Assembly (NCBI RefSeq): GCF_900625105.1
Contig: NZ_UYYD01000003.1
Coordinates: 1 to 64,000 of the forward strand
From: Agathobaculum sp. Marseille-P7918
Lineage (GTDB): Bacteria; Bacillota; Clostridia; Oscillospirales; Butyricicoccaceae
Length of the DNA: 64,000 bases
Reading direction: 5' to 3'
Positions 1-64,000 of this stretch are shown piece by piece; position 1 is the stretch's first letter, and each line of letters opens with the position of its first letter. Both the position numbers and the translations under genes were made by a program. Under the pieces are notes generated by a model. That model made no database searches and was not told where the DNA came from. It saw only the letters and a list, made by a program, of their open reading frames with translations.

Positions 1-122
1 CGAGATAAGTGTTCCCATCCTTCGGGAGTAAGGCCCCTTGTAGACTACAAGGTTGATAGGTCAGGAGTGGAAGTGCAGTAATGCATGCAGCGGACTGATA
101 CTAATAGGCCGAGGGCTTGACC
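1..122 (+). rRNA. 23S ribosomal RNA, 3' end (partial)
   Basis: The first ~120 bases match the conserved 3' end of bacterial 23S rRNA, including the helix 101 region and the closing GGCCGAGGGCTTGACC. The 5' part lies outside the window. It is followed by an 80-base spacer and 5S rRNA in the usual operon order. The exact 3' end is estimated from the conserved terminal stem. Confidence 0.93.
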
Positions 123-202
123 TCAAAAATTAGAGGCAATCTCAGAAGACTCTTAGCTTGCCAAGTTATTGTTCAGTTTTGAAGGTGTGAATCTTCTCAA
201 TA

Positions 203-318
<116 letters not shown>

Positions 319-321
319 ATC

Positions 322-356
322 AAAAAAGCAGTAGCGAAAGCTACTGCTTTTTGTTT
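322..356. terminator. Bidirectional terminator of the rrn operon and the ROK gene
   Basis: The stem AAAAAGCAGTAGC / GCTACTGCTTTTT closes on a GAAA tetraloop, with a T-rich run on the plus side and an A-run that becomes a T-run on the minus strand. It can end the rrn transcript from the left and the minus-strand sugar operon from the right. Confidence 0.9.
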
Positions 357-373
357 TGTAACGGAAAATTGCA

Positions 374-1258
374 TTAAGTAAGTGCGGATTGCTTGAACCA
401 TTGGTAGGCACCGGCCATTCCGGCGCTGTTGCCGAGTTCTGCAAAGCAGAGCGACGTCTTTTCCAAAACAAACGGATTGACAAACCGACCAAGCTGTTGT
501 TCCAGCAGCGGACGAAGATACGCTCCCTGTGCCATGATTCCACCGCCGAGCACAATGGCAGCGGGATTGAACAGACAGATGCCGGCGGCAAGTCCCTGGG
601 CAAGTGCAGCACACAATGCCTCAATGGACTCCTTGCAAACCGAATCCCCGGCGTGGGCACGCGCAAAAATCTCTTTGCCGGTCAGTGTTTCACCGGTTTT
701 GGTGGCGACATTGCGGATCAGCGCGGTGGTGGAGGCTTGCTGCTCGAACATGCCGCCGTTGATTGGCATATATCCGATCTCACCGGCGCTGCCGCTGTGT
801 CCATGCCAGACTGCACCATCAAGGATAATCGCGCCCCCGATGCCGGTGCCGACAGTGACACAAAGGACACTGTCGGCGCCGCGTCCGGCGCCGTAAGCGG
901 TTTCGCCGAGCGCGGCACAGTTGACATCGTTTTCCACGGCACATGGCAGATTAAATCGGTTCTGCACGGCCAGCTTGAGATTGCGGCCGGTGTACTCGGG
1001 GATATTTTCGTTCGCATAGAGGATCGCACCGGTTTTGTGATCCACCATACCTGCGGTGGAGATGGCAACACCTTCCGGTGTATAAGCTGCACGCAGACTG
1101 TCGATCAGGTCCAGAATTTTTTGCTCAATGCCGGGACCGCGCAGTTTCTTGGCGTCCGTTGGGGTTTCCCAACGGGCGTCAAAAATGATTTGCTTGTTTT
1201 CTTCCCGCGCTGCACCATATTTGATCGACGTACCGCCGATATCAAAACACAGAACCAT
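374..1258 (-). CDS. ROK-family sugar kinase, zinc-less type
   Basis: ROK (repressor/ORF/kinase) protein of 294 residues. It has the N-terminal phosphate loop D6-IGGT, the catalytic-base motif END with D111, and the ATP motif GTGIGG (137-142). The usual ROK zinc site (His after GEIG and the CxCGxxGCxE cluster) is missing: the sequence reads GEIGYMP followed by no cysteine cluster. Zinc-less ROK kinases are known among beta-glucoside kinases and some N-acetylmannosamine kinases. It is the last gene of the minus-strand PTS operon, 24 bases after EIIA. There is no HTH, so it is a kinase rather than a repressor. Its sugar substrate is not determined. Confidence 0.88.
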   Translation of the reverse strand: MVLCFDIGGTSIKYGAAREENKQIIFDARWETPTDAKKLRGPGIEQKILDLIDSLRAAYTPEGVAISTAGMVDHKTGAILYANENIPEYTGRNLKLAVQNRFNLPCAVENDVNCAALGETAYGAGRGADSVLCVTVGTGIGGAIILDGAVWHGHSGSAGEIGYMPINGGMFEQQASTTALIRNVATKTGETLTGKEIFARAHAGDSVCKESIEALCAALAQGLAAGICLFNPAAIVLGGGIMAQGAYLRPLLEQQLGRFVNPFVLEKTSLCFAELGNSAGMAGAYQWFKQSALT

Positions 1259-1282
1259 GGTTATCGCCTCTTTCTTACGGTT

Positions 1283-1720
1283 TTATCCCAGCAGCGCGCA
1301 GAATTCTTCCGGCGATGCGGCGGAGAAGAGCTGCTGCATGCGGCTGTCGTCCATCAGCACTTCGGCCAGCTCACCGAGTAAATCGATGTGACTGTTCGGA
1401 TCGGTTGCAGCCAGTGTGATGATCAGGCGCACCGGATCGTTCGCCCCTGCACCGAAGGATACCGGCGGGTCGAACGTTGTAAAGTTGAGCGCAAGGCGTA
1501 CCGCGCCGCACTCCGGACGGGCATGTGCGAGCGCAAGCCCCTTGGCAAGAACAAAATAAGGGCCGTTCTGATGCACAGAATCAATCATGCCCTCGATATA
1601 GCTGGGCTGAATGGCGCCGGATGCAGTCAGGGGGGCGGCTGCCTGGCGGATCGCATCCTCCCAATCGCTTGCATGCAGGCCGATTTGTACGTCATTGGTT
1701 GTGATCGTTTCCAATAGCAT
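1283..1720 (-). CDS. PTS EIIA component, mannitol/fructose type
   Basis: Cytoplasmic phosphocarrier of 145 residues in the PTS_EIIA_2 family. It passes phosphate from HPr to the IIB domain of the EIICB encoded two genes upstream. The phosphorylatable His is H66 in the motif GLALAHARPE. I chose the ATG at 1720 because a strong AGGAGGAG site precedes it; a longer frame to 1906 has no comparable ribosome site and overlaps the HAD gene. It lies 14 bases after the HAD gene in the same operon. Confidence 0.88.
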   Translation of the reverse strand: MLLETITTNDVQIGLHASDWEDAIRQAAAPLTASGAIQPSYIEGMIDSVHQNGPYFVLAKGLALAHARPECGAVRLALNFTTFDPPVSFGAGANDPVRLIITLAATDPNSHIDLLGELAEVLMDDSRMQQLFSAASPEEFCALLG

Positions 1721-1734
1721 GATGGTGTCTCCTC

Positions 1735-2382
1735 CTAAAAATTCGCGATCAGCTGGGGAACGTTTACCTCTGTGAGCGATTGACACAGTTGGTATTGTCC
1801 TTCGAACTGACAATATTTTGTGACGTCGTTGGGCACCACCAGCACACGCATGTGCGCGTTCAGACCGGCCAGAAGCCCGTTGAGGGAGTCCTCTACCACC
1901 AGACATTCGTCCGGTGTACAGCCGAGCTTTTCCGCCGCTTTGAGGAACAAATCGGGGTGGGGTTTGATGCGCTCAACATCTTCTGCTGTGACCAGCAGAT
2001 CAAAATACGACAGCAGGCCCAGCCGCTCCAAGTGGACCGTGGGTTTTTTTCGGCCGGAGGAGGTCGCCAACGCAACGGATAAGCCGCTTGCATGCGCCTG
2101 CTTCAAAAAGTCCTCCACGCCGGGTTTGGCCGGCAGACGGCTGCTTTCCTCGATAAACCGGGCAAACGTGTCTTTGGCAAAGGCGTCCCGATCGACCGTG
2201 ATGCCTTTTGCATCCAGTTTACGGAACAAATCCTCTGCGTTTGAGCCAACACAGGCCAAAAATTCCTGTACGGACAGGTCATAGCCCTTTTGCTTGCGGA
2301 ACCATTCCACATAGATGTGATACCAGACCACCTCGGTATCGACGATCAGACCGTCGAAGTCCATAATAATTGTTTTCAGCAT
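1735..2382 (-). CDS. HAD-superfamily hydrolase, beta-phosphoglucomutase-like
   Basis: A 215-residue HAD subfamily IA protein. Motif I is DFDG with nucleophile D8 and acid/base D10, motif II is TSS (107-109), motif III is K140 and motif IV is ED (164-165). A helical cap follows motif I. Such proteins are sugar-phosphate phosphatases or beta-phosphoglucomutases. Its place between the PTS EIICB and EIIA genes suggests that it acts on the phosphorylated sugar delivered by that PTS. The start is supported by AAAGAGGTCAG ahead of the ATG. Phosphatase and mutase activity cannot be told apart here. Confidence 0.85.
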   Translation of the reverse strand: MLKTIIMDFDGLIVDTEVVWYHIYVEWFRKQKGYDLSVQEFLACVGSNAEDLFRKLDAKGITVDRDAFAKDTFARFIEESSRLPAKPGVEDFLKQAHASGLSVALATSSGRKKPTVHLERLGLLSYFDLLVTAEDVERIKPHPDLFLKAAEKLGCTPDECLVVEDSLNGLLAGLNAHMRVLVVPNDVTKYCQFEGQYQLCQSLTEVNVPQLIANF

Positions 2383-2411
2383 ACTGACCTCTTTTTCCGT
2401 GATAAAACGAG

Positions 2412-2441
2412 GGCGCTGCCGTTTTTCCGAACGGCAGCGCC
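2412..2441 (-). terminator. Intercistronic hairpin after the PTS EIICB gene
   Basis: A perfect 12-bp inverted repeat, GGCGCTGCCGTT / AACGGCAGCGCC, with a 6-base loop, lies in the 74-base gap between the EIICB and HAD genes. Read on the minus strand it is followed by CTCGTTTTATC, a poor U-tract. It is more likely a partial terminator or mRNA-stabilising structure that favours EIICB expression than a full stop. Confidence 0.6.
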
Positions 2442-2456
2442 GCTTTTTCCGGGCTG

Positions 2457-3866
2457 TTAAGCCTGCTTTGCGCTGCGGGCCTGCTTGATCTTTTCGATCA
2501 GTTCATCATACTGCGGTGCGTTGATGAAGTCGGTCACAGCGATGCAATAGGCATCTTTTTGTACGTCCTTGACGCGGTCAAGCAGCAGTTCCTGCGTGAC
2601 AACAACCTGACAGTCGGTCGGCAGGTTCTCGATCGCGATATGGAACACCTTGATGTCGTCCAGACCGGCCGCCTTGCACTTTTTCTGCAATACGGTCGCG
2701 CCCATTGCGGACGAGCCGATGCCGGCGTCGCAGGCGTAAGCAATGCGGGTTACCTTGGAGAAATCAAAATCTTCGATGCTCTCAAATACCGAGGAGATGC
2801 GGCTCTTCTTGCCCTTGAGCTCGTTCATGGTCTTGGCCGCTTCCTTGAGGGATGCGTCGTCGCCGCCGCCCGCGCGCTTGATCAGCGGGATGGCCAGCAC
2901 AAAGGTGACCACACAGGCTGCCGCAATACCGAGGATGATCTTGAACTGGTCGCCGGGCGAGGACATGAGCATGATGGAAATGATGCTGCCGGGGGAAGCT
3001 ACGCCAACCAGGCCGACGTTCAGCATGGTGAATACCAGCGTGCCGCACGCGCCGCCGACGATCAGCGGGAGAATGAGGATGGGGTTCATCAGGACAAACG
3101 GGAAATAGATCTCATGGATGCCGCCGAACAGGTGGATGACGGAGGCGCCCCATGCAGAGGTCTTGGAAGAACCCTTGCCGAAGAACATGTAGGCCAGCAG
3201 GATGCCGAGGCCGGGGCCGGGGTTGGATTCGAGCAGGAACAGAACCGATTTGCCCAGCTCATCCAGCTGCAGCGTGCCCATCGGGGTCAGGATGCCCTGA
3301 CCGATGGCGTTGTTGAGGAACAGCGGTTTGGCAGGCTCGATGAGGATCGCCGTCAGCGGCAGCAGATTATTCTGTACCAGCACGTTGACGCCGGCTGCAA
3401 AGACGTTGGTCAGCGAGGAGATCGCAGGGCCGAGCCAGACGCAGCCGATCACGCTCAGGATGGCGCCGAGAATGCCGACCGAGTAGTTGTTGACCAGCAG
3501 CTCAAATCCCATCGGGACCTTGCCGTCGATCGCCTTGTCGAACTGCTTGAGAATCCATGCGGACAGCGGGCCTAGGATCATGGCGCCGATGAACATGGTC
3601 ACGCTCGAGCCGATGATGACGCCGATGGTTGCCACCGTGCCGATGACGCCGCCGCGGTAGTCATAGACCATTTTGCCGCCTGCAAATGCGATCAGCAGCG
3701 GGAGCAGATAGTTCAGCATCGGGGTGATGAAGCTGCGAAGCATGTCGTTGTCGATTGCAATGCCGACAGCGGTGAGCAGGCCCCACGCAATGAATGCGCC
3801 GAGGTTCGGGATGACCATGCTGCTGAGTTTACTGCCGAATTTCTGAATCTTTACACGTACTGACAT
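2457..3866 (-). CDS. mtlA: PTS EIICB component, mannitol type
   Basis: Membrane permease of 469 residues. The N-terminal IIC domain (about 1-335) has multiple membrane segments and the mannitol-family signature GGIHEIYFPF (248-257). After a linker, the C-terminal IIB domain (about 370-469) carries the phosphorylated C379 in YACDAGIGSS. The EIIA is a separate gene two positions downstream, as in many Firmicutes mannitol systems. A GGAGGG site precedes the ATG. No mannitol-1-phosphate dehydrogenase (mtlD) is present. The neighbours are instead a MocA-type oxidoreductase, a HAD protein and a ROK kinase, so the actual substrate may be another polyol or a modified sugar. Confidence 0.85.
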   Translation of the reverse strand: MSVRVKIQKFGSKLSSMVIPNLGAFIAWGLLTAVGIAIDNDMLRSFITPMLNYLLPLLIAFAGGKMVYDYRGGVIGTVATIGVIIGSSVTMFIGAMILGPLSAWILKQFDKAIDGKVPMGFELLVNNYSVGILGAILSVIGCVWLGPAISSLTNVFAAGVNVLVQNNLLPLTAILIEPAKPLFLNNAIGQGILTPMGTLQLDELGKSVLFLLESNPGPGLGILLAYMFFGKGSSKTSAWGASVIHLFGGIHEIYFPFVLMNPILILPLIVGGACGTLVFTMLNVGLVGVASPGSIISIMLMSSPGDQFKIILGIAAACVVTFVLAIPLIKRAGGGDDASLKEAAKTMNELKGKKSRISSVFESIEDFDFSKVTRIAYACDAGIGSSAMGATVLQKKCKAAGLDDIKVFHIAIENLPTDCQVVVTQELLLDRVKDVQKDAYCIAVTDFINAPQYDELIEKIKQARSAKQA

Positions 3867-3935
3867 TGAGTGTTGCCCTCCTTAAATCCGGAAATGAATC
3901 GCTACCGTTCTTTCTTTCTGGTTGCTCTCAACCGT

Positions 3936-4937
3936 TTACAGGGAAACTTCCTTGCCTTCCGCAATCGAGCGTTCGATTGCATCTACGACGCGCAAAGTGT
4001 TGAGCGCGTCCTCCGGGGTGATGATCGACTTGGTGCCGTTGATGATATTGCCGACAAAGGCCATGATCTCTTCGGACAGGTCGCCGGACGGTGCGCCGTT
4101 ACAATTATACCAGTGACGGGAGTCCGGGTAAAGCACGCCGTTGCCGGTGACGAAGCGAACGCCGTTGTCGCAGGCGTCAACATAGGCAACGCCCTTGGTG
4201 CCGACCAGCTCCACCTTGTCGTCGATGATCGTGGGGGAATTTTCGGGCAGAACCCAGCAGGCCTCGAGGCAGGCGACCGCGCCGTTTTCGTAAGTAACGA
4301 TGGCGTAGATCACGTCATCCATGCCGTATTCCTTGAGCAGGACGCTGCGTGCCTTGGCGAACACCTTGACCGGCTTGCAGCCCATGTACCAGTTGACATA
4401 GTCGATGTCGTGGATCATTACATGCATGGACAGGTCGGAAGCGCCAATATAGCGGCGGGGACCGACGATCGGGCTGTTGCGGCGGCAGTACATATGGATG
4501 ATGTCGCCCAGCTCGCCGGCGTCCAGACGCTGCTTGATCATGTTGAAGCGGGGATCAAAGCGCAGCAGGAAGCCCAGAGAGAACACCTTGTCATAATCCT
4601 TGAGGATTTCATACATCGCTTCGCCGTCGGCAAGTTCCTTGGCCAGCGGCTTTTCCAGCAGGATGTGCTTTTTGTTGGCAACCGCGATTTCCACCGCTTC
4701 GCGGTGCATGTTATCGGGCAGTACAATGGAGACTGCATCGATTTCCGGGTTTTCCAGCAGATCTTTGTAGCTCTTATAGGTTTTGCAGCCATACAGCTTT
4801 TCTGCTTCTGCACGGCGGTCATCGTTGTATTCACAAACCGCAACCAGATCTACGCCCGGCAGCTTATTGTAAATGCCTGCATGGATTTGTCCCATTTGGC
4901 CGAAGCCGATAACGCCTACGTTGAGATGATTGTTCAT
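3936..4937 (-). CDS. GFO/IDH/MocA-family NAD(P)-dependent oxidoreductase
   Basis: A 333-residue protein. The Rossmann motif GFGQMG (11-16) is followed by the family's catalytic EKP (95-97), and a C-terminal alpha/beta domain contains HDIDY. Members oxidise hydroxyls of inositols, sugars or sugar phosphates. I chose the ATG at 4937, which has AAAAGGAG upstream, over the in-frame ATG at 5006. It is the first gene of the minus-strand operon running to 374, 69 bases ahead of the PTS EIICB gene. It is divergent from the RpiR gene, which probably controls it. Confidence 0.88.
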   Translation of the reverse strand: MNNHLNVGVIGFGQMGQIHAGIYNKLPGVDLVAVCEYNDDRRAEAEKLYGCKTYKSYKDLLENPEIDAVSIVLPDNMHREAVEIAVANKKHILLEKPLAKELADGEAMYEILKDYDKVFSLGFLLRFDPRFNMIKQRLDAGELGDIIHMYCRRNSPIVGPRRYIGASDLSMHVMIHDIDYVNWYMGCKPVKVFAKARSVLLKEYGMDDVIYAIVTYENGAVACLEACWVLPENSPTIIDDKVELVGTKGVAYVDACDNGVRFVTGNGVLYPDSRHWYNCNGAPSGDLSEEIMAFVGNIINGTKSIITPEDALNTLRVVDAIERSIAEGKEVSL

Positions 4938-4970
4938 GATGCATTCTCCTTTTCTATGTTGGCCTTTTTT

Positions 4971-5047
4971 GCAAGGGTTGCCAAACGATGATGGTGTGTT
5001 TGCCAAACGGCAAGTTGTAATTTTTTTTCATTTTGCCTGTTGCAAAA
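4971..5047. promoter_or_regulatory. Candidate operator cluster between the oxidoreductase and RpiR genes
   Basis: The 164-base divergent gap holds repeated TTGC-based elements: TTGCAAGGGTTGCCAA from about 4969, the palindrome TTGCC-AAAC-GGCAA at 5000-5013, and TTTTGC-CTGTT-GCAAAA at 5031-5047. The string TTGCCAAACG occurs twice. A TATACT -10-like box for the RpiR gene lies at 5058-5063. I infer that these are RpiR sites controlling both directions. Confidence 0.5.
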
Positions 5048-5101
5048 TGGCGATCGGTATACTATGATTGTTAAAGAATCCACTAATTCAGGGGGAAAAC
5101 C

Positions 5102-5911
5102 ATGGCAGAACTGAGTTTTCAAAACCGTCTTCAGTTTTTTGGCTCTCATCTCAGCAAGAGTGAGCAAAAAATTGCAGCCTATATTGTGGCACATCCGGAA
5201 GAGGCGGTCTCTGTTGCCAGTCAGGAATTGGCGCAGTCCATTGGAACTTCCAATTCAACATTGACGCGGTTCTGCAAAAAACTGGACTACCGGAATTATA
5301 TTGAATTTCAGACGCTGCTTGCGGCGGAACGCACGCCGGACCGTACGCCGGACCAGATCATTCAGCGCATCAGCCACTACTATGCGCGCACGCTGGATGC
5401 GGCCTGTGAGCTGGTGCGGCCGGAGGACGTGGATGCGTTTGTCGAACGAATCCATCAGGCGGAGAAGATTCTGGTGTTTGGTCTGGGCAGCTCCGGACTG
5501 ACGGCGAGTGAATTCAATATGCGGCTGGTACAGATGGGCTTTACCTCCAGCGTGATGACGGATACCTTCCTGATGCGCGTGCAGTCCAGCCTGTTTTCGC
5601 CGCGGGATTTGATCATTGCGGTGTCCAATTCGGGTGAAACGCCCGAAGTGGTCAGCGCATGCCGGATCGCAAAATCGGCGGGCGTGCAGATCTGTCTGTT
5701 GACGCAGAACCCGCGGTCCACATTGGGGCAGATGGCGGATACCATCCTGCTGGCCGGGGACATCGGGCAAGTGGGGGATGAAAAGTTTATCAATTCCCAG
5801 ATGCCGCTGGTATTTTTGATCGATACGATCACCTATCGGCTGCTGGAAGACCCCAAATGTCGTGAAAGCCGGGACCGCGCGCTGCAAACCTTGTTCCACC
5901 GGAGCTTTTGA
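5102..5911 (+). CDS. RpiR/MurR-family transcriptional regulator
   Basis: A 269-residue regulator. The N-terminal HTH_6 domain (about 1-77) contains the helix-turn-helix around SQELAQSIGTSNSTLTRF. The C-terminal SIS sugar-isomerase domain (about 110-250) has GLGSSGL and VSNSGETPE for binding a phosphosugar. It is divergent from the PTS operon and convergent with nanE, so it most likely senses the phosphorylated product of that operon. An AGGGGG site precedes the ATG. The effector sugar is not known. Confidence 0.9.
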   Translation: MAELSFQNRLQFFGSHLSKSEQKIAAYIVAHPEEAVSVASQELAQSIGTSNSTLTRFCKKLDYRNYIEFQTLLAAERTPDRTPDQIIQRISHYYARTLDAACELVRPEDVDAFVERIHQAEKILVFGLGSSGLTASEFNMRLVQMGFTSSVMTDTFLMRVQSSLFSPRDLIIAVSNSGETPEVVSACRIAKSAGVQICLLTQNPRSTLGQMADTILLAGDIGQVGDEKFINSQMPLVFLIDTITYRLLEDPKCRESRDRALQTLFHRSF

Positions 5912-5916
5912 GCGGA

Positions 5917-5945
5917 AAGAGCGCATCTGCGCTCTTTTATTTTGC
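5917..5945 (+). terminator. Terminator of the RpiR gene
   Basis: The stem AAAGAGCGC / GCGCTCTTT with an ATCT loop and the tail TATTTT begins 6 bases after the RpiR stop codon. It overlaps the 3' end of the convergent nanE gene. Confidence 0.85.
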
Positions 5946-6620
5946 GTAAATGGCGTCGGTGAAGGTTTTGGTGATGAGCTGCGGACGGGTGATGGCGCCG
6001 CCGGTTACCACGGCGTGTGCGCCGAGGTCGATGCAGCGCCGCGCCTTGGCAGGGGTGTCAACATGGCCTTCCGCAATCACCGGGATGGATACCGCAGCCA
6101 GGATCGCTTTGAGTCGGGCAAAATCGTCGTCGGCGATGTTGTGGCCCTCGGATTGCTCCGTATAGCCCATCAGCGTGGTGGAAACACAGTCAAAGCCCAT
6201 CTGAGCGGCGCGGATGGCTTCGTCCAGTGTGGCAATGTCGGCCATCAGCAGCTTGTCGGGGGCTGCCGCACGGGCGGCATGAAAAAAATCTTCGAGGGAC
6301 TCGCCTTGCGGACGCGGCCGGTCGGTGGCGTCAAAGGCGATCATGCTGCACGGCGATTGCGCCAGCTCGCGAATTTCCCGCATGGTTGGGGTGATGTAGA
6401 TCGGGGAGTCGTCATAATCGCGCTTGACAATGCCGATAATGGGAAGCGTGGTATTCTTGGCGATCTCTGCAATGTCTTCCGGTGTGTTGGCACGGATGCC
6501 GACCGCTCCGCCTTCCGCAGCGGCGCGCGCCATGCGGCCCATGATAAAGGAAGAGTGAAGCGGCTCGTTGGGAAGCGCCTGACAGGATACGATCAATCCG
6601 CCGCGAATTTGCTCTAGCAT
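5937..6620 (-). CDS. nanE: N-acetylmannosamine-6-phosphate 2-epimerase
   Basis: TIM-barrel epimerase of 227 residues that converts ManNAc-6-phosphate to GlcNAc-6-phosphate in sialic acid/amino sugar breakdown. The opening MLEQIRGGLIVSCQALPNEPL is typical. The catalytic lysine is K66 (IVKRDY) and the acidic partner is E184 (VIAEGH). The start at 6620 has AAGGAGGG upstream; a longer frame to 6719 would cross the promoter. It is monocistronic with its own sigma-A promoter. No other sialic acid genes (nanA, nagA, nagB) are in the window. The nearby zinc-less ROK kinase could be the matching ManNAc kinase. Confidence 0.93.
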   Translation of the reverse strand: MLEQIRGGLIVSCQALPNEPLHSSFIMGRMARAAAEGGAVGIRANTPEDIAEIAKNTTLPIIGIVKRDYDDSPIYITPTMREIRELAQSPCSMIAFDATDRPRPQGESLEDFFHAARAAAPDKLLMADIATLDEAIRAAQMGFDCVSTTLMGYTEQSEGHNIADDDFARLKAILAAVSIPVIAEGHVDTPAKARRCIDLGAHAVVTGGAITRPQLITKTFTDAIYAK

Positions 6621-6651
6621 AAGATCCCTCCTTGGTACTATTTTCATTATC

Positions 6652-6680
6652 ATTATATAAAATGAAAACATTTTCGTCAA
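6652..6680 (-). promoter_or_regulatory. nanE promoter with spacer operator
   Basis: On the minus strand, TTGACG (6675-6680) and TATAAT (6652-6657) are separated by exactly 17 bases. The spacer contains the inverted repeat GAAAA-N2-TTTTC (6664-6675), well placed for a repressor. The ATG is about 32 bases downstream of the -10 box. Confidence 0.8.
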
Positions 6681-6729
6681 GAGAGAACAGGGCAAGTGCA
6701 TGATGAAATTGCCGTGCAAAATTTAAGCA

Positions 6730-6960
6730 TTATGACTGAAAGTTTAGACGATTTACTCGGAAAAAACTGAGCGCTTTGACGAATCCGGAAACAGCGGCGG
6801 ATGCGTCGCCTTTTGCACGGTAATGCGTCAGAGAAGTCACATGGACGCGGGAAAGCTGAATGCTGCGATAGGCGCAGGCTGGCGGGGCAGAAAGGCGGTT
6901 CCCGCGCACGGTGCTCTTTTGAAACGACAAGTGGTCAGAATGTATAAATTGTGCTTTAAA
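6730..6960. other. Structured intergenic stretch, no gene recognised
   Basis: This ~230-base stretch between nanE and the antiterminator promoter has no credible ORF. It has clear secondary-structure potential: CGCGGGAA (6846-6853) pairs perfectly with TTCCCGCG (6899-6906), enclosing CTGCG/CGCAG (6863-6867/6873-6877). GGCG/CGCC and TGCGTC/GACGC pairs lie on the left. GCACGGT occurs twice. It could encode a small RNA on either strand. It does not match a riboswitch or 6S RNA that I can recognise. Confidence 0.35.
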
Positions 6961-7004
6961 ATATTGGGTGATGCTACGAAATTCGTTTTTTGGGCATAAA
7001 ATGG

Positions 7005-7034
7005 TTGACAAAAGGTGTAAAAAGGCATTATTCT
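7005..7034 (+). promoter_or_regulatory. Promoter of the antiterminator-PTS operon
   Basis: TTGACA (7005-7010), an 18-base spacer and TATTCT (7029-7034). Transcription would begin near 7041, just ahead of the RAT element. Confidence 0.65.
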
Positions 7035-7056
7035 TTAGTTGCGAAAAAGAAATACA

Positions 7057-7130
7057 GGCTTGTGACTGCAATGCAGGCAAGACCAAACGACCGAATAGGG
7101 ATGATTATATTCGGATGTTTGGTCTTTTTT
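7057..7130 (+). promoter_or_regulatory. RAT antiterminator overlapping a leader terminator
   Basis: Positions 7057-7084 resemble the ribonucleic antiterminator (RAT) of BglG/LicT/GlcT systems: GG..TTGTGACTG, a short loop and CAGGCAAGACC. Its 3' half overlaps the left arm of a terminator with stem GACCAAAC (7081-7088)/GTTTGGTC (7117-7124), inner stem CCGAATA/TATTCGG and T-tail 7125-7130. The two structures exclude each other. The gene directly downstream encodes an RNA-binding antiterminator of this family, so autoregulation is likely. Confidence 0.85.
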
Positions 7131-7170
7131 GTTTTTCAGGGGAAAAATAAAACGGGAAAGGAGAGGCGGG

Positions 7171-7278
7171 ATGCAGCAACGGACCTGTGAACAAAGCAGC
7201 CGGGCAAGCAGCGGTGCTGCGCCGGCGGAAAAAACCGCTGCGGCAAGGCGGCGGAACATGTGGGGGGAGGCGTTATGA
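7171..7278 (+). CDS. Possible 35-residue leader peptide
   Basis: A small ORF with a good AAAGGAGAGG site 5 bases before its ATG. Its stop overlaps the antiterminator start as ATGA (7275-7278), a layout typical of translational coupling. The peptide is rich in Ala, Arg and Ser and has no recognisable domain. It might tune translation of the antiterminator or be non-functional. The call rests only on the ribosome site and the overlap. Confidence 0.35.
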   Translation: MQQRTCEQSSRASSGAAPAEKTAAARRRNMWGEAL

Positions 7279-8159
7279 CGGACCAAGTACAAAGCGGCGG
7301 CGTTTATCGCATCAGCCGCGTGATCGGGAATAATTTCGTTTGTACAGTGGATGCAGGCGGCAAAGAGATTATTCTGCGCGGACTGGGCATTGGGTTCAAA
7401 AAACATGCGGGGGATCTGGTACCCGCGCAGCAGGTGGAGAAGATTTATGATCTGCGCGATCCGGAAAAATCCTCGCGGCTGCGCGATCTGTTGGCGGATG
7501 TGCCGCCGGAATTCCTCGACGTCAGCACGGAGATCATCGAGACGGCGGAAAGCCGGATCGGACGGCGGCTGAGCGAGAACATCTATATTACGCTGACCGA
7601 CCATATCTGTTTTGCGGTCGAGCGGCTGCGCAGCGGCGTACAGTATCCGAACCATCTGCTGTGGGAGATCACGAATTTCTATCCGGCGGAGTTTGCAATC
7701 GGCGAGCAGGCATTGGAGATCATCGACACGCGGCTGGGTTTCCGCCTGCCGCGGGATGAAGCGGGATTCATTGCGCTGCACATCGTCAACGCGGAGATCG
7801 ACGGCAAGATGTCGGATATGGTGCGCATCACCGAACTGATCCGCAAGATCGTCGGGGTGGTGCAGGACTATTACGGCGTAACGCTCGATGAGCAGTCGCT
7901 CGATTACGGCCGCTTTCTCACGCACCTGAAATTCCTCGGCCAGCGTATCACGCAAAACCGGTATGTTGCCGATGACGATTCGGAGTTTCAAAACATGATC
8001 GTGCGGCGCTACCAACAGGATTACCGGTGCGCGGAGCGCATCCGGGAGCAGCTGCGGGAGACGTTTTCCGTGCAGCTGCCGTCCGAGGAAATGACCTTTT
8101 TGACCATTCATCTGCATCGCTTGGCAGTATCCATGGGAAAGACCGAACAAAAGGAGTAA
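7275..8159 (+). CDS. BglG/LicT/GlcT-family transcription antiterminator
   Basis: A 294-residue RNA-binding regulator. An N-terminal CAT domain (about 1-55) binds the RAT hairpin. Two PRD domains (about 65-170 and 175-290) follow, with phosphorylatable histidines in LTDHICF, ALHIVN, LTHLKF and TIHLHRL. These histidines receive phosphate from HPr or the PTS EII and set activity. The ATG at 7275 is preceded by GGGGGGAGG; the GTG five codons upstream would sit inside that site. The RAT/terminator sits in its own leader and the PTS EIICBA starts 7 bases downstream, so it should control both genes in response to the PTS sugar. Confidence 0.92.
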   Translation: MTDQVQSGGVYRISRVIGNNFVCTVDAGGKEIILRGLGIGFKKHAGDLVPAQQVEKIYDLRDPEKSSRLRDLLADVPPEFLDVSTEIIETAESRIGRRLSENIYITLTDHICFAVERLRSGVQYPNHLLWEITNFYPAEFAIGEQALEIIDTRLGFRLPRDEAGFIALHIVNAEIDGKMSDMVRITELIRKIVGVVQDYYGVTLDEQSLDYGRFLTHLKFLGQRITQNRYVADDDSEFQNMIVRRYQQDYRCAERIREQLRETFSVQLPSEEMTFLTIHLHRLAVSMGKTEQKE

Positions 8160-8166
8160 AAAGGAT

Positions 8167-10272
8167 ATGAAAGACAAGATTTTTGGTGTATTACAGCGCG
8201 TCGGCCGCTCGTTTATGCTGCCGATCGCTATTTTGCCGGTAGCCGGCCTGTTCCTCGGCATCGGCGGCTCGTTTACCAACGAAACCATGCTTGAAACCTA
8301 CGGCCTGATGGGTGTTATGGGCCCGGGTACGTTCATCTACGCGATTTTGCAGGTGCTCAACGCGGCAGGCTCGATCGTCTTTGACAACCTGCCGATCATT
8401 TTCGCGATGGGCGTCGCCATCGGCATGGCCAAGCAGGAAAAGGAAGTTGCGGCGCTGTCCGCTGCGATCGCCTTTTTCGTCATGCACGCGACGATCGGCG
8501 CGCTGATCAAGGATTTCGGTGCGCCCGACCTGTCCGGCGCGACCGCGAGCGTGCTCGGCATCAATTCGCTGCAGATGGGCGTGTTCGGCGGCATCATCGT
8601 CGGTCTGGGCGTCGCTGCGCTGCACAACAAATACTATAAGATCCAGCTGCCGCAGGTGCTTAGCTTTTTCAGCGGCACGCGCTTTGTACCGATTATTTCG
8701 TCGGCCGTGTATCTGGTGGTCGGCATCGCGATGTACTACATCTGGCCGGTGGTCCAGACGGGCATCAACGCGCTGGGCGGCTTCGTGCTGGCCTCCGGCT
8801 ACGCCGGCACTTGGCTGTATGGCTTCATTGAGCGCGCACTCATCCCCTTCGGCCTGCATCATGTGTTCTATATCCCGTTCTGGCAGACCGCGCTGGGCGG
8901 CACGGCGATGGTAAACGGCGTGCTGGTCGAAGGCGCGCAGAATATCTTCTTTGCCGAGTTGGCAACGCCGGGCATCCAGCACTTTTCGGTCGAGGCGACC
9001 CGCTTTATGGCCGGCAAGTTCCCGCTGATGATCTTCGGCCTGCCGGGTGCGGCGCTGGCATTGTACCGCTGCGCCAAGCCGGAAAAACGCAAGGCGGTCG
9101 GCGGCCTGCTGCTGTCGGCGGCGCTGACCTCGATGCTGACCGGCATCACCGAACCGCTCGAGTTTACCTTCCTGTTTGTCGCACCGGCGATGTATGTGGT
9201 GCACTGCGTGTTCGCGGGCGCGTCCTATATGATCATGCACATCCTGAATGTCGGCGTCGGCCTGACGTTCTCGGGCGGCCTGATCGACCTGACGCTGTTC
9301 GGCATCATGCAGGGCAACGCCAAGACCAGCTGGCTGTGGATTCCGGTGGTTGGCGTGGTGTATTTCGTGGTTTACTACCTCGTGTTCTCGTTTATGATCA
9401 AAAAGTTCGATTACAAGACGCCGGGCCGCGATGACAGCGAGATCAAGCTGTACACCCGCGCGGATGTCAACGCCCGCAAGGAGGGCGAGGCCGCGGCCGC
9501 ACAGGGCGGCGGCGATACCGCGCTGTCCCGCCAGATCATGCTGGGTCTGGGCGGCAAGGCCAACATCTCGGACGTAGACTGCTGCATTACCCGCCTGCGC
9601 TGCACCGTGCACGACGCTTCCAAGGTCGATCAGCAGCTTTTGAAGGACACCGGCGCATCCGGCGTCATCTGCAAGGGCACGGGCGTGCAGGTGGTATACG
9701 GCCCGCGCGTCTCGGTCATCAAGTCCGATCTGGAAGCCTTCCTCGCTTCGCCTGAGAGCAATGAGGCCGCGCCGCAGGCCGCGCCCGCCGCAGCTGCGGA
9801 CAGTGCTTCGGCGCCGTCCGGCGCGCATGTGATCGCGTCGCCGCTTTCCGGCAACGTCATTCCGCTCGAGCAGGTCGCGGACGGCGTGTTCTCGGAAAAG
9901 ATGGTCGGCGACGGCTTCGCCGTTGAGCCGACGGACAATCAGGTATATGCCCCGGCCGACTGCGAGGTCGCGACCGTGTTCGGCACCAAGCACGCCATCG
10001 GCCTGACCACAACGGACGGCGTGGAGCTGCTCATCCACTTGGGCATCGACACCGTGCAGATGAACGGCGCGCCGTTCACGATCGTGGTCAAGGAGGGTGA
10101 TAAGCTCAAGAAGGGCGACAAGATCGGCAGCTTTGACGAAAAAATGATCGTCGAGGCGGGCTACCGCACGGTAACGCCCGTCGTTGTGACCAATTCGGAC
10201 GCATATCAGACCTTCACCCTGCAAAAGACCGGTTCGGTTTCCGCAGGCGACGATGTGATGACCGTGGAATAA
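8167..10272 (+). CDS. ptsG: PTS EIICBA, glucose/N-acetylglucosamine superfamily
   Basis: A 701-residue membrane permease with all three domains fused. IIC (about 1-400) has family motifs TRFVPIIS, GLHHVFYIPFW and ITEPLEF. IIB (about 445-530) has the phosphorylated Cys in DCCITRLR, by alignment C473. IIA (about 555-701) has the active His H624 in LLIHLGIDT. It transports and phosphorylates glucose or a related hexose. The linkers are Ala/Gly/Pro-rich. Coupling to a GlcT-like antiterminator supports a glucose-type PTS, but maltose- or GlcNAc-type specificity cannot be excluded. A strong terminator follows. Confidence 0.88.
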   Translation: MKDKIFGVLQRVGRSFMLPIAILPVAGLFLGIGGSFTNETMLETYGLMGVMGPGTFIYAILQVLNAAGSIVFDNLPIIFAMGVAIGMAKQEKEVAALSAAIAFFVMHATIGALIKDFGAPDLSGATASVLGINSLQMGVFGGIIVGLGVAALHNKYYKIQLPQVLSFFSGTRFVPIISSAVYLVVGIAMYYIWPVVQTGINALGGFVLASGYAGTWLYGFIERALIPFGLHHVFYIPFWQTALGGTAMVNGVLVEGAQNIFFAELATPGIQHFSVEATRFMAGKFPLMIFGLPGAALALYRCAKPEKRKAVGGLLLSAALTSMLTGITEPLEFTFLFVAPAMYVVHCVFAGASYMIMHILNVGVGLTFSGGLIDLTLFGIMQGNAKTSWLWIPVVGVVYFVVYYLVFSFMIKKFDYKTPGRDDSEIKLYTRADVNARKEGEAAAAQGGGDTALSRQIMLGLGGKANISDVDCCITRLRCTVHDASKVDQQLLKDTGASGVICKGTGVQVVYGPRVSVIKSDLEAFLASPESNEAAPQAAPAAAADSASAPSGAHVIASPLSGNVIPLEQVADGVFSEKMVGDGFAVEPTDNQVYAPADCEVATVFGTKHAIGLTTTDGVELLIHLGIDTVQMNGAPFTIVVKEGDKLKKGDKIGSFDEKMIVEAGYRTVTPVVVTNSDAYQTFTLQKTGSVSAGDDVMTVE

Positions 10273-10303
10273 GCGGCGTCAAATCGCTGATGTTGTCTTT
10301 TTG

Positions 10304-10343
10304 AAAACCGCCCCGCGCTGTGCAAACGGCGCGGGGCGGTTTT
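10304..10343 (+). terminator. Terminator of the antiterminator-PTS operon
   Basis: A perfect 15-bp stem, AAAACCGCCCCGCGC (10304-10318) / GCGCGGGGCGGTTTT (10329-10343), lies 31 bases after the EIICBA stop codon. Confidence 0.9.
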
Positions 10344-10484
10344 GCTGTCCTCGGCCAGAGCACGCTGCGGGGACCGACACAAAGAAAACACAACAAAACT
10401 AAAAATCGGACAACAAATCCTGCGGGATTTGCCAGAAAATTTGCGCGCAAATAGAAAAAGGATAACAAGTGTAAGAATCGTGTA

Positions 10485-10574
10485 TTTACGTTCCGTCCGC
10501 CTGAAAATATAATGGGAACCACGATAAGATGGCTGAGAATCCGGTGTGTCTATCCAGACAAGCGGGAACACCGG
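10485..10574 (+). promoter_or_regulatory. Promoter and leader hairpin of the surface hydrolase gene
   Basis: TTTACG (10485-10490), a 17-base spacer and TATAAT (10508-10513) place the start near 10520, giving a leader of about 107 bases. In it, CCGGTGT (10541-10547) pairs with ACACCGG (10568-10574), and the inner TGTCT/AGACA (10547-10551/10556-10560) closes on ATCC. There is no U-tract, so it is probably an mRNA-stability or translation element. Confidence 0.6.
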
Positions 10575-10626
10575 TCCGGCGGCTTTTCTGATTCGGCAAA
10601 ACGGTTTGAAGGGAAAGGAGTATTTT

Positions 10627-13600
10627 ATGAGACGGAAACGGTTGATCGCCTGGTTGTTGTCCTGCGCGATGCTGCTGACCCTGTTCCCCTTTGCGGGCGC
10701 GGCGGCATATCAGGATACCAAAGGCCATTGGGCGGAGGGTTTGATTGATAAGTGGAGCGGATACGGCGTGATCGAGGGGTATGACGGCGAATTTTCCCCG
10801 GACGATCCGATCATCCGCGGCGATATGGCCGTGATTATCGATCGGCTGCTGGATTATCAGAGCAAAGCGGATAACACATTCTCCGATCTGGGACAGGCTT
10901 ATTACACGGATGCGGTGCTGCGTGCGGCGCAGGCCGGCGTGATGCAGGGCTATGACGGCAAGGTCCGTCCGGAAGAGTACATCACCCGCGAAGAAGCGGT
11001 CTGCATGCTCGCGCGCGCCATGTCGGTGGCGGGCAGCAGCGGCTCGAGCGGGTTTGCCGATGACGCGAGCATCTCTTCCTGGGCGAAGTCGAATGTTGTC
11101 TCCTTCGCACAGAAGGGCTATGTCAACGGCCAGCCGGGCAACCGGTTTGCCCCGCAGGATAACGTGACCCGCGCTGAGGTGGTACAGATCCTGGACAATA
11201 TGATCTCGGATTACATCACCAAGTCCGGTACGGTCACCAAGGTGGGCGACGGTATTGTGATCGTCAAGGCTTCCGGCGTGACGCTGGACGGCGTGGACGT
11301 GAAGGACAATCTGGTGCTGGGCGGCCTGGCCGGCACGGTCATCGCGAAGAACTGCGACCTTTCGGGCAAAACCGTCCGCATCGCGCAGTCCACGCTCAAA
11401 ACCGAGGATACCACGAGCGGCGGCGGTTCCTCGGGCGGTTCTTCTTCCAAGGTTGCGGCGCCGGATGCTTATCCGCTGCCCAAGGGTGAGGAAGACTCCA
11501 AGAGCCTGGGCGTGTTCGATTACGACATGACCTATTATGTGACGCTGACGGCGGAAGACGGCGCGGATATCTATTATGAGATCGCGGAAGGCAAGGACGC
11601 GGCGCCCGAACCGACGACGGACAGCAACAAGTTTGAGACCTATCAGTATAAGCAGATCATGATCGAGCAGCCGACAAGCGACAGCTCGACCGCCGAAGAG
11701 AAAAACCAGACCCGGGAAAAGGTCTACAATGTCAAGGCGATCGCGGTGCGCGGCACCCGCACCAGCGAGGTTGCAAACTGGAACTACACCGTGACCAGCA
11801 ATCCGCGCAGCGAGCTGAAGATCAGCGCGCCGATCGACTGGAACGGCGAAGAAGTGCAGAACGTCACGCTCATTCAGGACTACGACAGCGACAAGATGTA
11901 TCTGGTCGAGGGTTCTGAGCGTGCGATGGTGCTGGACGCAGGTTATTTTGACGCAGATGCTGCGGCGGACCTGTATGGCGCTATGCGTGAGATCGTCGGT
12001 GAGGACAAGCCGATCGATCTGGTGATCGGCCACCCGCATCCCGATCATGTACAGATGGCGTTCCAGTTCCTGTGCGACGAAAACAAGGATTTGGGCGCAA
12101 AGGTTTATGTCAACGAGCGCGGCATCGAGACGCTGCGCGGCTACATCCGCGACAAGGGCATCGCAGCCGGCGTATTCGCGGATGAAGATGAGGCGGACGC
12201 CGCCTATGAAGCACAGCTGGCGACGCTGTCCGACGGCGACGTTTACTCGCTGGGCGATGTATCGTTTGACGTAATTGAGATGCCGGGCCATCAGATCGCC
12301 GGTATCATGCTGTTCGACAAGGCGAGCGGCAACCTGTACACCTCGGATCAGATGGGCAACAACCGCGCGCACCTGACCGACTCGTTCTGGATGCAGTTCG
12401 GTGAAGGCGCGGCCGACCCGATGGATGTTTATCTGTCCACCCTGCAAATCGCGCTGGAAAAGCTGGACGGCAAGGTAAAGCGCATTCTGACCGGTCACAA
12501 CGACGTGGTTCTGGATGGTCAGGGCAGCTATTTTGCCAATCTGGAAGCAGCGGTGCAGCAGGTCGTTGACAAGGGCGAGGACGCGCTGACGCCGACGCTG
12601 CGCACGCTAGACAGCGAACCCTATCTGACCAATACCCGCACTTCGTTTGTGGGCGACCGCCTGACCGATATCAACTGGGCGGGCATCAACCTGAACCTGG
12701 CCAACTTCCTGTCGGAAGCGGGCTACCGGGAAGATCCTTCCTCGATCGCGGAACTGTCCAACCTGTCCGTGCGTCTGCCGGGCGTGTCGGGCAACCTGCT
12801 CTGGGAGGACGAGAATTTCGGCGTCAACCTGAACTGGAAGTACCCGGATGCCACGCAGCCGGTGCGCAAGGATGCGGATGAACTGACCTTCACCGCGACC
12901 GTGGACAGCACGGTTTCGCAGGTGGAAATCGTGCCGACGGCGGCTTCGACCAACGGTACGGTCACCATCAACGGTGAAAAGGCGGTCTCGGGCGAAGCCT
13001 TTACGGCGAAGCTTACCGGAAATGAGACGACCTTTACCGTTGTCGGCACGTCCCCGAACGGCGAGGCGACCAAGACCTATACCGTCAAGGTGGTCAAGGC
13101 GGACGCCGGCAAGGTTGCGGCGCCGTACACCTATACCGATTATGACAACTACACCGATCCGTTCTATCCGGACACTCCGGGCACCTTTACCGTGACCCAG
13201 TATGTGGCGCTGTTCTCGGATACGCCGGGCGCAACCATCCAGTATACGCTGGACGGCAGCGACCCCAAGACCTCGGATACGGCCAAGGAATTTGACCAGA
13301 CCAAGTACAAGGCCTCTTCCGGCACCGGCGGCGCGGAGGTGGATGCGCTCATTACGATCGGCGCGGATACCGGCGACGATTGGGACGGCAGCGCCAAGCA
13401 GACCAAGGTAACGCTCAAGGCGTATGCCAGCAAGGCAGGCATGGAGGACAGCGATGTTGTAACCTTTGAGTATACGATCGACCGCATGTCCAAGAACGAG
13501 CACAAGAGCCGCCTGCTGTATGAGGAAGGCGATATGAAGGTCTGGCAGGTCATCGATTACGACAGCGATAAGATGTACCTGATCAAGGGCGCGGACCGCG

Positions 13601-16530
13601 CGCTGCTGATTGACGCGGGCATGGCGCCCGGCACGGCGGAAAGCCTGTATGAGTACGCCAAGGCACTGGCGGGCACGGCGGAGGTCGATCTCTACATCTC
13701 GCACGGTCACCCCGACCACACGACCCAGATCGGCGACTTCGTCAAAGCGGGCCGCAAGGTTTACATCCATGAAGAAGACATCCAGATGGCGCTGGGCTTC
13801 ATCAACGAAAACGTGGACGCGGATGAGGGCAACAACCTGACGGCGAATATCTTCACCACGATCGATGAAGGCTATCAGTTTGACCTCGGCGGCGTTACGC
13901 TGGACAACTACTATGTGCCCGGCCACACCTCTGGCAGCATGCTGCTGCTCGATAAGGCGCACAACATCCTGTATTCGTCCGACGCAGTGGGCTGCAACCG
14001 CCGCAGCGTGGCGGATTCGCTGACGCTGGCGTCCAACGACGTGCGCGTCCTGCTGTCGAGCGTGCAGGTGTTCAAGGACAAGATGCTGGCACTGGATACG
14101 GCGAATGAAATCGATCTGGACAAGCTCGTCACCTGGACCGGCCATGACGATTACGAGATCGACGATCTGATCGGTCATCTGGATACGGTCATCGAAGCGG
14201 CGCAGAATATCGTCGATTACGGTCCCGATGCTGCGATGCGCAAGTCGGTACGCGACACCGGCGGTTCGGACGGTGCGTCCATTGCGGGCGACCGTTATGC
14301 CAATGACGGCACCGGCCACTTCATCTGCATGAACGGCAAGAAGAGCACCGTGCTGAGCGGCGAGGACTATACCACGGTTGCCGAGCTGGCGAACCTCAAG
14401 GTTACGGCGGCGGGCGGCACCGACAACCTGATGACCGGTTTCAGCACGACCCATGCGTTCGCAGGCACTGCGGTGGGCGACGCCAACGTGCTGGCAGCGG
14501 AAGTGCCGAACGGCACGCAGTCTGTGGACGTTTACCCGACGGCGATGGCAACCAAGGCGACGGTGACGGTGGGCGGCGAGACCGCGGCGCGCGGCGGCAA
14601 GGTAACGGTCACCCTGAATAACGGCTATAAGGAAATCCCGATCGTCGTTACCGCGCCGGACGGCAAGACTACGGCGTCCTATACGCTGACGGTGCGCACT
14701 TGCATCGACCCGATGAATCCGTATGAGACGATGTATGTGGGCGAGCATGTGGAAACCGTCAAGCTCGACAACGGCGAAAGCCGCACGTTTACTTCCTATG
14801 TGCCGGAAGGCGCGCGTGAATCCAACGCGGGCATCTTTGTTCTGCCGGATCAGGGCAAGAACAGCTTTGACGCGTGGAAGACGCTGGCGGACAACACGGA
14901 TACGCAGGCGATCGACGAAAAGTGGACCAAGCAGCAGGAAAAGTTCATCGTCGTCTATCTGGACGGCCTGACCTATGGAGAGAGAGAAGAAGAGAGAGAA
15001 GCAGACATTGATTATGTCAATAAGGTCTATGCAGCGGCGTCCGGACGCACCATGTACTGCATCCACGAAGCCAAGAACTACATGGTAGGCTACGGCGAGG
15101 GCGGTACGATCGCGCAGATGGCGGCAATGGACCAGACTGCTGTCTGGGCCGGGCTGGTAACCGTCGGCGCGGGCGATGTGGACAGCGGCTGGATCGAGGC
15201 CAACGGCCAAGAGATGGCCAGCAGCCTGAATGGGTATAACGACCAGTCGAACAGCACCCGCAAGAGCGAGATTCAGAAGAGCACGCTGCCGCTGCCCGTC
15301 TGGATCATCAACGACGGCACGGAAACCGATGCAGAAACCCTGCAATACTGGCTGGATGCCGATAAGATCGGTGCGGATGAATACACCATCGAGGCTGACA
15401 CGGTAACCAAGTACGTCCGCACCAAGGAGTGGGCGGATAACGCGGGCACCGGCGACTACGAGACCAAATACGGCGACAACCGCGATAAGGAAGCGTACCG
15501 CGTTTGGGTGAGCGGAAAACCGTCCGGCGATCTGGAGAGCACGATCTGGAACGATTTCCTGTTCGGCGTGCGCCGTTGGATGGCCGATCCCGGCGGCGAC
15601 CTGCGCGTGACCAAGGACCCGATCGCGGATCTGGGTATGGATCGCCATTATGAAGAGGTCGGCGGCTGGATGCGCGAGTGGTATGTCTATGTGCCGGATA
15701 GCGTAAACGAAGGCACGCCGGATGTGCCGGTCGTATTCGCAAACCATGGCTATACACTCAACGGCGGCGTGTATGCCGGCCAGACCGACTGGTACAAGGT
15801 AGCGGATGAGAACAACTTCATCGTGGTGTTCCCGTCTGCAATCAACGGCAATATTTCGGACAGCGGCAACGCGCCGTTCCCGGCTTGGAACATTGCGCTT
15901 GACCCGACCCGCATGGATGAGATCGCGTTCTTTAAGTACATGCTGGCGGATCTGGATGCAACCTACGATATCGATCTGGGCCGCGTGTACGCGACCGGCC
16001 ATTCTTGGGGTTCGCAGATGTGCCATGTGCTCGCGCTCAATGAGCCGGAGATGTTCGCAGCGGTGGCGCCGCTGTCGGGATTCATCTTCAAGGACTATGT
16101 GTTTGACCAGGCGGACGATGCGCAGGAAGCCGTATCCGCGGCTGGTGGCGTACCGGTTTACATGGCGGCGGGAACCGAGGGCGGCACGGAATGGAGCATC
16201 TGCCCGGTTCCGCTGACCCAGGCTAACAACTCCGGTCAGACTCTGTCCGCCTGGTTTGCACTCAACGGCTGCGACGGCTCGATTGATTGGGACAAGCTGA
16301 GCGGTTCGAACGAAACGATCGGCAGCTTGGATTGGCAGAGCGGCGGTGCGTTTACAGTGGACGGCCGTTGGTACACCATGACCTGTGAGAAGGACGGTGT
16401 GCCCATGGTGCGGGTGGAAATTGTGGATTATATGCCGCATGCCACCATGCCGGAGCATTCCGACCGCGTGTGGGACAACTGGTTTGCGCATTTCAGCAGA
16501 AATGATGCCGGCCAGCTGCAATACAAATAA
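10627..16530 (+). CDS. Surface-anchored SLH / tandem metallo-beta-lactamase / esterase protein
   Basis: A 1967-residue secreted protein. It has a signal peptide (1-27, ending AGAAA), three SLH domains (about 28-78, 83-134, 141-195) for wall binding and a Gly/Ser linker near 263. The first metallo-beta-lactamase (MBL) domain (about 405-640) has HPHPDH at 469-474, H555 and H624. A cadherin-like block (about 749-828) and a chitobiase-C-like block follow. The second MBL domain (about 955-1190) has HGHPDH at 1026-1031, H1100 and H1173. After another cadherin-like block comes a hydrolase module lacking a nucleophile (about 1360-1600), then a PHB-depolymerase-like esterase (about 1610-1967) with GHSWG (S1793) and H1938. 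The last ~600 residues are paralogous to the cytosolic protein at 25622. The start has AAAGGAG upstream. Substrate unknown; an ester-bearing glycan or glycoside is a guess. Confidence 0.85.
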   Translation: MRRKRLIAWLLSCAMLLTLFPFAGAAAYQDTKGHWAEGLIDKWSGYGVIEGYDGEFSPDDPIIRGDMAVIIDRLLDYQSKADNTFSDLGQAYYTDAVLRAAQAGVMQGYDGKVRPEEYITREEAVCMLARAMSVAGSSGSSGFADDASISSWAKSNVVSFAQKGYVNGQPGNRFAPQDNVTRAEVVQILDNMISDYITKSGTVTKVGDGIVIVKASGVTLDGVDVKDNLVLGGLAGTVIAKNCDLSGKTVRIAQSTLKTEDTTSGGGSSGGSSSKVAAPDAYPLPKGEEDSKSLGVFDYDMTYYVTLTAEDGADIYYEIAEGKDAAPEPTTDSNKFETYQYKQIMIEQPTSDSSTAEEKNQTREKVYNVKAIAVRGTRTSEVANWNYTVTSNPRSELKISAPIDWNGEEVQNVTLIQDYDSDKMYLVEGSERAMVLDAGYFDADAAADLYGAMREIVGEDKPIDLVIGHPHPDHVQMAFQFLCDENKDLGAKVYVNERGIETLRGYIRDKGIAAGVFADEDEADAAYEAQLATLSDGDVYSLGDVSFDVIEMPGHQIAGIMLFDKASGNLYTSDQMGNNRAHLTDSFWMQFGEGAADPMDVYLSTLQIALEKLDGKVKRILTGHNDVVLDGQGSYFANLEAAVQQVVDKGEDALTPTLRTLDSEPYLTNTRTSFVGDRLTDINWAGINLNLANFLSEAGYREDPSSIAELSNLSVRLPGVSGNLLWEDENFGVNLNWKYPDATQPVRKDADELTFTATVDSTVSQVEIVPTAASTNGTVTINGEKAVSGEAFTAKLTGNETTFTVVGTSPNGEATKTYTVKVVKADAGKVAAPYTYTDYDNYTDPFYPDTPGTFTVTQYVALFSDTPGATIQYTLDGSDPKTSDTAKEFDQTKYKASSGTGGAEVDALITIGADTGDDWDGSAKQTKVTLKAYASKAGMEDSDVVTFEYTIDRMSKNEHKSRLLYEEGDMKVWQVIDYDSDKMYLIKGADRALLIDAGMAPGTAESLYEYAKALAGTAEVDLYISHGHPDHTTQIGDFVKAGRKVYIHEEDIQMALGFINENVDADEGNNLTANIFTTIDEGYQFDLGGVTLDNYYVPGHTSGSMLLLDKAHNILYSSDAVGCNRRSVADSLTLASNDVRVLLSSVQVFKDKMLALDTANEIDLDKLVTWTGHDDYEIDDLIGHLDTVIEAAQNIVDYGPDAAMRKSVRDTGGSDGASIAGDRYANDGTGHFICMNGKKSTVLSGEDYTTVAELANLKVTAAGGTDNLMTGFSTTHAFAGTAVGDANVLAAEVPNGTQSVDVYPTAMATKATVTVGGETAARGGKVTVTLNNGYKEIPIVVTAPDGKTTASYTLTVRTCIDPMNPYETMYVGEHVETVKLDNGESRTFTSYVPEGARESNAGIFVLPDQGKNSFDAWKTLADNTDTQAIDEKWTKQQEKFIVVYLDGLTYGEREEEREADIDYVNKVYAAASGRTMYCIHEAKNYMVGYGEGGTIAQMAAMDQTAVWAGLVTVGAGDVDSGWIEANGQEMASSLNGYNDQSNSTRKSEIQKSTLPLPVWIINDGTETDAETLQYWLDADKIGADEYTIEADTVTKYVRTKEWADNAGTGDYETKYGDNRDKEAYRVWVSGKPSGDLESTIWNDFLFGVRRWMADPGGDLRVTKDPIADLGMDRHYEEVGGWMREWYVYVPDSVNEGTPDVPVVFANHGYTLNGGVYAGQTDWYKVADENNFIVVFPSAINGNISDSGNAPFPAWNIALDPTRMDEIAFFKYMLADLDATYDIDLGRVYATGHSWGSQMCHVLALNEPEMFAAVAPLSGFIFKDYVFDQADDAQEAVSAAGGVPVYMAAGTEGGTEWSICPVPLTQANNSGQTLSAWFALNGCDGSIDWDKLSGSNETIGSLDWQSGGAFTVDGRWYTMTCEKDGVPMVRVEIVDYMPHATMPEHSDRVWDNWFAHFSRNDAGQLQYK

Positions 16531-16572
16531 GCAACCCATCCGTTTCGCTTCATAGCCGCAGCGGTGCGGCAG

Positions 16573-16602
16573 GGCGGCTTCCCAAACGGGGAGCCGCCTT
16601 TC
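16573..16602 (+). terminator. Terminator after the surface hydrolase gene
   Basis: The stem GGCGGCTTCCC (16573-16583) / GGGGAGCCGCC (16588-16598) with an AAAC loop is followed by the weak tail TTTCT. It separates the large gene from the two-component operon. Confidence 0.65.
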
Positions 16603-16630
16603 TCCGTATCGGATGGATAAGACGGCAGAC

Positions 16631-16654
16631 AAAACGCGTGCTCGATGCTATAAT
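16631..16654 (+). promoter_or_regulatory. Promoter of the two-component/SBP operon
   Basis: An extended -10 box, TGCTATAAT (TATAAT at 16649-16654), with a weak -35 (CAGACA near 16626). It lies 29 bases ahead of the TTG start of the kinase gene. Confidence 0.6.
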
Positions 16655-16683
16655 AGGATCAGAAATGGCGGGGAGATGAGGAT

Positions 16684-18483
16684 TTGAGAAGGAAAAATAA
16701 GGGAAAAACCTTCAAACAGCAGCTGTTTTTGTATTTCATCCTCTCGTCCGTGTTCATTTGCCTGGTGATGGGGCTGTTCCTGTATGTATCCGAGCAGGAA
16801 CTGGTCACCGACAACTTACAGCAGGAAACCCAGACCGCCATGGGATATGCCGTGGATCAGGCGGAGCAAACCGCGCTGCGTGTGGAGGAGTTTGCCAATC
16901 AGGTTTGCCGCAGCGACGCGGTGATCGATGTGATGCAGCGCACCTCGCCGCAGGTGGATGCACAGGTGCTTTCCATTGCCGCGGAACTCAATGAGCAGTT
17001 CCAGTTCGTCACGATCACCGAGGAAGTGCTGTCGCTGCTGCTGGTGGGGGAAAACGGGCTGGATCTGCGCTGCGGCAAAGAAGCGTCGCTGGTGGATGAC
17101 GCAGCGATCAGGCAGGCGTTCTGCCGGGCGGACTATTACGGCGACAGCTTGATGCGCTGGGGGGTCTCGCAGAAAAATTTCTGCAAGCTGAGCGATTATC
17201 CCACCGTGGTGCCGTACAGCCGGCGCATCACGGATACTGCCTCCGGACAGACACTGGGCTATCTGGTGCTGCTGCTGCGGGACACCGCGCTCATCGACGC
17301 CTGCAAGCCGTTTCTCGAACAGGGGGATGAAGCGTTCTGCCTGATGGATGAAACCGGCGGGATGATCGTACAAAATGCGCGGTGGCGCGAGCTGACCGAA
17401 CAATATGGCGGCGAAGGCACGATTTTCGACAGCGGAACGCAGGAATTTGCCGAAACTGTGCGGCTGGGCGGCGTGCAGTTCCGCTTTTTCCAGACACCGG
17501 TGCCGTCGTACCCGTGGCAGCTGGTGGAAGCGGTGCCGATGTACCAATATGCGCAGCAGACCCGGATTTTGGGGCGGGCTGCTGTGGTTGCGGCCTGCAT
17601 GGCGCTGGTGCTGTCGCTGATGCTGGCAACCGTGTTTTCCGGGCAGCTGGTGCGGCCGATCGAGCGTATGGTGGAGGCTGTGCAGGATATTGCGCGCGGC
17701 AACTTCTCGCGCCGGCTGGAACGCAGCAACCGCGTGGAGCTGAATACCTTGCAGGACAGCATCGAAAAGATGCAGACCGACCTCAAACAGCTGCTCGACA
17801 GCCGTGTGGCGCAGGAGCAGGAGAAAAAGACCGCGGAGATCCAGATGCTCAAAGCGCAGATCAACCCGCATTTCCTGTATAACACGCTCAATTCGATCAA
17901 GATGATGGCGGTGATGCAGGGTGCGCGCGGCATCCAGAACATGATCGAGGCGCTGGGCAGCATCCTGCGGGCCAGCCTGAGCAATGCGGAGGAGCGCACC
18001 ACGCTGCGGGATGAGCTGGCGCTGCTGGAACAGTACATTTATATTCAGAATATCCGCTATAAGGGCAATATCGAGTACGAAACCGTGGTGCGGGATCAAA
18101 GCCTGCTGGATTTTCCCATGCAGCGCTGCTTGCTGCAGCCGCTGCTGGAAAATGCGATCACGCATGGCATCGAGCAGGACAACCGCGGCGGACATATCAC
18201 GCTGATCGTGTGGCGCAAGTGGGAAAGCCTGTATATTTCGGTGGAGGATGACGGCGTCGGCATCCCGCCCGAGCGTCTTGCACGGCTGCAAAACGGCGAG
18301 CGGCTGACCAGCCGCAGCATCGGCGTGTATAACGTCGATCAGCGTCTGCGCATGACCTATGGCGAAGCATACGGTCTGCGCTTTGAAAGCAAGCCCGGGG
18401 AATTTACCCGGGTCATTGCACGCATGAAAATCACAGAGGGGGATTTTGCCCATGAAGAAAACGCGGATACTGATCGTCGATGA
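16684..18483 (+). CDS. YesM-type sensor histidine kinase
   Basis: A 599-residue membrane kinase. It has a TM helix near 12-35, an extracellular sensing region (about 36-295), a second TM near 297-320, HAMP (about 322-375), a His_kinase domain with phosphorylated H396 in INPHFLYN, and a C-terminal HATPase with N-box LLENAITHG. It starts with TTG at 16684, which has GGGGAG 8 bases upstream and fits the KR-rich N-terminus; no in-frame ATG is nearby. It overlaps the response-regulator gene by 32 bases and shares its operon with a solute-binding lipoprotein. YesM kinases typically control carbohydrate genes. Confidence 0.92.
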   Translation: MRRKNKGKTFKQQLFLYFILSSVFICLVMGLFLYVSEQELVTDNLQQETQTAMGYAVDQAEQTALRVEEFANQVCRSDAVIDVMQRTSPQVDAQVLSIAAELNEQFQFVTITEEVLSLLLVGENGLDLRCGKEASLVDDAAIRQAFCRADYYGDSLMRWGVSQKNFCKLSDYPTVVPYSRRITDTASGQTLGYLVLLLRDTALIDACKPFLEQGDEAFCLMDETGGMIVQNARWRELTEQYGGEGTIFDSGTQEFAETVRLGGVQFRFFQTPVPSYPWQLVEAVPMYQYAQQTRILGRAAVVAACMALVLSLMLATVFSGQLVRPIERMVEAVQDIARGNFSRRLERSNRVELNTLQDSIEKMQTDLKQLLDSRVAQEQEKKTAEIQMLKAQINPHFLYNTLNSIKMMAVMQGARGIQNMIEALGSILRASLSNAEERTTLRDELALLEQYIYIQNIRYKGNIEYETVVRDQSLLDFPMQRCLLQPLLENAITHGIEQDNRGGHITLIVWRKWESLYISVEDDGVGIPPERLARLQNGERLTSRSIGVYNVDQRLRMTYGEAYGLRFESKPGEFTRVIARMKITEGDFAHEENADTDRR

Positions 18484-20056
18484 CGATACCATGGTGCGGA
18501 TCGGCCTGAAAACCGTCATCAACTGGGAGGAAAACGGGTTTCTGCTGGTGGGCGAGGCGCAGGACGGACAGCAGGCGCTGGAGCTGGCGGAACGTTACCA
18601 GCCGGATATCATCATCACGGACATCAAAATGCCGCGCATGGACGGCCTTGCGCTGATCGAACGGCTGCGGGAGCAGAAAAATCCGGCGGATATTCTGGTG
18701 CTGAGCAGTTATGATGAGTTTGAACTGGTCAAAAAAGCGCTCAAACTGGGCGCAAAGGACTATATCCTCAAGCTCAATCTGGAACCGGAGGAGCTGCTGC
18801 ACTGCCTGCGCACGATGGTCGCCGCGCAGACCGACCGGCCGGCCGCTGCCGACGTCGCGCCGGAAAGCGAGAAAAGCCGCGCGCTGCTGCGGCAGAATTT
18901 CCTGTGGGATGTGGTTTCCGGGTTTTATCTGAGCGAGGAAAAGTTGGAACAGACCATGCGGCATCTGGAGATCCATCTGGATACCCGGCCGATCTACTGC
19001 ATGATCCTGAAAGCGGGGGAGACCTACCGCTTTGAGGACGCGCCGCCCGAGCAGCTGCAAACGCTGCGCTTTTCCGTCATCAATATCACGGACGAGATTG
19101 TCAACGACGTGGCAAACGGGTATTGCTTTTCCGGCCGCACCGGGGAATTTGACGTGCTGCTGGCCGGGGTGGAAGATCATGCTGCGCTCACCAAGCTGGC
19201 GCAGCGGCTGCGGCGCATGCTGATGGATTATCTCAATCTGTCCTGCACGGTTTTGATCGGCAGCAGCCGGCAGCCCGGCAGCGCGGGTATTCAGGAAGCC
19301 TTCCGGCAGGCCAACGCGCTGGTTTCGCGGCGGTTCTTTCTGGACCATGACGGCGTGCTGTTCTGGGATGGCGCCATGGAGGAGCACAGCGAGGACTCTT
19401 ACAGCCTGTCCGGGGTGCGCGCGGAATTGTCCGACATTCTGGTGTCCGGCAGTACGCAGTCGCTGGCGCGCGTGCTGGATCGGATCGCGGAGGACATGCG
19501 GCGCCTTTCGCTGAGTCGTTCGACGATCTGCGGCATTGCGCTGGAGCTTTTCTATGTCGTGCAGGAGTATTTTGAGAAAAACGCGCTGCCGACCAGACGG
19601 CTGCTGCCGCAGAGTTACCGGACCTATGAACAGTTTGTGCATATGGAAAGCCTGCGCGACGTGATCGACTGGATCGAGCTGCTGCGGCAGGATCTGACCG
19701 CGTTTTTTGAGCGGGAGAGCGAAAAAGGCTATCCCAAGGTGATCCGGGCGGTGCAGGATTGGATCGCGGCGCACTATCGTGAAAACGCGTCCCTGCAGGA
19801 GGCGGCGGCCGCGGTCGGCTTTAACCCGTCGTATCTGAGTACGCTGCTGAAAAAGTATACGGGAAAAAGCTATACCGAATCGCTCGCGGAATACCGGATC
19901 GAACAGGCCAAACAGCTGCTGCTGCTGACCAATGAAAAGGTATATGCCGTTGGGCAAATGGTGGGATACGAGGATAAGTATTATTTCAACCGCATTTTCA
20001 AGCGGGTGACCGGCATGAGCCCGGGGGAGTTCAAAAACCAGAACCGGAAGGAGTGA
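18452..20056 (+). CDS. YesN-type response regulator, receiver plus AraC HTH
   Basis: A 534-residue response regulator. The receiver domain (about 1-125) has DDD near the N-terminus, phospho-acceptor D57 in TDIKMPRMDG and K at KDYILK. A long middle region (about 130-420) of the type found in YesN proteins follows, then a C-terminal AraC HTH (about 435-534) with the signature around GYEDKYYFNRIFKRVTG. I chose the ATG at 18452 with AGAGGGGG upstream; a TTG two codons earlier is also open. It is translationally coupled to the kinase and 6 bases from the SBP gene. Confidence 0.92.
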   Translation: MKKTRILIVDDDTMVRIGLKTVINWEENGFLLVGEAQDGQQALELAERYQPDIIITDIKMPRMDGLALIERLREQKNPADILVLSSYDEFELVKKALKLGAKDYILKLNLEPEELLHCLRTMVAAQTDRPAAADVAPESEKSRALLRQNFLWDVVSGFYLSEEKLEQTMRHLEIHLDTRPIYCMILKAGETYRFEDAPPEQLQTLRFSVINITDEIVNDVANGYCFSGRTGEFDVLLAGVEDHAALTKLAQRLRRMLMDYLNLSCTVLIGSSRQPGSAGIQEAFRQANALVSRRFFLDHDGVLFWDGAMEEHSEDSYSLSGVRAELSDILVSGSTQSLARVLDRIAEDMRRLSLSRSTICGIALELFYVVQEYFEKNALPTRRLLPQSYRTYEQFVHMESLRDVIDWIELLRQDLTAFFERESEKGYPKVIRAVQDWIAAHYRENASLQEAAAAVGFNPSYLSTLLKKYTGKSYTESLAEYRIEQAKQLLLLTNEKVYAVGQMVGYEDKYYFNRIFKRVTGMSPGEFKNQNRKE

Positions 20057-20062
20057 GCGCGG

Positions 20063-21322
20063 ATGGGAACGCGGCGTGTGACGGCGCTGTGTATGGCGGT
20101 GGTCTGCATGCTGCTGACCGCCTGTACCGCGGGCGCGCCGGCACAGGGAGAGCAGACCAAGCAGACGCTGACTCTGGTGCTGTGGGATTATGATAAGACC
20201 AGCTACGATCGCCGGCTGGTGGAGGCGTTTGAACAGACGCATCCGGATGTGGAGATCCAGGTGGTCAGCTATCCGGATACCTATTACGATCAGAAAATGG
20301 AGGCTTTTCTGCTGGGAGACAAAAGCGTGGATGTCTTTTTGTCGCGCACCACGGCGTCGCTCAAGCGCATGTGCGAGCATGGCGTGGTGCAGGAACTGGA
20401 CGAAATGGTTGAGCAATACGGTTTAGATCTGGCGGATTCTCCGCAGCTGACGGGAATGCGGTATGATGGGAAGCTGTACGGCGTGCCCTATCGGAAGGAC
20501 CGGTATGTGCTGTTTTACAACTGCGATTTGTTTGATGCCGCCGGCGTGCCATACCCGCAGGAGCGTCTGACCTGGCCGCAGCTGTATGAATTGGCGAAAA
20601 AGCTGCAAAGCGGGCTGCGGCAGAATGGGCAGTATGCGCTGATGGTGCTGCCGATGGATATCCAGTGGATCGCTTCGGGCGGGGTATGGCCGATGCGGTA
20701 CGACGCAGATGAGGCTGCTGGTCGGATCGTACCGATCATGCAGCTGCTGCTGCAAATGCAGCAGGATGGCGCAGCGCCCCGGTATGCGGACTGTATTGCA
20801 AAGGATGTGGCACAGCAGAGCTTTGAGCTGGGCGAGTATGCGATGTATGTTGGCGGAAGCTGGTATGTCAATTACCTGACGACCGATCAGAAAAACGACA
20901 AATTTGATTTCCGGTGGGGCGTGATGGAATGTCCCTATTGGCCGCAGAGCGAGCTGGACGAGGAACCGAGCATCCCGACCGGGATGAGCATTTGCCGGAA
21001 CAGCGAGAACAAGACGCTGGCGTGGGAGTTCATTCAGTTTGCGTCGGGAAAAGAAGGGGCGTCGATCATGGCGGAGGAACAGATGCAGCCGGCGTATCAG
21101 GATGACGCGGTCAAGCAATGCTATTTGGACCATTTCGCAGGCGTTTTTCTGGATGAAGCGATTTTGCAGGCGACGGAAAAGCCAAAGCAGGATTTGACCA
21201 ATGATGTGCAGGAGCAGCAGGGAATCCTTTGCGACGCGTTCCGCAAGTGCATGACGGGCCAGATGACGGTTGAGCAAGCTGAGCAATATGCATCGGCGGC
21301 GCTTCGGTCGGTTTCAGCGTAA
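20063..21322 (+). CDS. Extracellular solute-binding lipoprotein, sugar type
   Basis: A 419-residue SBP_bac_1-family protein with a lipoprotein signal peptide: lipobox LLTAC with the acylated Cys at 21. The mature part begins LTLVLWDYDKTSYDRRLVEAFEQ, as in ABC sugar-binding proteins, and ends with the usual WEFIQF region. No permease or ATPase genes accompany it. It is the third gene of a kinase/regulator/SBP operon closed by a terminator, so I infer that it presents ligand to the YesM kinase, or that it serves a transporter encoded elsewhere. Confidence 0.88.
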   Translation: MGTRRVTALCMAVVCMLLTACTAGAPAQGEQTKQTLTLVLWDYDKTSYDRRLVEAFEQTHPDVEIQVVSYPDTYYDQKMEAFLLGDKSVDVFLSRTTASLKRMCEHGVVQELDEMVEQYGLDLADSPQLTGMRYDGKLYGVPYRKDRYVLFYNCDLFDAAGVPYPQERLTWPQLYELAKKLQSGLRQNGQYALMVLPMDIQWIASGGVWPMRYDADEAAGRIVPIMQLLLQMQQDGAAPRYADCIAKDVAQQSFELGEYAMYVGGSWYVNYLTTDQKNDKFDFRWGVMECPYWPQSELDEEPSIPTGMSICRNSENKTLAWEFIQFASGKEGASIMAEEQMQPAYQDDAVKQCYLDHFAGVFLDEAILQATEKPKQDLTNDVQEQQGILCDAFRKCMTGQMTVEQAEQYASAALRSVSA

Positions 21323-21390
21323 GGCGCCGTCCGGCGGCAAAGCGGGAAACGGATGGGAAAAGCGGATCTGTCAATGCTATACATAAGAGA

Positions 21391-21419
21391 AGCCCTCTGG
21401 AAGCAGAGGGCTCTTTTTG
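21391..21419 (+). terminator. Terminator of the two-component/SBP operon
   Basis: The stem AGCCCTCTG (21391-21399) / CAGAGGGCT (21404-21412) has a GAAG loop and the tail CTTTTTG. Confidence 0.92.
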
Positions 21420-21463
21420 CGCCAGACGGCGCGCTGTGAAGAGGCAACCTCTACTATTTTGGA

Positions 21464-21492
21464 TTGCTGCGGGCAAAAATGTCTGTTATGAT
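21464..21492 (+). promoter_or_regulatory. Promoter of the AraC-GH39 gene
   Basis: An extended -10 box, TGTTATGAT (TATGAT at 21487-21492), with TTGCTG (21464-21469) 17 bases upstream, 32 bases ahead of the start codon. Confidence 0.6.
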
Positions 21493-21524
21493 AAAACAAA
21501 CTGCTGAAAAAAGAGGGATCAGGC

Positions 21525-23975
21525 ATGGACCGCGAAGCCGTTGTCACATTTCGGGTATATCATAACGAGGAAACGCCGATCAGCATGTCGCCCGGCCTGC
21601 TGTTGTTTTTCGGCCTGCACGGGAGCAGCACGCTGCATACCGTGCAAGGCCGCTTTGCGCTGCCCGAAAACGCGGTATATATTGCGTCCCCGCTGACGCT
21701 GTTCCGCGTCTGCTGCCGGGACGGCGCGGCGCTGCTGTCGATGATGATCGCGCCGGAGATCCTGCGCCGGGCGGGCTGGGAAGAAACCACGGCGGCGGAT
21801 TGCTTTCTGCCGGCGGAAAAGGCGAGCGACGCCTCGCACAATGCCATCCGGCAGGGCATGGCGGCGCTGTTCCGCAGCCTGTTCCGCGAGGAAAACCGCT
21901 TATCGGAAACCGCTGCGCGGGCGGAAACACTGGTTTCCAACATCTGCCGGGACTTTGCCGCCGCCGATGTGCAGCATGCCTCGGCCAGCGCGGAACCCAT
22001 GGCGCGGATCGAGCAGATCCTGCGCTTTGTGCAGACCCACTGGGCGGAGCCGATCACGCTGGCGCAGCTGGCGGCCGAGCAGTTTTTGTCCGAAAGCTAT
22101 CTGTCCCGCCTGTTTCACAAGTGCCTGGATATGACGTTCACGGACTATCTCGTGTCCGTGCGGCTCGAGCATGCGGAGGCGGATCTGCGCAAATCCGGCC
22201 GTTCCATCACGCAGATCGCGTATCAGAACGGTTTCAAGAGCACGAATGCGTTTATCGAGTATTTTAAACGTCGGTACGGGGTCACACCGGGCAAATACCG
22301 TAAAACCGTGCAGGAAAAACAGCAGGCGGCTGGGCAGACGTCGCCGGGCGACCTGTCCGACTGGATGCAGGTGCTGCTGCAATACGATGAGGACGCCGCG
22401 GCGGGGGAACGGACCGAGCGGATCGCCAAAACGGTTTCGGTTTCGGCGGATGTCTCCGGCGAGGGACGGCCGATGCGGCATCCGTGGCGCCGCCTGATGA
22501 ATATCGGCTATGCGCGCGACGGCTTGATCGGCACGGTGCAGGAGCAGATCAAGCGCGCCAAGCGCGAGATCGGGTTTACCGATCTGCGGTTCCACGGCAT
22601 TTTTGATGATGACATGCATATCTATCAGCAGAACGAGGACGGTTCCCCTTGGTATAACTTCACCTATGCCGACCTGCTGTTTGATTTTATCCTCTCGGTC
22701 GGCCTGCATCCGTATGTGGAACTGGGGTTTGTGCCCTCCAAGATGGCGAAGGTACAGTACCGCCTGTTCGAGCGCTGCTCAATGGCCGGCACCTATGCGA
22801 GCCGGGAAAAATGGGAGGCGCTGGTGCAGGCGGCGGTTGCGCACTGGATCGAACGCTACGGGTTGGAGGAAGTGCTTCAGTGGCGGTTCACCATTCTGTC
22901 GTTCAATTACTCGCAGCTGCCCGAGATCCCGATGGACTACGCGGACTATGTGGAGATGTACTGCACGACCTGGCACATCCTCAAGGAGCTGGACCCGGGG
23001 CTGCGTTTGGGCGGTCCGGGCAGCTTCCCGAGCATTTCGCTGGCACAGGACGGCGGAGAGCGGCTGCTGCGGGATCTGACCGCCTGCGGCTGTCCGCCGG
23101 ATTTCCTGTCCGTGCAGATGTATCCGCATGAGAACATTGAGCAGGACGCAGAATTCCTGCGTTTTACCGCCAATCAGCAGTCCGCACCCTCGGTTTTGAG
23201 CAAGGATGAGGACTTCGCCCGGCACTTTTTGCAGTCCTTCCGGCGCTTGGCGGCTGCATGCGGCTTGCAGGATCGGGAGATTGTGGTCGAGGAATGGAGC
23301 TCGACACTGTGGCAGCGCGATCTGTCGAGCGATACCTGCTACAAAGCGGCGTGGCTGACCAAGAACGCGCTGGAAAACAGCGACGGCGCGGATATGCTGG
23401 GCTATTGGCTGCTGACCGATTTTATCGACGAATGGCTGGTGCCGGGCGGTGTGTTCCACGGCGGCTACGGCCTGTTCACGGCAAACGGCATCCCCAAGGC
23501 GGGTTATCAGGCGCTGCGGCTGCTGACCCGCGTCGGCGAGCGGGAGATTGCCCGCGGAAAGGGTTGGCTCATCTCCAAAAGCCGCAACGAGATCCGGATT
23601 TTCCTGTATCATTACTGCCATTATGACGCGCTGTACCGCTACCGCTACCAAAAGCTGATCGACCCGAACGACGCCTACAAGGTGTTCCGGCAGGAGGGGG
23701 ATCTGCATCTTTCGCTGACCTTAACCGGGCTGCACCCGGGCGGCTACCGGCAGGAGCGGCGGCGCATCAGCCGGAAGGCGGGCTCGGCCTACGACAAATG
23801 GCTGGAGATCGGCGCGCCCGCCAAGATCGGGCCGGACGACCTGCGCTATCTGAGCGAAACCTCGCAGCCGTCCTTTACGGTCTGTGAAAGCGACACGAAC
23901 GGGCATTTGGTTCTGGAAGCGGAACTCGGCCCGCATGAGGTGGAGATGATCGTGCTGCAAAGACGGGATTGCTGA
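21525..23975 (+). CDS. AraC-family regulator fused to a GH39-like domain
   Basis: An 816-residue protein. An N-terminal cupin-like effector region (about 1-150) is followed by an AraC HTH (about 160-265: LAQLAAEQFLSESYLSRLFHK, then ITQIAYQNGFKSTNAFIEYFKRRYGVTP). A long GH39-like TIM-barrel and beta-sandwich part runs from about 320 to 816. The nucleophile region resembles GH39 at VVEEWSS (E589/E590). The usual acid/base Asn-Glu-Pro motif after the WRF strand is absent: W453 is followed by RFTILSFNYSQ. The domain may therefore bind an oligosaccharide as a sensor rather than cleave it. There is no signal peptide, so it is cytoplasmic. It precedes the GPH symporter and hydrolase genes, its likely targets. 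Confidence 0.85.
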   Translation: MDREAVVTFRVYHNEETPISMSPGLLLFFGLHGSSTLHTVQGRFALPENAVYIASPLTLFRVCCRDGAALLSMMIAPEILRRAGWEETTAADCFLPAEKASDASHNAIRQGMAALFRSLFREENRLSETAARAETLVSNICRDFAAADVQHASASAEPMARIEQILRFVQTHWAEPITLAQLAAEQFLSESYLSRLFHKCLDMTFTDYLVSVRLEHAEADLRKSGRSITQIAYQNGFKSTNAFIEYFKRRYGVTPGKYRKTVQEKQQAAGQTSPGDLSDWMQVLLQYDEDAAAGERTERIAKTVSVSADVSGEGRPMRHPWRRLMNIGYARDGLIGTVQEQIKRAKREIGFTDLRFHGIFDDDMHIYQQNEDGSPWYNFTYADLLFDFILSVGLHPYVELGFVPSKMAKVQYRLFERCSMAGTYASREKWEALVQAAVAHWIERYGLEEVLQWRFTILSFNYSQLPEIPMDYADYVEMYCTTWHILKELDPGLRLGGPGSFPSISLAQDGGERLLRDLTACGCPPDFLSVQMYPHENIEQDAEFLRFTANQQSAPSVLSKDEDFARHFLQSFRRLAAACGLQDREIVVEEWSSTLWQRDLSSDTCYKAAWLTKNALENSDGADMLGYWLLTDFIDEWLVPGGVFHGGYGLFTANGIPKAGYQALRLLTRVGEREIARGKGWLISKSRNEIRIFLYHYCHYDALYRYRYQKLIDPNDAYKVFRQEGDLHLSLTLTGLHPGGYRQERRRISRKAGSAYDKWLEIGAPAKIGPDDLRYLSETSQPSFTVCESDTNGHLVLEAELGPHEVEMIVLQRRDC

Positions 23976-24082
23976 AATGCCGGATACAGAAAATATATAA
24001 ATTTTGACCTTGCTTTCCCGGTTTGTTGCCATATGTGGACCGGCAAAAATTAGAAATTTGAAAAAATGCGCAAAATGCAGAA

Positions 24083-24114
24083 ATGCGAAATACGGTATTT
24101 CTGTATTTTCGCAT
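24083..24114 (+). promoter_or_regulatory. Inverted repeat upstream of the symporter gene
   Basis: The 231-base gap before the GPH transporter gene holds ATGCGAAATAC (24083-24093) facing GTATTTTCGCAT (24103-24114), an imperfect 11-12-bp inverted repeat. A TACACT -10-like box lies at 24127-24132. It could be an operator or the target of the AraC-GH39 protein. The rest of the gap is AT-rich with nothing recognisable. Confidence 0.4.
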
Positions 24115-24206
24115 GCGAAAAACCGGTACACTAAAAGCAGAAAGAGGGAACCCATTCCTGCGCAGGTCCGTGGCCCCCAACAAAAAACGGAAAAGGGGAG
24201 AAACAT

Positions 24207-25604
24207 ATGGCAACAGCAAAGCAAGGCGTACACAATCCCGTGGACGAAGCCAATGTAAGAACCAGTATTTTCGAGAAAATCTCCTACGGCATGGGCGATG
24301 TGGCCTGTAACGTGGTATTTGCACTGACCAGCGGTCTGGTTACCTATTTTTACACCAATGTCATGAGCGTTTCGGCGGCTATGGTCGGTATGATCATGCT
24401 GTTTTCCCGCATTTTTGACGGCCTGTCCGATGTCATGATCGGTTTGATTATGGACAAGGTGCATTCCAAGCACGGCCGCGGCCGCGCGTGGGTGCTTTGG
24501 ATGGCGATTCCGTACGGTGCGACGGCGGTGGCGCTGTTCTGCCTGCCGGCCAACGCGACAACGGCGGTGCAGGCGATCTACATCTTCATCACCTATAACC
24601 TGTGTACCACCGTGGTTTATACGGCACTCAACCTGCCGTACGGCGCGATGGCGCCGCTGATGACGCGAAACGAGCAGGATCTTGCCAAGATCAACCTGTT
24701 CCGCATGGCGATGAGCCCGATCGGCAACATGATCGTTTCGGCGGCAACCCTGCCGATCATCAACCGTATGGGCGGCGATCAGGCGGCGTGGATCAAGGTC
24801 ACGCTCATCTATTCCGTGGTGGCCATTTTGCTGCTGCTCTGGTGCTTCTTCGGCACCAAGGAGCGCGTGCGCACGCAGGCCGCGCAGGAAGCGGAAAAAC
24901 TGCCGGTCGGTGTTCGCTTCGGTGCGCTCATCCACAATAAGTATTTCCTCCTGATTCTGATTTCGGCGCTGTTCCTTGCGGTATACCAGACGGTCAACGG
25001 CACTTGCGCCACCTATTATGCACAGTATATTCTGGGCAACAACGAGTATTACAGCGTGCTTAACCTGGCGGAAAACATCCCGCAGGTCATTGTCATCATG
25101 TTCCTTGCGCCGTTCATCAAAAAGTTCGGCAAGCGCAATCTGGTGCTCTGGGGCGCGGTGCTCACGGCGGTGGCGCAGCTCCTGCTGCTGCTGGTTCCGG
25201 CCAACCCGACGTTCGCGGCCGTGATCGCGGCCATCCGCGGCATCGGCAAGGCGCCGCTGTTCGGCTGCATCTTCACGATGATGGCGGACGTGGTTAACTA
25301 CGGCCACTGGAAAACCGGCGTGCGTGTGCAGGCGCTCATCTTCAGCGCGGCAACGGTCGGTCAGAAGTTCGGCGGCGGCATTGCCGGCGCGGTGATCGGC
25401 TGGTTGATGGACGCTTCGGGCTTCACCGGCCTGGAGCAGGAGATCCCGTCTGCGGTCGCGATGGTCGAAAACCTGTATATCTGGGGCACCGTGATCGCGT
25501 GGGCCGTGATCATTCTGCTGATGCTGGCATACAAGCTGGATAAGCAGTATGACGGCATGATCGCCGATATGGAGCACAAAGGCATGCTCAAGCAGGCAGA
25601 ATAA
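24207..25604 (+). CDS. GPH-family sugar:cation symporter (MFS)
   Basis: A 465-residue membrane protein with 12 predicted TM segments, related to MelB, XynP and YicJ. It shows the N-terminal YGMGDVACNVVF, DGLSDVMIGLIMDKVHSKHGRGR (the D-x3-G-x3-D loop) and the mid-protein ADVVNYGHWKTG signature. GPH carriers import glycosides, pentosides or hexuronides with Na+ or H+. An AAAGGGG site precedes the ATG. The hydrolase gene begins 17 bases after its stop, so the pair is an operon in which the imported compound is probably the hydrolase substrate. Confidence 0.92.
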   Translation: MATAKQGVHNPVDEANVRTSIFEKISYGMGDVACNVVFALTSGLVTYFYTNVMSVSAAMVGMIMLFSRIFDGLSDVMIGLIMDKVHSKHGRGRAWVLWMAIPYGATAVALFCLPANATTAVQAIYIFITYNLCTTVVYTALNLPYGAMAPLMTRNEQDLAKINLFRMAMSPIGNMIVSAATLPIINRMGGDQAAWIKVTLIYSVVAILLLLWCFFGTKERVRTQAAQEAEKLPVGVRFGALIHNKYFLLILISALFLAVYQTVNGTCATYYAQYILGNNEYYSVLNLAENIPQVIVIMFLAPFIKKFGKRNLVLWGAVLTAVAQLLLLLVPANPTFAAVIAAIRGIGKAPLFGCIFTMMADVVNYGHWKTGVRVQALIFSAATVGQKFGGGIAGAVIGWLMDASGFTGLEQEIPSAVAMVENLYIWGTVIAWAVIILLMLAYKLDKQYDGMIADMEHKGMLKQAE

Positions 25605-25621
25605 AAGGGAAGGAATCGTAC

Positions 25622-27433
25622 ATGTATCAGAATTATCATTACCAAATCGATCTGCGGGACCCGTTCAAACCCCTGTATCAGGGCACGTTTGAGCAGACGG
25701 TGACGGTCGGCGGCAAAACGCGGCGGTATCTGGTGTATATTCCGGAGGGGGCGCGCCCCTCGACGGCCGGCGTGTTCATCCTGCCGGAAGACGGCAAAAC
25801 GGTGGACGATCTGTGGCGCGACAGCTGGTGGCGCATGATCGCGGACACGGAAGAGACCAAGGAAAAGCTGATCGTGTTTTTCCTCGAGCCGGAGAATGGG
25901 AAATGGCAGATCGATGAGCCGTATGGCAAGCCGGACGGCGATGTGGCGTATATCGACGCGGTTTATCTGGCGGGCACGCAGCGCTTTCGGTTCTGCGTGC
26001 ATGAATCCAAGTTTTATCTGACCGGATGCCGTGAAGGCGGTGTGCTGGCCAACATGGCGGCGATGTACAACCCCGCCGTGTGGGCTGGCGTGGTCAGCGT
26101 GGGCGGTTCGGCGGTGGCGGAAGCTTACCGCAAGGCGGCGGCAGACGATTTCTGCACCAATCTGGACGGCTTTGTGGACGAAACCCACCGTCTGGGCCTC
26201 AAAAAGGGCGAAATCCCCGTACCGGCGTGGATCATTGACGATCCTGCCGCGCCGCGCGGCACGGACAACGGTACGGCAGCGTACTGGCGCACGGCCTGCG
26301 GCATCACGGAGGCGGGGCATCAGACCGCGCCGGATGTGGTGGAATATATCCGCACGGAGCAGCCGCCCTACGCGCCCAATCAGGAAAAACAGGCCTTCCG
26401 CGTCTGCACGAGCACGATTCCGGATGCGTCCGCGGATTATGCCAATCCGCTGCTGCGCCGGATCTGGAAGGGGTTCCTGTACCGGCAGCGCCGCTGGATG
26501 AGCGGCCCGGGCGGCGACCTGCGCGTGACGCGAGATCCGGTGGTCGATCTCGGTATGGAATACCACTATGAAGAGATCGGCGGCTGGATGCGCGAATGGT
26601 ATGTCTATGTGCCGGAACAGGTCAAGGCGCAGCCGGAAAAAGCGGTGCCGCTGGTGTTTGCCATGCATGGCTACACCTGCGCGGGCGAGATCTACGCGGG
26701 CAATTCCGAGTGGTACAAGGTCGCGGACCGCTATGGCTTTATCGTCGTGCATCCGTCGGCAACGCCGGGACAGATGCTGATGGCCAATCAGGCGTGCGAC
26801 CCGGATAATGTGCCGCTTCCGGCGTGGAATTTCATGCACAATGCGCCGGATGGGCCGGATGAACTGCAATTTTTCCGCACAATCCTGGAAAAGACCTGCG
26901 CGGCGCATGCGATCGACCGTAGCCGCGTCTATGCGACCGGACATTCGCACGGTTCGGTGATGACGCAGGTGTTGGCCATGGCGATGACCGATGTGTTCGC
27001 CGCAGCGGCGCCGTGTTCGGGCATTCTGTTCCAGATGTCGGATATGAACATCCGCGCGCTGCCGGAAATCGTTGGCCGCAAGGATGCGCAGATCCCGATC
27101 TGGATGTTCGGCGGCGAGCAGGAGCCTTGGCTGCTGCCGGCAGTCCCGACGGCGGACAACGAGACCGGCGACAGCCTGCGGATCTGGCGCGGCATCAACC
27201 ATATGACGCCCGAGATGCCGGACGATTTCTCGACCGGGTGGACGGTGCACGGCCGCTGGCATGATCTGACCTACCGCCGCGACGACGGCGCGCCGATGGT
27301 GAACTTCACTTGGGTGGATTACATGCCGCATGCGACCATGACCGAGATGTCCTTCCGCATCTGGGAGGAGTTCTTCTCCAAATTCTCGCGTGTGGACGGC
27401 GAAGTGCGGTATCAGCCGGACACAAACGGCTGA
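25622..27433 (+). CDS. Cytosolic two-module alpha/beta hydrolase (PHB-depolymerase-like esterase)
   Basis: A 603-residue protein without a signal peptide. The first module (about 1-270) is a degenerate alpha/beta hydrolase: at the nucleophile elbow it reads LTGCREGG where GxSxG would be expected. The second module (about 300-603) is esterase-like, with HGYTCAGE as oxyanion-side region, GHSHG with S442, and H570 in DYMPHAT. It aligns along its whole length with the last ~600 residues of the surface protein at 10627, sharing PGGDLRVT, DLGM, GGWMREWYVYVP and WTVHGRWHDLT-like blocks. It is co-transcribed with the GPH symporter. I infer an intracellular ester or glycoside-ester hydrolase. Confidence 0.85.
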   Translation: MYQNYHYQIDLRDPFKPLYQGTFEQTVTVGGKTRRYLVYIPEGARPSTAGVFILPEDGKTVDDLWRDSWWRMIADTEETKEKLIVFFLEPENGKWQIDEPYGKPDGDVAYIDAVYLAGTQRFRFCVHESKFYLTGCREGGVLANMAAMYNPAVWAGVVSVGGSAVAEAYRKAAADDFCTNLDGFVDETHRLGLKKGEIPVPAWIIDDPAAPRGTDNGTAAYWRTACGITEAGHQTAPDVVEYIRTEQPPYAPNQEKQAFRVCTSTIPDASADYANPLLRRIWKGFLYRQRRWMSGPGGDLRVTRDPVVDLGMEYHYEEIGGWMREWYVYVPEQVKAQPEKAVPLVFAMHGYTCAGEIYAGNSEWYKVADRYGFIVVHPSATPGQMLMANQACDPDNVPLPAWNFMHNAPDGPDELQFFRTILEKTCAAHAIDRSRVYATGHSHGSVMTQVLAMAMTDVFAAAAPCSGILFQMSDMNIRALPEIVGRKDAQIPIWMFGGEQEPWLLPAVPTADNETGDSLRIWRGINHMTPEMPDDFSTGWTVHGRWHDLTYRRDDGAPMVNFTWVDYMPHATMTEMSFRIWEEFFSKFSRVDGEVRYQPDTNG

Positions 27434-27481
27434 CGGGGCAGGCCGGACGCAAAACAGCGCGCCTGCAATCGGACAAAAGAA

Positions 27482-27513
27482 AAGCACGGATTCAGCTGAA
27501 TCCGTGCTTTTTT
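27482..27513. terminator. Bidirectional terminator between the hydrolase and LacI genes
   Basis: A perfect 14-bp inverted repeat, AAGCACGGATTCAG (27482-27495) / CTGAATCCGTGCTT (27496-27509), with T-rich flanks on both strands. It serves the two convergent genes. Confidence 0.9.
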
Positions 27514-27544
27514 GCGCGAAAAACCGCTGCTGCGCGGCATCGGG

Positions 27545-28576
27545 TCAAAGGTGATCGATGTTGCAGCGGAACTTTACGGTGATATCGGTGATGTGGATGC
27601 GCTGATCGGGGAAATGTTTGTGCTCCAGATAATCATAGAGCAGCACGAGCGGCAGACGGCCTTGGGTTTTGCCGTCCTGCCCGATGATGAAATCGACAAT
27701 GCCCTTGCGGACCATTTCGACATTATCCGGCGTCACGTCGTGCACGACCACATGGATAGGCCGGGAGAGTGCCTGCTGGCAAAGCGCCCGGTATACGCCG
27801 TTTCGTCCGGAAGAGGAAATGTATATTCCGCCCAGATTGGCGTCGGATTGGATGGCGCGCAGCGTGATCCGCTCGGCCAGCTGGTCGTCCAGAAACGAGA
27901 ACTGCGGCTGCAAGACTTCGATCTGCGGAAAGCTTTGCCACATCTCTTCCTGAAAGCCGGTCAGACGCTGGGAGTCGGCGTAATGCCCGCTGCGCTGCCC
28001 GAGGATCGGCAGGATCGTGCCGTGCCCCTGCATGACCATGCCCATCAGGGCGGCGGCGGCCCGGCCGGAGGCGATATTGTCTGCGCCGACGTATGCAATG
28101 CGGTTGGCGTCCTCGATATCCGTATTGAACGTGACCACGGGAATGCCTTTCTGCTCGGATATCGCGTTGATCTTATCCCGGATTAGGGTGTTGGCCAGCG
28201 GCATCAGGGCAAGCCCGTCGATGTTTTCCGTGTTGACCAGTTCGTCGATCAGGGCGAGCTGATGATAGACGTCGATATCATCCATGGCGCGGACAAGCAC
28301 CGTCACATTGGGACGGTTTTCCGCTTTGGAAAAGTTGTTGAAGGATTGACAAAGGATCTGCACGAAGGCGGAGCGTGCGGAATGCAGCACCACGCCCAGC
28401 TTCCATTGTCTGGTGGGGGCAATGGCGTGGCGGATCGGCAGATAGCCCATTTCGCGGGCGGTGTCCCGGATGCGCTGCGCCACTTCTTCCCGGACGCCCT
28501 CTTTTTGGTGCAGGGCACGGTCCACAGTACCGCGGGAAACGCCGCATTTATCCGCAATTTGCTGCATGGTCACCAT
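27545..28576 (-). CDS. LacI-family transcriptional regulator
   Basis: A 343-residue regulator. The N-terminal LacI HTH (TMQQIADKCGVSRGTVDRAL, about 3-22, with the hinge to ~60) is followed by a periplasmic-binding-protein-like effector domain typical of ribose/galactose-type ligands. A GGAGGGG site precedes the ATG. It is divergent from the TIM-barrel isomerase gene, and a long perfect inverted repeat lies in the shared 446-base gap, so autoregulation and control of the isomerase/SBP genes are likely. The effector is unknown. Confidence 0.92.
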   Translation of the reverse strand: MVTMQQIADKCGVSRGTVDRALHQKEGVREEVAQRIRDTAREMGYLPIRHAIAPTRQWKLGVVLHSARSAFVQILCQSFNNFSKAENRPNVTVLVRAMDDIDVYHQLALIDELVNTENIDGLALMPLANTLIRDKINAISEQKGIPVVTFNTDIEDANRIAYVGADNIASGRAAAALMGMVMQGHGTILPILGQRSGHYADSQRLTGFQEEMWQSFPQIEVLQPQFSFLDDQLAERITLRAIQSDANLGGIYISSSGRNGVYRALCQQALSRPIHVVVHDVTPDNVEMVRKGIVDFIIGQDGKTQGRLPLVLLYDYLEHKHFPDQRIHITDITVKFRCNIDHL

Positions 28577-28736
28577 GGTGCATCCCCTCCGGCATGTTGT
28601 TTTTCTTTATTATATCATACAAAAATTGCTTTGGGTAGATGGAACAAATGCACGATGGTTTGCGTGCAGATTTTTGGGGAAAACAATTGTATTGCAATAA
28701 AATGTATTATATATCTATTTTTCTGAAATAAAAATT

Positions 28737-28760
28737 GTGCAATATAACGATATATTGCAC
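28737..28760. promoter_or_regulatory. Candidate LacI operator
   Basis: A perfect 10-bp inverted repeat, GTGCAATATA / TATATTGCAC, around ACGA. A related palindrome, ATTGCAAT, lies at 28691-28698. It sits about 27 bases upstream of the isomerase -35 box in an AT-rich divergent region. Confidence 0.65.
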
Positions 28761-28786
28761 GAAAAAATGATAGTGACGGCGAGATA

Positions 28787-28815
28787 TTGTTTTGCATAAA
28801 CGAGCGTGATATGCT
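28787..28815 (+). promoter_or_regulatory. Promoter of the TIM-barrel isomerase gene
   Basis: TTGTTT (28787-28792), a 17-base spacer and extended -10 TGATATGCT (TATGCT at 28810-28815). It implies a ~200-base untranslated leader. Confidence 0.55.
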
Positions 28816-28950
28816 GTGTTTATCAAGTCAAACGTACGTTGCCGCAACCGGAAAAGATCGGGCGGAAAAACCGGAAAAGAGACGTTTTCCAACTTCCGCA
28901 AAGCGTGTTTCGTTCAAAAATGCGCGCAGATCATTCGGGTGCATCAAAGG

Positions 28951-28977
28951 ATGTTCCGCAGGGAACATGACTTTTTG
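28951..28977 (+). terminator. Possible attenuator hairpin in the isomerase leader
   Basis: The stem ATGTTCC (28951-28957) / GGAACAT (28962-28968) is followed by GACTTTTTG, about 45 bases before the start codon. The stem is short, so it may only pause RNA polymerase. No alternative partner is obvious. Confidence 0.35.
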
Positions 28978-29022
28978 TATTGCCGTGAGGAGAAAACCAG
29001 TTTTGGAAAGGGCGTTGGTATT

Positions 29023-29898
29023 ATGAAAATTGGATTTAACGAGGCGAATGACCGTTTCTGCAAGGATCATTCGGTGATGAAGGATCTGGAGTATTGTGAA
29101 AAGTACGGCTTCGACTTTATCGATATCCAGTCCGAGTGCCTCAACCGCGATTTGGAGGCGGGCAAGATCACGCTGGAGGAGATGGGCGAATGGTTCCGCA
29201 ACCATCACCTCAAGATGCTGTCCTATAACGCGCTGTGCTTCTTCAATATGAAGCAGACGCAGGAAGAAAAGGACGCCGTGATGGCCGAGCTGGATGAGAT
29301 CATCCGCCGCTGCGACATCCTCGGCTGCAAGATGATCGTGGTGGTGCCCAGCAAGGACATGAAGGAACGCGGTCTGACCCCGACCCGCAAGGAAATCCGC
29401 GAGGACGCGGTTGCGGTGCTGAAGGAAATGGTGAAAAAGTGCGAGCCGCACGGCATCAAGCTCAGCCTCGAGTTCTGCGGCGAGCCGGCTATGACCATCA
29501 ACCGCTTTGAGGATGCATACGCCATTGTTGAGGCGGTCGGCAGCCCGATGGTTGGCGTGACGCTCGACCAGTACCATTTCTACGCCATGGGCTCGGGCTG
29601 GGATGCGCTGGAGAAAGCGGACGGCAAGAAGATTTTTGTCTGGCATCTCAACGGCACCGAGGACCTGCCCTGCGGCTGCTATTACAACAACGACGAAAAG
29701 CGCATGTGGCCGGACGCAGAGGGCGACTGCCTGCCGCATCAGCGTTATGCCGATACCCTCAAGCAGATCGGCTTTGACGGCGACTGCTGCACGATCGAGA
29801 TCTTCCGCCCGGCATACTACGAGATGTCGCAGGAAGAGAACGTCAAAAAGTCGGCCGAGGTGACCAAAGCGCATGTCGCCAAGTATGCGCAGTTTTGA
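29023..29898 (+). CDS. Sugar phosphate isomerase/epimerase, xylose-isomerase-like TIM barrel
   Basis: A 291-residue AP_endonuc_2 (xylose isomerase-like) barrel. The expected metal ligands are visible: Glu in SLEFCGEP, Asp/His in TLDQYHFY, His in FVWHLNG and Glu in CTIEIFRP. Members isomerise or epimerise sugars, keto-sugars or inositol intermediates. I chose the ATG at 29023 with GGAAAGGG upstream; a frame open to 28816 crosses the leader. It follows the LacI operator and is 104 bases from a ribose-type binding protein, suggesting catabolism of one shared sugar. Confidence 0.87.
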   Translation: MKIGFNEANDRFCKDHSVMKDLEYCEKYGFDFIDIQSECLNRDLEAGKITLEEMGEWFRNHHLKMLSYNALCFFNMKQTQEEKDAVMAELDEIIRRCDILGCKMIVVVPSKDMKERGLTPTRKEIREDAVAVLKEMVKKCEPHGIKLSLEFCGEPAMTINRFEDAYAIVEAVGSPMVGVTLDQYHFYAMGSGWDALEKADGKKIFVWHLNGTEDLPCGCYYNNDEKRMWPDAEGDCLPHQRYADTLKQIGFDGDCCTIEIFRPAYYEMSQEENVKKSAEVTKAHVAKYAQF

Positions 29899-30002
29899 GT
29901 GATGCCGCCCGCAAAAACCTCTCTCGGCGGAACGCATCCCGGTGAAACTGTGCAAGGATACCCCCTGTTCGTGCGGAACGGTATGATGAAAGGAGAATTA
30001 TT

Positions 30003-31025
30003 GTGAGCTATTTGAGAAAAATTGGTGCATTGTTCCTGTCGTCCACGCTGCTTGTCGGTATGCTGGCGGGCTGCGGCGGCGATTCCACGACTGCGGAAAC
30101 TTCCGACAACGGTGAACAGGCTTCCGATGCCTATACGATTTCCATCGTATTTAAGACGACGTCCAACGAGTATACGCAGTATATGATGGCAGGCGCCAAA
30201 GAAGCGGCTGCGAAATACAACGTCACCGTGGATATGAAAGGCGCATCTTCGGAAACCTCCTATGACGAGCAGCAGAACATGATCGAAACCGATCTGAGCT
30301 CGGGCAAATATGACGCCATGATCATCGCGCCGCTGCAGGGCGATATGGTATCCACGATGGTAAGCGGTACCAGTATGCCGATCTTTGCGATCGACACCGA
30401 TTTCAATGCAAAGGAGAAAATCTCCTTCATCGGTATCGGACAGGCGGATGCGGCGGCAAGCGGCGGCAAGGCGGCCGTAGAAGCTGCGAAGGCAGCCGGC
30501 TGGACCGAAATCAAGGCGGCTTACATCGCCGGCGTACAGGGCGACTCGACGGCGGAAGCCCGCAAGACCGGTTTCCAGGAAGGTATTGAAGCGGCCGGCG
30601 GCACATTCCTGGTCGATGAGATCCAGTATGCGGACGCCGTAGCGGACAAGGCGGCAAACTGCATGGAAGCGATCATCCAGAACCATCCGGAAGGCATTGC
30701 CGTGATTTGCTGCCACAATGATGACTGCGCCATCGCGGCGGCACGCACCGCGGCCGGCTATCCGGCTTATGCCAACACGATTTTTGTCGGCTTTGACGGC
30801 AACATCACCGCGGCAGAGTCCATTCTGGACGGCGGCGAGACCATCACGGTCGCGCAGAGCGGCTACGATCAGGGCTATCGCGCCGTAGAAACGGCAGTCA
30901 ACTACCTCAATGGCGAGAAAGTGGAGAGCTTCGTGGACTGCGGCACGCAGATCATCGATAAGGATTCCGCGCAGGCCTATCTGGACGAGCTGAAAAAGCA
31001 GATGGACGGCGAAATGGATTTCTGA
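30003..31025 (+). CDS. Ribose-type sugar-binding lipoprotein (Peripla_BP_4)
   Basis: A 340-residue lipoprotein with lipobox GMLAGC (Cys24), a Ser/Thr/Asp-rich linker and a type I periplasmic-binding fold (ISIVFKTTSNEYTQYMMAGA at the first strand, IIAPLQGD, FVGFDGN). The start is GTG at 30003, with AAAGGAG 9 bases upstream. No ATPase (RbsA) or permease (RbsC) follows; a terminator does. It is a second orphan binding protein within 10 kb and may serve a distant transporter or a sensor. Confidence 0.88.
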   Translation: MSYLRKIGALFLSSTLLVGMLAGCGGDSTTAETSDNGEQASDAYTISIVFKTTSNEYTQYMMAGAKEAAAKYNVTVDMKGASSETSYDEQQNMIETDLSSGKYDAMIIAPLQGDMVSTMVSGTSMPIFAIDTDFNAKEKISFIGIGQADAAASGGKAAVEAAKAAGWTEIKAAYIAGVQGDSTAEARKTGFQEGIEAAGGTFLVDEIQYADAVADKAANCMEAIIQNHPEGIAVICCHNDDCAIAAARTAAGYPAYANTIFVGFDGNITAAESILDGGETITVAQSGYDQGYRAVETAVNYLNGEKVESFVDCGTQIIDKDSAQAYLDELKKQMDGEMDF

Positions 31026-31043
31026 CTGAAGTCAAATGCATGG

Positions 31044-31078
31044 AAAATCCCCTCGGGCATTGCCTGAGGGGATTTTTT
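31044..31078 (+). terminator. Terminator after the ribose-type SBP gene
   Basis: The stem AAAATCCCCTC (31044-31054) / GAGGGGATTTT (31066-31076), extended by GGC/GCC, ends in a run of T. Confidence 0.93.
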
Positions 31079-31132
31079 GCCGTGGCGGATGCAACCTGCG
31101 TGCGGTGTGTCAGGATGGGCAAAACAGAAGTG

Positions 31133-31162
31133 TTGGGAAAGCCTGCATTTCTATGCTATAAT
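31133..31162 (+). promoter_or_regulatory. Promoter of the LysR gene
   Basis: An extended -10 box, TGCTATAAT (TATAAT at 31157-31162), with TTGGGA (31133-31138) 18 bases upstream. Confidence 0.6.
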
Positions 31163-31195
31163 GATAAAAACTCTTGTTGCAGGGGAGGTGGCGTT

Positions 31196-32080
31196 TTGCT
31201 GCGGCAGATCAAGTATTTTCAAGCCGTTGTACGCAACAACAGCTTTTCAGAGGCAGCGGAAGAATGCCACATATCGCAGTCGGCCATATCTCAGCAGATC
31301 AAGGCATTGGAAACAGAACTGGGATTTTCCCTGTTGGAGCGGAAAAACCGAAAGTTTGTTTTGACCCCTGCCGGGGAACATTTCTACAAGAAAAGTTTGA
31401 TTCTGGTTGCGGACTGCGAGCAAATGTGCAGAGAGGCCGCCAAGATTGCCAGCGGTGATGCGGCGGTCTTAAAGATCGGCTACCTGCGCAGCTACAACAG
31501 TCCGGAATTCCGCCAGGCGCTGGAGGAATTTTCTGCGAAATATCCCGCCATCTCCGTCCAGCTTTTGTACGGCAACCACGAAGAATTATTCACTTTGCTG
31601 CGTACCGGCGGTGCGGATCTGGTGCTGAACGATCAGCGCAGAGCCTTTTCTGATGAGTATATCAACCTGATTCTGCAAACCAGCAGGATGTATATTGAGC
31701 TGCCTGCCCGAAATCCTGTGGCCGCCCTTCCTTCGGTCACGGTTCAGGAGCTGAAAAACATTCCCTGCATTCTGGTGGCCTCCAAAGAACAGCAGGCTGC
31801 CGAGCAGGAGTTTTACCGCACGATCATCGGCATACAGGGGGAAATCCTCTATGCAGAAAATCTGGAGGAGGCCCGCCTGATGGTCATCAGCGGACAGGGC
31901 TTTTTGCCGGTGGAGGGCAGCAGTCAGGCCGTGACCTTTGGCGCTTCCATTCGTCGTGTTCCGCTTTGCCGCGGAGCGGAACAGATCACCCGCAACTATT
32001 GCCTGTTTTGGAAAAAGGATAATTCCGGCTATTATGTGGAGGAATTTTCCGATATTCTGCGAAGTAAATTTGAACCGTGA
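31196..32080 (+). CDS. LysR-family transcriptional regulator
   Basis: A 294-residue regulator. The N-terminal HTH (about 1-60: FSEAAEECHISQSAISQQIKALE) is followed by a LysR substrate-binding domain (about 90-290). The start is TTG at 31196, preceded by AGGGGAGGTG; upstream in-frame codons run through the previous terminator. It lies ahead of a short ORF and an SDR oxidoreductase gene on the same strand, which has its own promoter and may be its target. Confidence 0.9.
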   Translation: MLRQIKYFQAVVRNNSFSEAAEECHISQSAISQQIKALETELGFSLLERKNRKFVLTPAGEHFYKKSLILVADCEQMCREAAKIASGDAAVLKIGYLRSYNSPEFRQALEEFSAKYPAISVQLLYGNHEELFTLLRTGGADLVLNDQRRAFSDEYINLILQTSRMYIELPARNPVAALPSVTVQELKNIPCILVASKEQQAAEQEFYRTIIGIQGEILYAENLEEARLMVISGQGFLPVEGSSQAVTFGASIRRVPLCRGAEQITRNYCLFWKKDNSGYYVEEFSDILRSKFEP

Positions 32081-32097
32081 ACGGACGATGCCGGATG

Positions 32098-32127
32098 ACT
32101 GCTCTCACTCTGCGAGGGCAGTTTTTT
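32098..32127 (+). terminator. Terminator of the LysR gene
   Basis: The stem CTGCTCTC / GAGGGCAG (one G-U pair) with loop ACTCTGC and a six-T tail begins 18 bases after the LysR stop codon. Confidence 0.8.
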
Positions 32128-32166
32128 CGTATAAGATAGACTTATCAAACAGGGCCGAAACTCGAA

Positions 32167-32195
32167 TTGATGGAGCGCCTGGGGACTTTTATAAT
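32167..32195 (+). promoter_or_regulatory. Promoter of the short ORF/SDR operon
   Basis: TTGATG (32167-32172), a 17-base spacer and TATAAT (32190-32195), about 90 bases before the short ORF. Confidence 0.75.
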
Positions 32196-32287
32196 CATAG
32201 TAGACCGTTGAAAGGGGACCGGCGCTTGGGATAAAGGAGAGGCCTGTCAACACCCGGCGCATGAGATGGGAAAAAGGAGATCATGAA

Positions 32288-32449
32288 ATGGCAAAAGGCA
32301 GCGGCCTGAGCGGGACCGAGCGCAAGATTGCGGCGGCCTGCAAAGGAGCGGATGTCCGAAAAGGTCTGGCGATCCCCGGTTCCCGCGCAGACCAAAGCGG
32401 TGAAGCGGTTTCGCAATGGCTTAAAGGCAATGGAAAGGATGAAATATAA
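32288..32449 (+). CDS. Short hypothetical protein (53 residues)
   Basis: A small ORF with a good ribosome site (AAAAAGGAG 8 bases before the ATG), ending 3 bases before the SDR start. The peptide is basic, Gly/Ala/Lys-rich and has no membrane segment or recognised domain. It could be a real small protein co-expressed with the SDR, or the tail of a decayed gene. The spacing and ribosome site support translation; function is unknown. Confidence 0.4.
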   Translation: MAKGSGLSGTERKIAAACKGADVRKGLAIPGSRADQSGEAVSQWLKGNGKDEI

Positions 32450-32452
32450 TCA

Positions 32453-33271
32453 ATGGATCAAAAGGTAATGATTTTGACCGGCGCCGGCCAGATCGGTATG
32501 GCTATTGCCCGCCGGATGGGGTATGGGATGAAAATCATCGTTGGCGATAAAAAACAGGAGAATGCGCAGACCGTCGCCAAAACCATGAACGATGCTGGGT
32601 TTGATGTGGTGCCGGTGGAGATGGACCTCTCCGATCGGGCATCCATCCGGCGCATGATTGCCGAGGCGCAGAAATACGGTGCTATTACCATGTTGGTCAA
32701 TGCCGCCGGCGTTTCACCCAGTCAAGCACCCATCGAAGCCATCCTGAAGGTGGATCTGTACGGCACGGCAGTGTTGCTGGAGGAGATGGGCAGGGTGATC
32801 GCTCCCGGCGGCGTGGGCGTGACCATCTCGAGCCAGTCCGGTCACCGAATGAAGCAGCTCACACCGGAGGAGGATGAACAGCTGGCCTGCACACCTGCCG
32901 AGGAACTGCTAGCCCTGCCGCTGCTCCAGCCGGAGAATATCCGGGATACCCTGCACGCTTATCAGCTTGCCAAGCGGTGCAACGAGAAGCGTGTGATGGC
33001 AGAGTCTGTCAAGTGGGGCGCGAAGGGGGCACGGATCAACTCCATTTCGCCCGGTATCATCGTTACGCCGCTAGCCATCGACGAGTTTAACGGTCCCCGG
33101 GGGGAGTTCTACAAGAACATGTTTGCAAAATGTCCCGCCGGGCGGCCCGGCACAGCGGACGAAGTGGCCAATGCAGCGGAGCTGCTGATGAGCCATAAAG
33201 GGGACTTTATCACCGGCGCGGACTTTCTCATCGACGGCGGCGCGACGGCATCCTATTTCTATGGGCCGTGA
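32453..33271 (+). CDS. Short-chain dehydrogenase/reductase
   Basis: A 272-residue SDR. The cofactor motif TGAGQIG (9-15), NAAG (83-86), a catalytic Ser in ISSQSG (about 127-129) and YxxxK with Y170/K174 are all present. The C-terminal ITGADFLIDGGAT is typical. A ~30-residue insertion between the Ser and Tyr regions (TPEEDEQLACTPAEEL onward) makes the active-site lid unusual. It probably oxidises or reduces a sugar or small alcohol. Divergence from classical SDRs prevents naming the substrate. Confidence 0.88.
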   Translation: MDQKVMILTGAGQIGMAIARRMGYGMKIIVGDKKQENAQTVAKTMNDAGFDVVPVEMDLSDRASIRRMIAEAQKYGAITMLVNAAGVSPSQAPIEAILKVDLYGTAVLLEEMGRVIAPGGVGVTISSQSGHRMKQLTPEEDEQLACTPAEELLALPLLQPENIRDTLHAYQLAKRCNEKRVMAESVKWGAKGARINSISPGIIVTPLAIDEFNGPRGEFYKNMFAKCPAGRPGTADEVANAAELLMSHKGDFITGADFLIDGGATASYFYGP

Positions 33272-33312
33272 AACCTTAAAATGTACAAAGTCATTCGGGC
33301 TTACGGTCAAGA

Positions 33313-33345
33313 AGAGCGGCGCATCGTGTAACGCCGCTCTTTTTC
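33313..33345 (+). terminator. Terminator of the SDR gene
   Basis: The stem AGAGCGGCG (33313-33321) / CGCCGCTCT (33332-33340) with the tail TTTTC. Confidence 0.9.
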
Positions 33346-33402
33346 ATTATCAAATGAAACAAGAAAAAAACAAGATTTCTATGTGCGCGGATCGGTACGT
33401 TC

Positions 33403-33413
33403 TATGATATGAT
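33403..33413 (+). promoter_or_regulatory. Promoter -10 of the P-type ATPase operon
   Basis: Overlapping extended -10 boxes TGATATGAT (TATGAT at 33403-33408 and 33408-33413), about 30 bases from the ATG. The leader is too short for a magnesium riboswitch. Confidence 0.5.
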
Positions 33414-33441
33414 AGGAGCAGCCACAAGGGAGGTGAGAGAA

Positions 33442-36093
33442 ATGAAACGCGATCATACCATTCATCGGCGTATACTGGATTACACCTATGCAGATACGGA
33501 TACGCTGTGCCGGGATTTTTGTATTTCAGCGCAGGGGTATACGCAAGCGCAGATTGAGGAAAGCCGTGCCCGGTACGGAAAAAACAGGGTGTCTGGCCGC
33601 GCAGCTGATACTGTTTTCTATCGCCTGAGAAGGGCGTTTATCAATCCGTTTACTGTGATATTATTCATATTGGCAATGCTCTCTTTTCTGACGGATGTGG
33701 TCTTTGTGCCTGCTTTCAGCCGCAAGATGACAACGTCGGTCACGATTCTGTGCATGCTGCTGATCAGCGGTGTGGTGCGCTTCGTTCAGGAACTGCGGGC
33801 CAAACGCGTCGCAGATGACCTCACGGAAATGGTTTCTTCTGCGGTATTGGTGCGCAGAAACGGAACATGGATGAGGGTTCCCTCAGAAGAACTTGTGGTA
33901 GGCGATCAGGTGCGTCTGGCGGCCGGGGACCGTGTCCCGGCGGATATCCGGTTGACGGCGGCAAGGGATCTGTTTATCTCTCAATCCGTCCTGACAGGGG
34001 AAAGCGCCATTGTGGAAAAGAATGCCGGCACGCTTTCTGCTGGGCAGGCACGGTCTTATTCAGAATATAGCAATCTGGCTTTTATGGGCTCGTCGGTCAC
34101 CGGCGGCACCGGGGAGGGAATTGTGCTTGCCGTTGGCAAGGACACGGTTTATGGCGGATTTGCCACGCCGGAATCCCGCCTCAAAAATGGGTTTGACCAG
34201 GGAGCCAACTCCATCGCATGGGTGCTCATCCGTTTCATGGCTGTTTTGATCCCGGTGGTCTTTCTTGCCTGCGGCCTGACAAAAGGGGACTGGATTTCCG
34301 CGTTTTTGTTTGCGCTTTCCGTGGCGGTCGGGCTGACGCCGGAAATGCTCCCCATGGTGATCAATGCCTGCCTGGCCAAGGGAGGCGCAGCCATGGGGCA
34401 AAAGCAGACCATCGTCAAAAATATCAATGCCATGCAGGGGTTTGGCAGCATGGATATCCTGTGTGTGGATAAAACGGGTACGCTGACCGGCGACAAGATT
34501 TCGCTGGAATATTACATGGACATTTTGGGCAACGAGAGCCAAAAGGTCCTGGATCTGGCCTATTTGAACAGCCTCTATCATACCAGCGTTCAAAATCATC
34601 TGGACGATGCCATTTTGAAATACCGGGAGATGCCGGGACACAGTATGCACTATCGCGTGCTGGAAAAGCAGCACCCAAAGTTGGACGAACTCCCCTTTGA
34701 CCATGAGCGACGGGTGGCCAGCGTTCTGGTACGGTACGATGAGAAAAATCTGCTCATCATCAAGGGCAGCCTCGCGGAAGTATACCAAAGGTGCAGCTAT
34801 GTTGAATACAAAGGGAAGCGCCGCAGCATCGGCAAGGAGGACCGTGCCAGCATCCACGCCGTGGTGGACGAGATGCTGGAAGACGGAATGAAGGTTTTGG
34901 CTGTGGCGTATAAACCGACGGAACAGGGATGCGTTTCCCCGAAAGACGAGCAGGGATTCATCCTTTTGGGATATCTGGCGTTCTTTGACGCACCCAAGCA
35001 AAGTGCCGCCGCTGCGATCGCGCAGCTGCGTCGGCTGCATGTTGGGGTGCGGGTGCTGACAGGCGATAACCGGGATGTGGCGGTTTCCATCTGCCGACGG
35101 TTGGGAATCGATACCGCACAGTCGCTGACAGGCAGAGAGCTGGAGGAATTGACTGATGATGAACTCCCGTTGCGGATAGAGCATACAACGCTGTTTTCAG
35201 AACTATCGCCCCGGCAGAAGGTCCAGATTGTGCAGATGCTTCAGGCAAACGGACATACGGTAGGCTTTTTGGGGGATGGCATGAACGATTTGCCCGCCAT
35301 TGTGGAGTCGGATGTGGGCATATCCGTGGACACGGCGGCGGAAGCCGTCAAGGAAGGCGCGGATGTCGTTTTGCTGAAAAAAGATCTGAATGTGTTGGAA
35401 GAGGGGATCAAGGAGGGCAGAAAAGCCTTTGCCAATGTGTCCAAGTATATCAAAATCACGGCGTCCTCCAACTTCGGTAATATCTTCTCCATCGTGATTG
35501 CAAGCGTGTTTTTGCCCTTTTTTCCCATGACTTCCTTACAGATTTTATTGCTGAATCTTTTGTATGATCTTTTGTGCCTTGCCCTTCCGTGGGATCATGT
35601 GGATGAGACGGCCTGCGCCAGGCCGTTGGAGTGGTCCGGCAGGACATTGGGCCGTTTTATGCGCTTTTTTGGACCGATCAGCTCGGTTTTCGACATTCTT
35701 ACCTTTGCTTATCTCTTCTTTGTCCTGTGCCCTGCCATTTGCGGAGGCGGTTTTGCTTCGCTGACAAGCGCAGGGCAGGCCCGCTTTATTGTATTGTTTC
35801 AAACCGGGTGGTTTTTGGAGTCTATGTGGACACAAATCCTGATTCTGCATCTTCTGCGCACCCAAAACCTGCCGCTGCTGCAAAGCAGACCGTCACGCCC
35901 GGTCATGTTGGTGACCCTGCTGGGCACATTGCTCTTCACCATCCTGACCTTCACCTCGTTTGGCGGGCTGATCGGACTGACGGCGCTGCCTTTGGCCTAT
36001 TTCATCTATCTGGCGATCGTTGTTTTGCTGTATCTGCTTTGGGTCACTCTGGCTAAGCAGTGGTATGTCCGGCGGTATCATGAACTGCTTTGA
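33442..36093 (+). CDS. mgtA: Magnesium-type P-type ATPase (MgtA/MgtB-like), copy 1
   Basis: An 883-residue membrane pump of the P3B (magnesium-importing) class. It has an N-terminal cation-ATPase region, an actuator TGES loop, the phosphorylated D343 in CVDKTGTLTG, TGDNRDVA, a hinge GDGMNDLPAI and a C-terminal hydrophobic block with WDHVDE. The ATG at 33442 has AGGGAGGTGA upstream; an ATG at 33409 lies inside the promoter. The MgtA family imports Mg2+ down its gradient with ATP hydrolysis. It is followed 17 bases later by a winged-helix regulator and then a second pump. Confidence 0.88.
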   Translation: MKRDHTIHRRILDYTYADTDTLCRDFCISAQGYTQAQIEESRARYGKNRVSGRAADTVFYRLRRAFINPFTVILFILAMLSFLTDVVFVPAFSRKMTTSVTILCMLLISGVVRFVQELRAKRVADDLTEMVSSAVLVRRNGTWMRVPSEELVVGDQVRLAAGDRVPADIRLTAARDLFISQSVLTGESAIVEKNAGTLSAGQARSYSEYSNLAFMGSSVTGGTGEGIVLAVGKDTVYGGFATPESRLKNGFDQGANSIAWVLIRFMAVLIPVVFLACGLTKGDWISAFLFALSVAVGLTPEMLPMVINACLAKGGAAMGQKQTIVKNINAMQGFGSMDILCVDKTGTLTGDKISLEYYMDILGNESQKVLDLAYLNSLYHTSVQNHLDDAILKYREMPGHSMHYRVLEKQHPKLDELPFDHERRVASVLVRYDEKNLLIIKGSLAEVYQRCSYVEYKGKRRSIGKEDRASIHAVVDEMLEDGMKVLAVAYKPTEQGCVSPKDEQGFILLGYLAFFDAPKQSAAAAIAQLRRLHVGVRVLTGDNRDVAVSICRRLGIDTAQSLTGRELEELTDDELPLRIEHTTLFSELSPRQKVQIVQMLQANGHTVGFLGDGMNDLPAIVESDVGISVDTAAEAVKEGADVVLLKKDLNVLEEGIKEGRKAFANVSKYIKITASSNFGNIFSIVIASVFLPFFPMTSLQILLLNLLYDLLCLALPWDHVDETACARPLEWSGRTLGRFMRFFGPISSVFDILTFAYLFFVLCPAICGGGFASLTSAGQARFIVLFQTGWFLESMWTQILILHLLRTQNLPLLQSRPSRPVMLVTLLGTLLFTILTFTSFGGLIGLTALPLAYFIYLAIVVLLYLLWVTLAKQWYVRRYHELL

Positions 36094-36110
36094 GAAAGGA
36101 GGAATCTGCG

Positions 36111-36608
36111 ATGAAAAAACATGTGGGTTTTATCTCCCTGGATTCCTCTTTGACCAGGTGGCTTGCGGATCAGCTCCGGACCGCTGCCCCGTATACCCCG
36201 GCTGCACAGGAATTGCGGGAAGCGCTGGGAGATCTGATGGACGGCACGGTCGGTTCCTTGATGTTGGAACTGGGTGCGGAGCAGCCTTTGGCTGCGGCAG
36301 ACGATACCATTTGCTGCGGCGCGCTTTCCATCGATCTGAGGCTGCGCAGAGTGAGCCGGGACGGAACGGAAATTGCATTGACGCCCAAAGAGTTCGATAT
36401 CTTATATTTCCTGGCGCGCAACCGGGGAGAGGTGTTTACCAAAGAGCAGATTTATCAGGCGGTCTGGGAGAGCGATTACCTGCTTGACGACAGCAATATC
36501 ATGGCGTTTATCCGAAAACTGCGCAAGAAAATAGAACCAAATCCGGATGCGCCGAAATACATACTGACGATCTGGGGAATCGGATATAAATTCAACGACA
36601 GATTGTAA
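36111..36608 (+). CDS. Receiver-less OmpR/PhoB-type winged-helix regulator
   Basis: A 165-residue protein. The C-terminal half (about 70-165) is a standard Trans_reg_C winged helix: LTPKEFDILYFLARNRGEVF, then a VWESDYLLDDSNI wing region, ending in WGIGYKFN. The N-terminal ~68 residues are too short for a receiver and have no phospho-Asp site. AAAGGAGG precedes the ATG. Its position between two Mg-type ATPases suggests it regulates them by a signal other than phosphorylation. It may derive from a full response regulator by loss of the receiver. Confidence 0.85.
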   Translation: MKKHVGFISLDSSLTRWLADQLRTAAPYTPAAQELREALGDLMDGTVGSLMLELGAEQPLAAADDTICCGALSIDLRLRRVSRDGTEIALTPKEFDILYFLARNRGEVFTKEQIYQAVWESDYLLDDSNIMAFIRKLRKKIEPNPDAPKYILTIWGIGYKFNDRL

Positions 36609-36623
36609 TTTGCAATTCTTACG

Positions 36624-36679
36624 AAATCGCAAGAAAATCGCAAGGTTTTGACCATGTGATCTTTCTTGCGATTTTTTTA
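36624..36679 (+). terminator. Terminator with two alternative left arms
   Basis: AAATCGCAAG occurs at 36624-36633 and again at 36635-36644. The single right arm CTTGCGATTT (36665-36674) can pair with either, the first copy giving a 13-bp stem (AAATCGCAAGAAA / TTTCTTGCGATTT). A T-run follows. It lies between the regulator gene and the second pump gene and could act as a termination switch. Confidence 0.75.
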
Positions 36680-36726
36680 TACTGACGAAAGGCCGGAAAA
36701 AACAGACAAACCGGGAGGTGAACGGC

Positions 36727-36810
36727 ATGGATTCTGACGGCTGTCCCAAAAGGTCGGTGCAGTCTGCGGACAGCGGGAGAACCATGTCCGCATGGACTGT
36801 AACGCCTTGA
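36727..36810 (+). CDS. Candidate 27-residue leader peptide of the second pump gene
   Basis: A small ORF with GGGAGGTGAA 5 bases before its ATG, ending 24 bases before the pump start codon. Inside it, GGACAGC (36768-36774) can pair upstream with GCTGTCC (36740-36746), or its overlapping TGCGGACA (36765-36772) can pair downstream with TGTCCGCA (36785-36792). The second stem is extended by CAGTC/GACTG. These are mutually exclusive hairpins like those of translation-coupled leaders such as mgtL. The peptide is not Pro-rich, so any analogy to mgtL is by layout only. Confidence 0.4.
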   Translation: MDSDGCPKRSVQSADSGRTMSAWTVTP

Positions 36811-36834
36811 TTTTATGCAAGGAGGTAAACGCCC

Positions 36835-39600
36835 ATGAACAAGAAAGAAAATCGCATGTCGGTTCGTCAGGCTGCGAACAAAACCGTGATGCGCGACGAG
36901 CAGAACCGCCGCCTCGAATATGCAGCGACCATTCCAGTCAAGGACGCTTTGAAAAGTCTGCATGCCACGCTGTGCGGCCTTGACACAGAATCGGTTTGTG
37001 CCAGCCGGGCCAAATACGGCAGCAATCGGGTGACCCATGAGAAAAAGAAGTGCCTGGCAAGACGGCTGGCGGATGCATTTATCAATCCCTTTACGTCTAT
37101 TTTATTCTTTTTGGCGTTGGTATCCACCATGACCGATATGGTATTTCCGTACTTTTCCCTGTTCGGCAGTCTGCCGGAGGATTTTGACTGTCTGACCGTA
37201 CTGATCATTGTGACGATGGTCATGATTTCCGGCACCCTTCGGTTCGTACAGGAATCCAGAAGCGGAAATGCCGCGGAAAAGCTGTTGTCCATGATCACGA
37301 CCACTTGTTCGGTGACCCGCAAAAATCAGGAAAAAACCGAAATTCCGATGGATGAACTGGTGGTGGGGGATCTGGTGCATCTGTCCGCCGGGGATATGCT
37401 GCCCGCCGATGTGCGCATTCTGGAAGCAAAGGATTTTTTCGTCAGTCAGGCCGGTCTAACCGGAGAGAGCGCACCTGTGGAGAAAACCCCTCATGTGAAC
37501 GAGCCGAAGGACAGCATAACCGAGTATACCAACATCGCTTTTATGGGCAGCAACGTGGTTTCCGGCAGTGCGACTGCGGTTGCAGTGTGCGTAGGAGATC
37601 ACACCCTCTTTGGCTCCATGGCCTCTGCCGTTGCGGGGGAGGCCGCGGAAACCAGCTTTACCAAAGGGGTAAACGCAGTTTCCCGGGTTCTGATCCGCTT
37701 TATGCTGGTGATGGTGCCGCTGGTATTTTTCATCAACGGTATCACAAAAGGCGACTGGCTGAATGCGTTCCTGTTCGGCATCTCCATTGCAGTGGGTCTG
37801 ACCCCCGAAATGCTGCCCATGATCGTGACCACCTGCCTTGCCAAAGGCGCGGTTTCCATGAGCAAAAAGCAGACCATTGTCAAGAACCTGAATTCCATCC
37901 AGAACTTTGGGGCGATGGATATCCTCTGCACAGACAAAACCGGCACCTTGACCCAGGATCAGGTAGTGCTGGAATATCACCTGAATGTCAACGGGGAGGA
38001 TGATACCCGGGTCCTGCGCCACGCCTATCTCAACAGCTACTTTCAGACCGGGTATAAAAACCTGATGGATATGGCAATCATCCGCAAGACCGAGGAGGCC
38101 GAGGCAGAAGATCCCCGGCTGGTCGATTTGTCGGAGCATTACATCAAGGTGGACGAGATTCCCTTCGACTTTACCCGCCGGCGTCTGACCACGGTTGTGC
38201 AGGATAAAACGGGAAAAACGCAGATGGTGACCAAAGGCGCCGTGGAGGAAATGCTTTCCGTCTGTGCATTCGCAGAGTGTGACGGCGATGTGCAGCCGCT
38301 GACAGAGGATGTGCGCCGGCGTATTCTGCAGACGGTGGATGCGCTCAATGATAAAGGGTTCCGTGTGCTTGTCGTTGCACAAAAAAGCAATCCTTCCCCA
38401 GTCGGCACCTTTGGCGCGCAGGATGAATGCGAAATGGTGCTCATCGGCTATCTGGCCTTTCTGGACCCGCCCAAGGAATCCACCGCCGATGCGATCAAGG
38501 CGCTGAAGGATCATGGCGTGATCACCAAAATTCTGACCGGTGACAACGACAAGGTGACCCGTACCATCTGCAAACAGGTGGGGCTGAAGGTGCGGAATAT
38601 GCTGCTCGGGTCTGACCTCGAACACATGAGCGATGTCGAATTGGCCAAAGCTGCGGAATCTACCGATGTTTTTGCCAAGCTGACCCCGGATCAGAAGGCC
38701 CGCGTGGTTTCTGTCCTGCGAGAGAACGGGCATACCGTCGGGTTCATGGGGGATGGCATCAATGACGCCGCTGCCATGAAGGCGGCCGATATCGGTATTT
38801 CTGTGGACACGGCGGTGGATGTCGCCAAGGAATCGGCGGACATTATCCTGCTCGAAAAAGACCTGATGGTTTTGGAGCAAGGCATCATTGAAGGCCGTAA
38901 AACCTATGCCAACATGATCAAATACATCAAAATGACCGCTTCGTCCAACTTCGGCAATATGTTCTCGGTGTTGGCCGCGGCGGCGCTGCTGCCCTTCCTG
39001 CCTATGATGAGCGTTCAGCTGATCTTTCTCAACCTGATTTACGACCTCTCCTGCACCGCGATTCCTTGGGACAATGTGGATGAGGAGTTTATCGCCAAGC
39101 CCCGTCAATGGGATGCTTCCAGTGTAGGCAATTTTATGGTATGGATCGGACCTACCAGCTCGATTTTCGATTTCACCACCTATCTGTTCATGTATTTCGT
39201 GTTTTGTCCGTTGGTGGTGTCCCATGGCGTGCTGTTCAATGATTTGCCCTCCCATTTCCATGGTATGGCATTGGCGGCCGTGCAGGCAAAGTATATCGGG
39301 CTGTTCCAGGCGGGCTGGTTTGTGGAGTCCATGTGGAGCCAGACCCTTGTCATTCACATGATCCGTACCCCGAAGCTGCCCTTTGTTCAAAGCCGCACCT
39401 CGGCCCCTCTTACCCTGCTTACCTTGACCGGGATCGTGGTCTTGACAATCATCCCTTTTACGCCTGTGGGGACGGCACTGGGCTTTGTTGCCCTGCCTGC
39501 TGCCTACTTTGCCTATTTGGTTCCCTGCATCCTGCTTTATATGGCATTGGCCACCAGCTTGAAAAAGGCCTATGTGCGACATTATGGCGAACTGCTTTAA
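36835..39600 (+). CDS. mgtA: Magnesium-type P-type ATPase (MgtA/MgtB-like), copy 2
   Basis: A 921-residue P3B-class pump. It has an actuator loop LTGESAPVE, phosphorylated D367 in [18 protein letters not shown], a hinge [20 protein letters not shown] and a C-terminal membrane domain with WDNVDEE. It starts with ATG at 36835 after GCAAGGAGGT. It is clearly paralogous to the pump at 33442 throughout (for example [16 protein letters not shown] and PFLPM/PFFPM) but has a longer N-terminus. A small membrane protein gene follows 18 bases later. The two pumps may differ in affinity or regulation; the cation is inferred from family. Confidence 0.9.
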
Positions 39601-39618
39601 GAAATGGAGGTGCTTTCT

Positions 39619-39822
39619 ATGAATTGGACCGCGATTTGGATGGACTTTTTCGGAACGACTTCTTTTTGTGGGATCGATATGGGCTTTTGGGTGGCAATGG
39701 CAGTGGTCTGCCTGATCGTCGTTTTGATGAATGCGGTATTCTGGGGGATGAAACCCAAAAAGTCAGAGCCGTCCAAAGCGACAGAATCCGACTCGCCTCC
39801 GAGCGAACCGGGGAAAACGTGA
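39619..39822 (+). CDS. Small single-span membrane protein linked to the Mg-type ATPase
   Basis: A 67-residue protein. A short N-terminal amphipathic stretch (NWTAIWMDFFG) leads into one strong TM helix (about 26-48, GFWVAMAVVCLIVVLMNAVFWGM) and a polar Lys/Ser/Pro tail. ATGGAGGTG precedes the ATG at 39619. It lies 18 bases after the second pump gene and is probably co-translated with it. By position it could be an accessory or stabilising subunit, as small proteins such as MgtS are for MgtA in enterics, but there is no sequence evidence for that homology. Confidence 0.7.
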   Translation: MNWTAIWMDFFGTTSFCGIDMGFWVAMAVVCLIVVLMNAVFWGMKPKKSEPSKATESDSPPSEPGKT

Positions 39823-40039
39823 CTGCGGCGCATCATCTTCCGTGCACTTTCTGACTTGGAACATCGACTTTCCTGATAGGCCTGCCGTTTCCGACTGAAA
39901 TTTGTAGTGTGCAAGACTGCTGAATATGGTACAATCAAAGTGTTAAAGCAAGGTTCTTTTCAGCACAGCAAGGCGTTTGACGATGTCAAGAAGCATGTAT
40001 TATCAATTTATTTCTGGCTTGTGAAGGAATGTATAAGAG

Positions 40040-40507
40040 ATGACCAAAATACTTTTTGTTTGCCACGGCGACATTTGCCGCAGTCCGATGGCTGAATATG
40101 TGATGAAAGATTTGGTGCAGCAAGCGGGCTTGCAGGACTGGTTTGTCATCGCGTCCGCGGCGACCAGCCGGGAAGAACTTGGCAATCCGGTGTATCCGCC
40201 GGCAAGACGCAAACTAGCGGAGCATGGCATTGCCTGCGGTGGGCATGCCGCCAGACAGCTTTGCCGCCGCGATTATGAGCAATATGATCTTCTGATTGGG
40301 ATGGATGCGGCGAATATCCGCAATATGAAGCGCATCTGCGGGGGAGATGAGGAAGAGAAAATGCATCTGCTCATGGCCTACGCCGGATATCCTGACCGGG
40401 AAGTGGCAGACCCTTGGTATACCGGCAATTTTGAGTCCACATGGAAGGATATCGAAGCGGGCTGCCGCGGACTGCTGTGTCAGCTGCGCAAGGAAATTCC
40501 GGTATAA
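40040..40507 (+). CDS. Low-molecular-weight protein-tyrosine phosphatase
   Basis: A 155-residue cytoplasmic LMW-PTP. The P-loop is C8-HGDIC-R14-S with nucleophile C8 and R14. The general acid is D124 in DPWYTGNF. Most of the family have Asn at the position occupied here by D11 (CxGNICRS), so the P-loop is atypical. It lies 218 bases after the small membrane protein gene, has AAGGAATG upstream, and ends in its own terminator. No kinase or capsule genes adjoin it. Confidence 0.9.
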   Translation: MTKILFVCHGDICRSPMAEYVMKDLVQQAGLQDWFVIASAATSREELGNPVYPPARRKLAEHGIACGGHAARQLCRRDYEQYDLLIGMDAANIRNMKRICGGDEEEKMHLLMAYAGYPDREVADPWYTGNFESTWKDIEAGCRGLLCQLRKEIPV

Positions 40508-40508
40508 A

Positions 40509-40550
40509 AAACTTCCAGCCGATCAACTGCGATCGGCTGGAAGTTTTATT
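40509..40550 (+). terminator. Terminator of the LMW-PTP gene
   Basis: A 16-bp stem, AACTTCCAGCCGATC... / GATCGGCTGGAAGTT, with a 6-base loop and the tail TTATTTT. On the other strand it may also serve the convergent gene at 40614. Confidence 0.92.
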
Positions 40551-40613
40551 TTGGTGCGGTACACCCATATCGGATCTCTGTTGTGGTGTGTCGGATGCGT
40601 CCTGCATGGTGGG

Positions 40614-41333
40614 TCACGAGGGCAGCGGGATGCTGCGGGCGATGGAAAGGATCTCCTCCTCGGGCAGGTTGGAGAACACGGCTGCGATGTGCGCATGGTC
40701 CGGCGTGATCCAGACCAGCGTGCCGATGCCTCTCTTTTCGGTATAAGTGGCTTGCGTGCCGTTGATATCGACCTGCTTGCGCACCGACAGGTTCTCGTTG
40801 TCCACCGACAAGCGGGTGCTCTCGGAATAGAAACAGATCTGCGCGTAGCGTGATGCGTCTGTATTTTGCAGCAGGATCGTGGTGGGGTCCAGATCGTCGT
40901 CATAGACGCTGACGTACATATCTTCCGGAATGTACTGGGGAACCAATGGTCCGTCCTTCTCTTCCTGCAGTCCGTATATCGTGGCGGTGCCGTTGTCCAC
41001 AGCGAACAGGTTGAGCACGCGCACGCGGAACGCTTCAACCGAGACAAAACTGGTGGTAAACGCCGCAAATGCGACGATCAGCAGTACGGCGACATATTTC
41101 CGCAGCCGGAGCAGCCGGGCCGTCGTGCGCCGGCGGCGCTGCTGCCGCAGTTCCTGAGCGATTTTGTCCTGCATCTGTGCACAGAGCTCGTCGGAGGGCG
41201 GTGCGTCCTGCAAGGCCTGCTGCCGGAGCTGTTCGCCCTGATATTCCGTGTATCCTTCCATCAGCGCTTCAAAAAAGGCGTCCTCATATTCCTCCCGCAG
41301 TTTGGCGTCGGCGCGGTCAAATGGATTCGTCAT
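40614..41333 (-). CDS. Membrane protein, putative anti-sigma partner (DUF4367-like)
   Basis: A 239-residue protein. A charged cytoplasmic N-terminus (about 1-78) is followed by one TM helix (about 79-101, KYVAVLLIVAFAAFTTSFV) and an extracytoplasmic domain resembling DUF4367 (QYIPEDMYVSVYDDD..., ending in SIARSIPLPS). Its start overlaps the end of the ECF sigma gene by 17 bases, the usual sigma/anti-sigma arrangement. The N-terminus lacks a zinc-finger HxxxCxxC motif, so sigma binding, if real, is by another mode. Confidence 0.72.
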   Translation of the reverse strand: MTNPFDRADAKLREEYEDAFFEALMEGYTEYQGEQLRQQALQDAPPSDELCAQMQDKIAQELRQQRRRRTTARLLRLRKYVAVLLIVAFAAFTTSFVSVEAFRVRVLNLFAVDNGTATIYGLQEEKDGPLVPQYIPEDMYVSVYDDDLDPTTILLQNTDASRYAQICFYSESTRLSVDNENLSVRKQVDINGTQATYTEKRGIGTLVWITPDHAHIAAVFSNLPEEEILSIARSIPLPS

Positions 41334-41961
41334 GAGGCGTTCCCTCCTTTTCTGCGAGTTTCAGGACACGCTTGCGCGCCCGCGAAACCAGGCTGCTGAC
41401 CGATTCCGGTTTGACGCCGAGCAGCGCGGCGATCTCCCAGTCGGGCATGTGGTCCTGATATTTCATCAGCAGCAGGCTGCGGTCGCGGTCGCTCAGCCGG
41501 TCCAGTGTGCGGTAGAGCGCTTCAATGTTTTCCTTTCGGATCAGCCGGGCGTCCGGGCTGTTATCCCAAACGGTTTCGTCTGCTGCCTCCGACGGGATGG
41601 GCAGCGTTTTCTTTTGCGCCCGCAGATAGTCGATCGCGTGGTTGCGTGCGGCGTGATAGGTATAGGCATACAGCTGCGTTTCGGACAGGCCGCGCCAGTG
41701 GTCGATCGAGCGCATCATGCACAGCACGGTTTCCTGAATAAGGTCCTCGACGTCCGGACCGGTCACCAGCGCGGAGACCGCACGCTTCATCGTGCCGTAG
41801 TAGGTGCGGTAAAGCTGCGCGATGCGCTGCACTTCTTCGCTTGTCAATGCGTCCCGTGACGACGCGGGGGTGGATCCTTTGGTTTTCTTCACGCGCTCGC
41901 CCTCCCGTGCGGCCTGCATCGCGCTGCCGTATTTCCTTCCTTTATCATCATACAGGCGCAT
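41317..41961 (-). CDS. ECF-type RNA polymerase sigma factor
   Basis: A 214-residue sigma-70 family protein. Region 2 (about 46-110) includes DVEDLIQETVLCMMRSI and YAYTYHAARNHAIDYLR. Region 4 (about 145-200) has DRDRSLLLMKYQDHMPDWEIAALLGVKPESVSSLVSRAR. I chose the ATG at 41961 (AAGGG upstream); the ATG at 41919 is an alternative. The frame is open much further upstream without a ribosome site. It overlaps the membrane protein gene downstream and is divergent from the ABC exporter operon, which it may control. Confidence 0.85.
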   Translation of the reverse strand: MRLYDDKGRKYGSAMQAAREGERVKKTKGSTPASSRDALTSEEVQRIAQLYRTYYGTMKRAVSALVTGPDVEDLIQETVLCMMRSIDHWRGLSETQLYAYTYHAARNHAIDYLRAQKKTLPIPSEAADETVWDNSPDARLIRKENIEALYRTLDRLSDRDRSLLLMKYQDHMPDWEIAALLGVKPESVSSLVSRARKRVLKLAEKEGTPHDESI

Positions 41962-42137
41962 TGCACCCTTGTAAAGCGGTTTTTGCCCGCATTTTCGGCG
42001 AATCAAAAGAAAAAACGGACGTTTTTTTCGCGCGCTTGTGTTGCGGGAAATGGCGCGAAAGGCAACACCTTTTTGTGTAGAATATTGAAAAAATAATTTG
42101 TGTAATTTTGCTTGTTTCGCCAAGGCCGCCGACTTGT

Positions 42138-42143
42138 TATGAT
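42138..42143 (+). promoter_or_regulatory. Promoter -10 of the ABC exporter operon
   Basis: An extended -10 box, TGTTATGAT (TATGAT at 42138-42143), with no good sigma-A -35. It lies in the 274-base divergent gap and could belong to the neighbouring ECF sigma. Confidence 0.4.
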
Positions 42144-42235
42144 AGTAGTATCTCAAAGGGAATTGCGCTGCGAGGGGCGAAAAAACAGCGCTTTGGCAGC
42201 ATAGGGTGATCGGCTGGGAAATGGGGGGATAGGCT

Positions 42236-43795
42236 ATGATCAAGCGGTCCTTGTTGTACCTGCGCAGAAAGTATAAACGCAGCATTTTGTTATGGCTGCT
42301 GCTGTTTGTCATTTCGTGCAGCCTTGCCATCGGCGTGACGGTATGGAGCAGCATCGGCGCGGTCACCAAAGATGTGCAGGACCGGCTGGGGACGAGTTTC
42401 ATTTGCAAGCTGGAACCGGACGAAGAGGACCCGGACTATTATCAGACCGAGCAGGCCCGGGACGGCACCACGCAAAGGTTTTATTCCGGCCTTGTGCTCG
42501 ATCACGAACTGATCGACCCGGTCATGCAGCTGGACGGGGTAGTGGCGTACAACGGCCAGCTGGTCGAGCACGTTTGTGTGGATAATATACAATTGTGTCC
42601 CGGCGCGGCGGCAAACCGGTATCAGTATTACACCTCGGACCCGGAACGCATGGCGGACATTGCGTCCGATGTGGAATGGGGCGGCCTGGTGGACTATGAA
42701 CTGAGCCTGACCAACACGGCGATTTATGGCAATACCGATACTTCGCTGAACGACAAATTCCGCACCGGCGCGTTTGAGCTGGTGTCCGGCCGTCATATCA
42801 CGCCGGAGGACAAGCAGAAAGTCCTGATTTCCGACGAACTGGCCGAGAAAAACGGCCTCTCAATCGGGGATACGGTTGCCATCAGTATACGGAACCGGCA
42901 TCTGGGCTGGTGGGATCTGCGTAAATACGACCCGGCGCAGGTGCTTGCGGCGTGGGAGCTCGAGATCGTCGGCATCTTCCATGTCAACGGTTATCAGCCG
43001 ACCGGCGCGCATGTGGAGGAATACAGTATTACCTACAATTGGCTGCTGACGAGCGAAGATACGATTTCTCAGATCCACACGGCTTGGTACGGGAACTATA
43101 TGGAGGACTTCGACTGTCCGTTCACCTTCAACAGCCTGACGTTTTTTGTGGATGATCCCGCCCGGCTGAACGAAATCGTGGAGCAGGTCGAAAATCTGGA
43201 TCTGCGCGACGCACGGTATCTCCGTATTTTTCTGGACGACACGATGTACCAATCGACTGTGGAACCCTTGAACGCGATCCGCAACATGGTTGCAGGTTTG
43301 GTGGCCGCGATTGTTGTGGGATGCATGATTGTGCTGTTGATCGTGTTCACCATGTGGGTGCGCAGCCGCCGGCAGGAGGTTGCGATCTACTTATCGCTCG
43401 GCATCAGCAAGGGGAAGATCCTCGGCCAGTTCGTGGTGGAGGCCGCGATCGTGGCGGCGCTGGCGCTTGCAGTTGCGCTGCCGGTCAGCCTGCCGAGCGC
43501 CAATGCGATCGGCAATCAGATGCTGGCCTCGACCATCGAAGCGGCGCAGCCGCAGGTAAAGGAATATACGGACGAAGAAATCTATAACGCGACAATGAGC
43601 GGCAAATTATATGAGCTGTTCCAATATGACAGCGGCAGCTATGGCGGCCCGGAGCACATCGACTTTTCGTTCGGCTTTGTCCAGCTGCTGGTGCTGGCGG
43701 GGCTGGAATTGCTGATTATCATCGCGGCAATCTGCAAGGGCGGCTCGTTTATCTTCCGCTTGCAGCCGCGGCAGATCTTAACCACGTTACGGTAA
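42236..43795 (+). CDS. FtsX-type ABC transporter permease 1
   Basis: A 519-residue membrane protein of the MacB/FtsX type. It has TM1 near 18-38, a large extracytoplasmic MacB_PCD-like domain (about 50-345) with VSGRHITPEDKQKVLISDELAEKNGLSIGD, and three TM helices in the C-terminal FtsX core (MVAGLVAAIVVGCMIVLLIVFTMWVRSRRQEVAIYLSLGIS, then two more). These transporters export peptides or lipids, or transmit mechanical signals. It forms an operon with the second permease (11 bases away) and the ATPase. It is nearly identical at both ends to the permease at 45837. Confidence 0.88.
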   Translation: MIKRSLLYLRRKYKRSILLWLLLFVISCSLAIGVTVWSSIGAVTKDVQDRLGTSFICKLEPDEEDPDYYQTEQARDGTTQRFYSGLVLDHELIDPVMQLDGVVAYNGQLVEHVCVDNIQLCPGAAANRYQYYTSDPERMADIASDVEWGGLVDYELSLTNTAIYGNTDTSLNDKFRTGAFELVSGRHITPEDKQKVLISDELAEKNGLSIGDTVAISIRNRHLGWWDLRKYDPAQVLAAWELEIVGIFHVNGYQPTGAHVEEYSITYNWLLTSEDTISQIHTAWYGNYMEDFDCPFTFNSLTFFVDDPARLNEIVEQVENLDLRDARYLRIFLDDTMYQSTVEPLNAIRNMVAGLVAAIVVGCMIVLLIVFTMWVRSRRQEVAIYLSLGISKGKILGQFVVEAAIVAALALAVALPVSLPSANAIGNQMLASTIEAAQPQVKEYTDEEIYNATMSGKLYELFQYDSGSYGGPEHIDFSFGFVQLLVLAGLELLIIIAAICKGGSFIFRLQPRQILTTLR

Positions 43796-43806
43796 AGGGG
43801 GAATAT

Positions 43807-45102
43807 ATGATGCCGACGACAAAACGCGCATGGCTGTACGTTAGGCGCAACCCCAAGCGGACGGTGCTGCTTCTGGTTTTGCTCGTCGCGCTGATGACCA
43901 TTTCGCTGCTGGGACTCGCGCTCTATTCCGCGAGCGGCGACGCGGTCAAGGCGCTGCGCAGCAGCATCGGTGGGTATTTCACCATTCAGCAGTCGTCTGA
44001 GGGCGCGCAGAAAACCGATGAGCAGCTGCTCGGACAGGTGCGCACGCTGGACAACGTCAGCCGGGTCAACGGCGTGGATACTTACTACATGTACTGCGAT
44101 GGGCTTGATCTGGTTCCCGGTTCCTACAGCGGCACGGGACTGCCCGGCGAGTTTGTGCCCAAGTTCATCGCCTGCACGGCATCCGAACTGCACGAGCGGT
44201 TCATTGCGGTCTCGTACCAACTGGCGGACGGGCGGCAGATTACGGCGGAGGACGAGCACAAGGCGATGATCTCCGAGGAGGTCGCGGAGTTGAACGGCCT
44301 GTCGGTTGGGGATACGCTGCACGCGAGCGTAGTTGAGGGCGTGATGGGCTGGCAGCCGACGCATGTCGGCACGCAGGTGGATTTCGAGATCGTGGGCATC
44401 TACGCGGTGACGCGCAGCGAGCCCGCCAGTCCGGGCACGCCCGAGAGCGAATTGCAGGAAAACGTGGTTTTCACCGACATCAACACCGCCAAAGAGCTGT
44501 ACAAAATCAAGTTTCCCGATCGATCGGCCGAACAGTTCGATTACAGCTCGGGGATTATGCTGTTTTTGGATGACCCGGCGCAGATGGAGCAGACGGTCGC
44601 CGAGCTGAAAGTCCAGCCTTACGCGGATTGGGACAGTTTCATCATTTCGGAGAACAACGCGCGATACGAGCAGACGGCGGGCGCAATCCAGAAGGCCGAG
44701 ACCATCAGCTTTTTCCTGCTGCTCGTCATTTTAGTGCTCAGTGTGGGCATTCTGGCGCTCATCCTGCTCATGTGGACGCGCGAGCGCATGACCGAGGTCG
44801 GCATCCTGATTTCGCTCGGCATTTCGCCCAAAAGGATCACGGGACAGATCGTACTGGAGAATTATTATGTGGCGCTGCCGGCGTTTCTGATCGCCGCACT
44901 GCTCAGCTTCGGCCTATCCGGTGTGATCGGAAACGCGATTGTCGGGCTATTGCAGGATATCAAGCTGGCAAGCTATATCGGGCCGGTGCAGCTCATCATC
45001 GTTGCGGTATGCGCGGCGCTGGTGATCGCGGTGTCCGTGCTGCTCGCGTCCATTTCGATCATGCGCAAGAAGCCCAAGGACATTTTGACGGATCTGAGCT
45101 GA
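43807..45102 (+). CDS. FtsX-type ABC transporter permease 2
   Basis: A 431-residue permease with TM1 near 18-40, an extracytoplasmic MacB_PCD-like domain (about 45-300) and C-terminal FtsX helices beginning at ISFFLLLVILVLSVGILALILLMWTRERMTEVGILISLGIS. AAAGGGGGAAT precedes the ATG pair at 43807. It differs substantially from permease 1 and probably forms a heterodimer with it. The ATPase gene begins 14 bases downstream. Confidence 0.88.
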   Translation: MMPTTKRAWLYVRRNPKRTVLLLVLLVALMTISLLGLALYSASGDAVKALRSSIGGYFTIQQSSEGAQKTDEQLLGQVRTLDNVSRVNGVDTYYMYCDGLDLVPGSYSGTGLPGEFVPKFIACTASELHERFIAVSYQLADGRQITAEDEHKAMISEEVAELNGLSVGDTLHASVVEGVMGWQPTHVGTQVDFEIVGIYAVTRSEPASPGTPESELQENVVFTDINTAKELYKIKFPDRSAEQFDYSSGIMLFLDDPAQMEQTVAELKVQPYADWDSFIISENNARYEQTAGAIQKAETISFFLLLVILVLSVGILALILLMWTRERMTEVGILISLGISPKRITGQIVLENYYVALPAFLIAALLSFGLSGVIGNAIVGLLQDIKLASYIGPVQLIIVAVCAALVIAVSVLLASISIMRKKPKDILTDLS

Positions 45103-45116
45103 AAGGAGTGTTGACT

Positions 45117-45746
45117 ATGCCGGTTTTGCAGACCAAAGACTTGAAATATTATTACTTTTCCGATCATATCATTTTTGAAAATCTGGATTTGTCATTTGAG
45201 CGCGGCAAGGTGTATGTGATCCTGGGCGCGTCGGGCAGCGGCAAGACGACGCTCCTGTCCCTGCTCGGCGGGCTGGACGCGCCAAAGGGAGGCGAAATCC
45301 TGTTCGAGGGCAAAAATATCGCGGAGATGGGGCTGGAGAAGTACCGGCACGACTGCGTGTCGTTTGTGTTCCAGAACTATAATCTGATCGAGTACATGAC
45401 GCCGCGCGAAAACGTGCAGCTGGTGGACGCGCACGCCACGGCGGATACGCTGCATCAGGTCGGTCTGACCGACGAGGAAATCGACCGCAACGTGCTGAAA
45501 TTGTCCGGCGGACAGCAGCAGCGCGTCGCGATCGCGCGTGCACTGGCGTCGGCCGCGCCGGTCATCCTCGCGGACGAGCCGACCGGCAACCTGGACGAAG
45601 ATACGGCGCGTGACGTGACCGAATTGCTGGTCGAGCGCGCGCGGTCGCTGAACAAGTGCGTCATCATCGTCAGCCATTCGCCCGACGTTGCCGCAGCGGG
45701 CGACGTTATCCTGCGCTTTTCGCACGGGGAGATCGAGGTGTCGTGA
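45117..45746 (+). CDS. ABC transporter ATP-binding protein (MacB/LolD type)
   Basis: A 209-residue ATPase with Walker A GASGSGKTT (37-45), Q-loop FQNYN, signature LSGGQQQR, Walker B VILADEPT and H-loop SHSPDV. GAAAGGAGTG precedes the ATG at 45117; the frame is open far upstream through the permease gene but has no start with a ribosome site. It is the only ATPase in the cluster, so it probably energises permeases 1 and 2 and perhaps the paralogue at 45837. Confidence 0.92.
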   Translation: MPVLQTKDLKYYYFSDHIIFENLDLSFERGKVYVILGASGSGKTTLLSLLGGLDAPKGGEILFEGKNIAEMGLEKYRHDCVSFVFQNYNLIEYMTPRENVQLVDAHATADTLHQVGLTDEEIDRNVLKLSGGQQQRVAIARALASAAPVILADEPTGNLDEDTARDVTELLVERARSLNKCVIIVSHSPDVAAAGDVILRFSHGEIEVS

Positions 45747-45754
45747 GCAGAACA

Positions 45755-45787
45755 AAAGCACCGGTTGCGTCCGAACCGGTGCTTTTT
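45755..45787 (+). terminator. Terminator between the ATPase and third permease genes
   Basis: The stem AAAGCACCGGTT (45755-45766) / AACCGGTGCTTT (45774-45785) with a T-tail. The following permease would depend on read-through or its own promoter; none is obvious in the 50 bases left. Confidence 0.85.
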
Positions 45788-45836
45788 GCATATCGACGGC
45801 ATGAATCAGCGGGAAGATAAGAAAGAGGGGGGAACC

Positions 45837-47378
45837 ATGGTCAAACGGTCATTGTTATACCTTTGCAGGAAGTACAAGCGCAGTATCCTGCTGTTCCTGC
45901 TCCTGTTTGTCATCTCGTTCAGCCTCGCGGTCGGTGTCACGGTCTGGGGCAGCATCGGCGCGGTCACCAAAGAGGTGCAGGACAGATTGGGGACGAGCTT
46001 TCTTGTCAAAATGCCGGCGCTGGACCCGGAAAATACCGAATACACCGAACCGGCGTTTCGAAAAGATGGCAGTGTAACCAAGGTATATGTGGGCGATATG
46101 TTAGACCAGAAATTGGTAGATACCATCATGCAGGTGGATGGTGTGACGGCATATAATGGCGAAATGAGTTGTTATTTATGTGCGGATAACTTGGAACTTG
46201 TTGAAGGGCTTGTCGATGCAATATATAAGCTTACATCGGATAATCCGGAGCACTTGGTAAACTATTTGGATATGGGAGGGTGGGATTATTTGGAAACTGG
46301 CCGCAGAACGACAAAATTGTACGGCAACACGGATACTTCTTTATATCAGAAATTTCGCACCGGTGCGTTCGAGCTGGTAGAAGGTCGGCATATCACCGAA
46401 AAAGATCAGAGGAAAGTGCTGATTTCGGAGGAATTGGCTGCGTGCAATGATCTGCATATCGGAGATACCATTGATATCAGCATGCGTGAATATCATTTGG
46501 GAAGATATGATGATGTAAAGAGAATTTTGGGTGAAACACAGTTGGAAATCGTGGGCATTTTCCATGTGAATGGATTCCAGCCGACCGGGGATGTGATAAG
46601 TGAAGACGAAATTACATATAACTGGCTGCTCACAGATATCGATACGGCATACTGGGCAGATACTGTATGGAATAAAGGCTATTATCAAGATTTCAGCTAT
46701 GGTTTTGCCTATGACAATCTCAGCTTCTTTGTGGATAAGCCTGCCGAACTGGAACAGATCATATCGCAGGTGAAATCGCTGGATCAGGGCGCTGTCTCCT
46801 TTTTTGATATCTCGTTGGACGACACCATGTACAAATCGACCGTCGATCCGCTCAACTCCATCCGTAACCTGGTGGCTGGACTGGTGGGTGCAATTACGGT
46901 AGGCTGCATGATCGTGCTGCTGATCGTATTCACCATGTGGGTGCGCAGCCGCCGGCAGGAAGTCGCGATCTACCTGTCGCTCGGCATCAGCAAGGTGAAA
47001 ATCCTTGGGCAGTTTGTGCTGGAAGCCGTGATCGTTGCGGCGCTGGCGCTTGCGGTTGCATTGCCGGTCAGCGCACCGATCACCGACGCGATTGGCAATC
47101 AGATGCTGGCATCCACGATTGCAGCGTCACAGCCGCAGGAAAAAGAGTATTCCCAAGAGGAGATCTACAATGCGGCAATGAACGGCAAAATGTCCGAATT
47201 GTTCTCGTATGAGAGCAGCAGTTACGCCGGTCCGGAGAGCATCGACTTTTCGTTTGGGTTTGCCCAGCTGATGCTGCTGGCAGGGCTGGAGGTGCTCATC
47301 ATCCTCGCGGCGATCTGCAAGGGCGGTTCGTTTATTTACAAATTGCAGCCGCGGCAAATTTTAACGACGTTACGATGA
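45837..47378 (+). CDS. FtsX-type ABC transporter permease 3, mosaic paralogue of permease 1
   Basis: A 513-residue permease. The first ~60 and last ~190 residues are almost the same as permease 1 (for example VKRSLLYLxRKYKRSILL and MIVLLIVFTMWVRSRRQEVAIYLSLGISK). The extracytoplasmic centre (about 65-320) is much less similar, and its DNA (about 46040-46780) is visibly richer in A+T and in rarer codons such as TTA, ATA and AGA. The start at 45837 has AGAGGGGGG upstream. It is separated from the ATPase by a terminator. Gene duplication followed by replacement of the outer domain is the simplest reading. Confidence 0.87.
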   Translation: MVKRSLLYLCRKYKRSILLFLLLFVISFSLAVGVTVWGSIGAVTKEVQDRLGTSFLVKMPALDPENTEYTEPAFRKDGSVTKVYVGDMLDQKLVDTIMQVDGVTAYNGEMSCYLCADNLELVEGLVDAIYKLTSDNPEHLVNYLDMGGWDYLETGRRTTKLYGNTDTSLYQKFRTGAFELVEGRHITEKDQRKVLISEELAACNDLHIGDTIDISMREYHLGRYDDVKRILGETQLEIVGIFHVNGFQPTGDVISEDEITYNWLLTDIDTAYWADTVWNKGYYQDFSYGFAYDNLSFFVDKPAELEQIISQVKSLDQGAVSFFDISLDDTMYKSTVDPLNSIRNLVAGLVGAITVGCMIVLLIVFTMWVRSRRQEVAIYLSLGISKVKILGQFVLEAVIVAALALAVALPVSAPITDAIGNQMLASTIAASQPQEKEYSQEEIYNAAMNGKMSELFSYESSSYAGPESIDFSFGFAQLMLLAGLEVLIILAAICKGGSFIYKLQPRQILTTLR

Positions 47379-47401
47379 GAAATACCCCATGAGCAAAAAA
47401 G

Positions 47402-47437
47402 AAAAAGCACTGATTTCTTCCGAAATCAGTGCTTTTT
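47402..47437. terminator. Terminator after permease 3
   Basis: A perfect 16-bp stem, AAAAAGCACTGATTTC / GAAATCAGTGCTTTTT, with a TTCC loop. It also follows the tRNA on the minus strand. Confidence 0.93.
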
Positions 47438-47439
47438 AA

Positions 47440-47515
<76 letters not shown>

Positions 47516-47600
47516 ATATAACCCCTTCACTTAAGGTGCTTATATACTATACCACGAGATAAGGTTGTTGTCAAGATAAAATTGAGCAAAAAGTTAAAAT

Positions 47601-49166
47601 TTATACGGTCTCGGTCGGATCGCTGTTTTCCGGCGCGTCGGGAAGCGCAAACCAGAAGGAAATACCGCCCGGCACATTTTCTGCGCCGCAGGAACCATGC
47701 AGCGTATCGGCAATGGCATGCACCAGTGACAGACCGATGCCGGTGCCGCCGGCTTCGCGTGTGCGTGCGCGGTCGGTGCGATAGAACTTCTCCCAGATTT
47801 TCGGTAGTTCCTCTTCGGGCAGGCCCTCGCCCTCGTTGAACACGGTTAAGCGCATGCCGGAATCCGTGCGCACAGCGGAAATGGCAATGTGTCCGCCGTC
47901 CACCGTGTAGCGGATGGCGTTGGACAGATAATTCATCAGTACCTGCTCGAGCAGGCCGCCGTCCGTGCGGACCGAGACGTTGGTGTCGGCATAATCCACG
48001 GTCAATCCACGGCTCTCACAGAGCACCGAGGTCTTTTGCACGGCTTCCGCGCAGAGCGCGTGCACATCGATATCGTCATAGAAGGTCTGTTCCGCGCCGA
48101 GCTCGAGTTTGGACAGGTTCAGCAGCTGCATGACCAGCTTGTTCATGCGGTCGGCCTCATCCGCGATGGTATCGCAGTAATATTTCCGGTCCTCGGGGTC
48201 GTCGGCCACGCCGGCCGTCAGGCCTTCCGCATAGCCCTGAATCAGCGCGATTGGGGTTTTCAGTTCGTGCGACACGTTGACGATAAATTCGCGCCGCATG
48301 CTGTCGATGCGTTCTTTTTCCTCGATTTCCTGTGCAAGCTGGTCATTGGACTGCTTGAGCTCCCCAATGGTCTGTTCCAGATACGCGGACAGGCGGTTGA
48401 GCGACTGGCCGAGCTGACCGATCTCATCGCTGCTGCCGGCCGGGCATTGGCTCGAGAAGTCCAGCTCGCTCATGCGGTCGGCGACGCCGGCCATGTCGAT
48501 GAGCGGCCGCGTGAACTGGCGCGAAATGAAATAGCCCCAAACCAGACAGATGAGCAGGGCACATCCGCCCGCAATGAGCAGGAACACCAGGTTGAGCGAG
48601 GAATTTTGCTCGATGTAGGCATAGGGCATATAGGCAAACAGACAGTTATTCGCCTGACTGTCCAGCGCGCCGGCCAGACACAAATATTGGTCGCCATCCC
48701 ACAGAGAAACGTTCAGGAACTGATAATTGTGTTTGGTGAGCGTGTCCAGATTGACGCTTTGGGCGATGGATTGCAGGATAGCATAGCCGCGGCGCTGCTG
48801 GTCGAACAGGTCAAAATCCGGCAATTGGAAGGTTTCCTGCGAGCTGGAGTCCCCGCTGCCGGAATTGCCCTTGCTGGAAGAGAAAAACGAGGCATATTGC
48901 ACCGTGCCGTCCGACGCGACAATGGACAGTCGGATGGCGCTGCGGCTTTCGTAGTTATCCAGCACCGTGGCGATATCGTCCACGCTGCCGTTATAGCTGC
49001 TGCGAATGCTCTGATACGCGTCGCACAGCTCGTTGCGCCGCGTCATCATATAGTAATCCTCGTAGAAAAACAGGTTGAGCAGCAGCAGCATGCCGATAAA
49101 CACCAGCGCGACTGCGCTGATGGCGGCAAAAAATTTGAACCGGATGGAACGGCTTTTCATTTTCAT
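47601..49166 (-). CDS. Sensor histidine kinase, OmpR-system type
   Basis: A 521-residue membrane kinase. It has TM1 near 10-32, an extracytoplasmic domain (about 33-195) with a Ser/Gly-rich stretch, TM2 near 196-218, HAMP (about 220-272), HisKA with H300 in SHELKTP and a HATPase with NYLSNAIRYT, GEGLPEE and GGTGIGLS. Its start overlaps the response-regulator stop by 4 bases (ATGA). It is convergent with the ABC cluster across the tRNA, and could respond to envelope stress or antimicrobial peptides, although that is only from proximity. Confidence 0.92.
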   Translation of the reverse strand: MKMKSRSIRFKFFAAISAVALVFIGMLLLLNLFFYEDYYMMTRRNELCDAYQSIRSSYNGSVDDIATVLDNYESRSAIRLSIVASDGTVQYASFFSSSKGNSGSGDSSSQETFQLPDFDLFDQQRRGYAILQSIAQSVNLDTLTKHNYQFLNVSLWDGDQYLCLAGALDSQANNCLFAYMPYAYIEQNSSLNLVFLLIAGGCALLICLVWGYFISRQFTRPLIDMAGVADRMSELDFSSQCPAGSSDEIGQLGQSLNRLSAYLEQTIGELKQSNDQLAQEIEEKERIDSMRREFIVNVSHELKTPIALIQGYAEGLTAGVADDPEDRKYYCDTIADEADRMNKLVMQLLNLSKLELGAEQTFYDDIDVHALCAEAVQKTSVLCESRGLTVDYADTNVSVRTDGGLLEQVLMNYLSNAIRYTVDGGHIAISAVRTDSGMRLTVFNEGEGLPEEELPKIWEKFYRTDRARTREAGGTGIGLSLVHAIADTLHGSCGAENVPGGISFWFALPDAPENSDPTETV

Positions 49167-49843
49167 CCCTCAAAACGGTAGCCATAGCCACGGACGGTGG
49201 AGATCATCGAGCCGCAGTCGCCCAACTTGGCGCGCAGCTTTTTGACATGGGTATCAACCGTGCGCAGGTCGCCGAAATAGTCGTATCCCCAAACCGCGTT
49301 GAGGATGCTTTCGCGTGACAGGGCAATGGTGCGGTTGTTTTTGAAATAGACGAGCAGCTCGTATTCCTTGGGCGTCAGGTCGATTGGGGTGTTGTTGACC
49401 AGCACCTCGCGGCGCAGTTCGTTGATGGACAGCGCGCCGAACTGCTCGACCGGCGCGGTGGTGCGGCCCTCGCGCTTGAGCAGGGTGCGCACGCGCGCGG
49501 CCAGCACGATCGGGGAAAACGGCTTGGTGACATAGTCGTCCGCGCCGTCCTCCAGACCGCGCACCTGATCGGCATCCTCCGCGCGGGCGGTCAGCAGCAT
49601 GACGGGCAGGTGCTTGTCCCCGCGCTCCTGTGCGCGCAGCTCGCGCAGCACTTCAAAACCGTCCATGCCGGGCATCATCACGTCCAGGATCGCAAGATCC
49701 AGACCCGGATGCCGGTTTTCCAGTATTTGCAGGGCTTCACGCCCGTCCGCGGCTTCCACAATGTTGTGGCCGTCGCGTTTCAAGAAGTCGCTGACCAGAC
49801 GGCGGATGCGCGCCTCGTCATCGGCGATCAAAATCGTAGACAT
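49163..49843 (-). CDS. OmpR/PhoB-family response regulator
   Basis: A 226-residue regulator. The receiver (about 1-120) has DDE, phospho-acceptor D54 in LDVMMPGMDG and K in VTKPFSP. The winged helix (about 130-226) ends in STVRGYGYRFEG. It is the first gene of the kinase operon; a TATACT -10 box lies at 49875-49880 on the minus strand. A GAGGTGGG site precedes the ATG. Confidence 0.94.
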   Translation of the reverse strand: MSTILIADDEARIRRLVSDFLKRDGHNIVEAADGREALQILENRHPGLDLAILDVMMPGMDGFEVLRELRAQERGDKHLPVMLLTARAEDADQVRGLEDGADDYVTKPFSPIVLAARVRTLLKREGRTTAPVEQFGALSINELRREVLVNNTPIDLTPKEYELLVYFKNNRTIALSRESILNAVWGYDYFGDLRTVDTHVKKLRAKLGDCGSMISTVRGYGYRFEG

Positions 49844-49956
49844 GATATCCCACCTCTGTGTTGATATAATTCAAAGTATACGGGCGGAATTTGTCCTTTG
49901 TGTGAACAAATCGGAAAGGGATCGGGAATTGATTGAAATATGATTGCGATTCGGCG

Positions 49957-50820
49957 TCAGTCGCCCGCGGCATCCTGCTCCAGCACAAAGCGGTACAGCG
50001 CGTTTTTCTTGACGCCGGCTTCGGACGAGACCGCTTTGACCGCGTCCTTCTGCGTTTCGCCCTGTGCCACGCGGCGGCGGACCTCGTCCGCGGCGGCGTG
50101 CAGCCGCGCGTCCTCGTCCTCGGGCGTGTCGGGCAGATCGGGTGCGCCCTCGACGATCAGCACGAATTCGCCGCGCGGCGGGGTCTGGTCGAAATACTGC
50201 ACGGCCTCGGACAGCGTCATGCGGAGCGTCTCCTCGTGCAGCTTGGTCAGCTCGCGCGAAAGCGAGATGCGGCGGTCGCCGCCGAAGGCGTCCGCGAGGT
50301 CGCGCAGCGTGGCGCACAGCTTGTGTGGCGCCTCATAAAAGATCATTGTGCGCTTTTCGCCCGCGAGCGCGTCCAGATGTTCGCGCCGCGCCTTTTTGTT
50401 CACCGACAAAAAGCCTTCGAAACACCAGCGGCCTGTCGGCAAACCGGAAGCCGCCAGCGCGCACACGGCGGCGCAGCAGCCGGGGATCGGGATGACCGGC
50501 ACGTCATGCGCGGCGCACAGCGCGACCAGATCTTCGCCGGGGTCGGAGACGGCGGGCGTGCCCGCGTCGGTTACCAGCGCGCAGCTTTCGCCGGCGAGCA
50601 GCTTGGCGAGCACTTCTTCGCCGCGCGCGCGGCGGTTGTGCTCGTAATAGGAGATCATGGGCTTTTTGGGCAGCGCGCAGGCGGAAAGCAGCTTCTGGGT
50701 GACGCGCGTGTCCTCGGCCGCAATAAAATCCACCGAGGAGAGCACCTCGCGCGCGCGGGGCGACAGATCGCCGAGGTTGCCGATCGGAGTGGCAACCAAA
50801 TATAAGATGGGTTCACTCAT
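49957..50820 (-). CDS. rsmI: 16S rRNA (cytidine-1402 2'-O)-methyltransferase
   Basis: A 287-residue TP-methylase-fold enzyme that methylates the ribose of C1402 in 16S rRNA using SAM. Landmarks are YLVATPIGNLGD at the N-terminus, AAEDTRVTQKLL, SYYEHN, LVTDAGTPAVSDPG and FEGFL. The C-terminal RsmI tail (VRRRVAQGETQKDAVKAVS) is present. It lies 20 bases downstream of the trmN6-like gene, the common Firmicutes arrangement. Confidence 0.95.
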   Translation of the reverse strand: MSEPILYLVATPIGNLGDLSPRAREVLSSVDFIAAEDTRVTQKLLSACALPKKPMISYYEHNRRARGEEVLAKLLAGESCALVTDAGTPAVSDPGEDLVALCAAHDVPVIPIPGCCAAVCALAASGLPTGRWCFEGFLSVNKKARREHLDALAGEKRTMIFYEAPHKLCATLRDLADAFGGDRRISLSRELTKLHEETLRMTLSEAVQYFDQTPPRGEFVLIVEGAPDLPDTPEDEDARLHAAADEVRRRVAQGETQKDAVKAVSSEAGVKKNALYRFVLEQDAAGD

Positions 50821-50840
50821 AGTAATATTTCCTCAATAAA

Positions 50841-51530
50841 TTATTTTCCGTATATCTTCTGGTATTCTTCGCTTTCGACCAGCAGCGGCGGCTCGACGAT
50901 CAGCCCTTCCGCGCTGCCGCCTTTGCGGCACTCGACCAGCACGGCGCTGGGCGCGGCAGCGGCATTTTGATGCACAAAGCGCAGCCGCTTGGGCACGAGC
51001 CGCACGCGGTCGAGCGCTTGCAGCAGCACCCACAGCCGCTCGGGGCGGAACACGAAGGCGACTTTGCCGCCCGTGTGCAGCACAAAAGAGGTCGCGACCG
51101 CGACATCCTCCACCGTGCAGCTGCCGTCCTGCCGGGCGGTGCGTTTTTCGGGCGAGGGGGCGCTTTTGCCCGCCGTGCGGTCAAAATAGGGCGGATTGCA
51201 GATCACATAATCCATGCTGCCGTGCGGGAAAATCGTGCGGATGGCGCGCAGGTCGCCCTGCACGGCGGCGATATCGACGCCGTTGTCCTCAATGGAGCGG
51301 AGGAACAGCGCAAGCGCATCCTCCTGCAATTCCAGTCCCGTGATTTTCAGGTCTGGGCGGTAAATCAGCAGCGCAAGCGCGCCCGTGCCGCAGCCGAGGT
51401 CGAGCACCTTGGCGTTCCGGCGCGGCCGGGCAAAGGCGGAGAGCAGCACGCTGTCCTGCCCGAGTTTGAAAAAACGGTCATCCTGCCATAAATGCAGCCC
51501 ATTGGGCAGGGTTTCCACGGTTTGCGGCAT
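50841..51530 (-). CDS. tRNA1(Val) (adenine-37-N6)-methyltransferase-like protein
   Basis: A 229-residue class I SAM methyltransferase of the YfiC/TrmN6 family. Motif I is VLDLGCGTGALAL and the N6-adenine motif is CNPPYF, followed by a Lys/Ser/Pro/Arg-rich segment and EDV. The N-terminus HLWQDDRFFKLGQDSVLLSAFA is typical. It is the partner of rsmI in one minus-strand pair. Enzymes of this family methylate a tRNA base; the exact position is taken from E. coli and may differ. Confidence 0.88.
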   Translation of the reverse strand: MPQTVETLPNGLHLWQDDRFFKLGQDSVLLSAFARPRRNAKVLDLGCGTGALALLIYRPDLKITGLELQEDALALFLRSIEDNGVDIAAVQGDLRAIRTIFPHGSMDYVICNPPYFDRTAGKSAPSPEKRTARQDGSCTVEDVAVATSFVLHTGGKVAFVFRPERLWVLLQALDRVRLVPKRLRFVHQNAAAAPSAVLVECRKGGSAEGLIVEPPLLVESEEYQKIYGK

Positions 51531-51559
51531 GGGTTTTCCTCCTTGCAGGCCGATACGAA

Positions 51560-51583
51560 AGGCCGGCCATGATGGGCCGGCCT
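51560..51583 (-). terminator. Hairpin after the DtxR gene
   Basis: AGGCCGGCC / GGCCGGCCT with a short loop lies 14 bases after the DtxR stop codon. On the minus strand it is followed only by TTCG, so termination may be weak. It sits 30 bases ahead of the trmN6-like start. Confidence 0.6.
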
Positions 51584-51596
51584 GTGGGCACTGGGA

Positions 51597-51980
51597 TTAT
51601 TGGGCGGCGTCGCCGCGGTGGCGGCGCGCATGCTCCTTGAGTTTGTCGAAGGTTTCCGCGCTGATGACATGCTCGATGCGGCAGGCATCCTCGGCCGCCG
51701 TTTCCGGCGAAACGCCCAGCATGGTCAGCAGTTCGGTCAGCACGGTATGGCGCTCGTAGATGGTTTCCGCGATGTGCAGACCGGATTCGGTCAGACCGAG
51801 CAGACCGTTCTGGTCGATGGAAACATAGCCGTTGTCCCGCAGCAGGCCGACGGCGCGGCTGATGCTCGGCTTGGAAAAACCGGTGTAGTGGGCAACGTCG
51901 ATCGAACGCACCTGCCCGTTGCGCTGCGTCAGCACGAGAATGGCTTCCAGATAGTTTTCCGCGCTTTCCTGTATTTTCAC
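51597..51980 (-). CDS. DtxR/MntR-family metal-dependent regulator
   Basis: A 127-residue regulator. The N-terminal winged helix (about 1-65) has RSIDVAHYTGFSKPSISRAVGLL. The short dimerisation/metal domain (about 66-125) has the conserved ACRIEHVIS and an N-terminal ENYLEAI metal-site region. There is no SH3-like third domain, as in MntR. It would repress manganese or iron uptake genes when metal is bound. No metal transporter is adjacent. It is divergent from the CobL-like gene. Confidence 0.9.
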   Translation of the reverse strand: MKIQESAENYLEAILVLTQRNGQVRSIDVAHYTGFSKPSISRAVGLLRDNGYVSIDQNGLLGLTESGLHIAETIYERHTVLTELLTMLGVSPETAAEDACRIEHVISAETFDKLKEHARRHRGDAAQ

Positions 51981-52116
51981 GGGAGCGCCCTCCTTTGCTG
52001 CTGTTGGATCATTGTATTTATTGTAGCATGTCCCGTGTTTTTTGGCAACAGCGGCGCGCGGGCGGCGCCGCAGAAAAACCCATGCGCGGGGGTTTTCATT
52101 TGCTTTGCCGCTGTGC

Positions 52117-52122
52117 TATAAT
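52117..52122 (+). promoter_or_regulatory. Promoter -10 of the CobL-like gene
   Basis: An extended -10 box, TGCTATAAT (TATAAT at 52117-52122), with a weak TTTCAT -35 about 17 bases upstream. The ATG follows 66 bases later. Confidence 0.6.
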
Positions 52123-52188
52123 AAACCATATAGCAGGGTATTGCCGTGGATGCGGCCGTCCCATGCGGACAAAAAAGGAGTGACCGCT

Positions 52189-53088
52189 ATGGATAAGCAG
52201 CTGTTCAATAATACGCAGATTCTCGCGTGGCTGCAATATTTTTCGGAAAACACGCAGGTCGATCTGGAAAAGGTCAAGATTCTTGACATCACCCGCAAGA
52301 ATAAAAACCTGATCCCGACCGTCGAGTCCAACGATGCCGTGCTCGTGTTCACCGAGGCCGGTCACGCGGATATCTTTTACCGCATGTGGGACGCAGGATT
52401 GGGCGAGTGCGACGTGTGGTACAACACCGGCTCGGACCCCTCCGGCCCGATCGAGCACAACAAGCTGCGCGACATGATCAACCGCGGCATCAACGCCTCG
52501 GCGGCGATGCTGATTCTCAACCCGAACGCCCGCTCGACCTACAAGATTGGCATGCGCAACTCGAGCTTCTCGCGCGGCTCGATTCACTACGTCGGCAGCG
52601 AGATCCGCGCGGTCATTCTCAACAAGATGCATATTGCGGACAATGATACCGTGTGCATCATCTCGGGCGAGTCGATCGCGGTCGAATCCGCCATCATCGC
52701 GGGCGAGGGCACGGTCATTGCGGTCGAATACAACCAGAACGACCGCCGCACGATGGAAGAGAATATCGAGCAGTTCGGCCTGAACAACATCCAGATCATC
52801 GACCATGTGGACGATGAGACCATGAAGGATCTGCCCGTGCCGAGCCTGACCATGCTGGTCGCCTCCGCGAGCATGGAGCAGGAGATCGAGTGCCTGCTGC
52901 GTATCAACCCGCATATGGAGTTTGTCATCTATACGCTGGATTTCCGCTGCGCCGCGTCCATCCCGGATCTGTTCGCGCGCTATGGCATCGGCGAGACCGA
53001 GGTCATTCAGCTCGCGGTGTCCAAACTGACCAGCAAGCACACCTTTGTCACCGAGCCGGCGCCGTGGCTGATCTCGGGCAAGGCATAA
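52189..53088 (+). CDS. CobL/CbiT-like methyltransferase-fold protein, degenerate
   Basis: A 299-residue protein. The second half follows the CobL/CbiT pattern: a lead-in SEIRAVILNKMHIADNDTV, a motif I region, VIAVEYNQNDRRTMEENIEQFGLNNIQIIDH. However, the SAM glycine-rich loop (usually GxGSG) reads ISGESIAVES, so SAM binding is doubtful. The first half resembles the end of a CbiE-like domain but lacks its N-terminal motifs. No cobalamin genes lie nearby. AAAAAAGGAG precedes the ATG; the longer frame from 52042 crosses the promoter. It is followed by the T-box operon, which has its own promoter. Function unknown. Confidence 0.7.
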   Translation: MDKQLFNNTQILAWLQYFSENTQVDLEKVKILDITRKNKNLIPTVESNDAVLVFTEAGHADIFYRMWDAGLGECDVWYNTGSDPSGPIEHNKLRDMINRGINASAAMLILNPNARSTYKIGMRNSSFSRGSIHYVGSEIRAVILNKMHIADNDTVCIISGESIAVESAIIAGEGTVIAVEYNQNDRRTMEENIEQFGLNNIQIIDHVDDETMKDLPVPSLTMLVASASMEQEIECLLRINPHMEFVIYTLDFRCAASIPDLFARYGIGETEVIQLAVSKLTSKHTFVTEPAPWLISGKA

Positions 53089-53132
53089 AGTGTCTTTGCA
53101 GGAAAAACATTTGTTTTTGTGCGAAATGACGA

Positions 53133-53161
53133 TTGACATTGCTGTGCCCCTTTATTATAAT
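53133..53161 (+). promoter_or_regulatory. Consensus sigma-A promoter of the oxidoreductase operon
   Basis: A full consensus: TTGACA (53133-53138), a 17-base spacer and TATAAT (53156-53161). Transcription would begin near 53168, just ahead of the T-box leader. An unregulated promoter of this strength fits control by termination downstream. Confidence 0.92.
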
Positions 53162-53189
53162 AAAGTGCAGTTACAACAAAACAGCAAAA

Positions 53190-53434
53190 GATGATGAGGG
53201 AGACAGTAGGATCGTTTGCGAACGCTCCAGCGAGCCGGGGCATGGTGTAAGCCCGGCGCCAGTAGGACGATGCCGAAAATCACTCCGGAGTTGCAGCCCG
53301 AAACCCTTTGGGGGAGTAGGTGCTGACGGTTTTCCCCGTTACAGGAAGCGCGTATGATGGTATGCAGTAACGGGTGGTTACACGCAAGCTTTTGACAGGC
53401 TTTCGTCCCTTTACGGGGACGAAAGCCTTTTTTG
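53190..53434 (+). promoter_or_regulatory. T-box leader, probable Ile specifier
   Basis: Stem I opens with GATGATGAGGGAGACAGTAG and has the distal GGGGCATGGTGTAAGCCC elements. The specifier region GAAAATCACTCCGGAG places codon ATC at 53279-53281, followed by the usual A, matching Ile tRNA. The T-box sequence AACGGGTGGTTACACGC is at 53369-53385. The terminator stem AGGCTTTCGTCCC (53397-53409) / GGGACGAAAGCCT (53416-53428) with a T-run follows. Uncharged tRNA should favour read-through into the oxidoreductase genes. Confidence 0.9.
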
Positions 53435-53495
53435 TTTCACCCGCGCGATCGCGCTTTGGTTGGACAGGACAAAGACAAAACGAGGAGGAAACAGC

Positions 53496-54071
53496 ATGAA
53501 AAACATGGTGGAGATTCGCTGGCACGGCCGCGGCGGACAGGGCGCCAAGACCGCCTGCCTGCTGCTGGCGGACGCGGCGTTTGCATCGGGCAAATATGTG
53601 CAGGGCTTCCCGGAATACGGCCCCGAGCGCATGGGCGCGCCGATCACGGCGTATAACCGCATTTCGGATGAGCGGTGCACGGTGCATTCCAATATTTACG
53701 AGCCGGACTATGTCGTGGTCGTGGATGAAACACTGCTGCAGTCGGTCGATGTGACGCATGGCTTAAACCCCAAGGGCGCGATTGTCATCAACACGCACAA
53801 GTCGCCCGACGAGGTGCGCCCGCTGCTGCGCGGCTACGAGGGTCGTGTCTACACGATCGACGCGCGCGCGATTTCCGAGCGCACGCTCGGCAAGTATTTC
53901 CCCAACACGCCCATGCTGGCCGCAATCGTCAAGGTCAGCGGCGTGCTCGACCCGTGGCGCTTCCAGTCGGATATGGAGGTTTCGTTCAAGCATAAGTTCG
54001 CGACTAAGCCGCAGGTCATCGCAGGCAATATGGAGTGCCTGACCCAGTCTCTCAAGGAGGTGCGCGGATAA
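53496..54071 (+). CDS. 2-oxoacid:ferredoxin oxidoreductase, gamma subunit
   Basis: A 191-residue POR_gamma-family subunit with the opening IRWHGRGGQGAKTACLLLADAAF and EYGPERMGAPI typical of pyruvate/2-oxoisovalerate oxidoreductases. GAGGAGG precedes the ATG at 53496. It is the first gene of the four-gene operon behind the T-box, and its stop overlaps the delta start (TAATG). Together the subunits oxidatively decarboxylate a 2-oxoacid to an acyl-CoA with ferredoxin, or run the reverse. Confidence 0.92.
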   Translation: MKNMVEIRWHGRGGQGAKTACLLLADAAFASGKYVQGFPEYGPERMGAPITAYNRISDERCTVHSNIYEPDYVVVVDETLLQSVDVTHGLNPKGAIVINTHKSPDEVRPLLRGYEGRVYTIDARAISERTLGKYFPNTPMLAAIVKVSGVLDPWRFQSDMEVSFKHKFATKPQVIAGNMECLTQSLKEVRG

Positions 54072-54376
54072 TGGCAAAGAGCGCAAAGGATATCAACGAA
54101 CAGTCGCCATGGCAGGATCTGACCCCGGGCGGCGAGATTTACGAGGGCGGCACTGCCCGCCTGACCATGACCGGCGAGTGGCGTGCCAATATCCCGGTCT
54201 GGCACGAGGAAAAGTGCAAGCAGTGTCTGCTTTGCGCGCCGTTCTGCCCGGATTCTTCCATTCCGGTTTGTGACGGCAAGCGCGCGGACTTTGATTTTGA
54301 CCACTGCAAGGGCTGCGGCATCTGCTGGAAGGTGTGCCCCTTCGGCGCGATCGACTTTGTGAAGGAGGAAAAGTGA
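54071..54376 (+). CDS. 2-oxoacid:ferredoxin oxidoreductase, delta (ferredoxin-like) subunit
   Basis: A 101-residue subunit with two 4Fe-4S binding motifs, CKQCLLCAPFCP and CKGCGICWKVCP, that carry electrons between the TPP site and ferredoxin. The N-terminal WQDLTPGGEIYEGGTARLTMTGEWR is usual for POR/VOR delta chains. It overlaps the gamma gene at its start and the alpha gene at its end (TGATG). Confidence 0.94.
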   Translation: MAKSAKDINEQSPWQDLTPGGEIYEGGTARLTMTGEWRANIPVWHEEKCKQCLLCAPFCPDSSIPVCDGKRADFDFDHCKGCGICWKVCPFGAIDFVKEEK

Positions 54377-55575
54377 TGAGCATCCGAGACCGGCTTTCGG
54401 GCAACGAGGCGGTTGCCTATGCCATGCGGCAGATCAATCCGGACGTGTTCGCTGCGTTCCCCATCACGCCATCGACCGAGATTCCGCAGTATTTTGCGCA
54501 GTATGTCGCCAACGGTCAGGTCGATACCGAGTATGTGACGGTCGAGTCCGAGCACTCGTCCATGTCCACCTGCATCGGCGCGTCGGCGGCCGGCGCGCGC
54601 GCGGTTACCGCAACCTCGTCCTGCGGCCTTGCATATATGTATGAGCTGCTGTATGTGGCGGCGTCCGCCCGCCTGCCGATCACGCTCGCGTGCGTCAACC
54701 GCGCGCTGACCGGCCCCATCAACATCAACAACGACCATTCGGATTCGATGGGCACGCGCGATTCCGGTTGGATCCAGCTGTATGCCGAAAACAATCAGGA
54801 AGCCTACGACAACTATCTGCAGGCCATGCGCATCTCGGAAACACCCGATGTGCGCCTGCCGATCATGGTCTGTCAGGACGGCTTCATCACCTCGCACGCG
54901 GTTGAGAACATCCTGCTCGAGGAGGACGACGCGGTCAAGGCGTTCGTTGGTGAGTATCACCCCGAGCATGCGCTGATCGGCCGGGAGACTCCGCTGGCCG
55001 TCGGCCCGTACGACGTTTCGCCCTACTACATGGAGCATAAAGTGCAGCAGGCCGAGGCGATGAAGAACGCCAAGCGGGCGATTCTGGACGTTGCTGCCGA
55101 CTTTGAAAAGACCTTTGGACGCAAATACGGCTTCTTTGAGGAATATCAGATGGAGGACGCGGAAGTCGCGCTCGTGCTGATCGGTTCGACCGCGGGCACG
55201 GCCAAAGCCTGCATCGACCAGCTGCGTGCGGCGGGCCGCAAGGTGGGTCTCATCAAGCTGCGCGTGTTCCGCCCGTTCCCGGCCGAGGAACTGGCCGCGG
55301 CACTCAGCCACGTCAAGGCGGTCGCCGTCATGGACAAGAGCGAAGGTTTTTCCGCCTGCGGCGGCCCGATCTACGCCGAGACCTGCGCGGCCTGCTATGA
55401 TCTGGACACCCGTCCGGTGCTGATCGACGTGGTGTACGGCCTGGGCGGCCGTGACGTTGCGGTCGAGGATATTGCACGGGTTTACGACCACCTGTTCCTG
55501 CTGGCTGAAAACGGCGGTAAGGGACCGAAATACATCCACATGGGCCAGCGCAGCAGCGAGAAGGAGGTGCTCTGA
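54376..55575 (+). CDS. 2-oxoacid:ferredoxin oxidoreductase, alpha subunit
   Basis: A 399-residue subunit with the POR N-terminal domain (GNEAVAYAMRQINPDVFAAFPITPSTEI, ESEHSSMSTCIGASAAGARAVTATSS, RALTGPINI) and domain II with VALVLIGSTAGTAK and KLRVFRPFP. GAAGGAGG lies before the ATG at 54376. Substrate specificity (pyruvate or branched-chain 2-oxoacid) is not settled by these motifs; the Ile T-box upstream argues for a branched-chain 2-oxoacid. Confidence 0.93.
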   Translation: MSIRDRLSGNEAVAYAMRQINPDVFAAFPITPSTEIPQYFAQYVANGQVDTEYVTVESEHSSMSTCIGASAAGARAVTATSSCGLAYMYELLYVAASARLPITLACVNRALTGPININNDHSDSMGTRDSGWIQLYAENNQEAYDNYLQAMRISETPDVRLPIMVCQDGFITSHAVENILLEEDDAVKAFVGEYHPEHALIGRETPLAVGPYDVSPYYMEHKVQQAEAMKNAKRAILDVAADFEKTFGRKYGFFEEYQMEDAEVALVLIGSTAGTAKACIDQLRAAGRKVGLIKLRVFRPFPAEELAAALSHVKAVAVMDKSEGFSACGGPIYAETCAACYDLDTRPVLIDVVYGLGGRDVAVEDIARVYDHLFLLAENGGKGPKYIHMGQRSSEKEVL

Positions 55576-55576
55576 C

Positions 55577-56512
55577 ATGGCGTACAATCACAAAAAAGAA
55601 CTTTCCAAGCCCGAGCGCTTTGTCGGCGGTCACCGCCTGTGTGCGGGTTGCGGCGCGGGTCTGGTGTGCCGCGGTATGATGCGCGCACTCGACGAGGGTG
55701 ACAAGGCGGTCGTGTGCAACGCGACTTCGTGCCTCGAGGTTTCGTCCTTCCTGTATCCGTATACCGCATGGGAGGATTCCTACATCCACTCTGCGTTCGA
55801 GAACGCGGCTGCGACCTGCGGCGGCGTCGAGGCGGCGTACAACGTGCTCAAGCGCAAGGGCAAGATCGACGGTACCTATAAATTCCTCGCCATCGGCGGC
55901 GACGGCGGCACCTACGACATCGGCTTCCAGTCGCTGTCCGGCGCGATGGAGCGCGGACACGACATGGTGTACTTCTGCTATGACAACGAGGCGTATATGA
56001 ACACCGGCATCCAGCGCTCGTCGTCCACGCCGCGCTTTGCCAGCGCGACCACGACCCCGGCCGGCACCGTTTCGGTCGGCAAAAAGCAGAACAAGAAGAA
56101 CCTGACCGAGATCATGGTCGCGCACAACATCCCGTATGTTGCGCAGACCACTTTTATCGGCAACTTTAAGGATTTTCACGAAAAGGCGCACCGCGCGATC
56201 TACACCGAGGGCCCGGCGTTTGTCAACGTCATGTCGCCCTGCCCGCGCGGCTGGCAGTATTCGACCGAATTGCTGCCCGAGATCTGCAAGATGGCAGTGG
56301 AAACCTGCGTCTGGCCGCTTTATGAGGTTGTCGAGGGCAAGTGGCATCTCAATTACATGCCCAAGAAAAAGCTGCCCGTGACCGAGTTTATGAAATTGCA
56401 GGGCCGGTTCAAGCATTGCTTTAAGCCCGGCAACGAGTGGACGCTCGAAGCTGCGCAGCAGTATGTGGACGAGCAGTGGGAAAAGCTGCTCGAGAAATGC
56501 GATAACGCATAA
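55577..56512 (+). CDS. 2-oxoacid:ferredoxin oxidoreductase, beta (TPP) subunit
   Basis: A 311-residue subunit with the Cys motif GHRLCAGCGAGL near residue 25, the TPP/Mg motif GDGGTYDIGFQ and CYDNEAYMNTGIQRSSSTP. It binds thiamine diphosphate and one 4Fe-4S cluster. AAGGAGGTG precedes the ATG, which lies one base after the alpha stop. A terminator follows, so the operon is gamma-delta-alpha-beta. Confidence 0.94.
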   Translation: MAYNHKKELSKPERFVGGHRLCAGCGAGLVCRGMMRALDEGDKAVVCNATSCLEVSSFLYPYTAWEDSYIHSAFENAAATCGGVEAAYNVLKRKGKIDGTYKFLAIGGDGGTYDIGFQSLSGAMERGHDMVYFCYDNEAYMNTGIQRSSSTPRFASATTTPAGTVSVGKKQNKKNLTEIMVAHNIPYVAQTTFIGNFKDFHEKAHRAIYTEGPAFVNVMSPCPRGWQYSTELLPEICKMAVETCVWPLYEVVEGKWHLNYMPKKKLPVTEFMKLQGRFKHCFKPGNEWTLEAAQQYVDEQWEKLLEKCDNA

Positions 56513-56529
56513 AATATTTGCCCAAAATA

Positions 56530-56568
56530 AAAAGCCGTTCTGCCCCGGAAGGGAGCAGAACGGCTTTT
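56530..56568. terminator. Terminator of the oxidoreductase operon
   Basis: The stem AAAAGCCGTTCTGC (56530-56543) / GCAGAACGGCTTTT (56555-56568). It also lies downstream of the convergent YitT gene. Confidence 0.93.
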
Positions 56569-56588
56569 GTGGTTATGATCGAAACGCT

Positions 56589-57500
56589 TTAGTCGTGCGG
56601 ACGGCGATAGAAGTTGCCCGCGACCTGATCGGTTTTCAGAATATTGATAAAGGCGTGCGGGTCGATTTCGCGCGCGGCACGCGTGATCTCCTTGACCTGA
56701 TCGCTGGCGATGACCGAATAAATCAGATCGCGTTCTTCGCCGTTGTATAGGCCGGTGCCGTGGAACAGCGTTGCACCGTGGTGGGTGGTGTCTTTGATGT
56801 GCTCGTAGATATCCTGCGCTTGGTTGGAGATGATGAATAGCGTGGTGCGCTTGAAGCGCGGGTCGAGCAGGTGCACGATCTGCGTGGAAGCAAACTGGAA
56901 GATGATCGAGTACAGCGCCTTATCCCAGCCGAACAGCACGCCGGCAACGGCAAGCATCAGGCAGTTGCCGACAAAAATGTAATTCCATGCATCCACGTTC
57001 AGGCGCTCGCTCAGAGCGACCGCGATGAAGTCCGTGCCGCCGCTGGTGGCGCGGCCGAGCAGGCACAGGCTGATGGCAAACCCGTTGATGATGCCGCCGA
57101 AAATACAGACGAGCAGCACGTCATTGGTCAGCGGCATGGAAGGGATGATATCGGTCAGCACGCTGGTCAGCGCGATCATCAGACAGGAATAGAGCGTAAA
57201 CCGCTTGCCGATCAGCCGGAAGCTGATCACCGCCGGAATCGCGTTGAGCAGCAGGTTGATCGCGGTGAACGGCAGCGCCACGCCGCCGAATTGCTGCGCG
57301 CTGCGCTGGATGAGCAGGGTCAGGCCGTTGAAGCCGCCGGGGAACAGTCCGCCGGCATCGACGAAGCTCTTGATGTTGGCCGCCATGACGACCGAGGCCA
57401 GCACGATCAGCAGCAGACGCTTGACACGGCTGGTGAGCGATGTTTCCGGACCATTCTGCGGGTGAATGCTGTGATCGGCGGAAGCTGGTTTGGACGGCAT
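56589..57500 (-). CDS. YitT-family membrane protein (DUF161-DUF2179)
   Basis: A 303-residue protein. After ~25 polar residues come five or six TM segments (about 27-200) with the YitT motifs DAGGLFPGGFNGLTLL and GRATSGGTDFIA. A C-terminal soluble DUF2179 domain (about 220-300) includes RTTLFIISNQAQDIYEHI, GATLFHGTGLYNGEERDLIYSV and DPHAFINI. The ATG at 57500 has AGAGGGGG upstream. The family's role is unresolved, with membrane transport of small molecules suspected. It stands alone. Confidence 0.9.
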   Translation of the reverse strand: MPSKPASADHSIHPQNGPETSLTSRVKRLLLIVLASVVMAANIKSFVDAGGLFPGGFNGLTLLIQRSAQQFGGVALPFTAINLLLNAIPAVISFRLIGKRFTLYSCLMIALTSVLTDIIPSMPLTNDVLLVCIFGGIINGFAISLCLLGRATSGGTDFIAVALSERLNVDAWNYIFVGNCLMLAVAGVLFGWDKALYSIIFQFASTQIVHLLDPRFKRTTLFIISNQAQDIYEHIKDTTHHGATLFHGTGLYNGEERDLIYSVIASDQVKEITRAAREIDPHAFINILKTDQVAGNFYRRPHD

Positions 57501-57549
57501 AAAAATCCCCCTCTTTGGCCGGCCGCAGGGCCGGTGAATGTTCGCCTCT

Positions 57550-57590
57550 ATTATAACACAAGGGCGCACAGAAGTTCATCAACTTTCTGT
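57550..57590 (-). promoter_or_regulatory. Hairpin and YitT promoter
   Basis: An inverted repeat with arms GGCGCACAGAAGTT and AACTTTCTGTGCGCC (57562-57595) lies after the proline-rich protein gene. Immediately beyond it on the minus strand is the extended -10 TGTTATAAT (57550-57555 for TATAAT). It probably combines the upstream terminator with the YitT promoter. Confidence 0.5.
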
Positions 57591-57635
57591 GCGCCTTGGT
57601 GGAAAAACCCCGGAGGGGGAGTATGGAATTTTGTG

Positions 57636-58259
57636 TTACGGCTGCGGCGGCTGCTCCTGCGGCGGAACCGGCGTTTGCGGTGCTGCGGGCTGCTCCGGCT
57701 GGGGAGCAACGGGAGCCTGCGGAGCAACGGGCCGTTCCGGCTGGGGAGCAACAGGAGCCTGCGGGGCTGCGGGCTGCTGCGGAGCCGGCGCGTGCGGATG
57801 CACCGGGGGAACGGGTTGCTGCTGCGGGGCCGTGGGCGGAACCTGCGGCTCTGCGGGAAGCGGACCCATCTTGCGGTTGATTTCCTGCGTATTGCGGCAC
57901 AGGACGAGCAGCAAAAGCGCATATTCATACACGATGCGCGCAGCCAGATTGCCGATTACAAAGAGAAGCAGCGCGGTGAAAAAGTGCGAAAACAGCAGGA
58001 TGACGCTGTAAACCACAATGGCGACGACCGTGATGCAGTACAGTAACCGGATGAGCTTTTCCGTGAAAAACGTCCGGAAGTTGAGCACATCATGCAGTTT
58101 GGCCACGGTGCCCTGAAAATGGTTGGGCTTGCGGACAAACAGGAAATACAGTGCGAGACCGCCTGCGATGATGATGAGCAGCGCGATAATCGGCAGCACA
58201 ACGGCGAAAAATGGGGTATAAGAATAGGTTTGCGTATAGGAATAAGGATAGCTGGACAT
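57636..58259 (-). CDS. Membrane protein with Pro/Gln/Ala-rich repeat tail
   Basis: A 207-residue protein. The N-terminus is rich in Tyr/Ser/Thr, with a TM helix near 17-42. A second hydrophobic region (about 70-125) probably forms two more helices. The last ~75 residues are almost only Pro, Gln, Ala and Val, built from repeats such as PQAPVAPQPE. It resembles DUF4282-type small membrane proteins in layout, but I do not recognise a family with confidence. The tail could cross the wall or bind partners. It is monocistronic. Confidence 0.75.
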   Translation of the reverse strand: MSSYPYSYTQTYSYTPFFAVVLPIIALLIIIAGGLALYFLFVRKPNHFQGTVAKLHDVLNFRTFFTEKLIRLLYCITVVAIVVYSVILLFSHFFTALLLFVIGNLAARIVYEYALLLLVLCRNTQEINRKMGPLPAEPQVPPTAPQQQPVPPVHPHAPAPQQPAAPQAPVAPQPERPVAPQAPVAPQPEQPAAPQTPVPPQEQPPQP

Positions 58260-58321
58260 GATTTCCTCCTGATAAACCAGTGAAGTATATGTATATTTAG
58301 TGTAACATATCCGGGAAAATC

Positions 58322-58350
58322 TTGCAAGTTAAATCGAAATGTTGTACCCT
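58322..58350 (+). promoter_or_regulatory. Promoter of the aguA-aguB operon
   Basis: TTGCAA (58322-58327), a 17-base spacer and TACCCT (58345-58350), 32 bases before the aguA start codon. Confidence 0.5.
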
Positions 58351-58382
58351 ATTAAGGAGAAAATAAGACGGAGAGAAACGGT

Positions 58383-59477
58383 ATGAGGATTTTACACACC
58401 ACGCCCGTGCAGGACGGGTTTTCTATGCCGGCGGAGTATGCGCCGCACGAAGGCTGTCTGATGATCTGGCCCGAGCGGGCGGATTCCTGGCAGTACGGCG
58501 CGTATGCTGCGCGCAAGGCGTTTTTACAGGTGATCGACGCGATTTCGCAGAGCGAAAAGATGACCGTGCTGTGCTCGGAAGCGCAGTATGACAACGCGCG
58601 CGCGCAGCTGCCCGAGCGGGTGCGGCTGGTCGTGATGGAGACCGACGACGCGTGGGCGCGCGACGTCGGGCCGACCTTTGTGATAAACGGCAAGGGCGAG
58701 CGCCGCGGTATCGACTGGGGCTTTAACGCCTGGGGCGGCGCGGTGGACGGCCTGTATCCGAGCTGGGAGCGCGACAACCGCGTCGCGCGCAAGTTCTGTG
58801 ATCTGCTGGAAAATGACTGCTATGACAAGCGGGATTTCATCTGCGAGGGCGGCTCGATCCATGTGGACGGCGAGGGCACCGCGCTGGTGACCGAGGCGTG
58901 CCTGCTGTCCGCAGGGCGCAACCCCGACCTGTCGCGCGAGCAAATTGAGCAGACGCTGTGCGACTATCTGGGCGTACAAAAGGTGATTTGGCTGCCGCGC
59001 GGCATTTATAACGACGAGACCAACGAGCATGTGGACAACGTCTGCGCGTTTACCGCGCCGGGCGAAGTGGTGCTCGCGTGGACGGAGGATGAGAGCGATC
59101 CGCAGTATGCGCTGTCCGCGGCGAGCCTTGCCGCGCTCGAAGCGGCGGTGGACGCCAAGGGGCGCCGCATCAAGGTGCACAAGCTGCCGCTGCCCGCGCC
59201 CGTGACCATCACGGCGGAGGAGTGCGAGGGGCTGGACCTGTGTGACGGTGAGCCGACGCGCACGCCGGGCGAGCGGCTGGCTGCGAGCTATGTGAATTTC
59301 TATATCGCAAATGACGCGGTCGTCATGCCGGCCTTCGGCGACCCGATGGACGAAAAAGCGCAGGCGATTTTGCAGGAGCTGTTCCCGACGCGCAAGGTCG
59401 TGGCGATTCCGGCGCGGGATATCCTGATCGGCGGCGGCAACATTCACTGCATCACCCAGCAGATTCCGCGCGCGTGA
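58383..59477 (+). CDS. aguA: Agmatine deiminase
   Basis: A 364-residue PPADI-fold enzyme that hydrolyses agmatine to N-carbamoylputrescine and ammonia. Landmarks: MPAEYAPHEGCLMIWP, DDAWARDVGPTF, GGSIHVDGEG, DNVCAF (catalytic His in NEHVDN) and the nucleophile C356 in GGGNIHCITQQ. Length and motifs match the family throughout. aguB follows 34 bases later, giving the two-step agmatine-to-putrescine route. No agmatine/putrescine antiporter gene is next to it. Confidence 0.96.
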   Translation: MRILHTTPVQDGFSMPAEYAPHEGCLMIWPERADSWQYGAYAARKAFLQVIDAISQSEKMTVLCSEAQYDNARAQLPERVRLVVMETDDAWARDVGPTFVINGKGERRGIDWGFNAWGGAVDGLYPSWERDNRVARKFCDLLENDCYDKRDFICEGGSIHVDGEGTALVTEACLLSAGRNPDLSREQIEQTLCDYLGVQKVIWLPRGIYNDETNEHVDNVCAFTAPGEVVLAWTEDESDPQYALSAASLAALEAAVDAKGRRIKVHKLPLPAPVTITAEECEGLDLCDGEPTRTPGERLAASYVNFYIANDAVVMPAFGDPMDEKAQAILQELFPTRKVVAIPARDILIGGGNIHCITQQIPRA

Positions 59478-59511
59478 GGCAAGGCGACAAAGAGTAAAGG
59501 AGTGCGAAACA

Positions 59512-60375
59512 ATGAGCAAAGTGACCGTGGCTGCGGTGCAGATGACCTACGGGCTGGAAATCGCGCTGGAAAAAGTGCGCGAAGCGGCCGCGCAGGGCGC
59601 GCAGATCATCCTGCTGCCCGAGCTGTTTGAAAACTGGTATTTCTGCCAGGAAAAGAATTATGAAAACTACCATCTGGCGACGACGCTCGAGGAGAACCCC
59701 GCGGTAAACGAGCTGCGCAAGCTGGCGCATGACTTCCATGTCGTGCTGCCGGTCAGCTATTACGAGCGCGTGGGCAACACCACCTTCAACACGGTGGCGG
59801 TGATTGATGCGGACGGCACGATCCTCGGCCAGTATCGCAAGACCCATATCCCGGACGACCATTTCTATCAGGAAAAGTTCTATTTCACGCCGGGCGACAC
59901 CGGTTTCCGCGTGTGGGACACCGCGTATGCCAAAATCGGTGTGGGCATCTGCTGGGACCAGTGGTTCCCGGAGTCCGCGCGCTGCATGGCGCTGCAAGGG
60001 GCGGAGCTGCTGTTCTATCCGACTGCGATCGGTTCAGAGCCCATTCTGGACTGTGATTCCATGCCGCACTGGCGGCGCTGCATGCAGGGGCACGCGGCGG
60101 CGAATATCATGCCACTGATCGCGGCTAACCGCGTCGGCACCGAGACGGTCACCCCCTCGGCAGACAACCAGAATCAGTCCTCGAGCCTGACGTTTTACGG
60201 TTCGTCCTTCATCGCGGACGAAACCGGCGGATTGGTCGAGCAGGCCGGCCGCGAAGAGACTGGCATCCTGACGCACACCTTCGATCTGGACGAGATCCGC
60301 GAACTGCGCCGCAGCTGGGGCGTGTTCCGCGACCGCCGGCCGAAGATGTACGGTGCGATGGGGCATTTCGGATAA
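59512..60375 (+). CDS. aguB: N-carbamoylputrescine amidase
   Basis: A 287-residue nitrilase-superfamily hydrolase that converts N-carbamoylputrescine to putrescine, CO2 and ammonia. The catalytic triad is visible: E37 (LLPELFE), K110 (QYRKTHIPDD) and C147 (GICWDQWFPE). AAAGGAG precedes the ATG. It is operonic with aguA and closed by a strong terminator. This route makes putrescine without ATP, unlike the agmatine deiminase/carbamate kinase route. Confidence 0.95.
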   Translation: MSKVTVAAVQMTYGLEIALEKVREAAAQGAQIILLPELFENWYFCQEKNYENYHLATTLEENPAVNELRKLAHDFHVVLPVSYYERVGNTTFNTVAVIDADGTILGQYRKTHIPDDHFYQEKFYFTPGDTGFRVWDTAYAKIGVGICWDQWFPESARCMALQGAELLFYPTAIGSEPILDCDSMPHWRRCMQGHAAANIMPLIAANRVGTETVTPSADNQNQSSSLTFYGSSFIADETGGLVEQAGREETGILTHTFDLDEIRELRRSWGVFRDRRPKMYGAMGHFG

Positions 60376-60387
60376 AAAAGACAAAAA

Positions 60388-60427
60388 GGCGCCCGCTGCG
60401 GCTTGGCCGCGGCGGGCGCTTTGTTTT
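60388..60427. terminator. Terminator of the agu operon
   Basis: A GC-rich stem, GGCGCCCGC(T)GCGGC / GCCGCGGCGGGCGC, with a TTG loop and the tail TTTGTTTT. Confidence 0.88.
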
Positions 60428-60438
60428 GGGTGGATGGC

Positions 60439-60870
60439 TTAGAAAACCTTTTTGGCGATGTGCTGCTCTTTGGCTTCGCGCAGCTTGCGGATCAGCTCGG
60501 GGTCCGCATCGTCCAAGCATTCATATACCTCAATGGCGAAGTCCACGCTGTCGATGGATTTCTGCACCAGACGGATCTTGCGGTCGCTCTCGATGGCCTC
60601 GAGCAGACCCTGCGCGATCTCGTGGCATGGCTCGCGCGCGCACTGCTGGGCAAAGGCCTTGACCAGATTGTGCGGACGCAGACTGGAACCGCCGATGATG
60701 AGCAGGAACGCGCCGATCGCGGCCAGCAGCAGGCTGATGGTGAGCAGTGCGTTGCCGGCGATCAGGTTGAGCACAATGCCGATCAGGAGCAGTGCGCCGC
60801 CGATGATCTCAAAACGGATGGCAGCCGCGCGATAGCGGCTGAAGTAAGAGGCTTCTTTGTCGGTTTTCAT
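60439..60870 (-). CDS. Small two-span membrane protein, hypothetical
   Basis: A 143-residue protein with two adjacent TM helices (about 20-40 and 42-62, IIGGALLLIGIVLNLIAG and LLTISLLLAAIGAFLLIIGG) and a charged cytoplasmic tail of ~80 residues, predicted helical (DRKIRLVQKSIDSVDFAIEVYECL). I do not recognise the family. I chose the ATG at 60870 (AAAGGA upstream); the frame is open further but overlaps the GntR gene. It lies 58 bases after the GntR gene on the same strand. Confidence 0.72.
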   Translation of the reverse strand: MKTDKEASYFSRYRAAAIRFEIIGGALLLIGIVLNLIAGNALLTISLLLAAIGAFLLIIGGSSLRPHNLVKAFAQQCAREPCHEIAQGLLEAIESDRKIRLVQKSIDSVDFAIEVYECLDDADPELIRKLREAKEQHIAKKVF

Positions 60871-60928
60871 GTTTTTGCAATCCTTTCTGCATGGCGGGAC
60901 AGGCCCGGCCATAAGATGAAATGAACAG

Positions 60929-61597
60929 TCAGACAATGCTGGTGTTGCTGTAACTCTTGAGAAGGGTCGCCAGCGAGGACTCCTCAGAAAAGTGCAGATG
61001 CTGCACCATGGCGCGCGCCGCGCGCTCCCAGTTGTGCTCCAGACAGGCGTCCGCGATCTCCGCATGCTCCGCCATGGTGCGCTGCAGGCGGCTTTCGATC
61101 AGCTGGCCGCTCATCACGCGCAGACGGATGTTCTGCGTCTGGATGCGGGAGTACAAATCAAACAAATATTCATTTGGCAGGACGGAAATCAGCGTGGAAT
61201 GGAACTGATCGTCCAGTTCATAGAACCCCGTGAATTCCTCTGCGTCGGCGTACTCGTGAAAGATCTTGGAAAACCGCTCGATCTTTTCCATATCCAGCCG
61301 GCTGCCGTAGTTGCGCAGTGTATAAGGTTCCACCAGCCGGCGCACTTCGAAAATCATGCTGATATCGCTGATGGTGAAGCCGGACACCACGATGCCGCGT
61401 TTGGGAAACACTTTGAGCAAGCCTTCCTGCTCGAGCCGTCCGATTGCTTCGCGCACGGGCGTGCGGGAAAAACCGAGTTCGGCCTGCAGAAACGCTTCGC
61501 TGAGCAATTGATTGGGGGCGTACTCGCACATGGTGATTTTCCGTTTGATAAATTCATAAGCCTGCGACTGCATCGAGGCCGATTTTGCAGATGACAT
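60929..61597 (-). CDS. GntR-family regulator, FadR/FCD subfamily
   Basis: A 222-residue regulator. The winged helix (about 10-75) has LLSEAFLQAELGFSRTPVREAIGRLEQEGLLKVFPKRGIVV. The FCD ligand domain (about 80-215) has a metal/ligand-site pattern including DDQFHSTL and MAEHAEIADACLEHN. FCD regulators usually sense organic or sugar acids. The ATG at 61597 has GGAGG upstream. It is divergent from the zinc dehydrogenase/TRAP genes, with a palindrome in the shared gap. Confidence 0.93.
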   Translation of the reverse strand: MSSAKSASMQSQAYEFIKRKITMCEYAPNQLLSEAFLQAELGFSRTPVREAIGRLEQEGLLKVFPKRGIVVSGFTISDISMIFEVRRLVEPYTLRNYGSRLDMEKIERFSKIFHEYADAEEFTGFYELDDQFHSTLISVLPNEYLFDLYSRIQTQNIRLRVMSGQLIESRLQRTMAEHAEIADACLEHNWERAARAMVQHLHFSEESSLATLLKSYSNTSIV

Positions 61598-61642
61598 GTG
61601 TTCCGGTACCTCCGAATGGGCAAGAACTGCCGTAATAAATCT

Positions 61643-61670
61643 ATTATATCGAATTGGTGGAAATTTGCAA
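61643..61670 (-). promoter_or_regulatory. Promoter of the GntR gene
   Basis: On the minus strand TTGCAA (61665-61670) and TATAAT (61643-61648) with a 16-base spacer, 46 bases from the ATG. Confidence 0.65.
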
Positions 61671-61766
61671 GAGGGGGAAAGAACGGCTTGATTCGTGATT
61701 TTAGACATATTGCATGGAGCTGGATTGGATAAACTCACGATTTTTGGAAAAAACGTGAAACTGGAA

Positions 61767-61795
61767 TTGACAAACCCAAAACGGGGGGATAAGAT
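61767..61795 (+). promoter_or_regulatory. Promoter of the dehydrogenase/TRAP operon
   Basis: TTGACA (61767-61772), a 17-base spacer and TAAGAT (61790-61795), followed within 16 bases by the candidate GntR operator. Confidence 0.8.
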
Positions 61796-61810
61796 TACAA
61801 GTACAGAGAG

Positions 61811-61833
61811 CTTGTATACAAGTGATATACAAG
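61811..61833. promoter_or_regulatory. Candidate GntR operator
   Basis: The perfect palindrome CTTGTATACAAG (61811-61822) is followed by another half-site ATATACAAG. It lies just downstream of the predicted start of transcription, where a bound repressor would block elongation. Confidence 0.7.
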
Positions 61834-61894
61834 ACTAGAGGAACTGTTTTGGCGGGGTAAAACCCGAAAAAGAAAGTTTGGAGGGAAACAAAAG

Positions 61895-62920
61895 ATGAAA
61901 GCAATTTGCATCAAGGAGCCGGGCAAGGTCGAGATCGTTGAGCGCGAAATGCCGGTCCGCAAGCCGGGCGAAGCACTGCTCAAGCTGCTGTACGGCGGCA
62001 TCTGCGGCAGCGACCTGGGTTCCTATCGCGGCGCGAACGCTTATGTATCCTATCCGCGTGTACCGGGCCACGAGTTTTCGGCGGAGATCATCGAGATCGA
62101 TGACAACGACAAGGGCCTCAAGCCTGGCATGATCGTCACCTGCAACCCGTATTTCAACTGCGGCAGCTGCTATTCCTGCAAGCGCGGCCTGGTCAATGCC
62201 TGCACGGACAACCAGACCATGGGCGTACAGCGCGAAGGCGCTTTTGCGGAGTACATCACCATGCCGATCGAGCGCATCTATGACGGCAAGGGCCTGGATC
62301 CCAAGGTGCTGGCTCTGATCGAGCCGTTCTGCATCAGCTATCACGGCGTATCCCGTGCGGATGTCAAGCCGGGCGAGCGCGTGCTGGTTGTCGGCGCGGG
62401 CACCATCGGCGTGCTGGCAGCGGTTGCGGCCAAGGCAAAGGGCGCTGAGGTTACCATCTGCGACGTAGCACCGGATAAGCTGGATTACGCTTACAAGACC
62501 TTTGAGCTGGATCACAAGCTGCTCAACGAGTCGCCCGAGGCGTTTGAAAAGGGCGTTGCGGAGCTGACAAACGGCGACGGTTTTGACGTGACCATCGAAG
62601 CGGTCGGTCTGCCGAACACCTTCCAGAACTGCATCGACGCTGCCTGCTTCGGCGCGCGCGTGGTTCTGATTGGCGTTTCCAAGCGCAACATTGAAGATTT
62701 CTTCTTTACCATCATCCAGAAGAAGGAACTGAACATCTACGGTTCTCGCAACGCGATGAAGAAGGACTTCCTCGAACTGATCGATCTGGTCAAGGGCGGC
62801 GGTGTAGCACTCGACAAGATCGTCACCAACACCTACAAGTGGACGGATGCTCCCAAGGCATTTGAGGAATTCGCGGCGAACGCCGGCAAGATGCTGAAGG
62901 TTGTTATTGACTTCACCTGA
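61895..62920 (+). CDS. Zinc-dependent alcohol/polyol dehydrogenase (MDR family)
   Basis: A 341-residue medium-chain dehydrogenase. The catalytic zinc ligands are in GGICGSDLG and PGHEFS. The structural zinc site is four cysteines in NCGSCYSCKRGLVNAC. The NAD-binding motif GAGTIGVLAA follows. Relatives oxidise L-idonate, galactonate, sorbitol or threonine. The FCD-type GntR regulator and the TRAP binding protein next to it point to a sugar-acid substrate. GGAGGGAAA precedes the ATG. Confidence 0.9.
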   Translation: MKAICIKEPGKVEIVEREMPVRKPGEALLKLLYGGICGSDLGSYRGANAYVSYPRVPGHEFSAEIIEIDDNDKGLKPGMIVTCNPYFNCGSCYSCKRGLVNACTDNQTMGVQREGAFAEYITMPIERIYDGKGLDPKVLALIEPFCISYHGVSRADVKPGERVLVVGAGTIGVLAAVAAKAKGAEVTICDVAPDKLDYAYKTFELDHKLLNESPEAFEKGVAELTNGDGFDVTIEAVGLPNTFQNCIDAACFGARVVLIGVSKRNIEDFFFTIIQKKELNIYGSRNAMKKDFLELIDLVKGGGVALDKIVTNTYKWTDAPKAFEEFAANAGKMLKVVIDFT

Positions 62921-62972
62921 GCGGCAAGGCGACGGTGTGGGAAATAAAAGACAAGAGAAAAGGAGAATCACT

Positions 62973-64000
62973 ATGAAAGCAAACGTAAGCAAGAGACTGC
63001 TGGCCATGCTGCTGTGCGGCGCGATGGCAGCGAGCCTGACCGCGTGCGGCGGTTCGAGCAACGGGGACTCGACGGATGACAGCGCTTCTTCTGCCTCGGG
63101 CGATGTGATCGAACTCCAGATCGGTTTTGAGAACTCGATCTCCGAGCCGATCGGCCAGGGCATTGAGAAGTGGGCGGAACTGCTGGAAGAGGCTTCCGGC
63201 GGCACCATGACCATCACTCCTTACCCGGACAGCCAGCTGGGCAGCAAGAACGAGCTGATCGACTCCATGATGCTGGGCGAGCCGGTTTGCACGCTGGCTG
63301 ACGGCGCGTTCTACGCGGACTACGGCGTACCGGATTTCGGCATCGTATTCGGGCCGTTCCTGTTCGACAGCTGGGATCAGTGCTGGACCCTGATCGAGTC
63401 TGATTGGTATGCTGAGCAGTCTGCCAAGCTCGAAGAGAAGGGCCTGAAGATCCTGACCTCCGACTGGAAGTATGGCGCTCGTCACACCCTGACCGTATCC
63501 CCGGTCAACACGGTTGACGACCTGGCCGGCATGAAGATCCGCGTACCGAACAACCAGATCCAGTCCTACGGCTTTGACGTTCTGGGTGCGGTTTCCACCG
63601 GTATGGACCTGGGCGACGTTTACCAGGCTCTGCAGACCAAGACCATCGACGGCGCTGAGAACCCGATCGCTACCCTGTACGGCCGCAAGCTGCACGAGGT
63701 TGCCAAGTACCTGATCCTGGATGGCCACGTACTGAACTTCACCACTTGGGTTTGCTCCGCTGACTGGTTCAACAGCCTGACCGAGGAGCAGCAGAACTGG
63801 CTGATCGAGACCGGTAACGAAGCTGGTCAGTACAACAACCAGGTTCTGGACGAGCAGGAAGCTGATTACCTGCAGCAGATGAAGGACGAGGGCGTTACCG
63901 TTGTAGAGCCGACCGAAGAAGTTCTCCAGGGCTTCAAGGACAAGGCACAGGCGTTCTACGACATGGGCGACACCTTTGGCTGGTCCGACGGCCTGTATGA
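62973..64000 (+). CDS. TRAP transporter substrate-binding lipoprotein, DctP type (partial)
   Basis: At least 342 residues, running off the window with no stop codon. The signal peptide ends in lipobox SLTAC (Cys25), followed by a Ser/Asp-rich linker. The DctP fold follows: LQIGFENSISEPIGQGIEKWAELLEEASGG, MKIRVPNNQIQSYGFDVLGAVSTGMDLGDVYQALQTKTIDGAENP. The conserved Arg of the carboxylate clamp is in MKIRVP, consistent with an organic- or sugar-acid ligand. AAAAGGAG precedes the ATG, 52 bases after the dehydrogenase gene. The membrane subunits are expected just beyond the window. Confidence 0.93.
   Translation, partial: MKANVSKRLLAMLLCGAMAASLTACGGSSNGDSTDDSASSASGDVIELQIGFENSISEPIGQGIEKWAELLEEASGGTMTITPYPDSQLGSKNELIDSMMLGEPVCTLADGAFYADYGVPDFGIVFGPFLFDSWDQCWTLIESDWYAEQSAKLEEKGLKILTSDWKYGARHTLTVSPVNTVDDLAGMKIRVPNNQIQSYGFDVLGAVSTGMDLGDVYQALQTKTIDGAENPIATLYGRKLHEVAKYLILDGHVLNFTTWVCSADWFNSLTEEQQNWLIETGNEAGQYNNQVLDEQEADYLQQMKDEGVTVVEPTEEVLQGFKDKAQAFYDMGDTFGWSDGLY

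Follow-up and report, generated by a model that had tools for sequence, protein, structure and literature searches.

Paired surface and cytosolic tandem esterases in Agathobaculum sp. Marseille-P7918 and a possible two-stage system for ester hydrolysis

The window analysed here is the first 64,000 nucleotides of contig NZ_UYYD01000003.1 of Agathobaculum sp. Marseille-P7918. It carries two esterase genes together with the genes lying between them and several candidate DNA elements, as follows (basis of each call in brackets where given).

10485..10513, + strand: promoter-like TTTACG-17-TATAAT upstream of the SLH gene (pattern only)
10627..16530, + strand: surface multi-hydrolase, 1967 aa (Pfam matches, motif positions)
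11434..12861, + strand: metallo-beta-lactamase (MBL)-fold region 1 of the surface protein (alignments A3/A8, metal ligands kept)
12862..14436, + strand: Cadherin-like, CHB_HEX and MBL-fold region 2 (Pfam, alignments)
14704..15585, + strand: N module of the surface tandem esterase, decayed catalytic site, GYGEGG at residue 1488
15586..16527, + strand: C module of the surface tandem esterase, GHSWGS (Ser1793) and PHAT (His1938)
16684..18483, + strand: histidine kinase with HAMP, His_kinase and HATPase domains (Pfam, synteny)
18446..20056, + strand: response regulator with AraC-type HTH (Pfam, synteny)
20063..21322, + strand: extracellular solute-binding protein (Pfam, synteny)
21391..21412, + strand: terminator-like hairpin past the surface unit and ahead of the AraC-GH39 gene (pattern only)
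21525..23975, + strand: AraC regulator fused to a GH39-like domain (Pfam, PDB, alignment)
24072..24109, strand unassigned: candidate AraC-GH39 operator upstream of GPH, an imperfect inverted pair AAAATGCAGAAA ... TTTCTGTATTTT
24207..25604, + strand: GPH-family cation symporter (Pfam, NCBIfam)
25622..27433, + strand: cytosolic tandem esterase, 603 aa
27480..27511, - strand: 14-pair hairpin past the esterase gene, resembling a terminator on this strand (pattern only)

The surface protein is read from an ATG at 10627 to position 16530, and its N-terminus (MRRKRLIAWLLSCAMLLTLFPFAGAAA) was judged by eye to be signal-peptide-like. Together with three SLH stretches (94.7 bits in Pfam), this start gives the 1967-aa product the hallmarks of an S-layer-anchored surface protein. 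It runs from the signal peptide through the three SLH repeats, a first MBL-fold domain and a Cadherin-like domain to CHB_HEX/Fn3-assoc, followed by a second MBL-fold domain, another Cadherin-like domain and the tandem esterase. Both MBL-fold domains, marked by HPHPDH at residue 469 and HGHPDH at residue 1026, were revealed by Pfam and add to the first-pass annotation of this DNA. The MBL domain scored 83.6 bits against PF00753 (cut-off 22.7), and the metal ligands (HxHxDH followed by His, Asp and His) were invariant in 11 of 11 aligned sequences, consistently with the fold and ligand set of superfamily hydrolases such as glyoxalase II and class B lactamases. However, these domains fall below every listed NCBIfam cut-off for named subfamilies, including that of the class B beta-lactamase core model (NF012229, 66.5 vs 100), and differ from known MBL hydrolases in being fused to CHB_HEX/Fn3-assoc, SLH and tandem esterase domains. 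Searched as a profile against the PDB, the MBL alignment returned one match at E 1e-8, the hydroxyacylglutathione hydrolase 2xf4, and the structure model (mean pLDDT 71.5) was interpreted within about residues 209-452.

The last ~610 residues of the surface protein (1360-1967) matched residues 9-598 of the 603-aa protein end to end in BLASTP, with 39% identity over 641 columns, 407 bits and an E value of 2e-129 for this single comparison. This similarity is far beyond chance, and the alignment contains PGGDLRVT, DLGM, GGWMREWYVYVP and DYMPHAT, thus bearing out the earlier proposal of a two-module architecture and conserved blocks common to both proteins. The 603-aa protein starts with MYQNYHYQ and by eye has no signal peptide, so that the companion claim of one exported and one cytosolic form of a single esterase architecture also stands on signal peptide calls made by eye. 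A whole-genome search at E 0.001 found matches at these two places only. In a 25-row tree the surface fusion formed one clade (100/100), and a recent duplication was rejected; the two esterases are old paralogues, and describing one as a copy of the other overstated a relationship in which the surface form makes up an old branch of its own. The cytosolic group was recovered with weaker support (76/70), and the deep branching order is unsure because the fusion and the secreted type meet on long branches.

As judged from their sequences, both proteins are tandem alpha/beta-hydrolases composed of a decayed first module and an esterase-like second one. The N module, assigned by profile comparison and weak sequence matches (9j07, E 0.0028), has no serine where the nucleophile would be in any of the 25 sequences (GCREGG at residue 135 in the cytosolic protein) and is nevertheless retained by all 25 members examined. 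The C module has the CE1-like serine esterase signature, i.e., Ser in GxSxG and a downstream His, at GHSHGS (Ser442) and His570 in the cytosolic form; GHSxGS and PHAT were invariant in all 19 sequences of alignment A1, and in alignment A2 the Ser and His were retained with varying flanking residues. The aligned stretch around GGEQ-EPW hints that the catalytic acid of the module may be Glu. Fold, Ser elbow and His are those of feruloyl and acetylxylan esterases and type 1 PHB depolymerases (PDB 8daj, 9j07, 5x6s, 8iy8), the likeness of fold extending over about 250 residues at 18-22% identity. Unlike these CE1-like enzymes, the module occurs here in tandem with a decayed N module, in a protein that is either cytosolic or SLH-anchored with MBL domains, and its possible Glu is a further difference. 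The cytosolic protein exceeded the cut-offs of the type 1 extracellular scl-PHA depolymerase/PHB esterase models NF050058 (159.5 vs 150) and PF10503 (44.1 vs 23) but not that of the PHB depolymerase family esterase model TIGR01840 (94.7 vs 107.85), whereas the surface form scored below both of the former (104.7 vs 150 and 20.7 vs 23, respectively).

Between the esterases, the kinase, response regulator, binding protein and AraC-GH39 regulator, plus GPH, were found as first described, and among the window ORFs no ABC permease gene adjoins the binding-protein gene. The AraC-GH39 gene is the only genome match at E 1e-20. Its GH39-like domain is a clear homologue of PF01229 (180.2 vs 26 bits) nearest to beta-xylosidases (PDB 1px8, E 2.3e-47), but the GH39 acid/base Glu of the NEP motif was absent from that column in 20 of 20 aligned AraC-GH39 proteins, NEP being replaced by NYS in the window protein when aligned against 1px8; the domain is presumed to be a sensor. 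The order of an AraC HTH followed by a GH39-like domain recalls regulators such as staphylococcal AryK (NF047455, the best NCBIfam match), although the window protein is not AryK itself, since it scored 130.6 bits against a cut-off of 850, and its partner genes differ. The symporter (TIGR00792, 313.4 vs 231.35) lies 17 bases ahead of the cytosolic esterase. GPH symporter, AraC regulator and cytosolic hydrolase form a general pattern of sugar utilisation units, which this conserved unit shares with its single intracellular hydrolase; here, however, the hydrolase is esterase-like rather than a glycosidase and changes in type between loci, and the regulator bears a dead GH39-like domain.

Upstream of the SLH gene, the promoter-like stretch is alike in L044 and L047 but not in L045, and the pattern search of this region gave 5 matches, fewer than the shuffle mean of 8.5. 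Upstream of GPH, TTTNTGTAT is conserved in 7 of 7 aligned loci. The search with TTTCTGTATTTT yielded 19 window matches in all (shuffle mean 2.28), the single exact one being that upstream of GPH. None occurred at up to 2 mismatches in the SLH upstream region (10273-10626), and an operator shared by the SLH gene and GPH was accordingly discarded.

Comparison across genomes uncovered two units, namely surface esterase, kinase, regulator and binding protein on the one hand, and AraC-GH39, GPH symporter and cytosolic esterase on the other. The esterase has a GPH homologue nearby in 19 of 26 loci (2 of these homologues distant, 33% identity). Of the 9 further GPH homologues that reach at least 60% identity in the 87 family genomes, 8 adjoin the esterase. 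Both counts support GPH and cytosolic esterase as a conserved unit; the neighbour count dropped L051-L053, L055, L056, L058-L061, L066, L067, L069, L071 and L075-L078, which repeat contigs already present as G-handle loci, and L079 is a fragment. AraC-GH39 was matched in 21 of the 26 loci, a count from which L070 and L072 are to be deducted (99- and 126-residue matches to the HTH only); L062 and L068 have 921 and 34 upstream bases, too few for a call. Conversely, a cytosolic tandem esterase, in one case truncated at a contig end, adjoins 12 of 22 AraC-GH39 matches. Among the remaining 10, L090, L102, L103 and L108 combine a GPH homologue with another ester-hydrolase family, and no ester hydrolase was seen among the neighbours scanned in L104-L107 and L109, the last of which begins at a contig end; this tally covers the fetched loci with that of G005 left out. 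Two cytosolic relatives, L089 and L090, have the CHB_HEX plus MBL layout of surface region 12862..14436, in L089 again together with the tandem esterase and in L090 at a GPH/AraC-GH39 locus. Other cytosolic relatives adjoin TRAP or ribose-type ABC genes, and substrates may therefore vary.

The expected co-occurrence of both forms in relatives held for broader definitions of the surface form and not for the strictest. In Fisher tables, which ignore kinship, the cytosolic unit accompanied the surface form in 3 of 5 genomes (p 0.013) with the split genes of G035 counted; once the secreted form with SLH at its C end was added, the share was 5/9 with a surface form and 6/78 in genomes lacking one (p 0.0012). 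The 52 good-quality genomes gave 2/3 vs 5/49 (p 0.044), but the intact SLH fusion alone gave 2/4 (p 0.076, not significant). Scored as having the cytosolic unit were also G004 (TRAP, no GPH), G022 (distant GPH) and G055, whose esterase runs into a contig end. Two genomes were scored as having neither form: in G002 the surface gene is broken and its esterase part missing, and in G030 the cytosolic esterases come with neither AraC-GH39 nor GPH. The surface unit stands alone in G023 (99% complete); G024 likewise lacks the cytosolic unit, its GPH homologue pairing with a DUF5054 protein. In G017, G022 and G037 the cytosolic unit stands alone, and altogether six genomes with this unit lack every kind of surface form. 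The two units are not adjacent in G007, and the G035 surface genes (L046, L091) have no kinase, regulator or binding protein on their short stretches. In G054, a secreted SLH-tagged esterase starts 35 bases past the cytosolic esterase within an AraC-GH39/GPH/esterase run, and kinase, regulator and binding-protein genes precede the secreted esterase type as well; both observations strengthen a two-stage reading and weaken one of independence. Homology of the pair, kept and lost motifs, both gene units, the G054 run and the cytosolic MBL relatives are all legible at the sequence level.

On these grounds we propose, with a probability of about 0.5, a system in which a small glycoside or related compound that bears esters is hydrolysed in two stages. 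The S-layer-anchored protein would act on this compound from outside the cell, trimming it at up to three hydrolytic sites, namely two of the di-metal MBL-fold kind and one serine esterase, and the two-component system and orphan binding protein would sense substrate or product. The GPH symporter would then import the trimmed, still acylated compound, which AraC-GH39 might sense through its dead beta-xylosidase-like domain and in response turn on the genes for GPH and for the cytosolic tandem esterase; this esterase would cut the ester still left. Catalysis would fall to the second module alone in either esterase, and the first would serve as a scaffold or binding module. We infer that the two units work in a single pathway in this genome, and put forward catalysis, substrate class, sensing, induction and location (by eye) on the same footing. 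The two-compartment system first suggested, which is made of known parts, is thus partly supported: both forms, the conserved unit and the G054 run argue for it, whereas the occurrence of each unit alone in some genomes, their separation in G007, the terminator-like hairpin between them and the lack of the GPH box before the SLH gene speak against it. An ester-bearing glycoside or glycan as substrate is a guess, and among the products of the unit none was identified as an active glycosidase.

It is somewhat unlikely that two independent systems simply lie side by side, the surface unit with its own kinase serving one compound and the GPH/esterase unit another, with the esterases as old paralogues of a family expanded in Butyricicoccaceae. 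Such independence would fit the separable and, in G007, non-adjacent units, the surface fusion's own clade, the failure to find a common upstream box, the TRAP and ABC neighbours of relatives and the non-significant co-occurrence of the intact fusion, but it sits poorly with both forms in the G054 run, the 5/9 vs 6/78 co-occurrence and the cytosolic recurrence of MBL with tandem esterase (L089) or with GPH/AraC-GH39 (L090).

Two narrower readings concern the substrate. Acetylated or feruloylated xylo-oligosaccharides, i.e., xylan debris, are suggested by CE1-like esterases whose C-module fold matches acetylxylan and feruloyl esterases, by the kinship of the sensor to beta-xylosidases and by the transport of pentosides by GPH members. 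We consider this improbable, as no xylanase or xylosidase was seen in the unit and the genome search, which did not extend to GH10, GH11, GH3, GH120 and others, found one borderline GH43 (32.8 vs a cut-off of 32.2 bits); moreover, we know of no part played by two MBL domains in xylan breakdown. Still further down the scale, and very improbable, is detoxification or drug inactivation, in which the surface MBL domains would hydrolyse, for instance, beta-lactam-like or lactone compounds: fold likeness does not by itself show function, the class B core score is below cut-off, and linkage to an importer and a sugar-type regulator points to use rather than defence.

Tentatively, the two-stage system may exemplify an undescribed class of catabolic units in gut Clostridia, in which a dead-GH39 AraC sensor and GPH go with an interchangeable ester hydrolase of the cytosol, of the tandem CE1-like, MBL, serine beta-lactamase-like or carboxylesterase B type. 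Outside the cell, such units would be mirrored by secreted versions of those hydrolases, accompanied by a kinase, a regulator and a binding protein of their own, and the ester-bearing compound acted on would be one to which no gut enzyme has so far been linked. The pairing of exported and cytosolic esterases was not named in the titles or opening parts of abstracts retrieved by a literature search, which is weak evidence of absence. The decayed first module, retained throughout without catalytic residues, poses a separate, testable puzzle. If the units act together, two sequence rules for finding enzymes would follow, namely dead-GH39 AraC plus GPH plus ester hydrolase, and kinase plus regulator plus binding protein plus secreted tandem esterase; the sensor domains would offer a route to the substrate, and the locus a handle on the use of ester-decorated compounds by some butyrate-type gut Clostridia.

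A whole-genome search of the window genome (36 contigs, 2.83 Mb in total) recovered just two members of the tandem-esterase family, in which two alpha/beta-hydrolase modules follow each other and the first is decayed:

10627-16530, + strand: surface protein (1967 aa) with SLH repeats, two metallo-beta-lactamase fold (MBL) domains, Cadherin-like domains, CHB_HEX/Fn3-assoc and a C-terminal tandem esterase (Pfam)
25622-27433, + strand: cytosolic protein (603 aa), nothing but the tandem esterase

BLASTP aligned the two esterases across 641 columns at 39% identity, which confirms the surface and cytosolic pair that the first-pass annotation had observed. On the 3' side of the cytosolic gene, 28816-31025 encodes a TIM-barrel protein resembling xylose isomerase and a ribose-type orphan binding protein, homologues of which also lie near family members at loci L040, L037/L038 and L088.

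Homologues of the kinase (HK), response regulator (RR) and solute-binding protein (SBP) that complete the surface unit come after the SLH fusion in three family genomes (G007, G023 and G024); the G007 fusion carries one MBL domain versus two in the window protein, and its RR and SBP frames appear interrupted. A secreted type with C-terminal SLH forms a separate branch of the esterase tree, and is directly preceded by HK, RR and SBP homologues (28-39% identical, same order) in four of six loci (L048, L110, L111 and L112, the last without a C-terminal SLH match in its esterase). None was found before the secreted-type esterase of L049, and in L035 this gene comes after GPH and the cytosolic esterase instead. 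The three genes thus accompany the secreted esterase irrespective of layout. In G002, L088:7098-10820 encodes an interrupted, esterase-less relative of the surface protein, and its neighbors code for a TIM-barrel protein, a Gfo/Idh oxidoreductase and a binding protein of the ribose type. Other esterase-less proteins, with SLH, CHB_HEX and one MBL domain each, were observed in a different family of the class at L097:1467-3581 and L098:192-2309; one of them lies next to a Gfo/Idh oxidoreductase.

The cytosolic unit comprises AraC-GH39, the GPH symporter and the esterase. The neighborhoods of 26 cytosolic-type esterases, counting a contig-end stub of 61 residues, contain AraC-GH39 in 19 cases and a GPH homologue likewise in 19, two of these just 33% identical to the window GPH. 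Conversely, the 87 family genomes contain nine further GPH homologues that reach 60% identity or more, of which eight adjoin an esterase and the exception (G024) neighbors a DUF5054 protein. The window genome holds two more GPH homologues and no second AraC-GH39 match at E 1e-20. At L070:8136-11779, two consecutive cytosolic esterases, sharing 46% and 49% identity with that of the window, lie amid ribose-type transport, Gfo and isomerase-like genes. In the tree, the esterases of the window genus enclose one from a genome labelled as another genus (L031, G040:C113; 88% identical to the window's), reflecting either transfer or a misbinned MAG (65% complete).

Cytosolic esterase matches occur in 20/87 family genomes (E 0.001; some weak, as in G003, G027 and G065), 13/394 of the order sample and 2/391 of the class sample (both E 1e-30), and the MBL part in 4/391 (E 1e-35) and 4/394 (E 1e-40), own genome always counted. 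Named records with relatives bear labels such as Agathobaculum, Butyricicoccus, Oscillibacter, Eubacterium and Lachnospiraceae. The parts of both units are of known kinds; no title or abstract start among the hits listed from an open-access library mentioned their combination.

The two-compartment degradation system for an ester-bearing glycoside or glycan, proposed from the window sequence alone, is partly supported. One argument that both units belong together comes from G054 (L035:8096-16533), where AraC-GH39, GPH, the cytosolic esterase and an SLH-tagged secreted esterase share one orientation and the two esterases are 35 bases apart. The cytosolic unit is also present in 5 of the 9 family genomes with any surface form (9/87) and in 6 of the 78 others (p 0.0012), and in 3/5 versus 8/82 when scoring the SLH fusion including the split G035 genes (p 0.013); for the intact fusion alone the figures are 2/4 versus 9/83 (p 0.076), kinship being ignored throughout. 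In G035, surface esterase and surface MBL are two separate lipoproteins, judging by the lipobox, and this genome also holds both GPH-linked cytosolic relatives. Moreover, the CHB_HEX+MBL part recurs, 31-34% identical, in proteins without a visible signal peptide, either within a GPH-MBL-AraC-GH39 run (L090) or with a tandem esterase and ABC genes of the ribose type as neighbors (L089).

Nevertheless, the units are separable. The 99% complete G023 carries the surface unit without the cytosolic one, and G017, G022 and G037 show the reverse. In G007 the two lie on different contigs, and AraC-GH39 comes not after SBP but after a gene that by eye resembles a low-molecular-weight phosphatase. Within the window, a terminator-like hairpin (pattern only) occupies 21391-21412, and the box conserved before GPH was not found upstream of the SLH gene.

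At L100:2909-11198, a DUF5054 protein adjoins a GPH that shares 76% identity with the window GPH. Next to them are LicT and PTS genes whose counterparts in the window, at 78% and 87% identity, lie immediately before the SLH gene; neighboring units seem to be exchanged at this site.

Twelve of the 22 AraC-GH39 matches in the family adjoin a tandem esterase, and four others combine a GPH homologue with another ester-hydrolase type:

L090: MBL, with carboxylesterase B nearby
L102: serine beta-lactamase-like
L103: alpha/beta hydrolase
L108: carboxylesterase B

No ester hydrolase was seen near five of the 22, with 21 loci inspected and not every neighbor scanned. The L090 run (L090:3264-8617), where GPH, the CHB_HEX+MBL protein and AraC-GH39 are consecutive, is a parallel unit carrying a different hydrolase. 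The GH39-like domain, whose closest relatives are beta-xylosidases, lacks the acid/base residue in 20/20 aligned AraC-GH39 proteins, and its probable role is therefore to sense a xyloside-like sugar. The differing types of ester hydrolase beside AraC-GH39 and GPH count among the main grounds for seeing ester cleavage as the purpose of these units.
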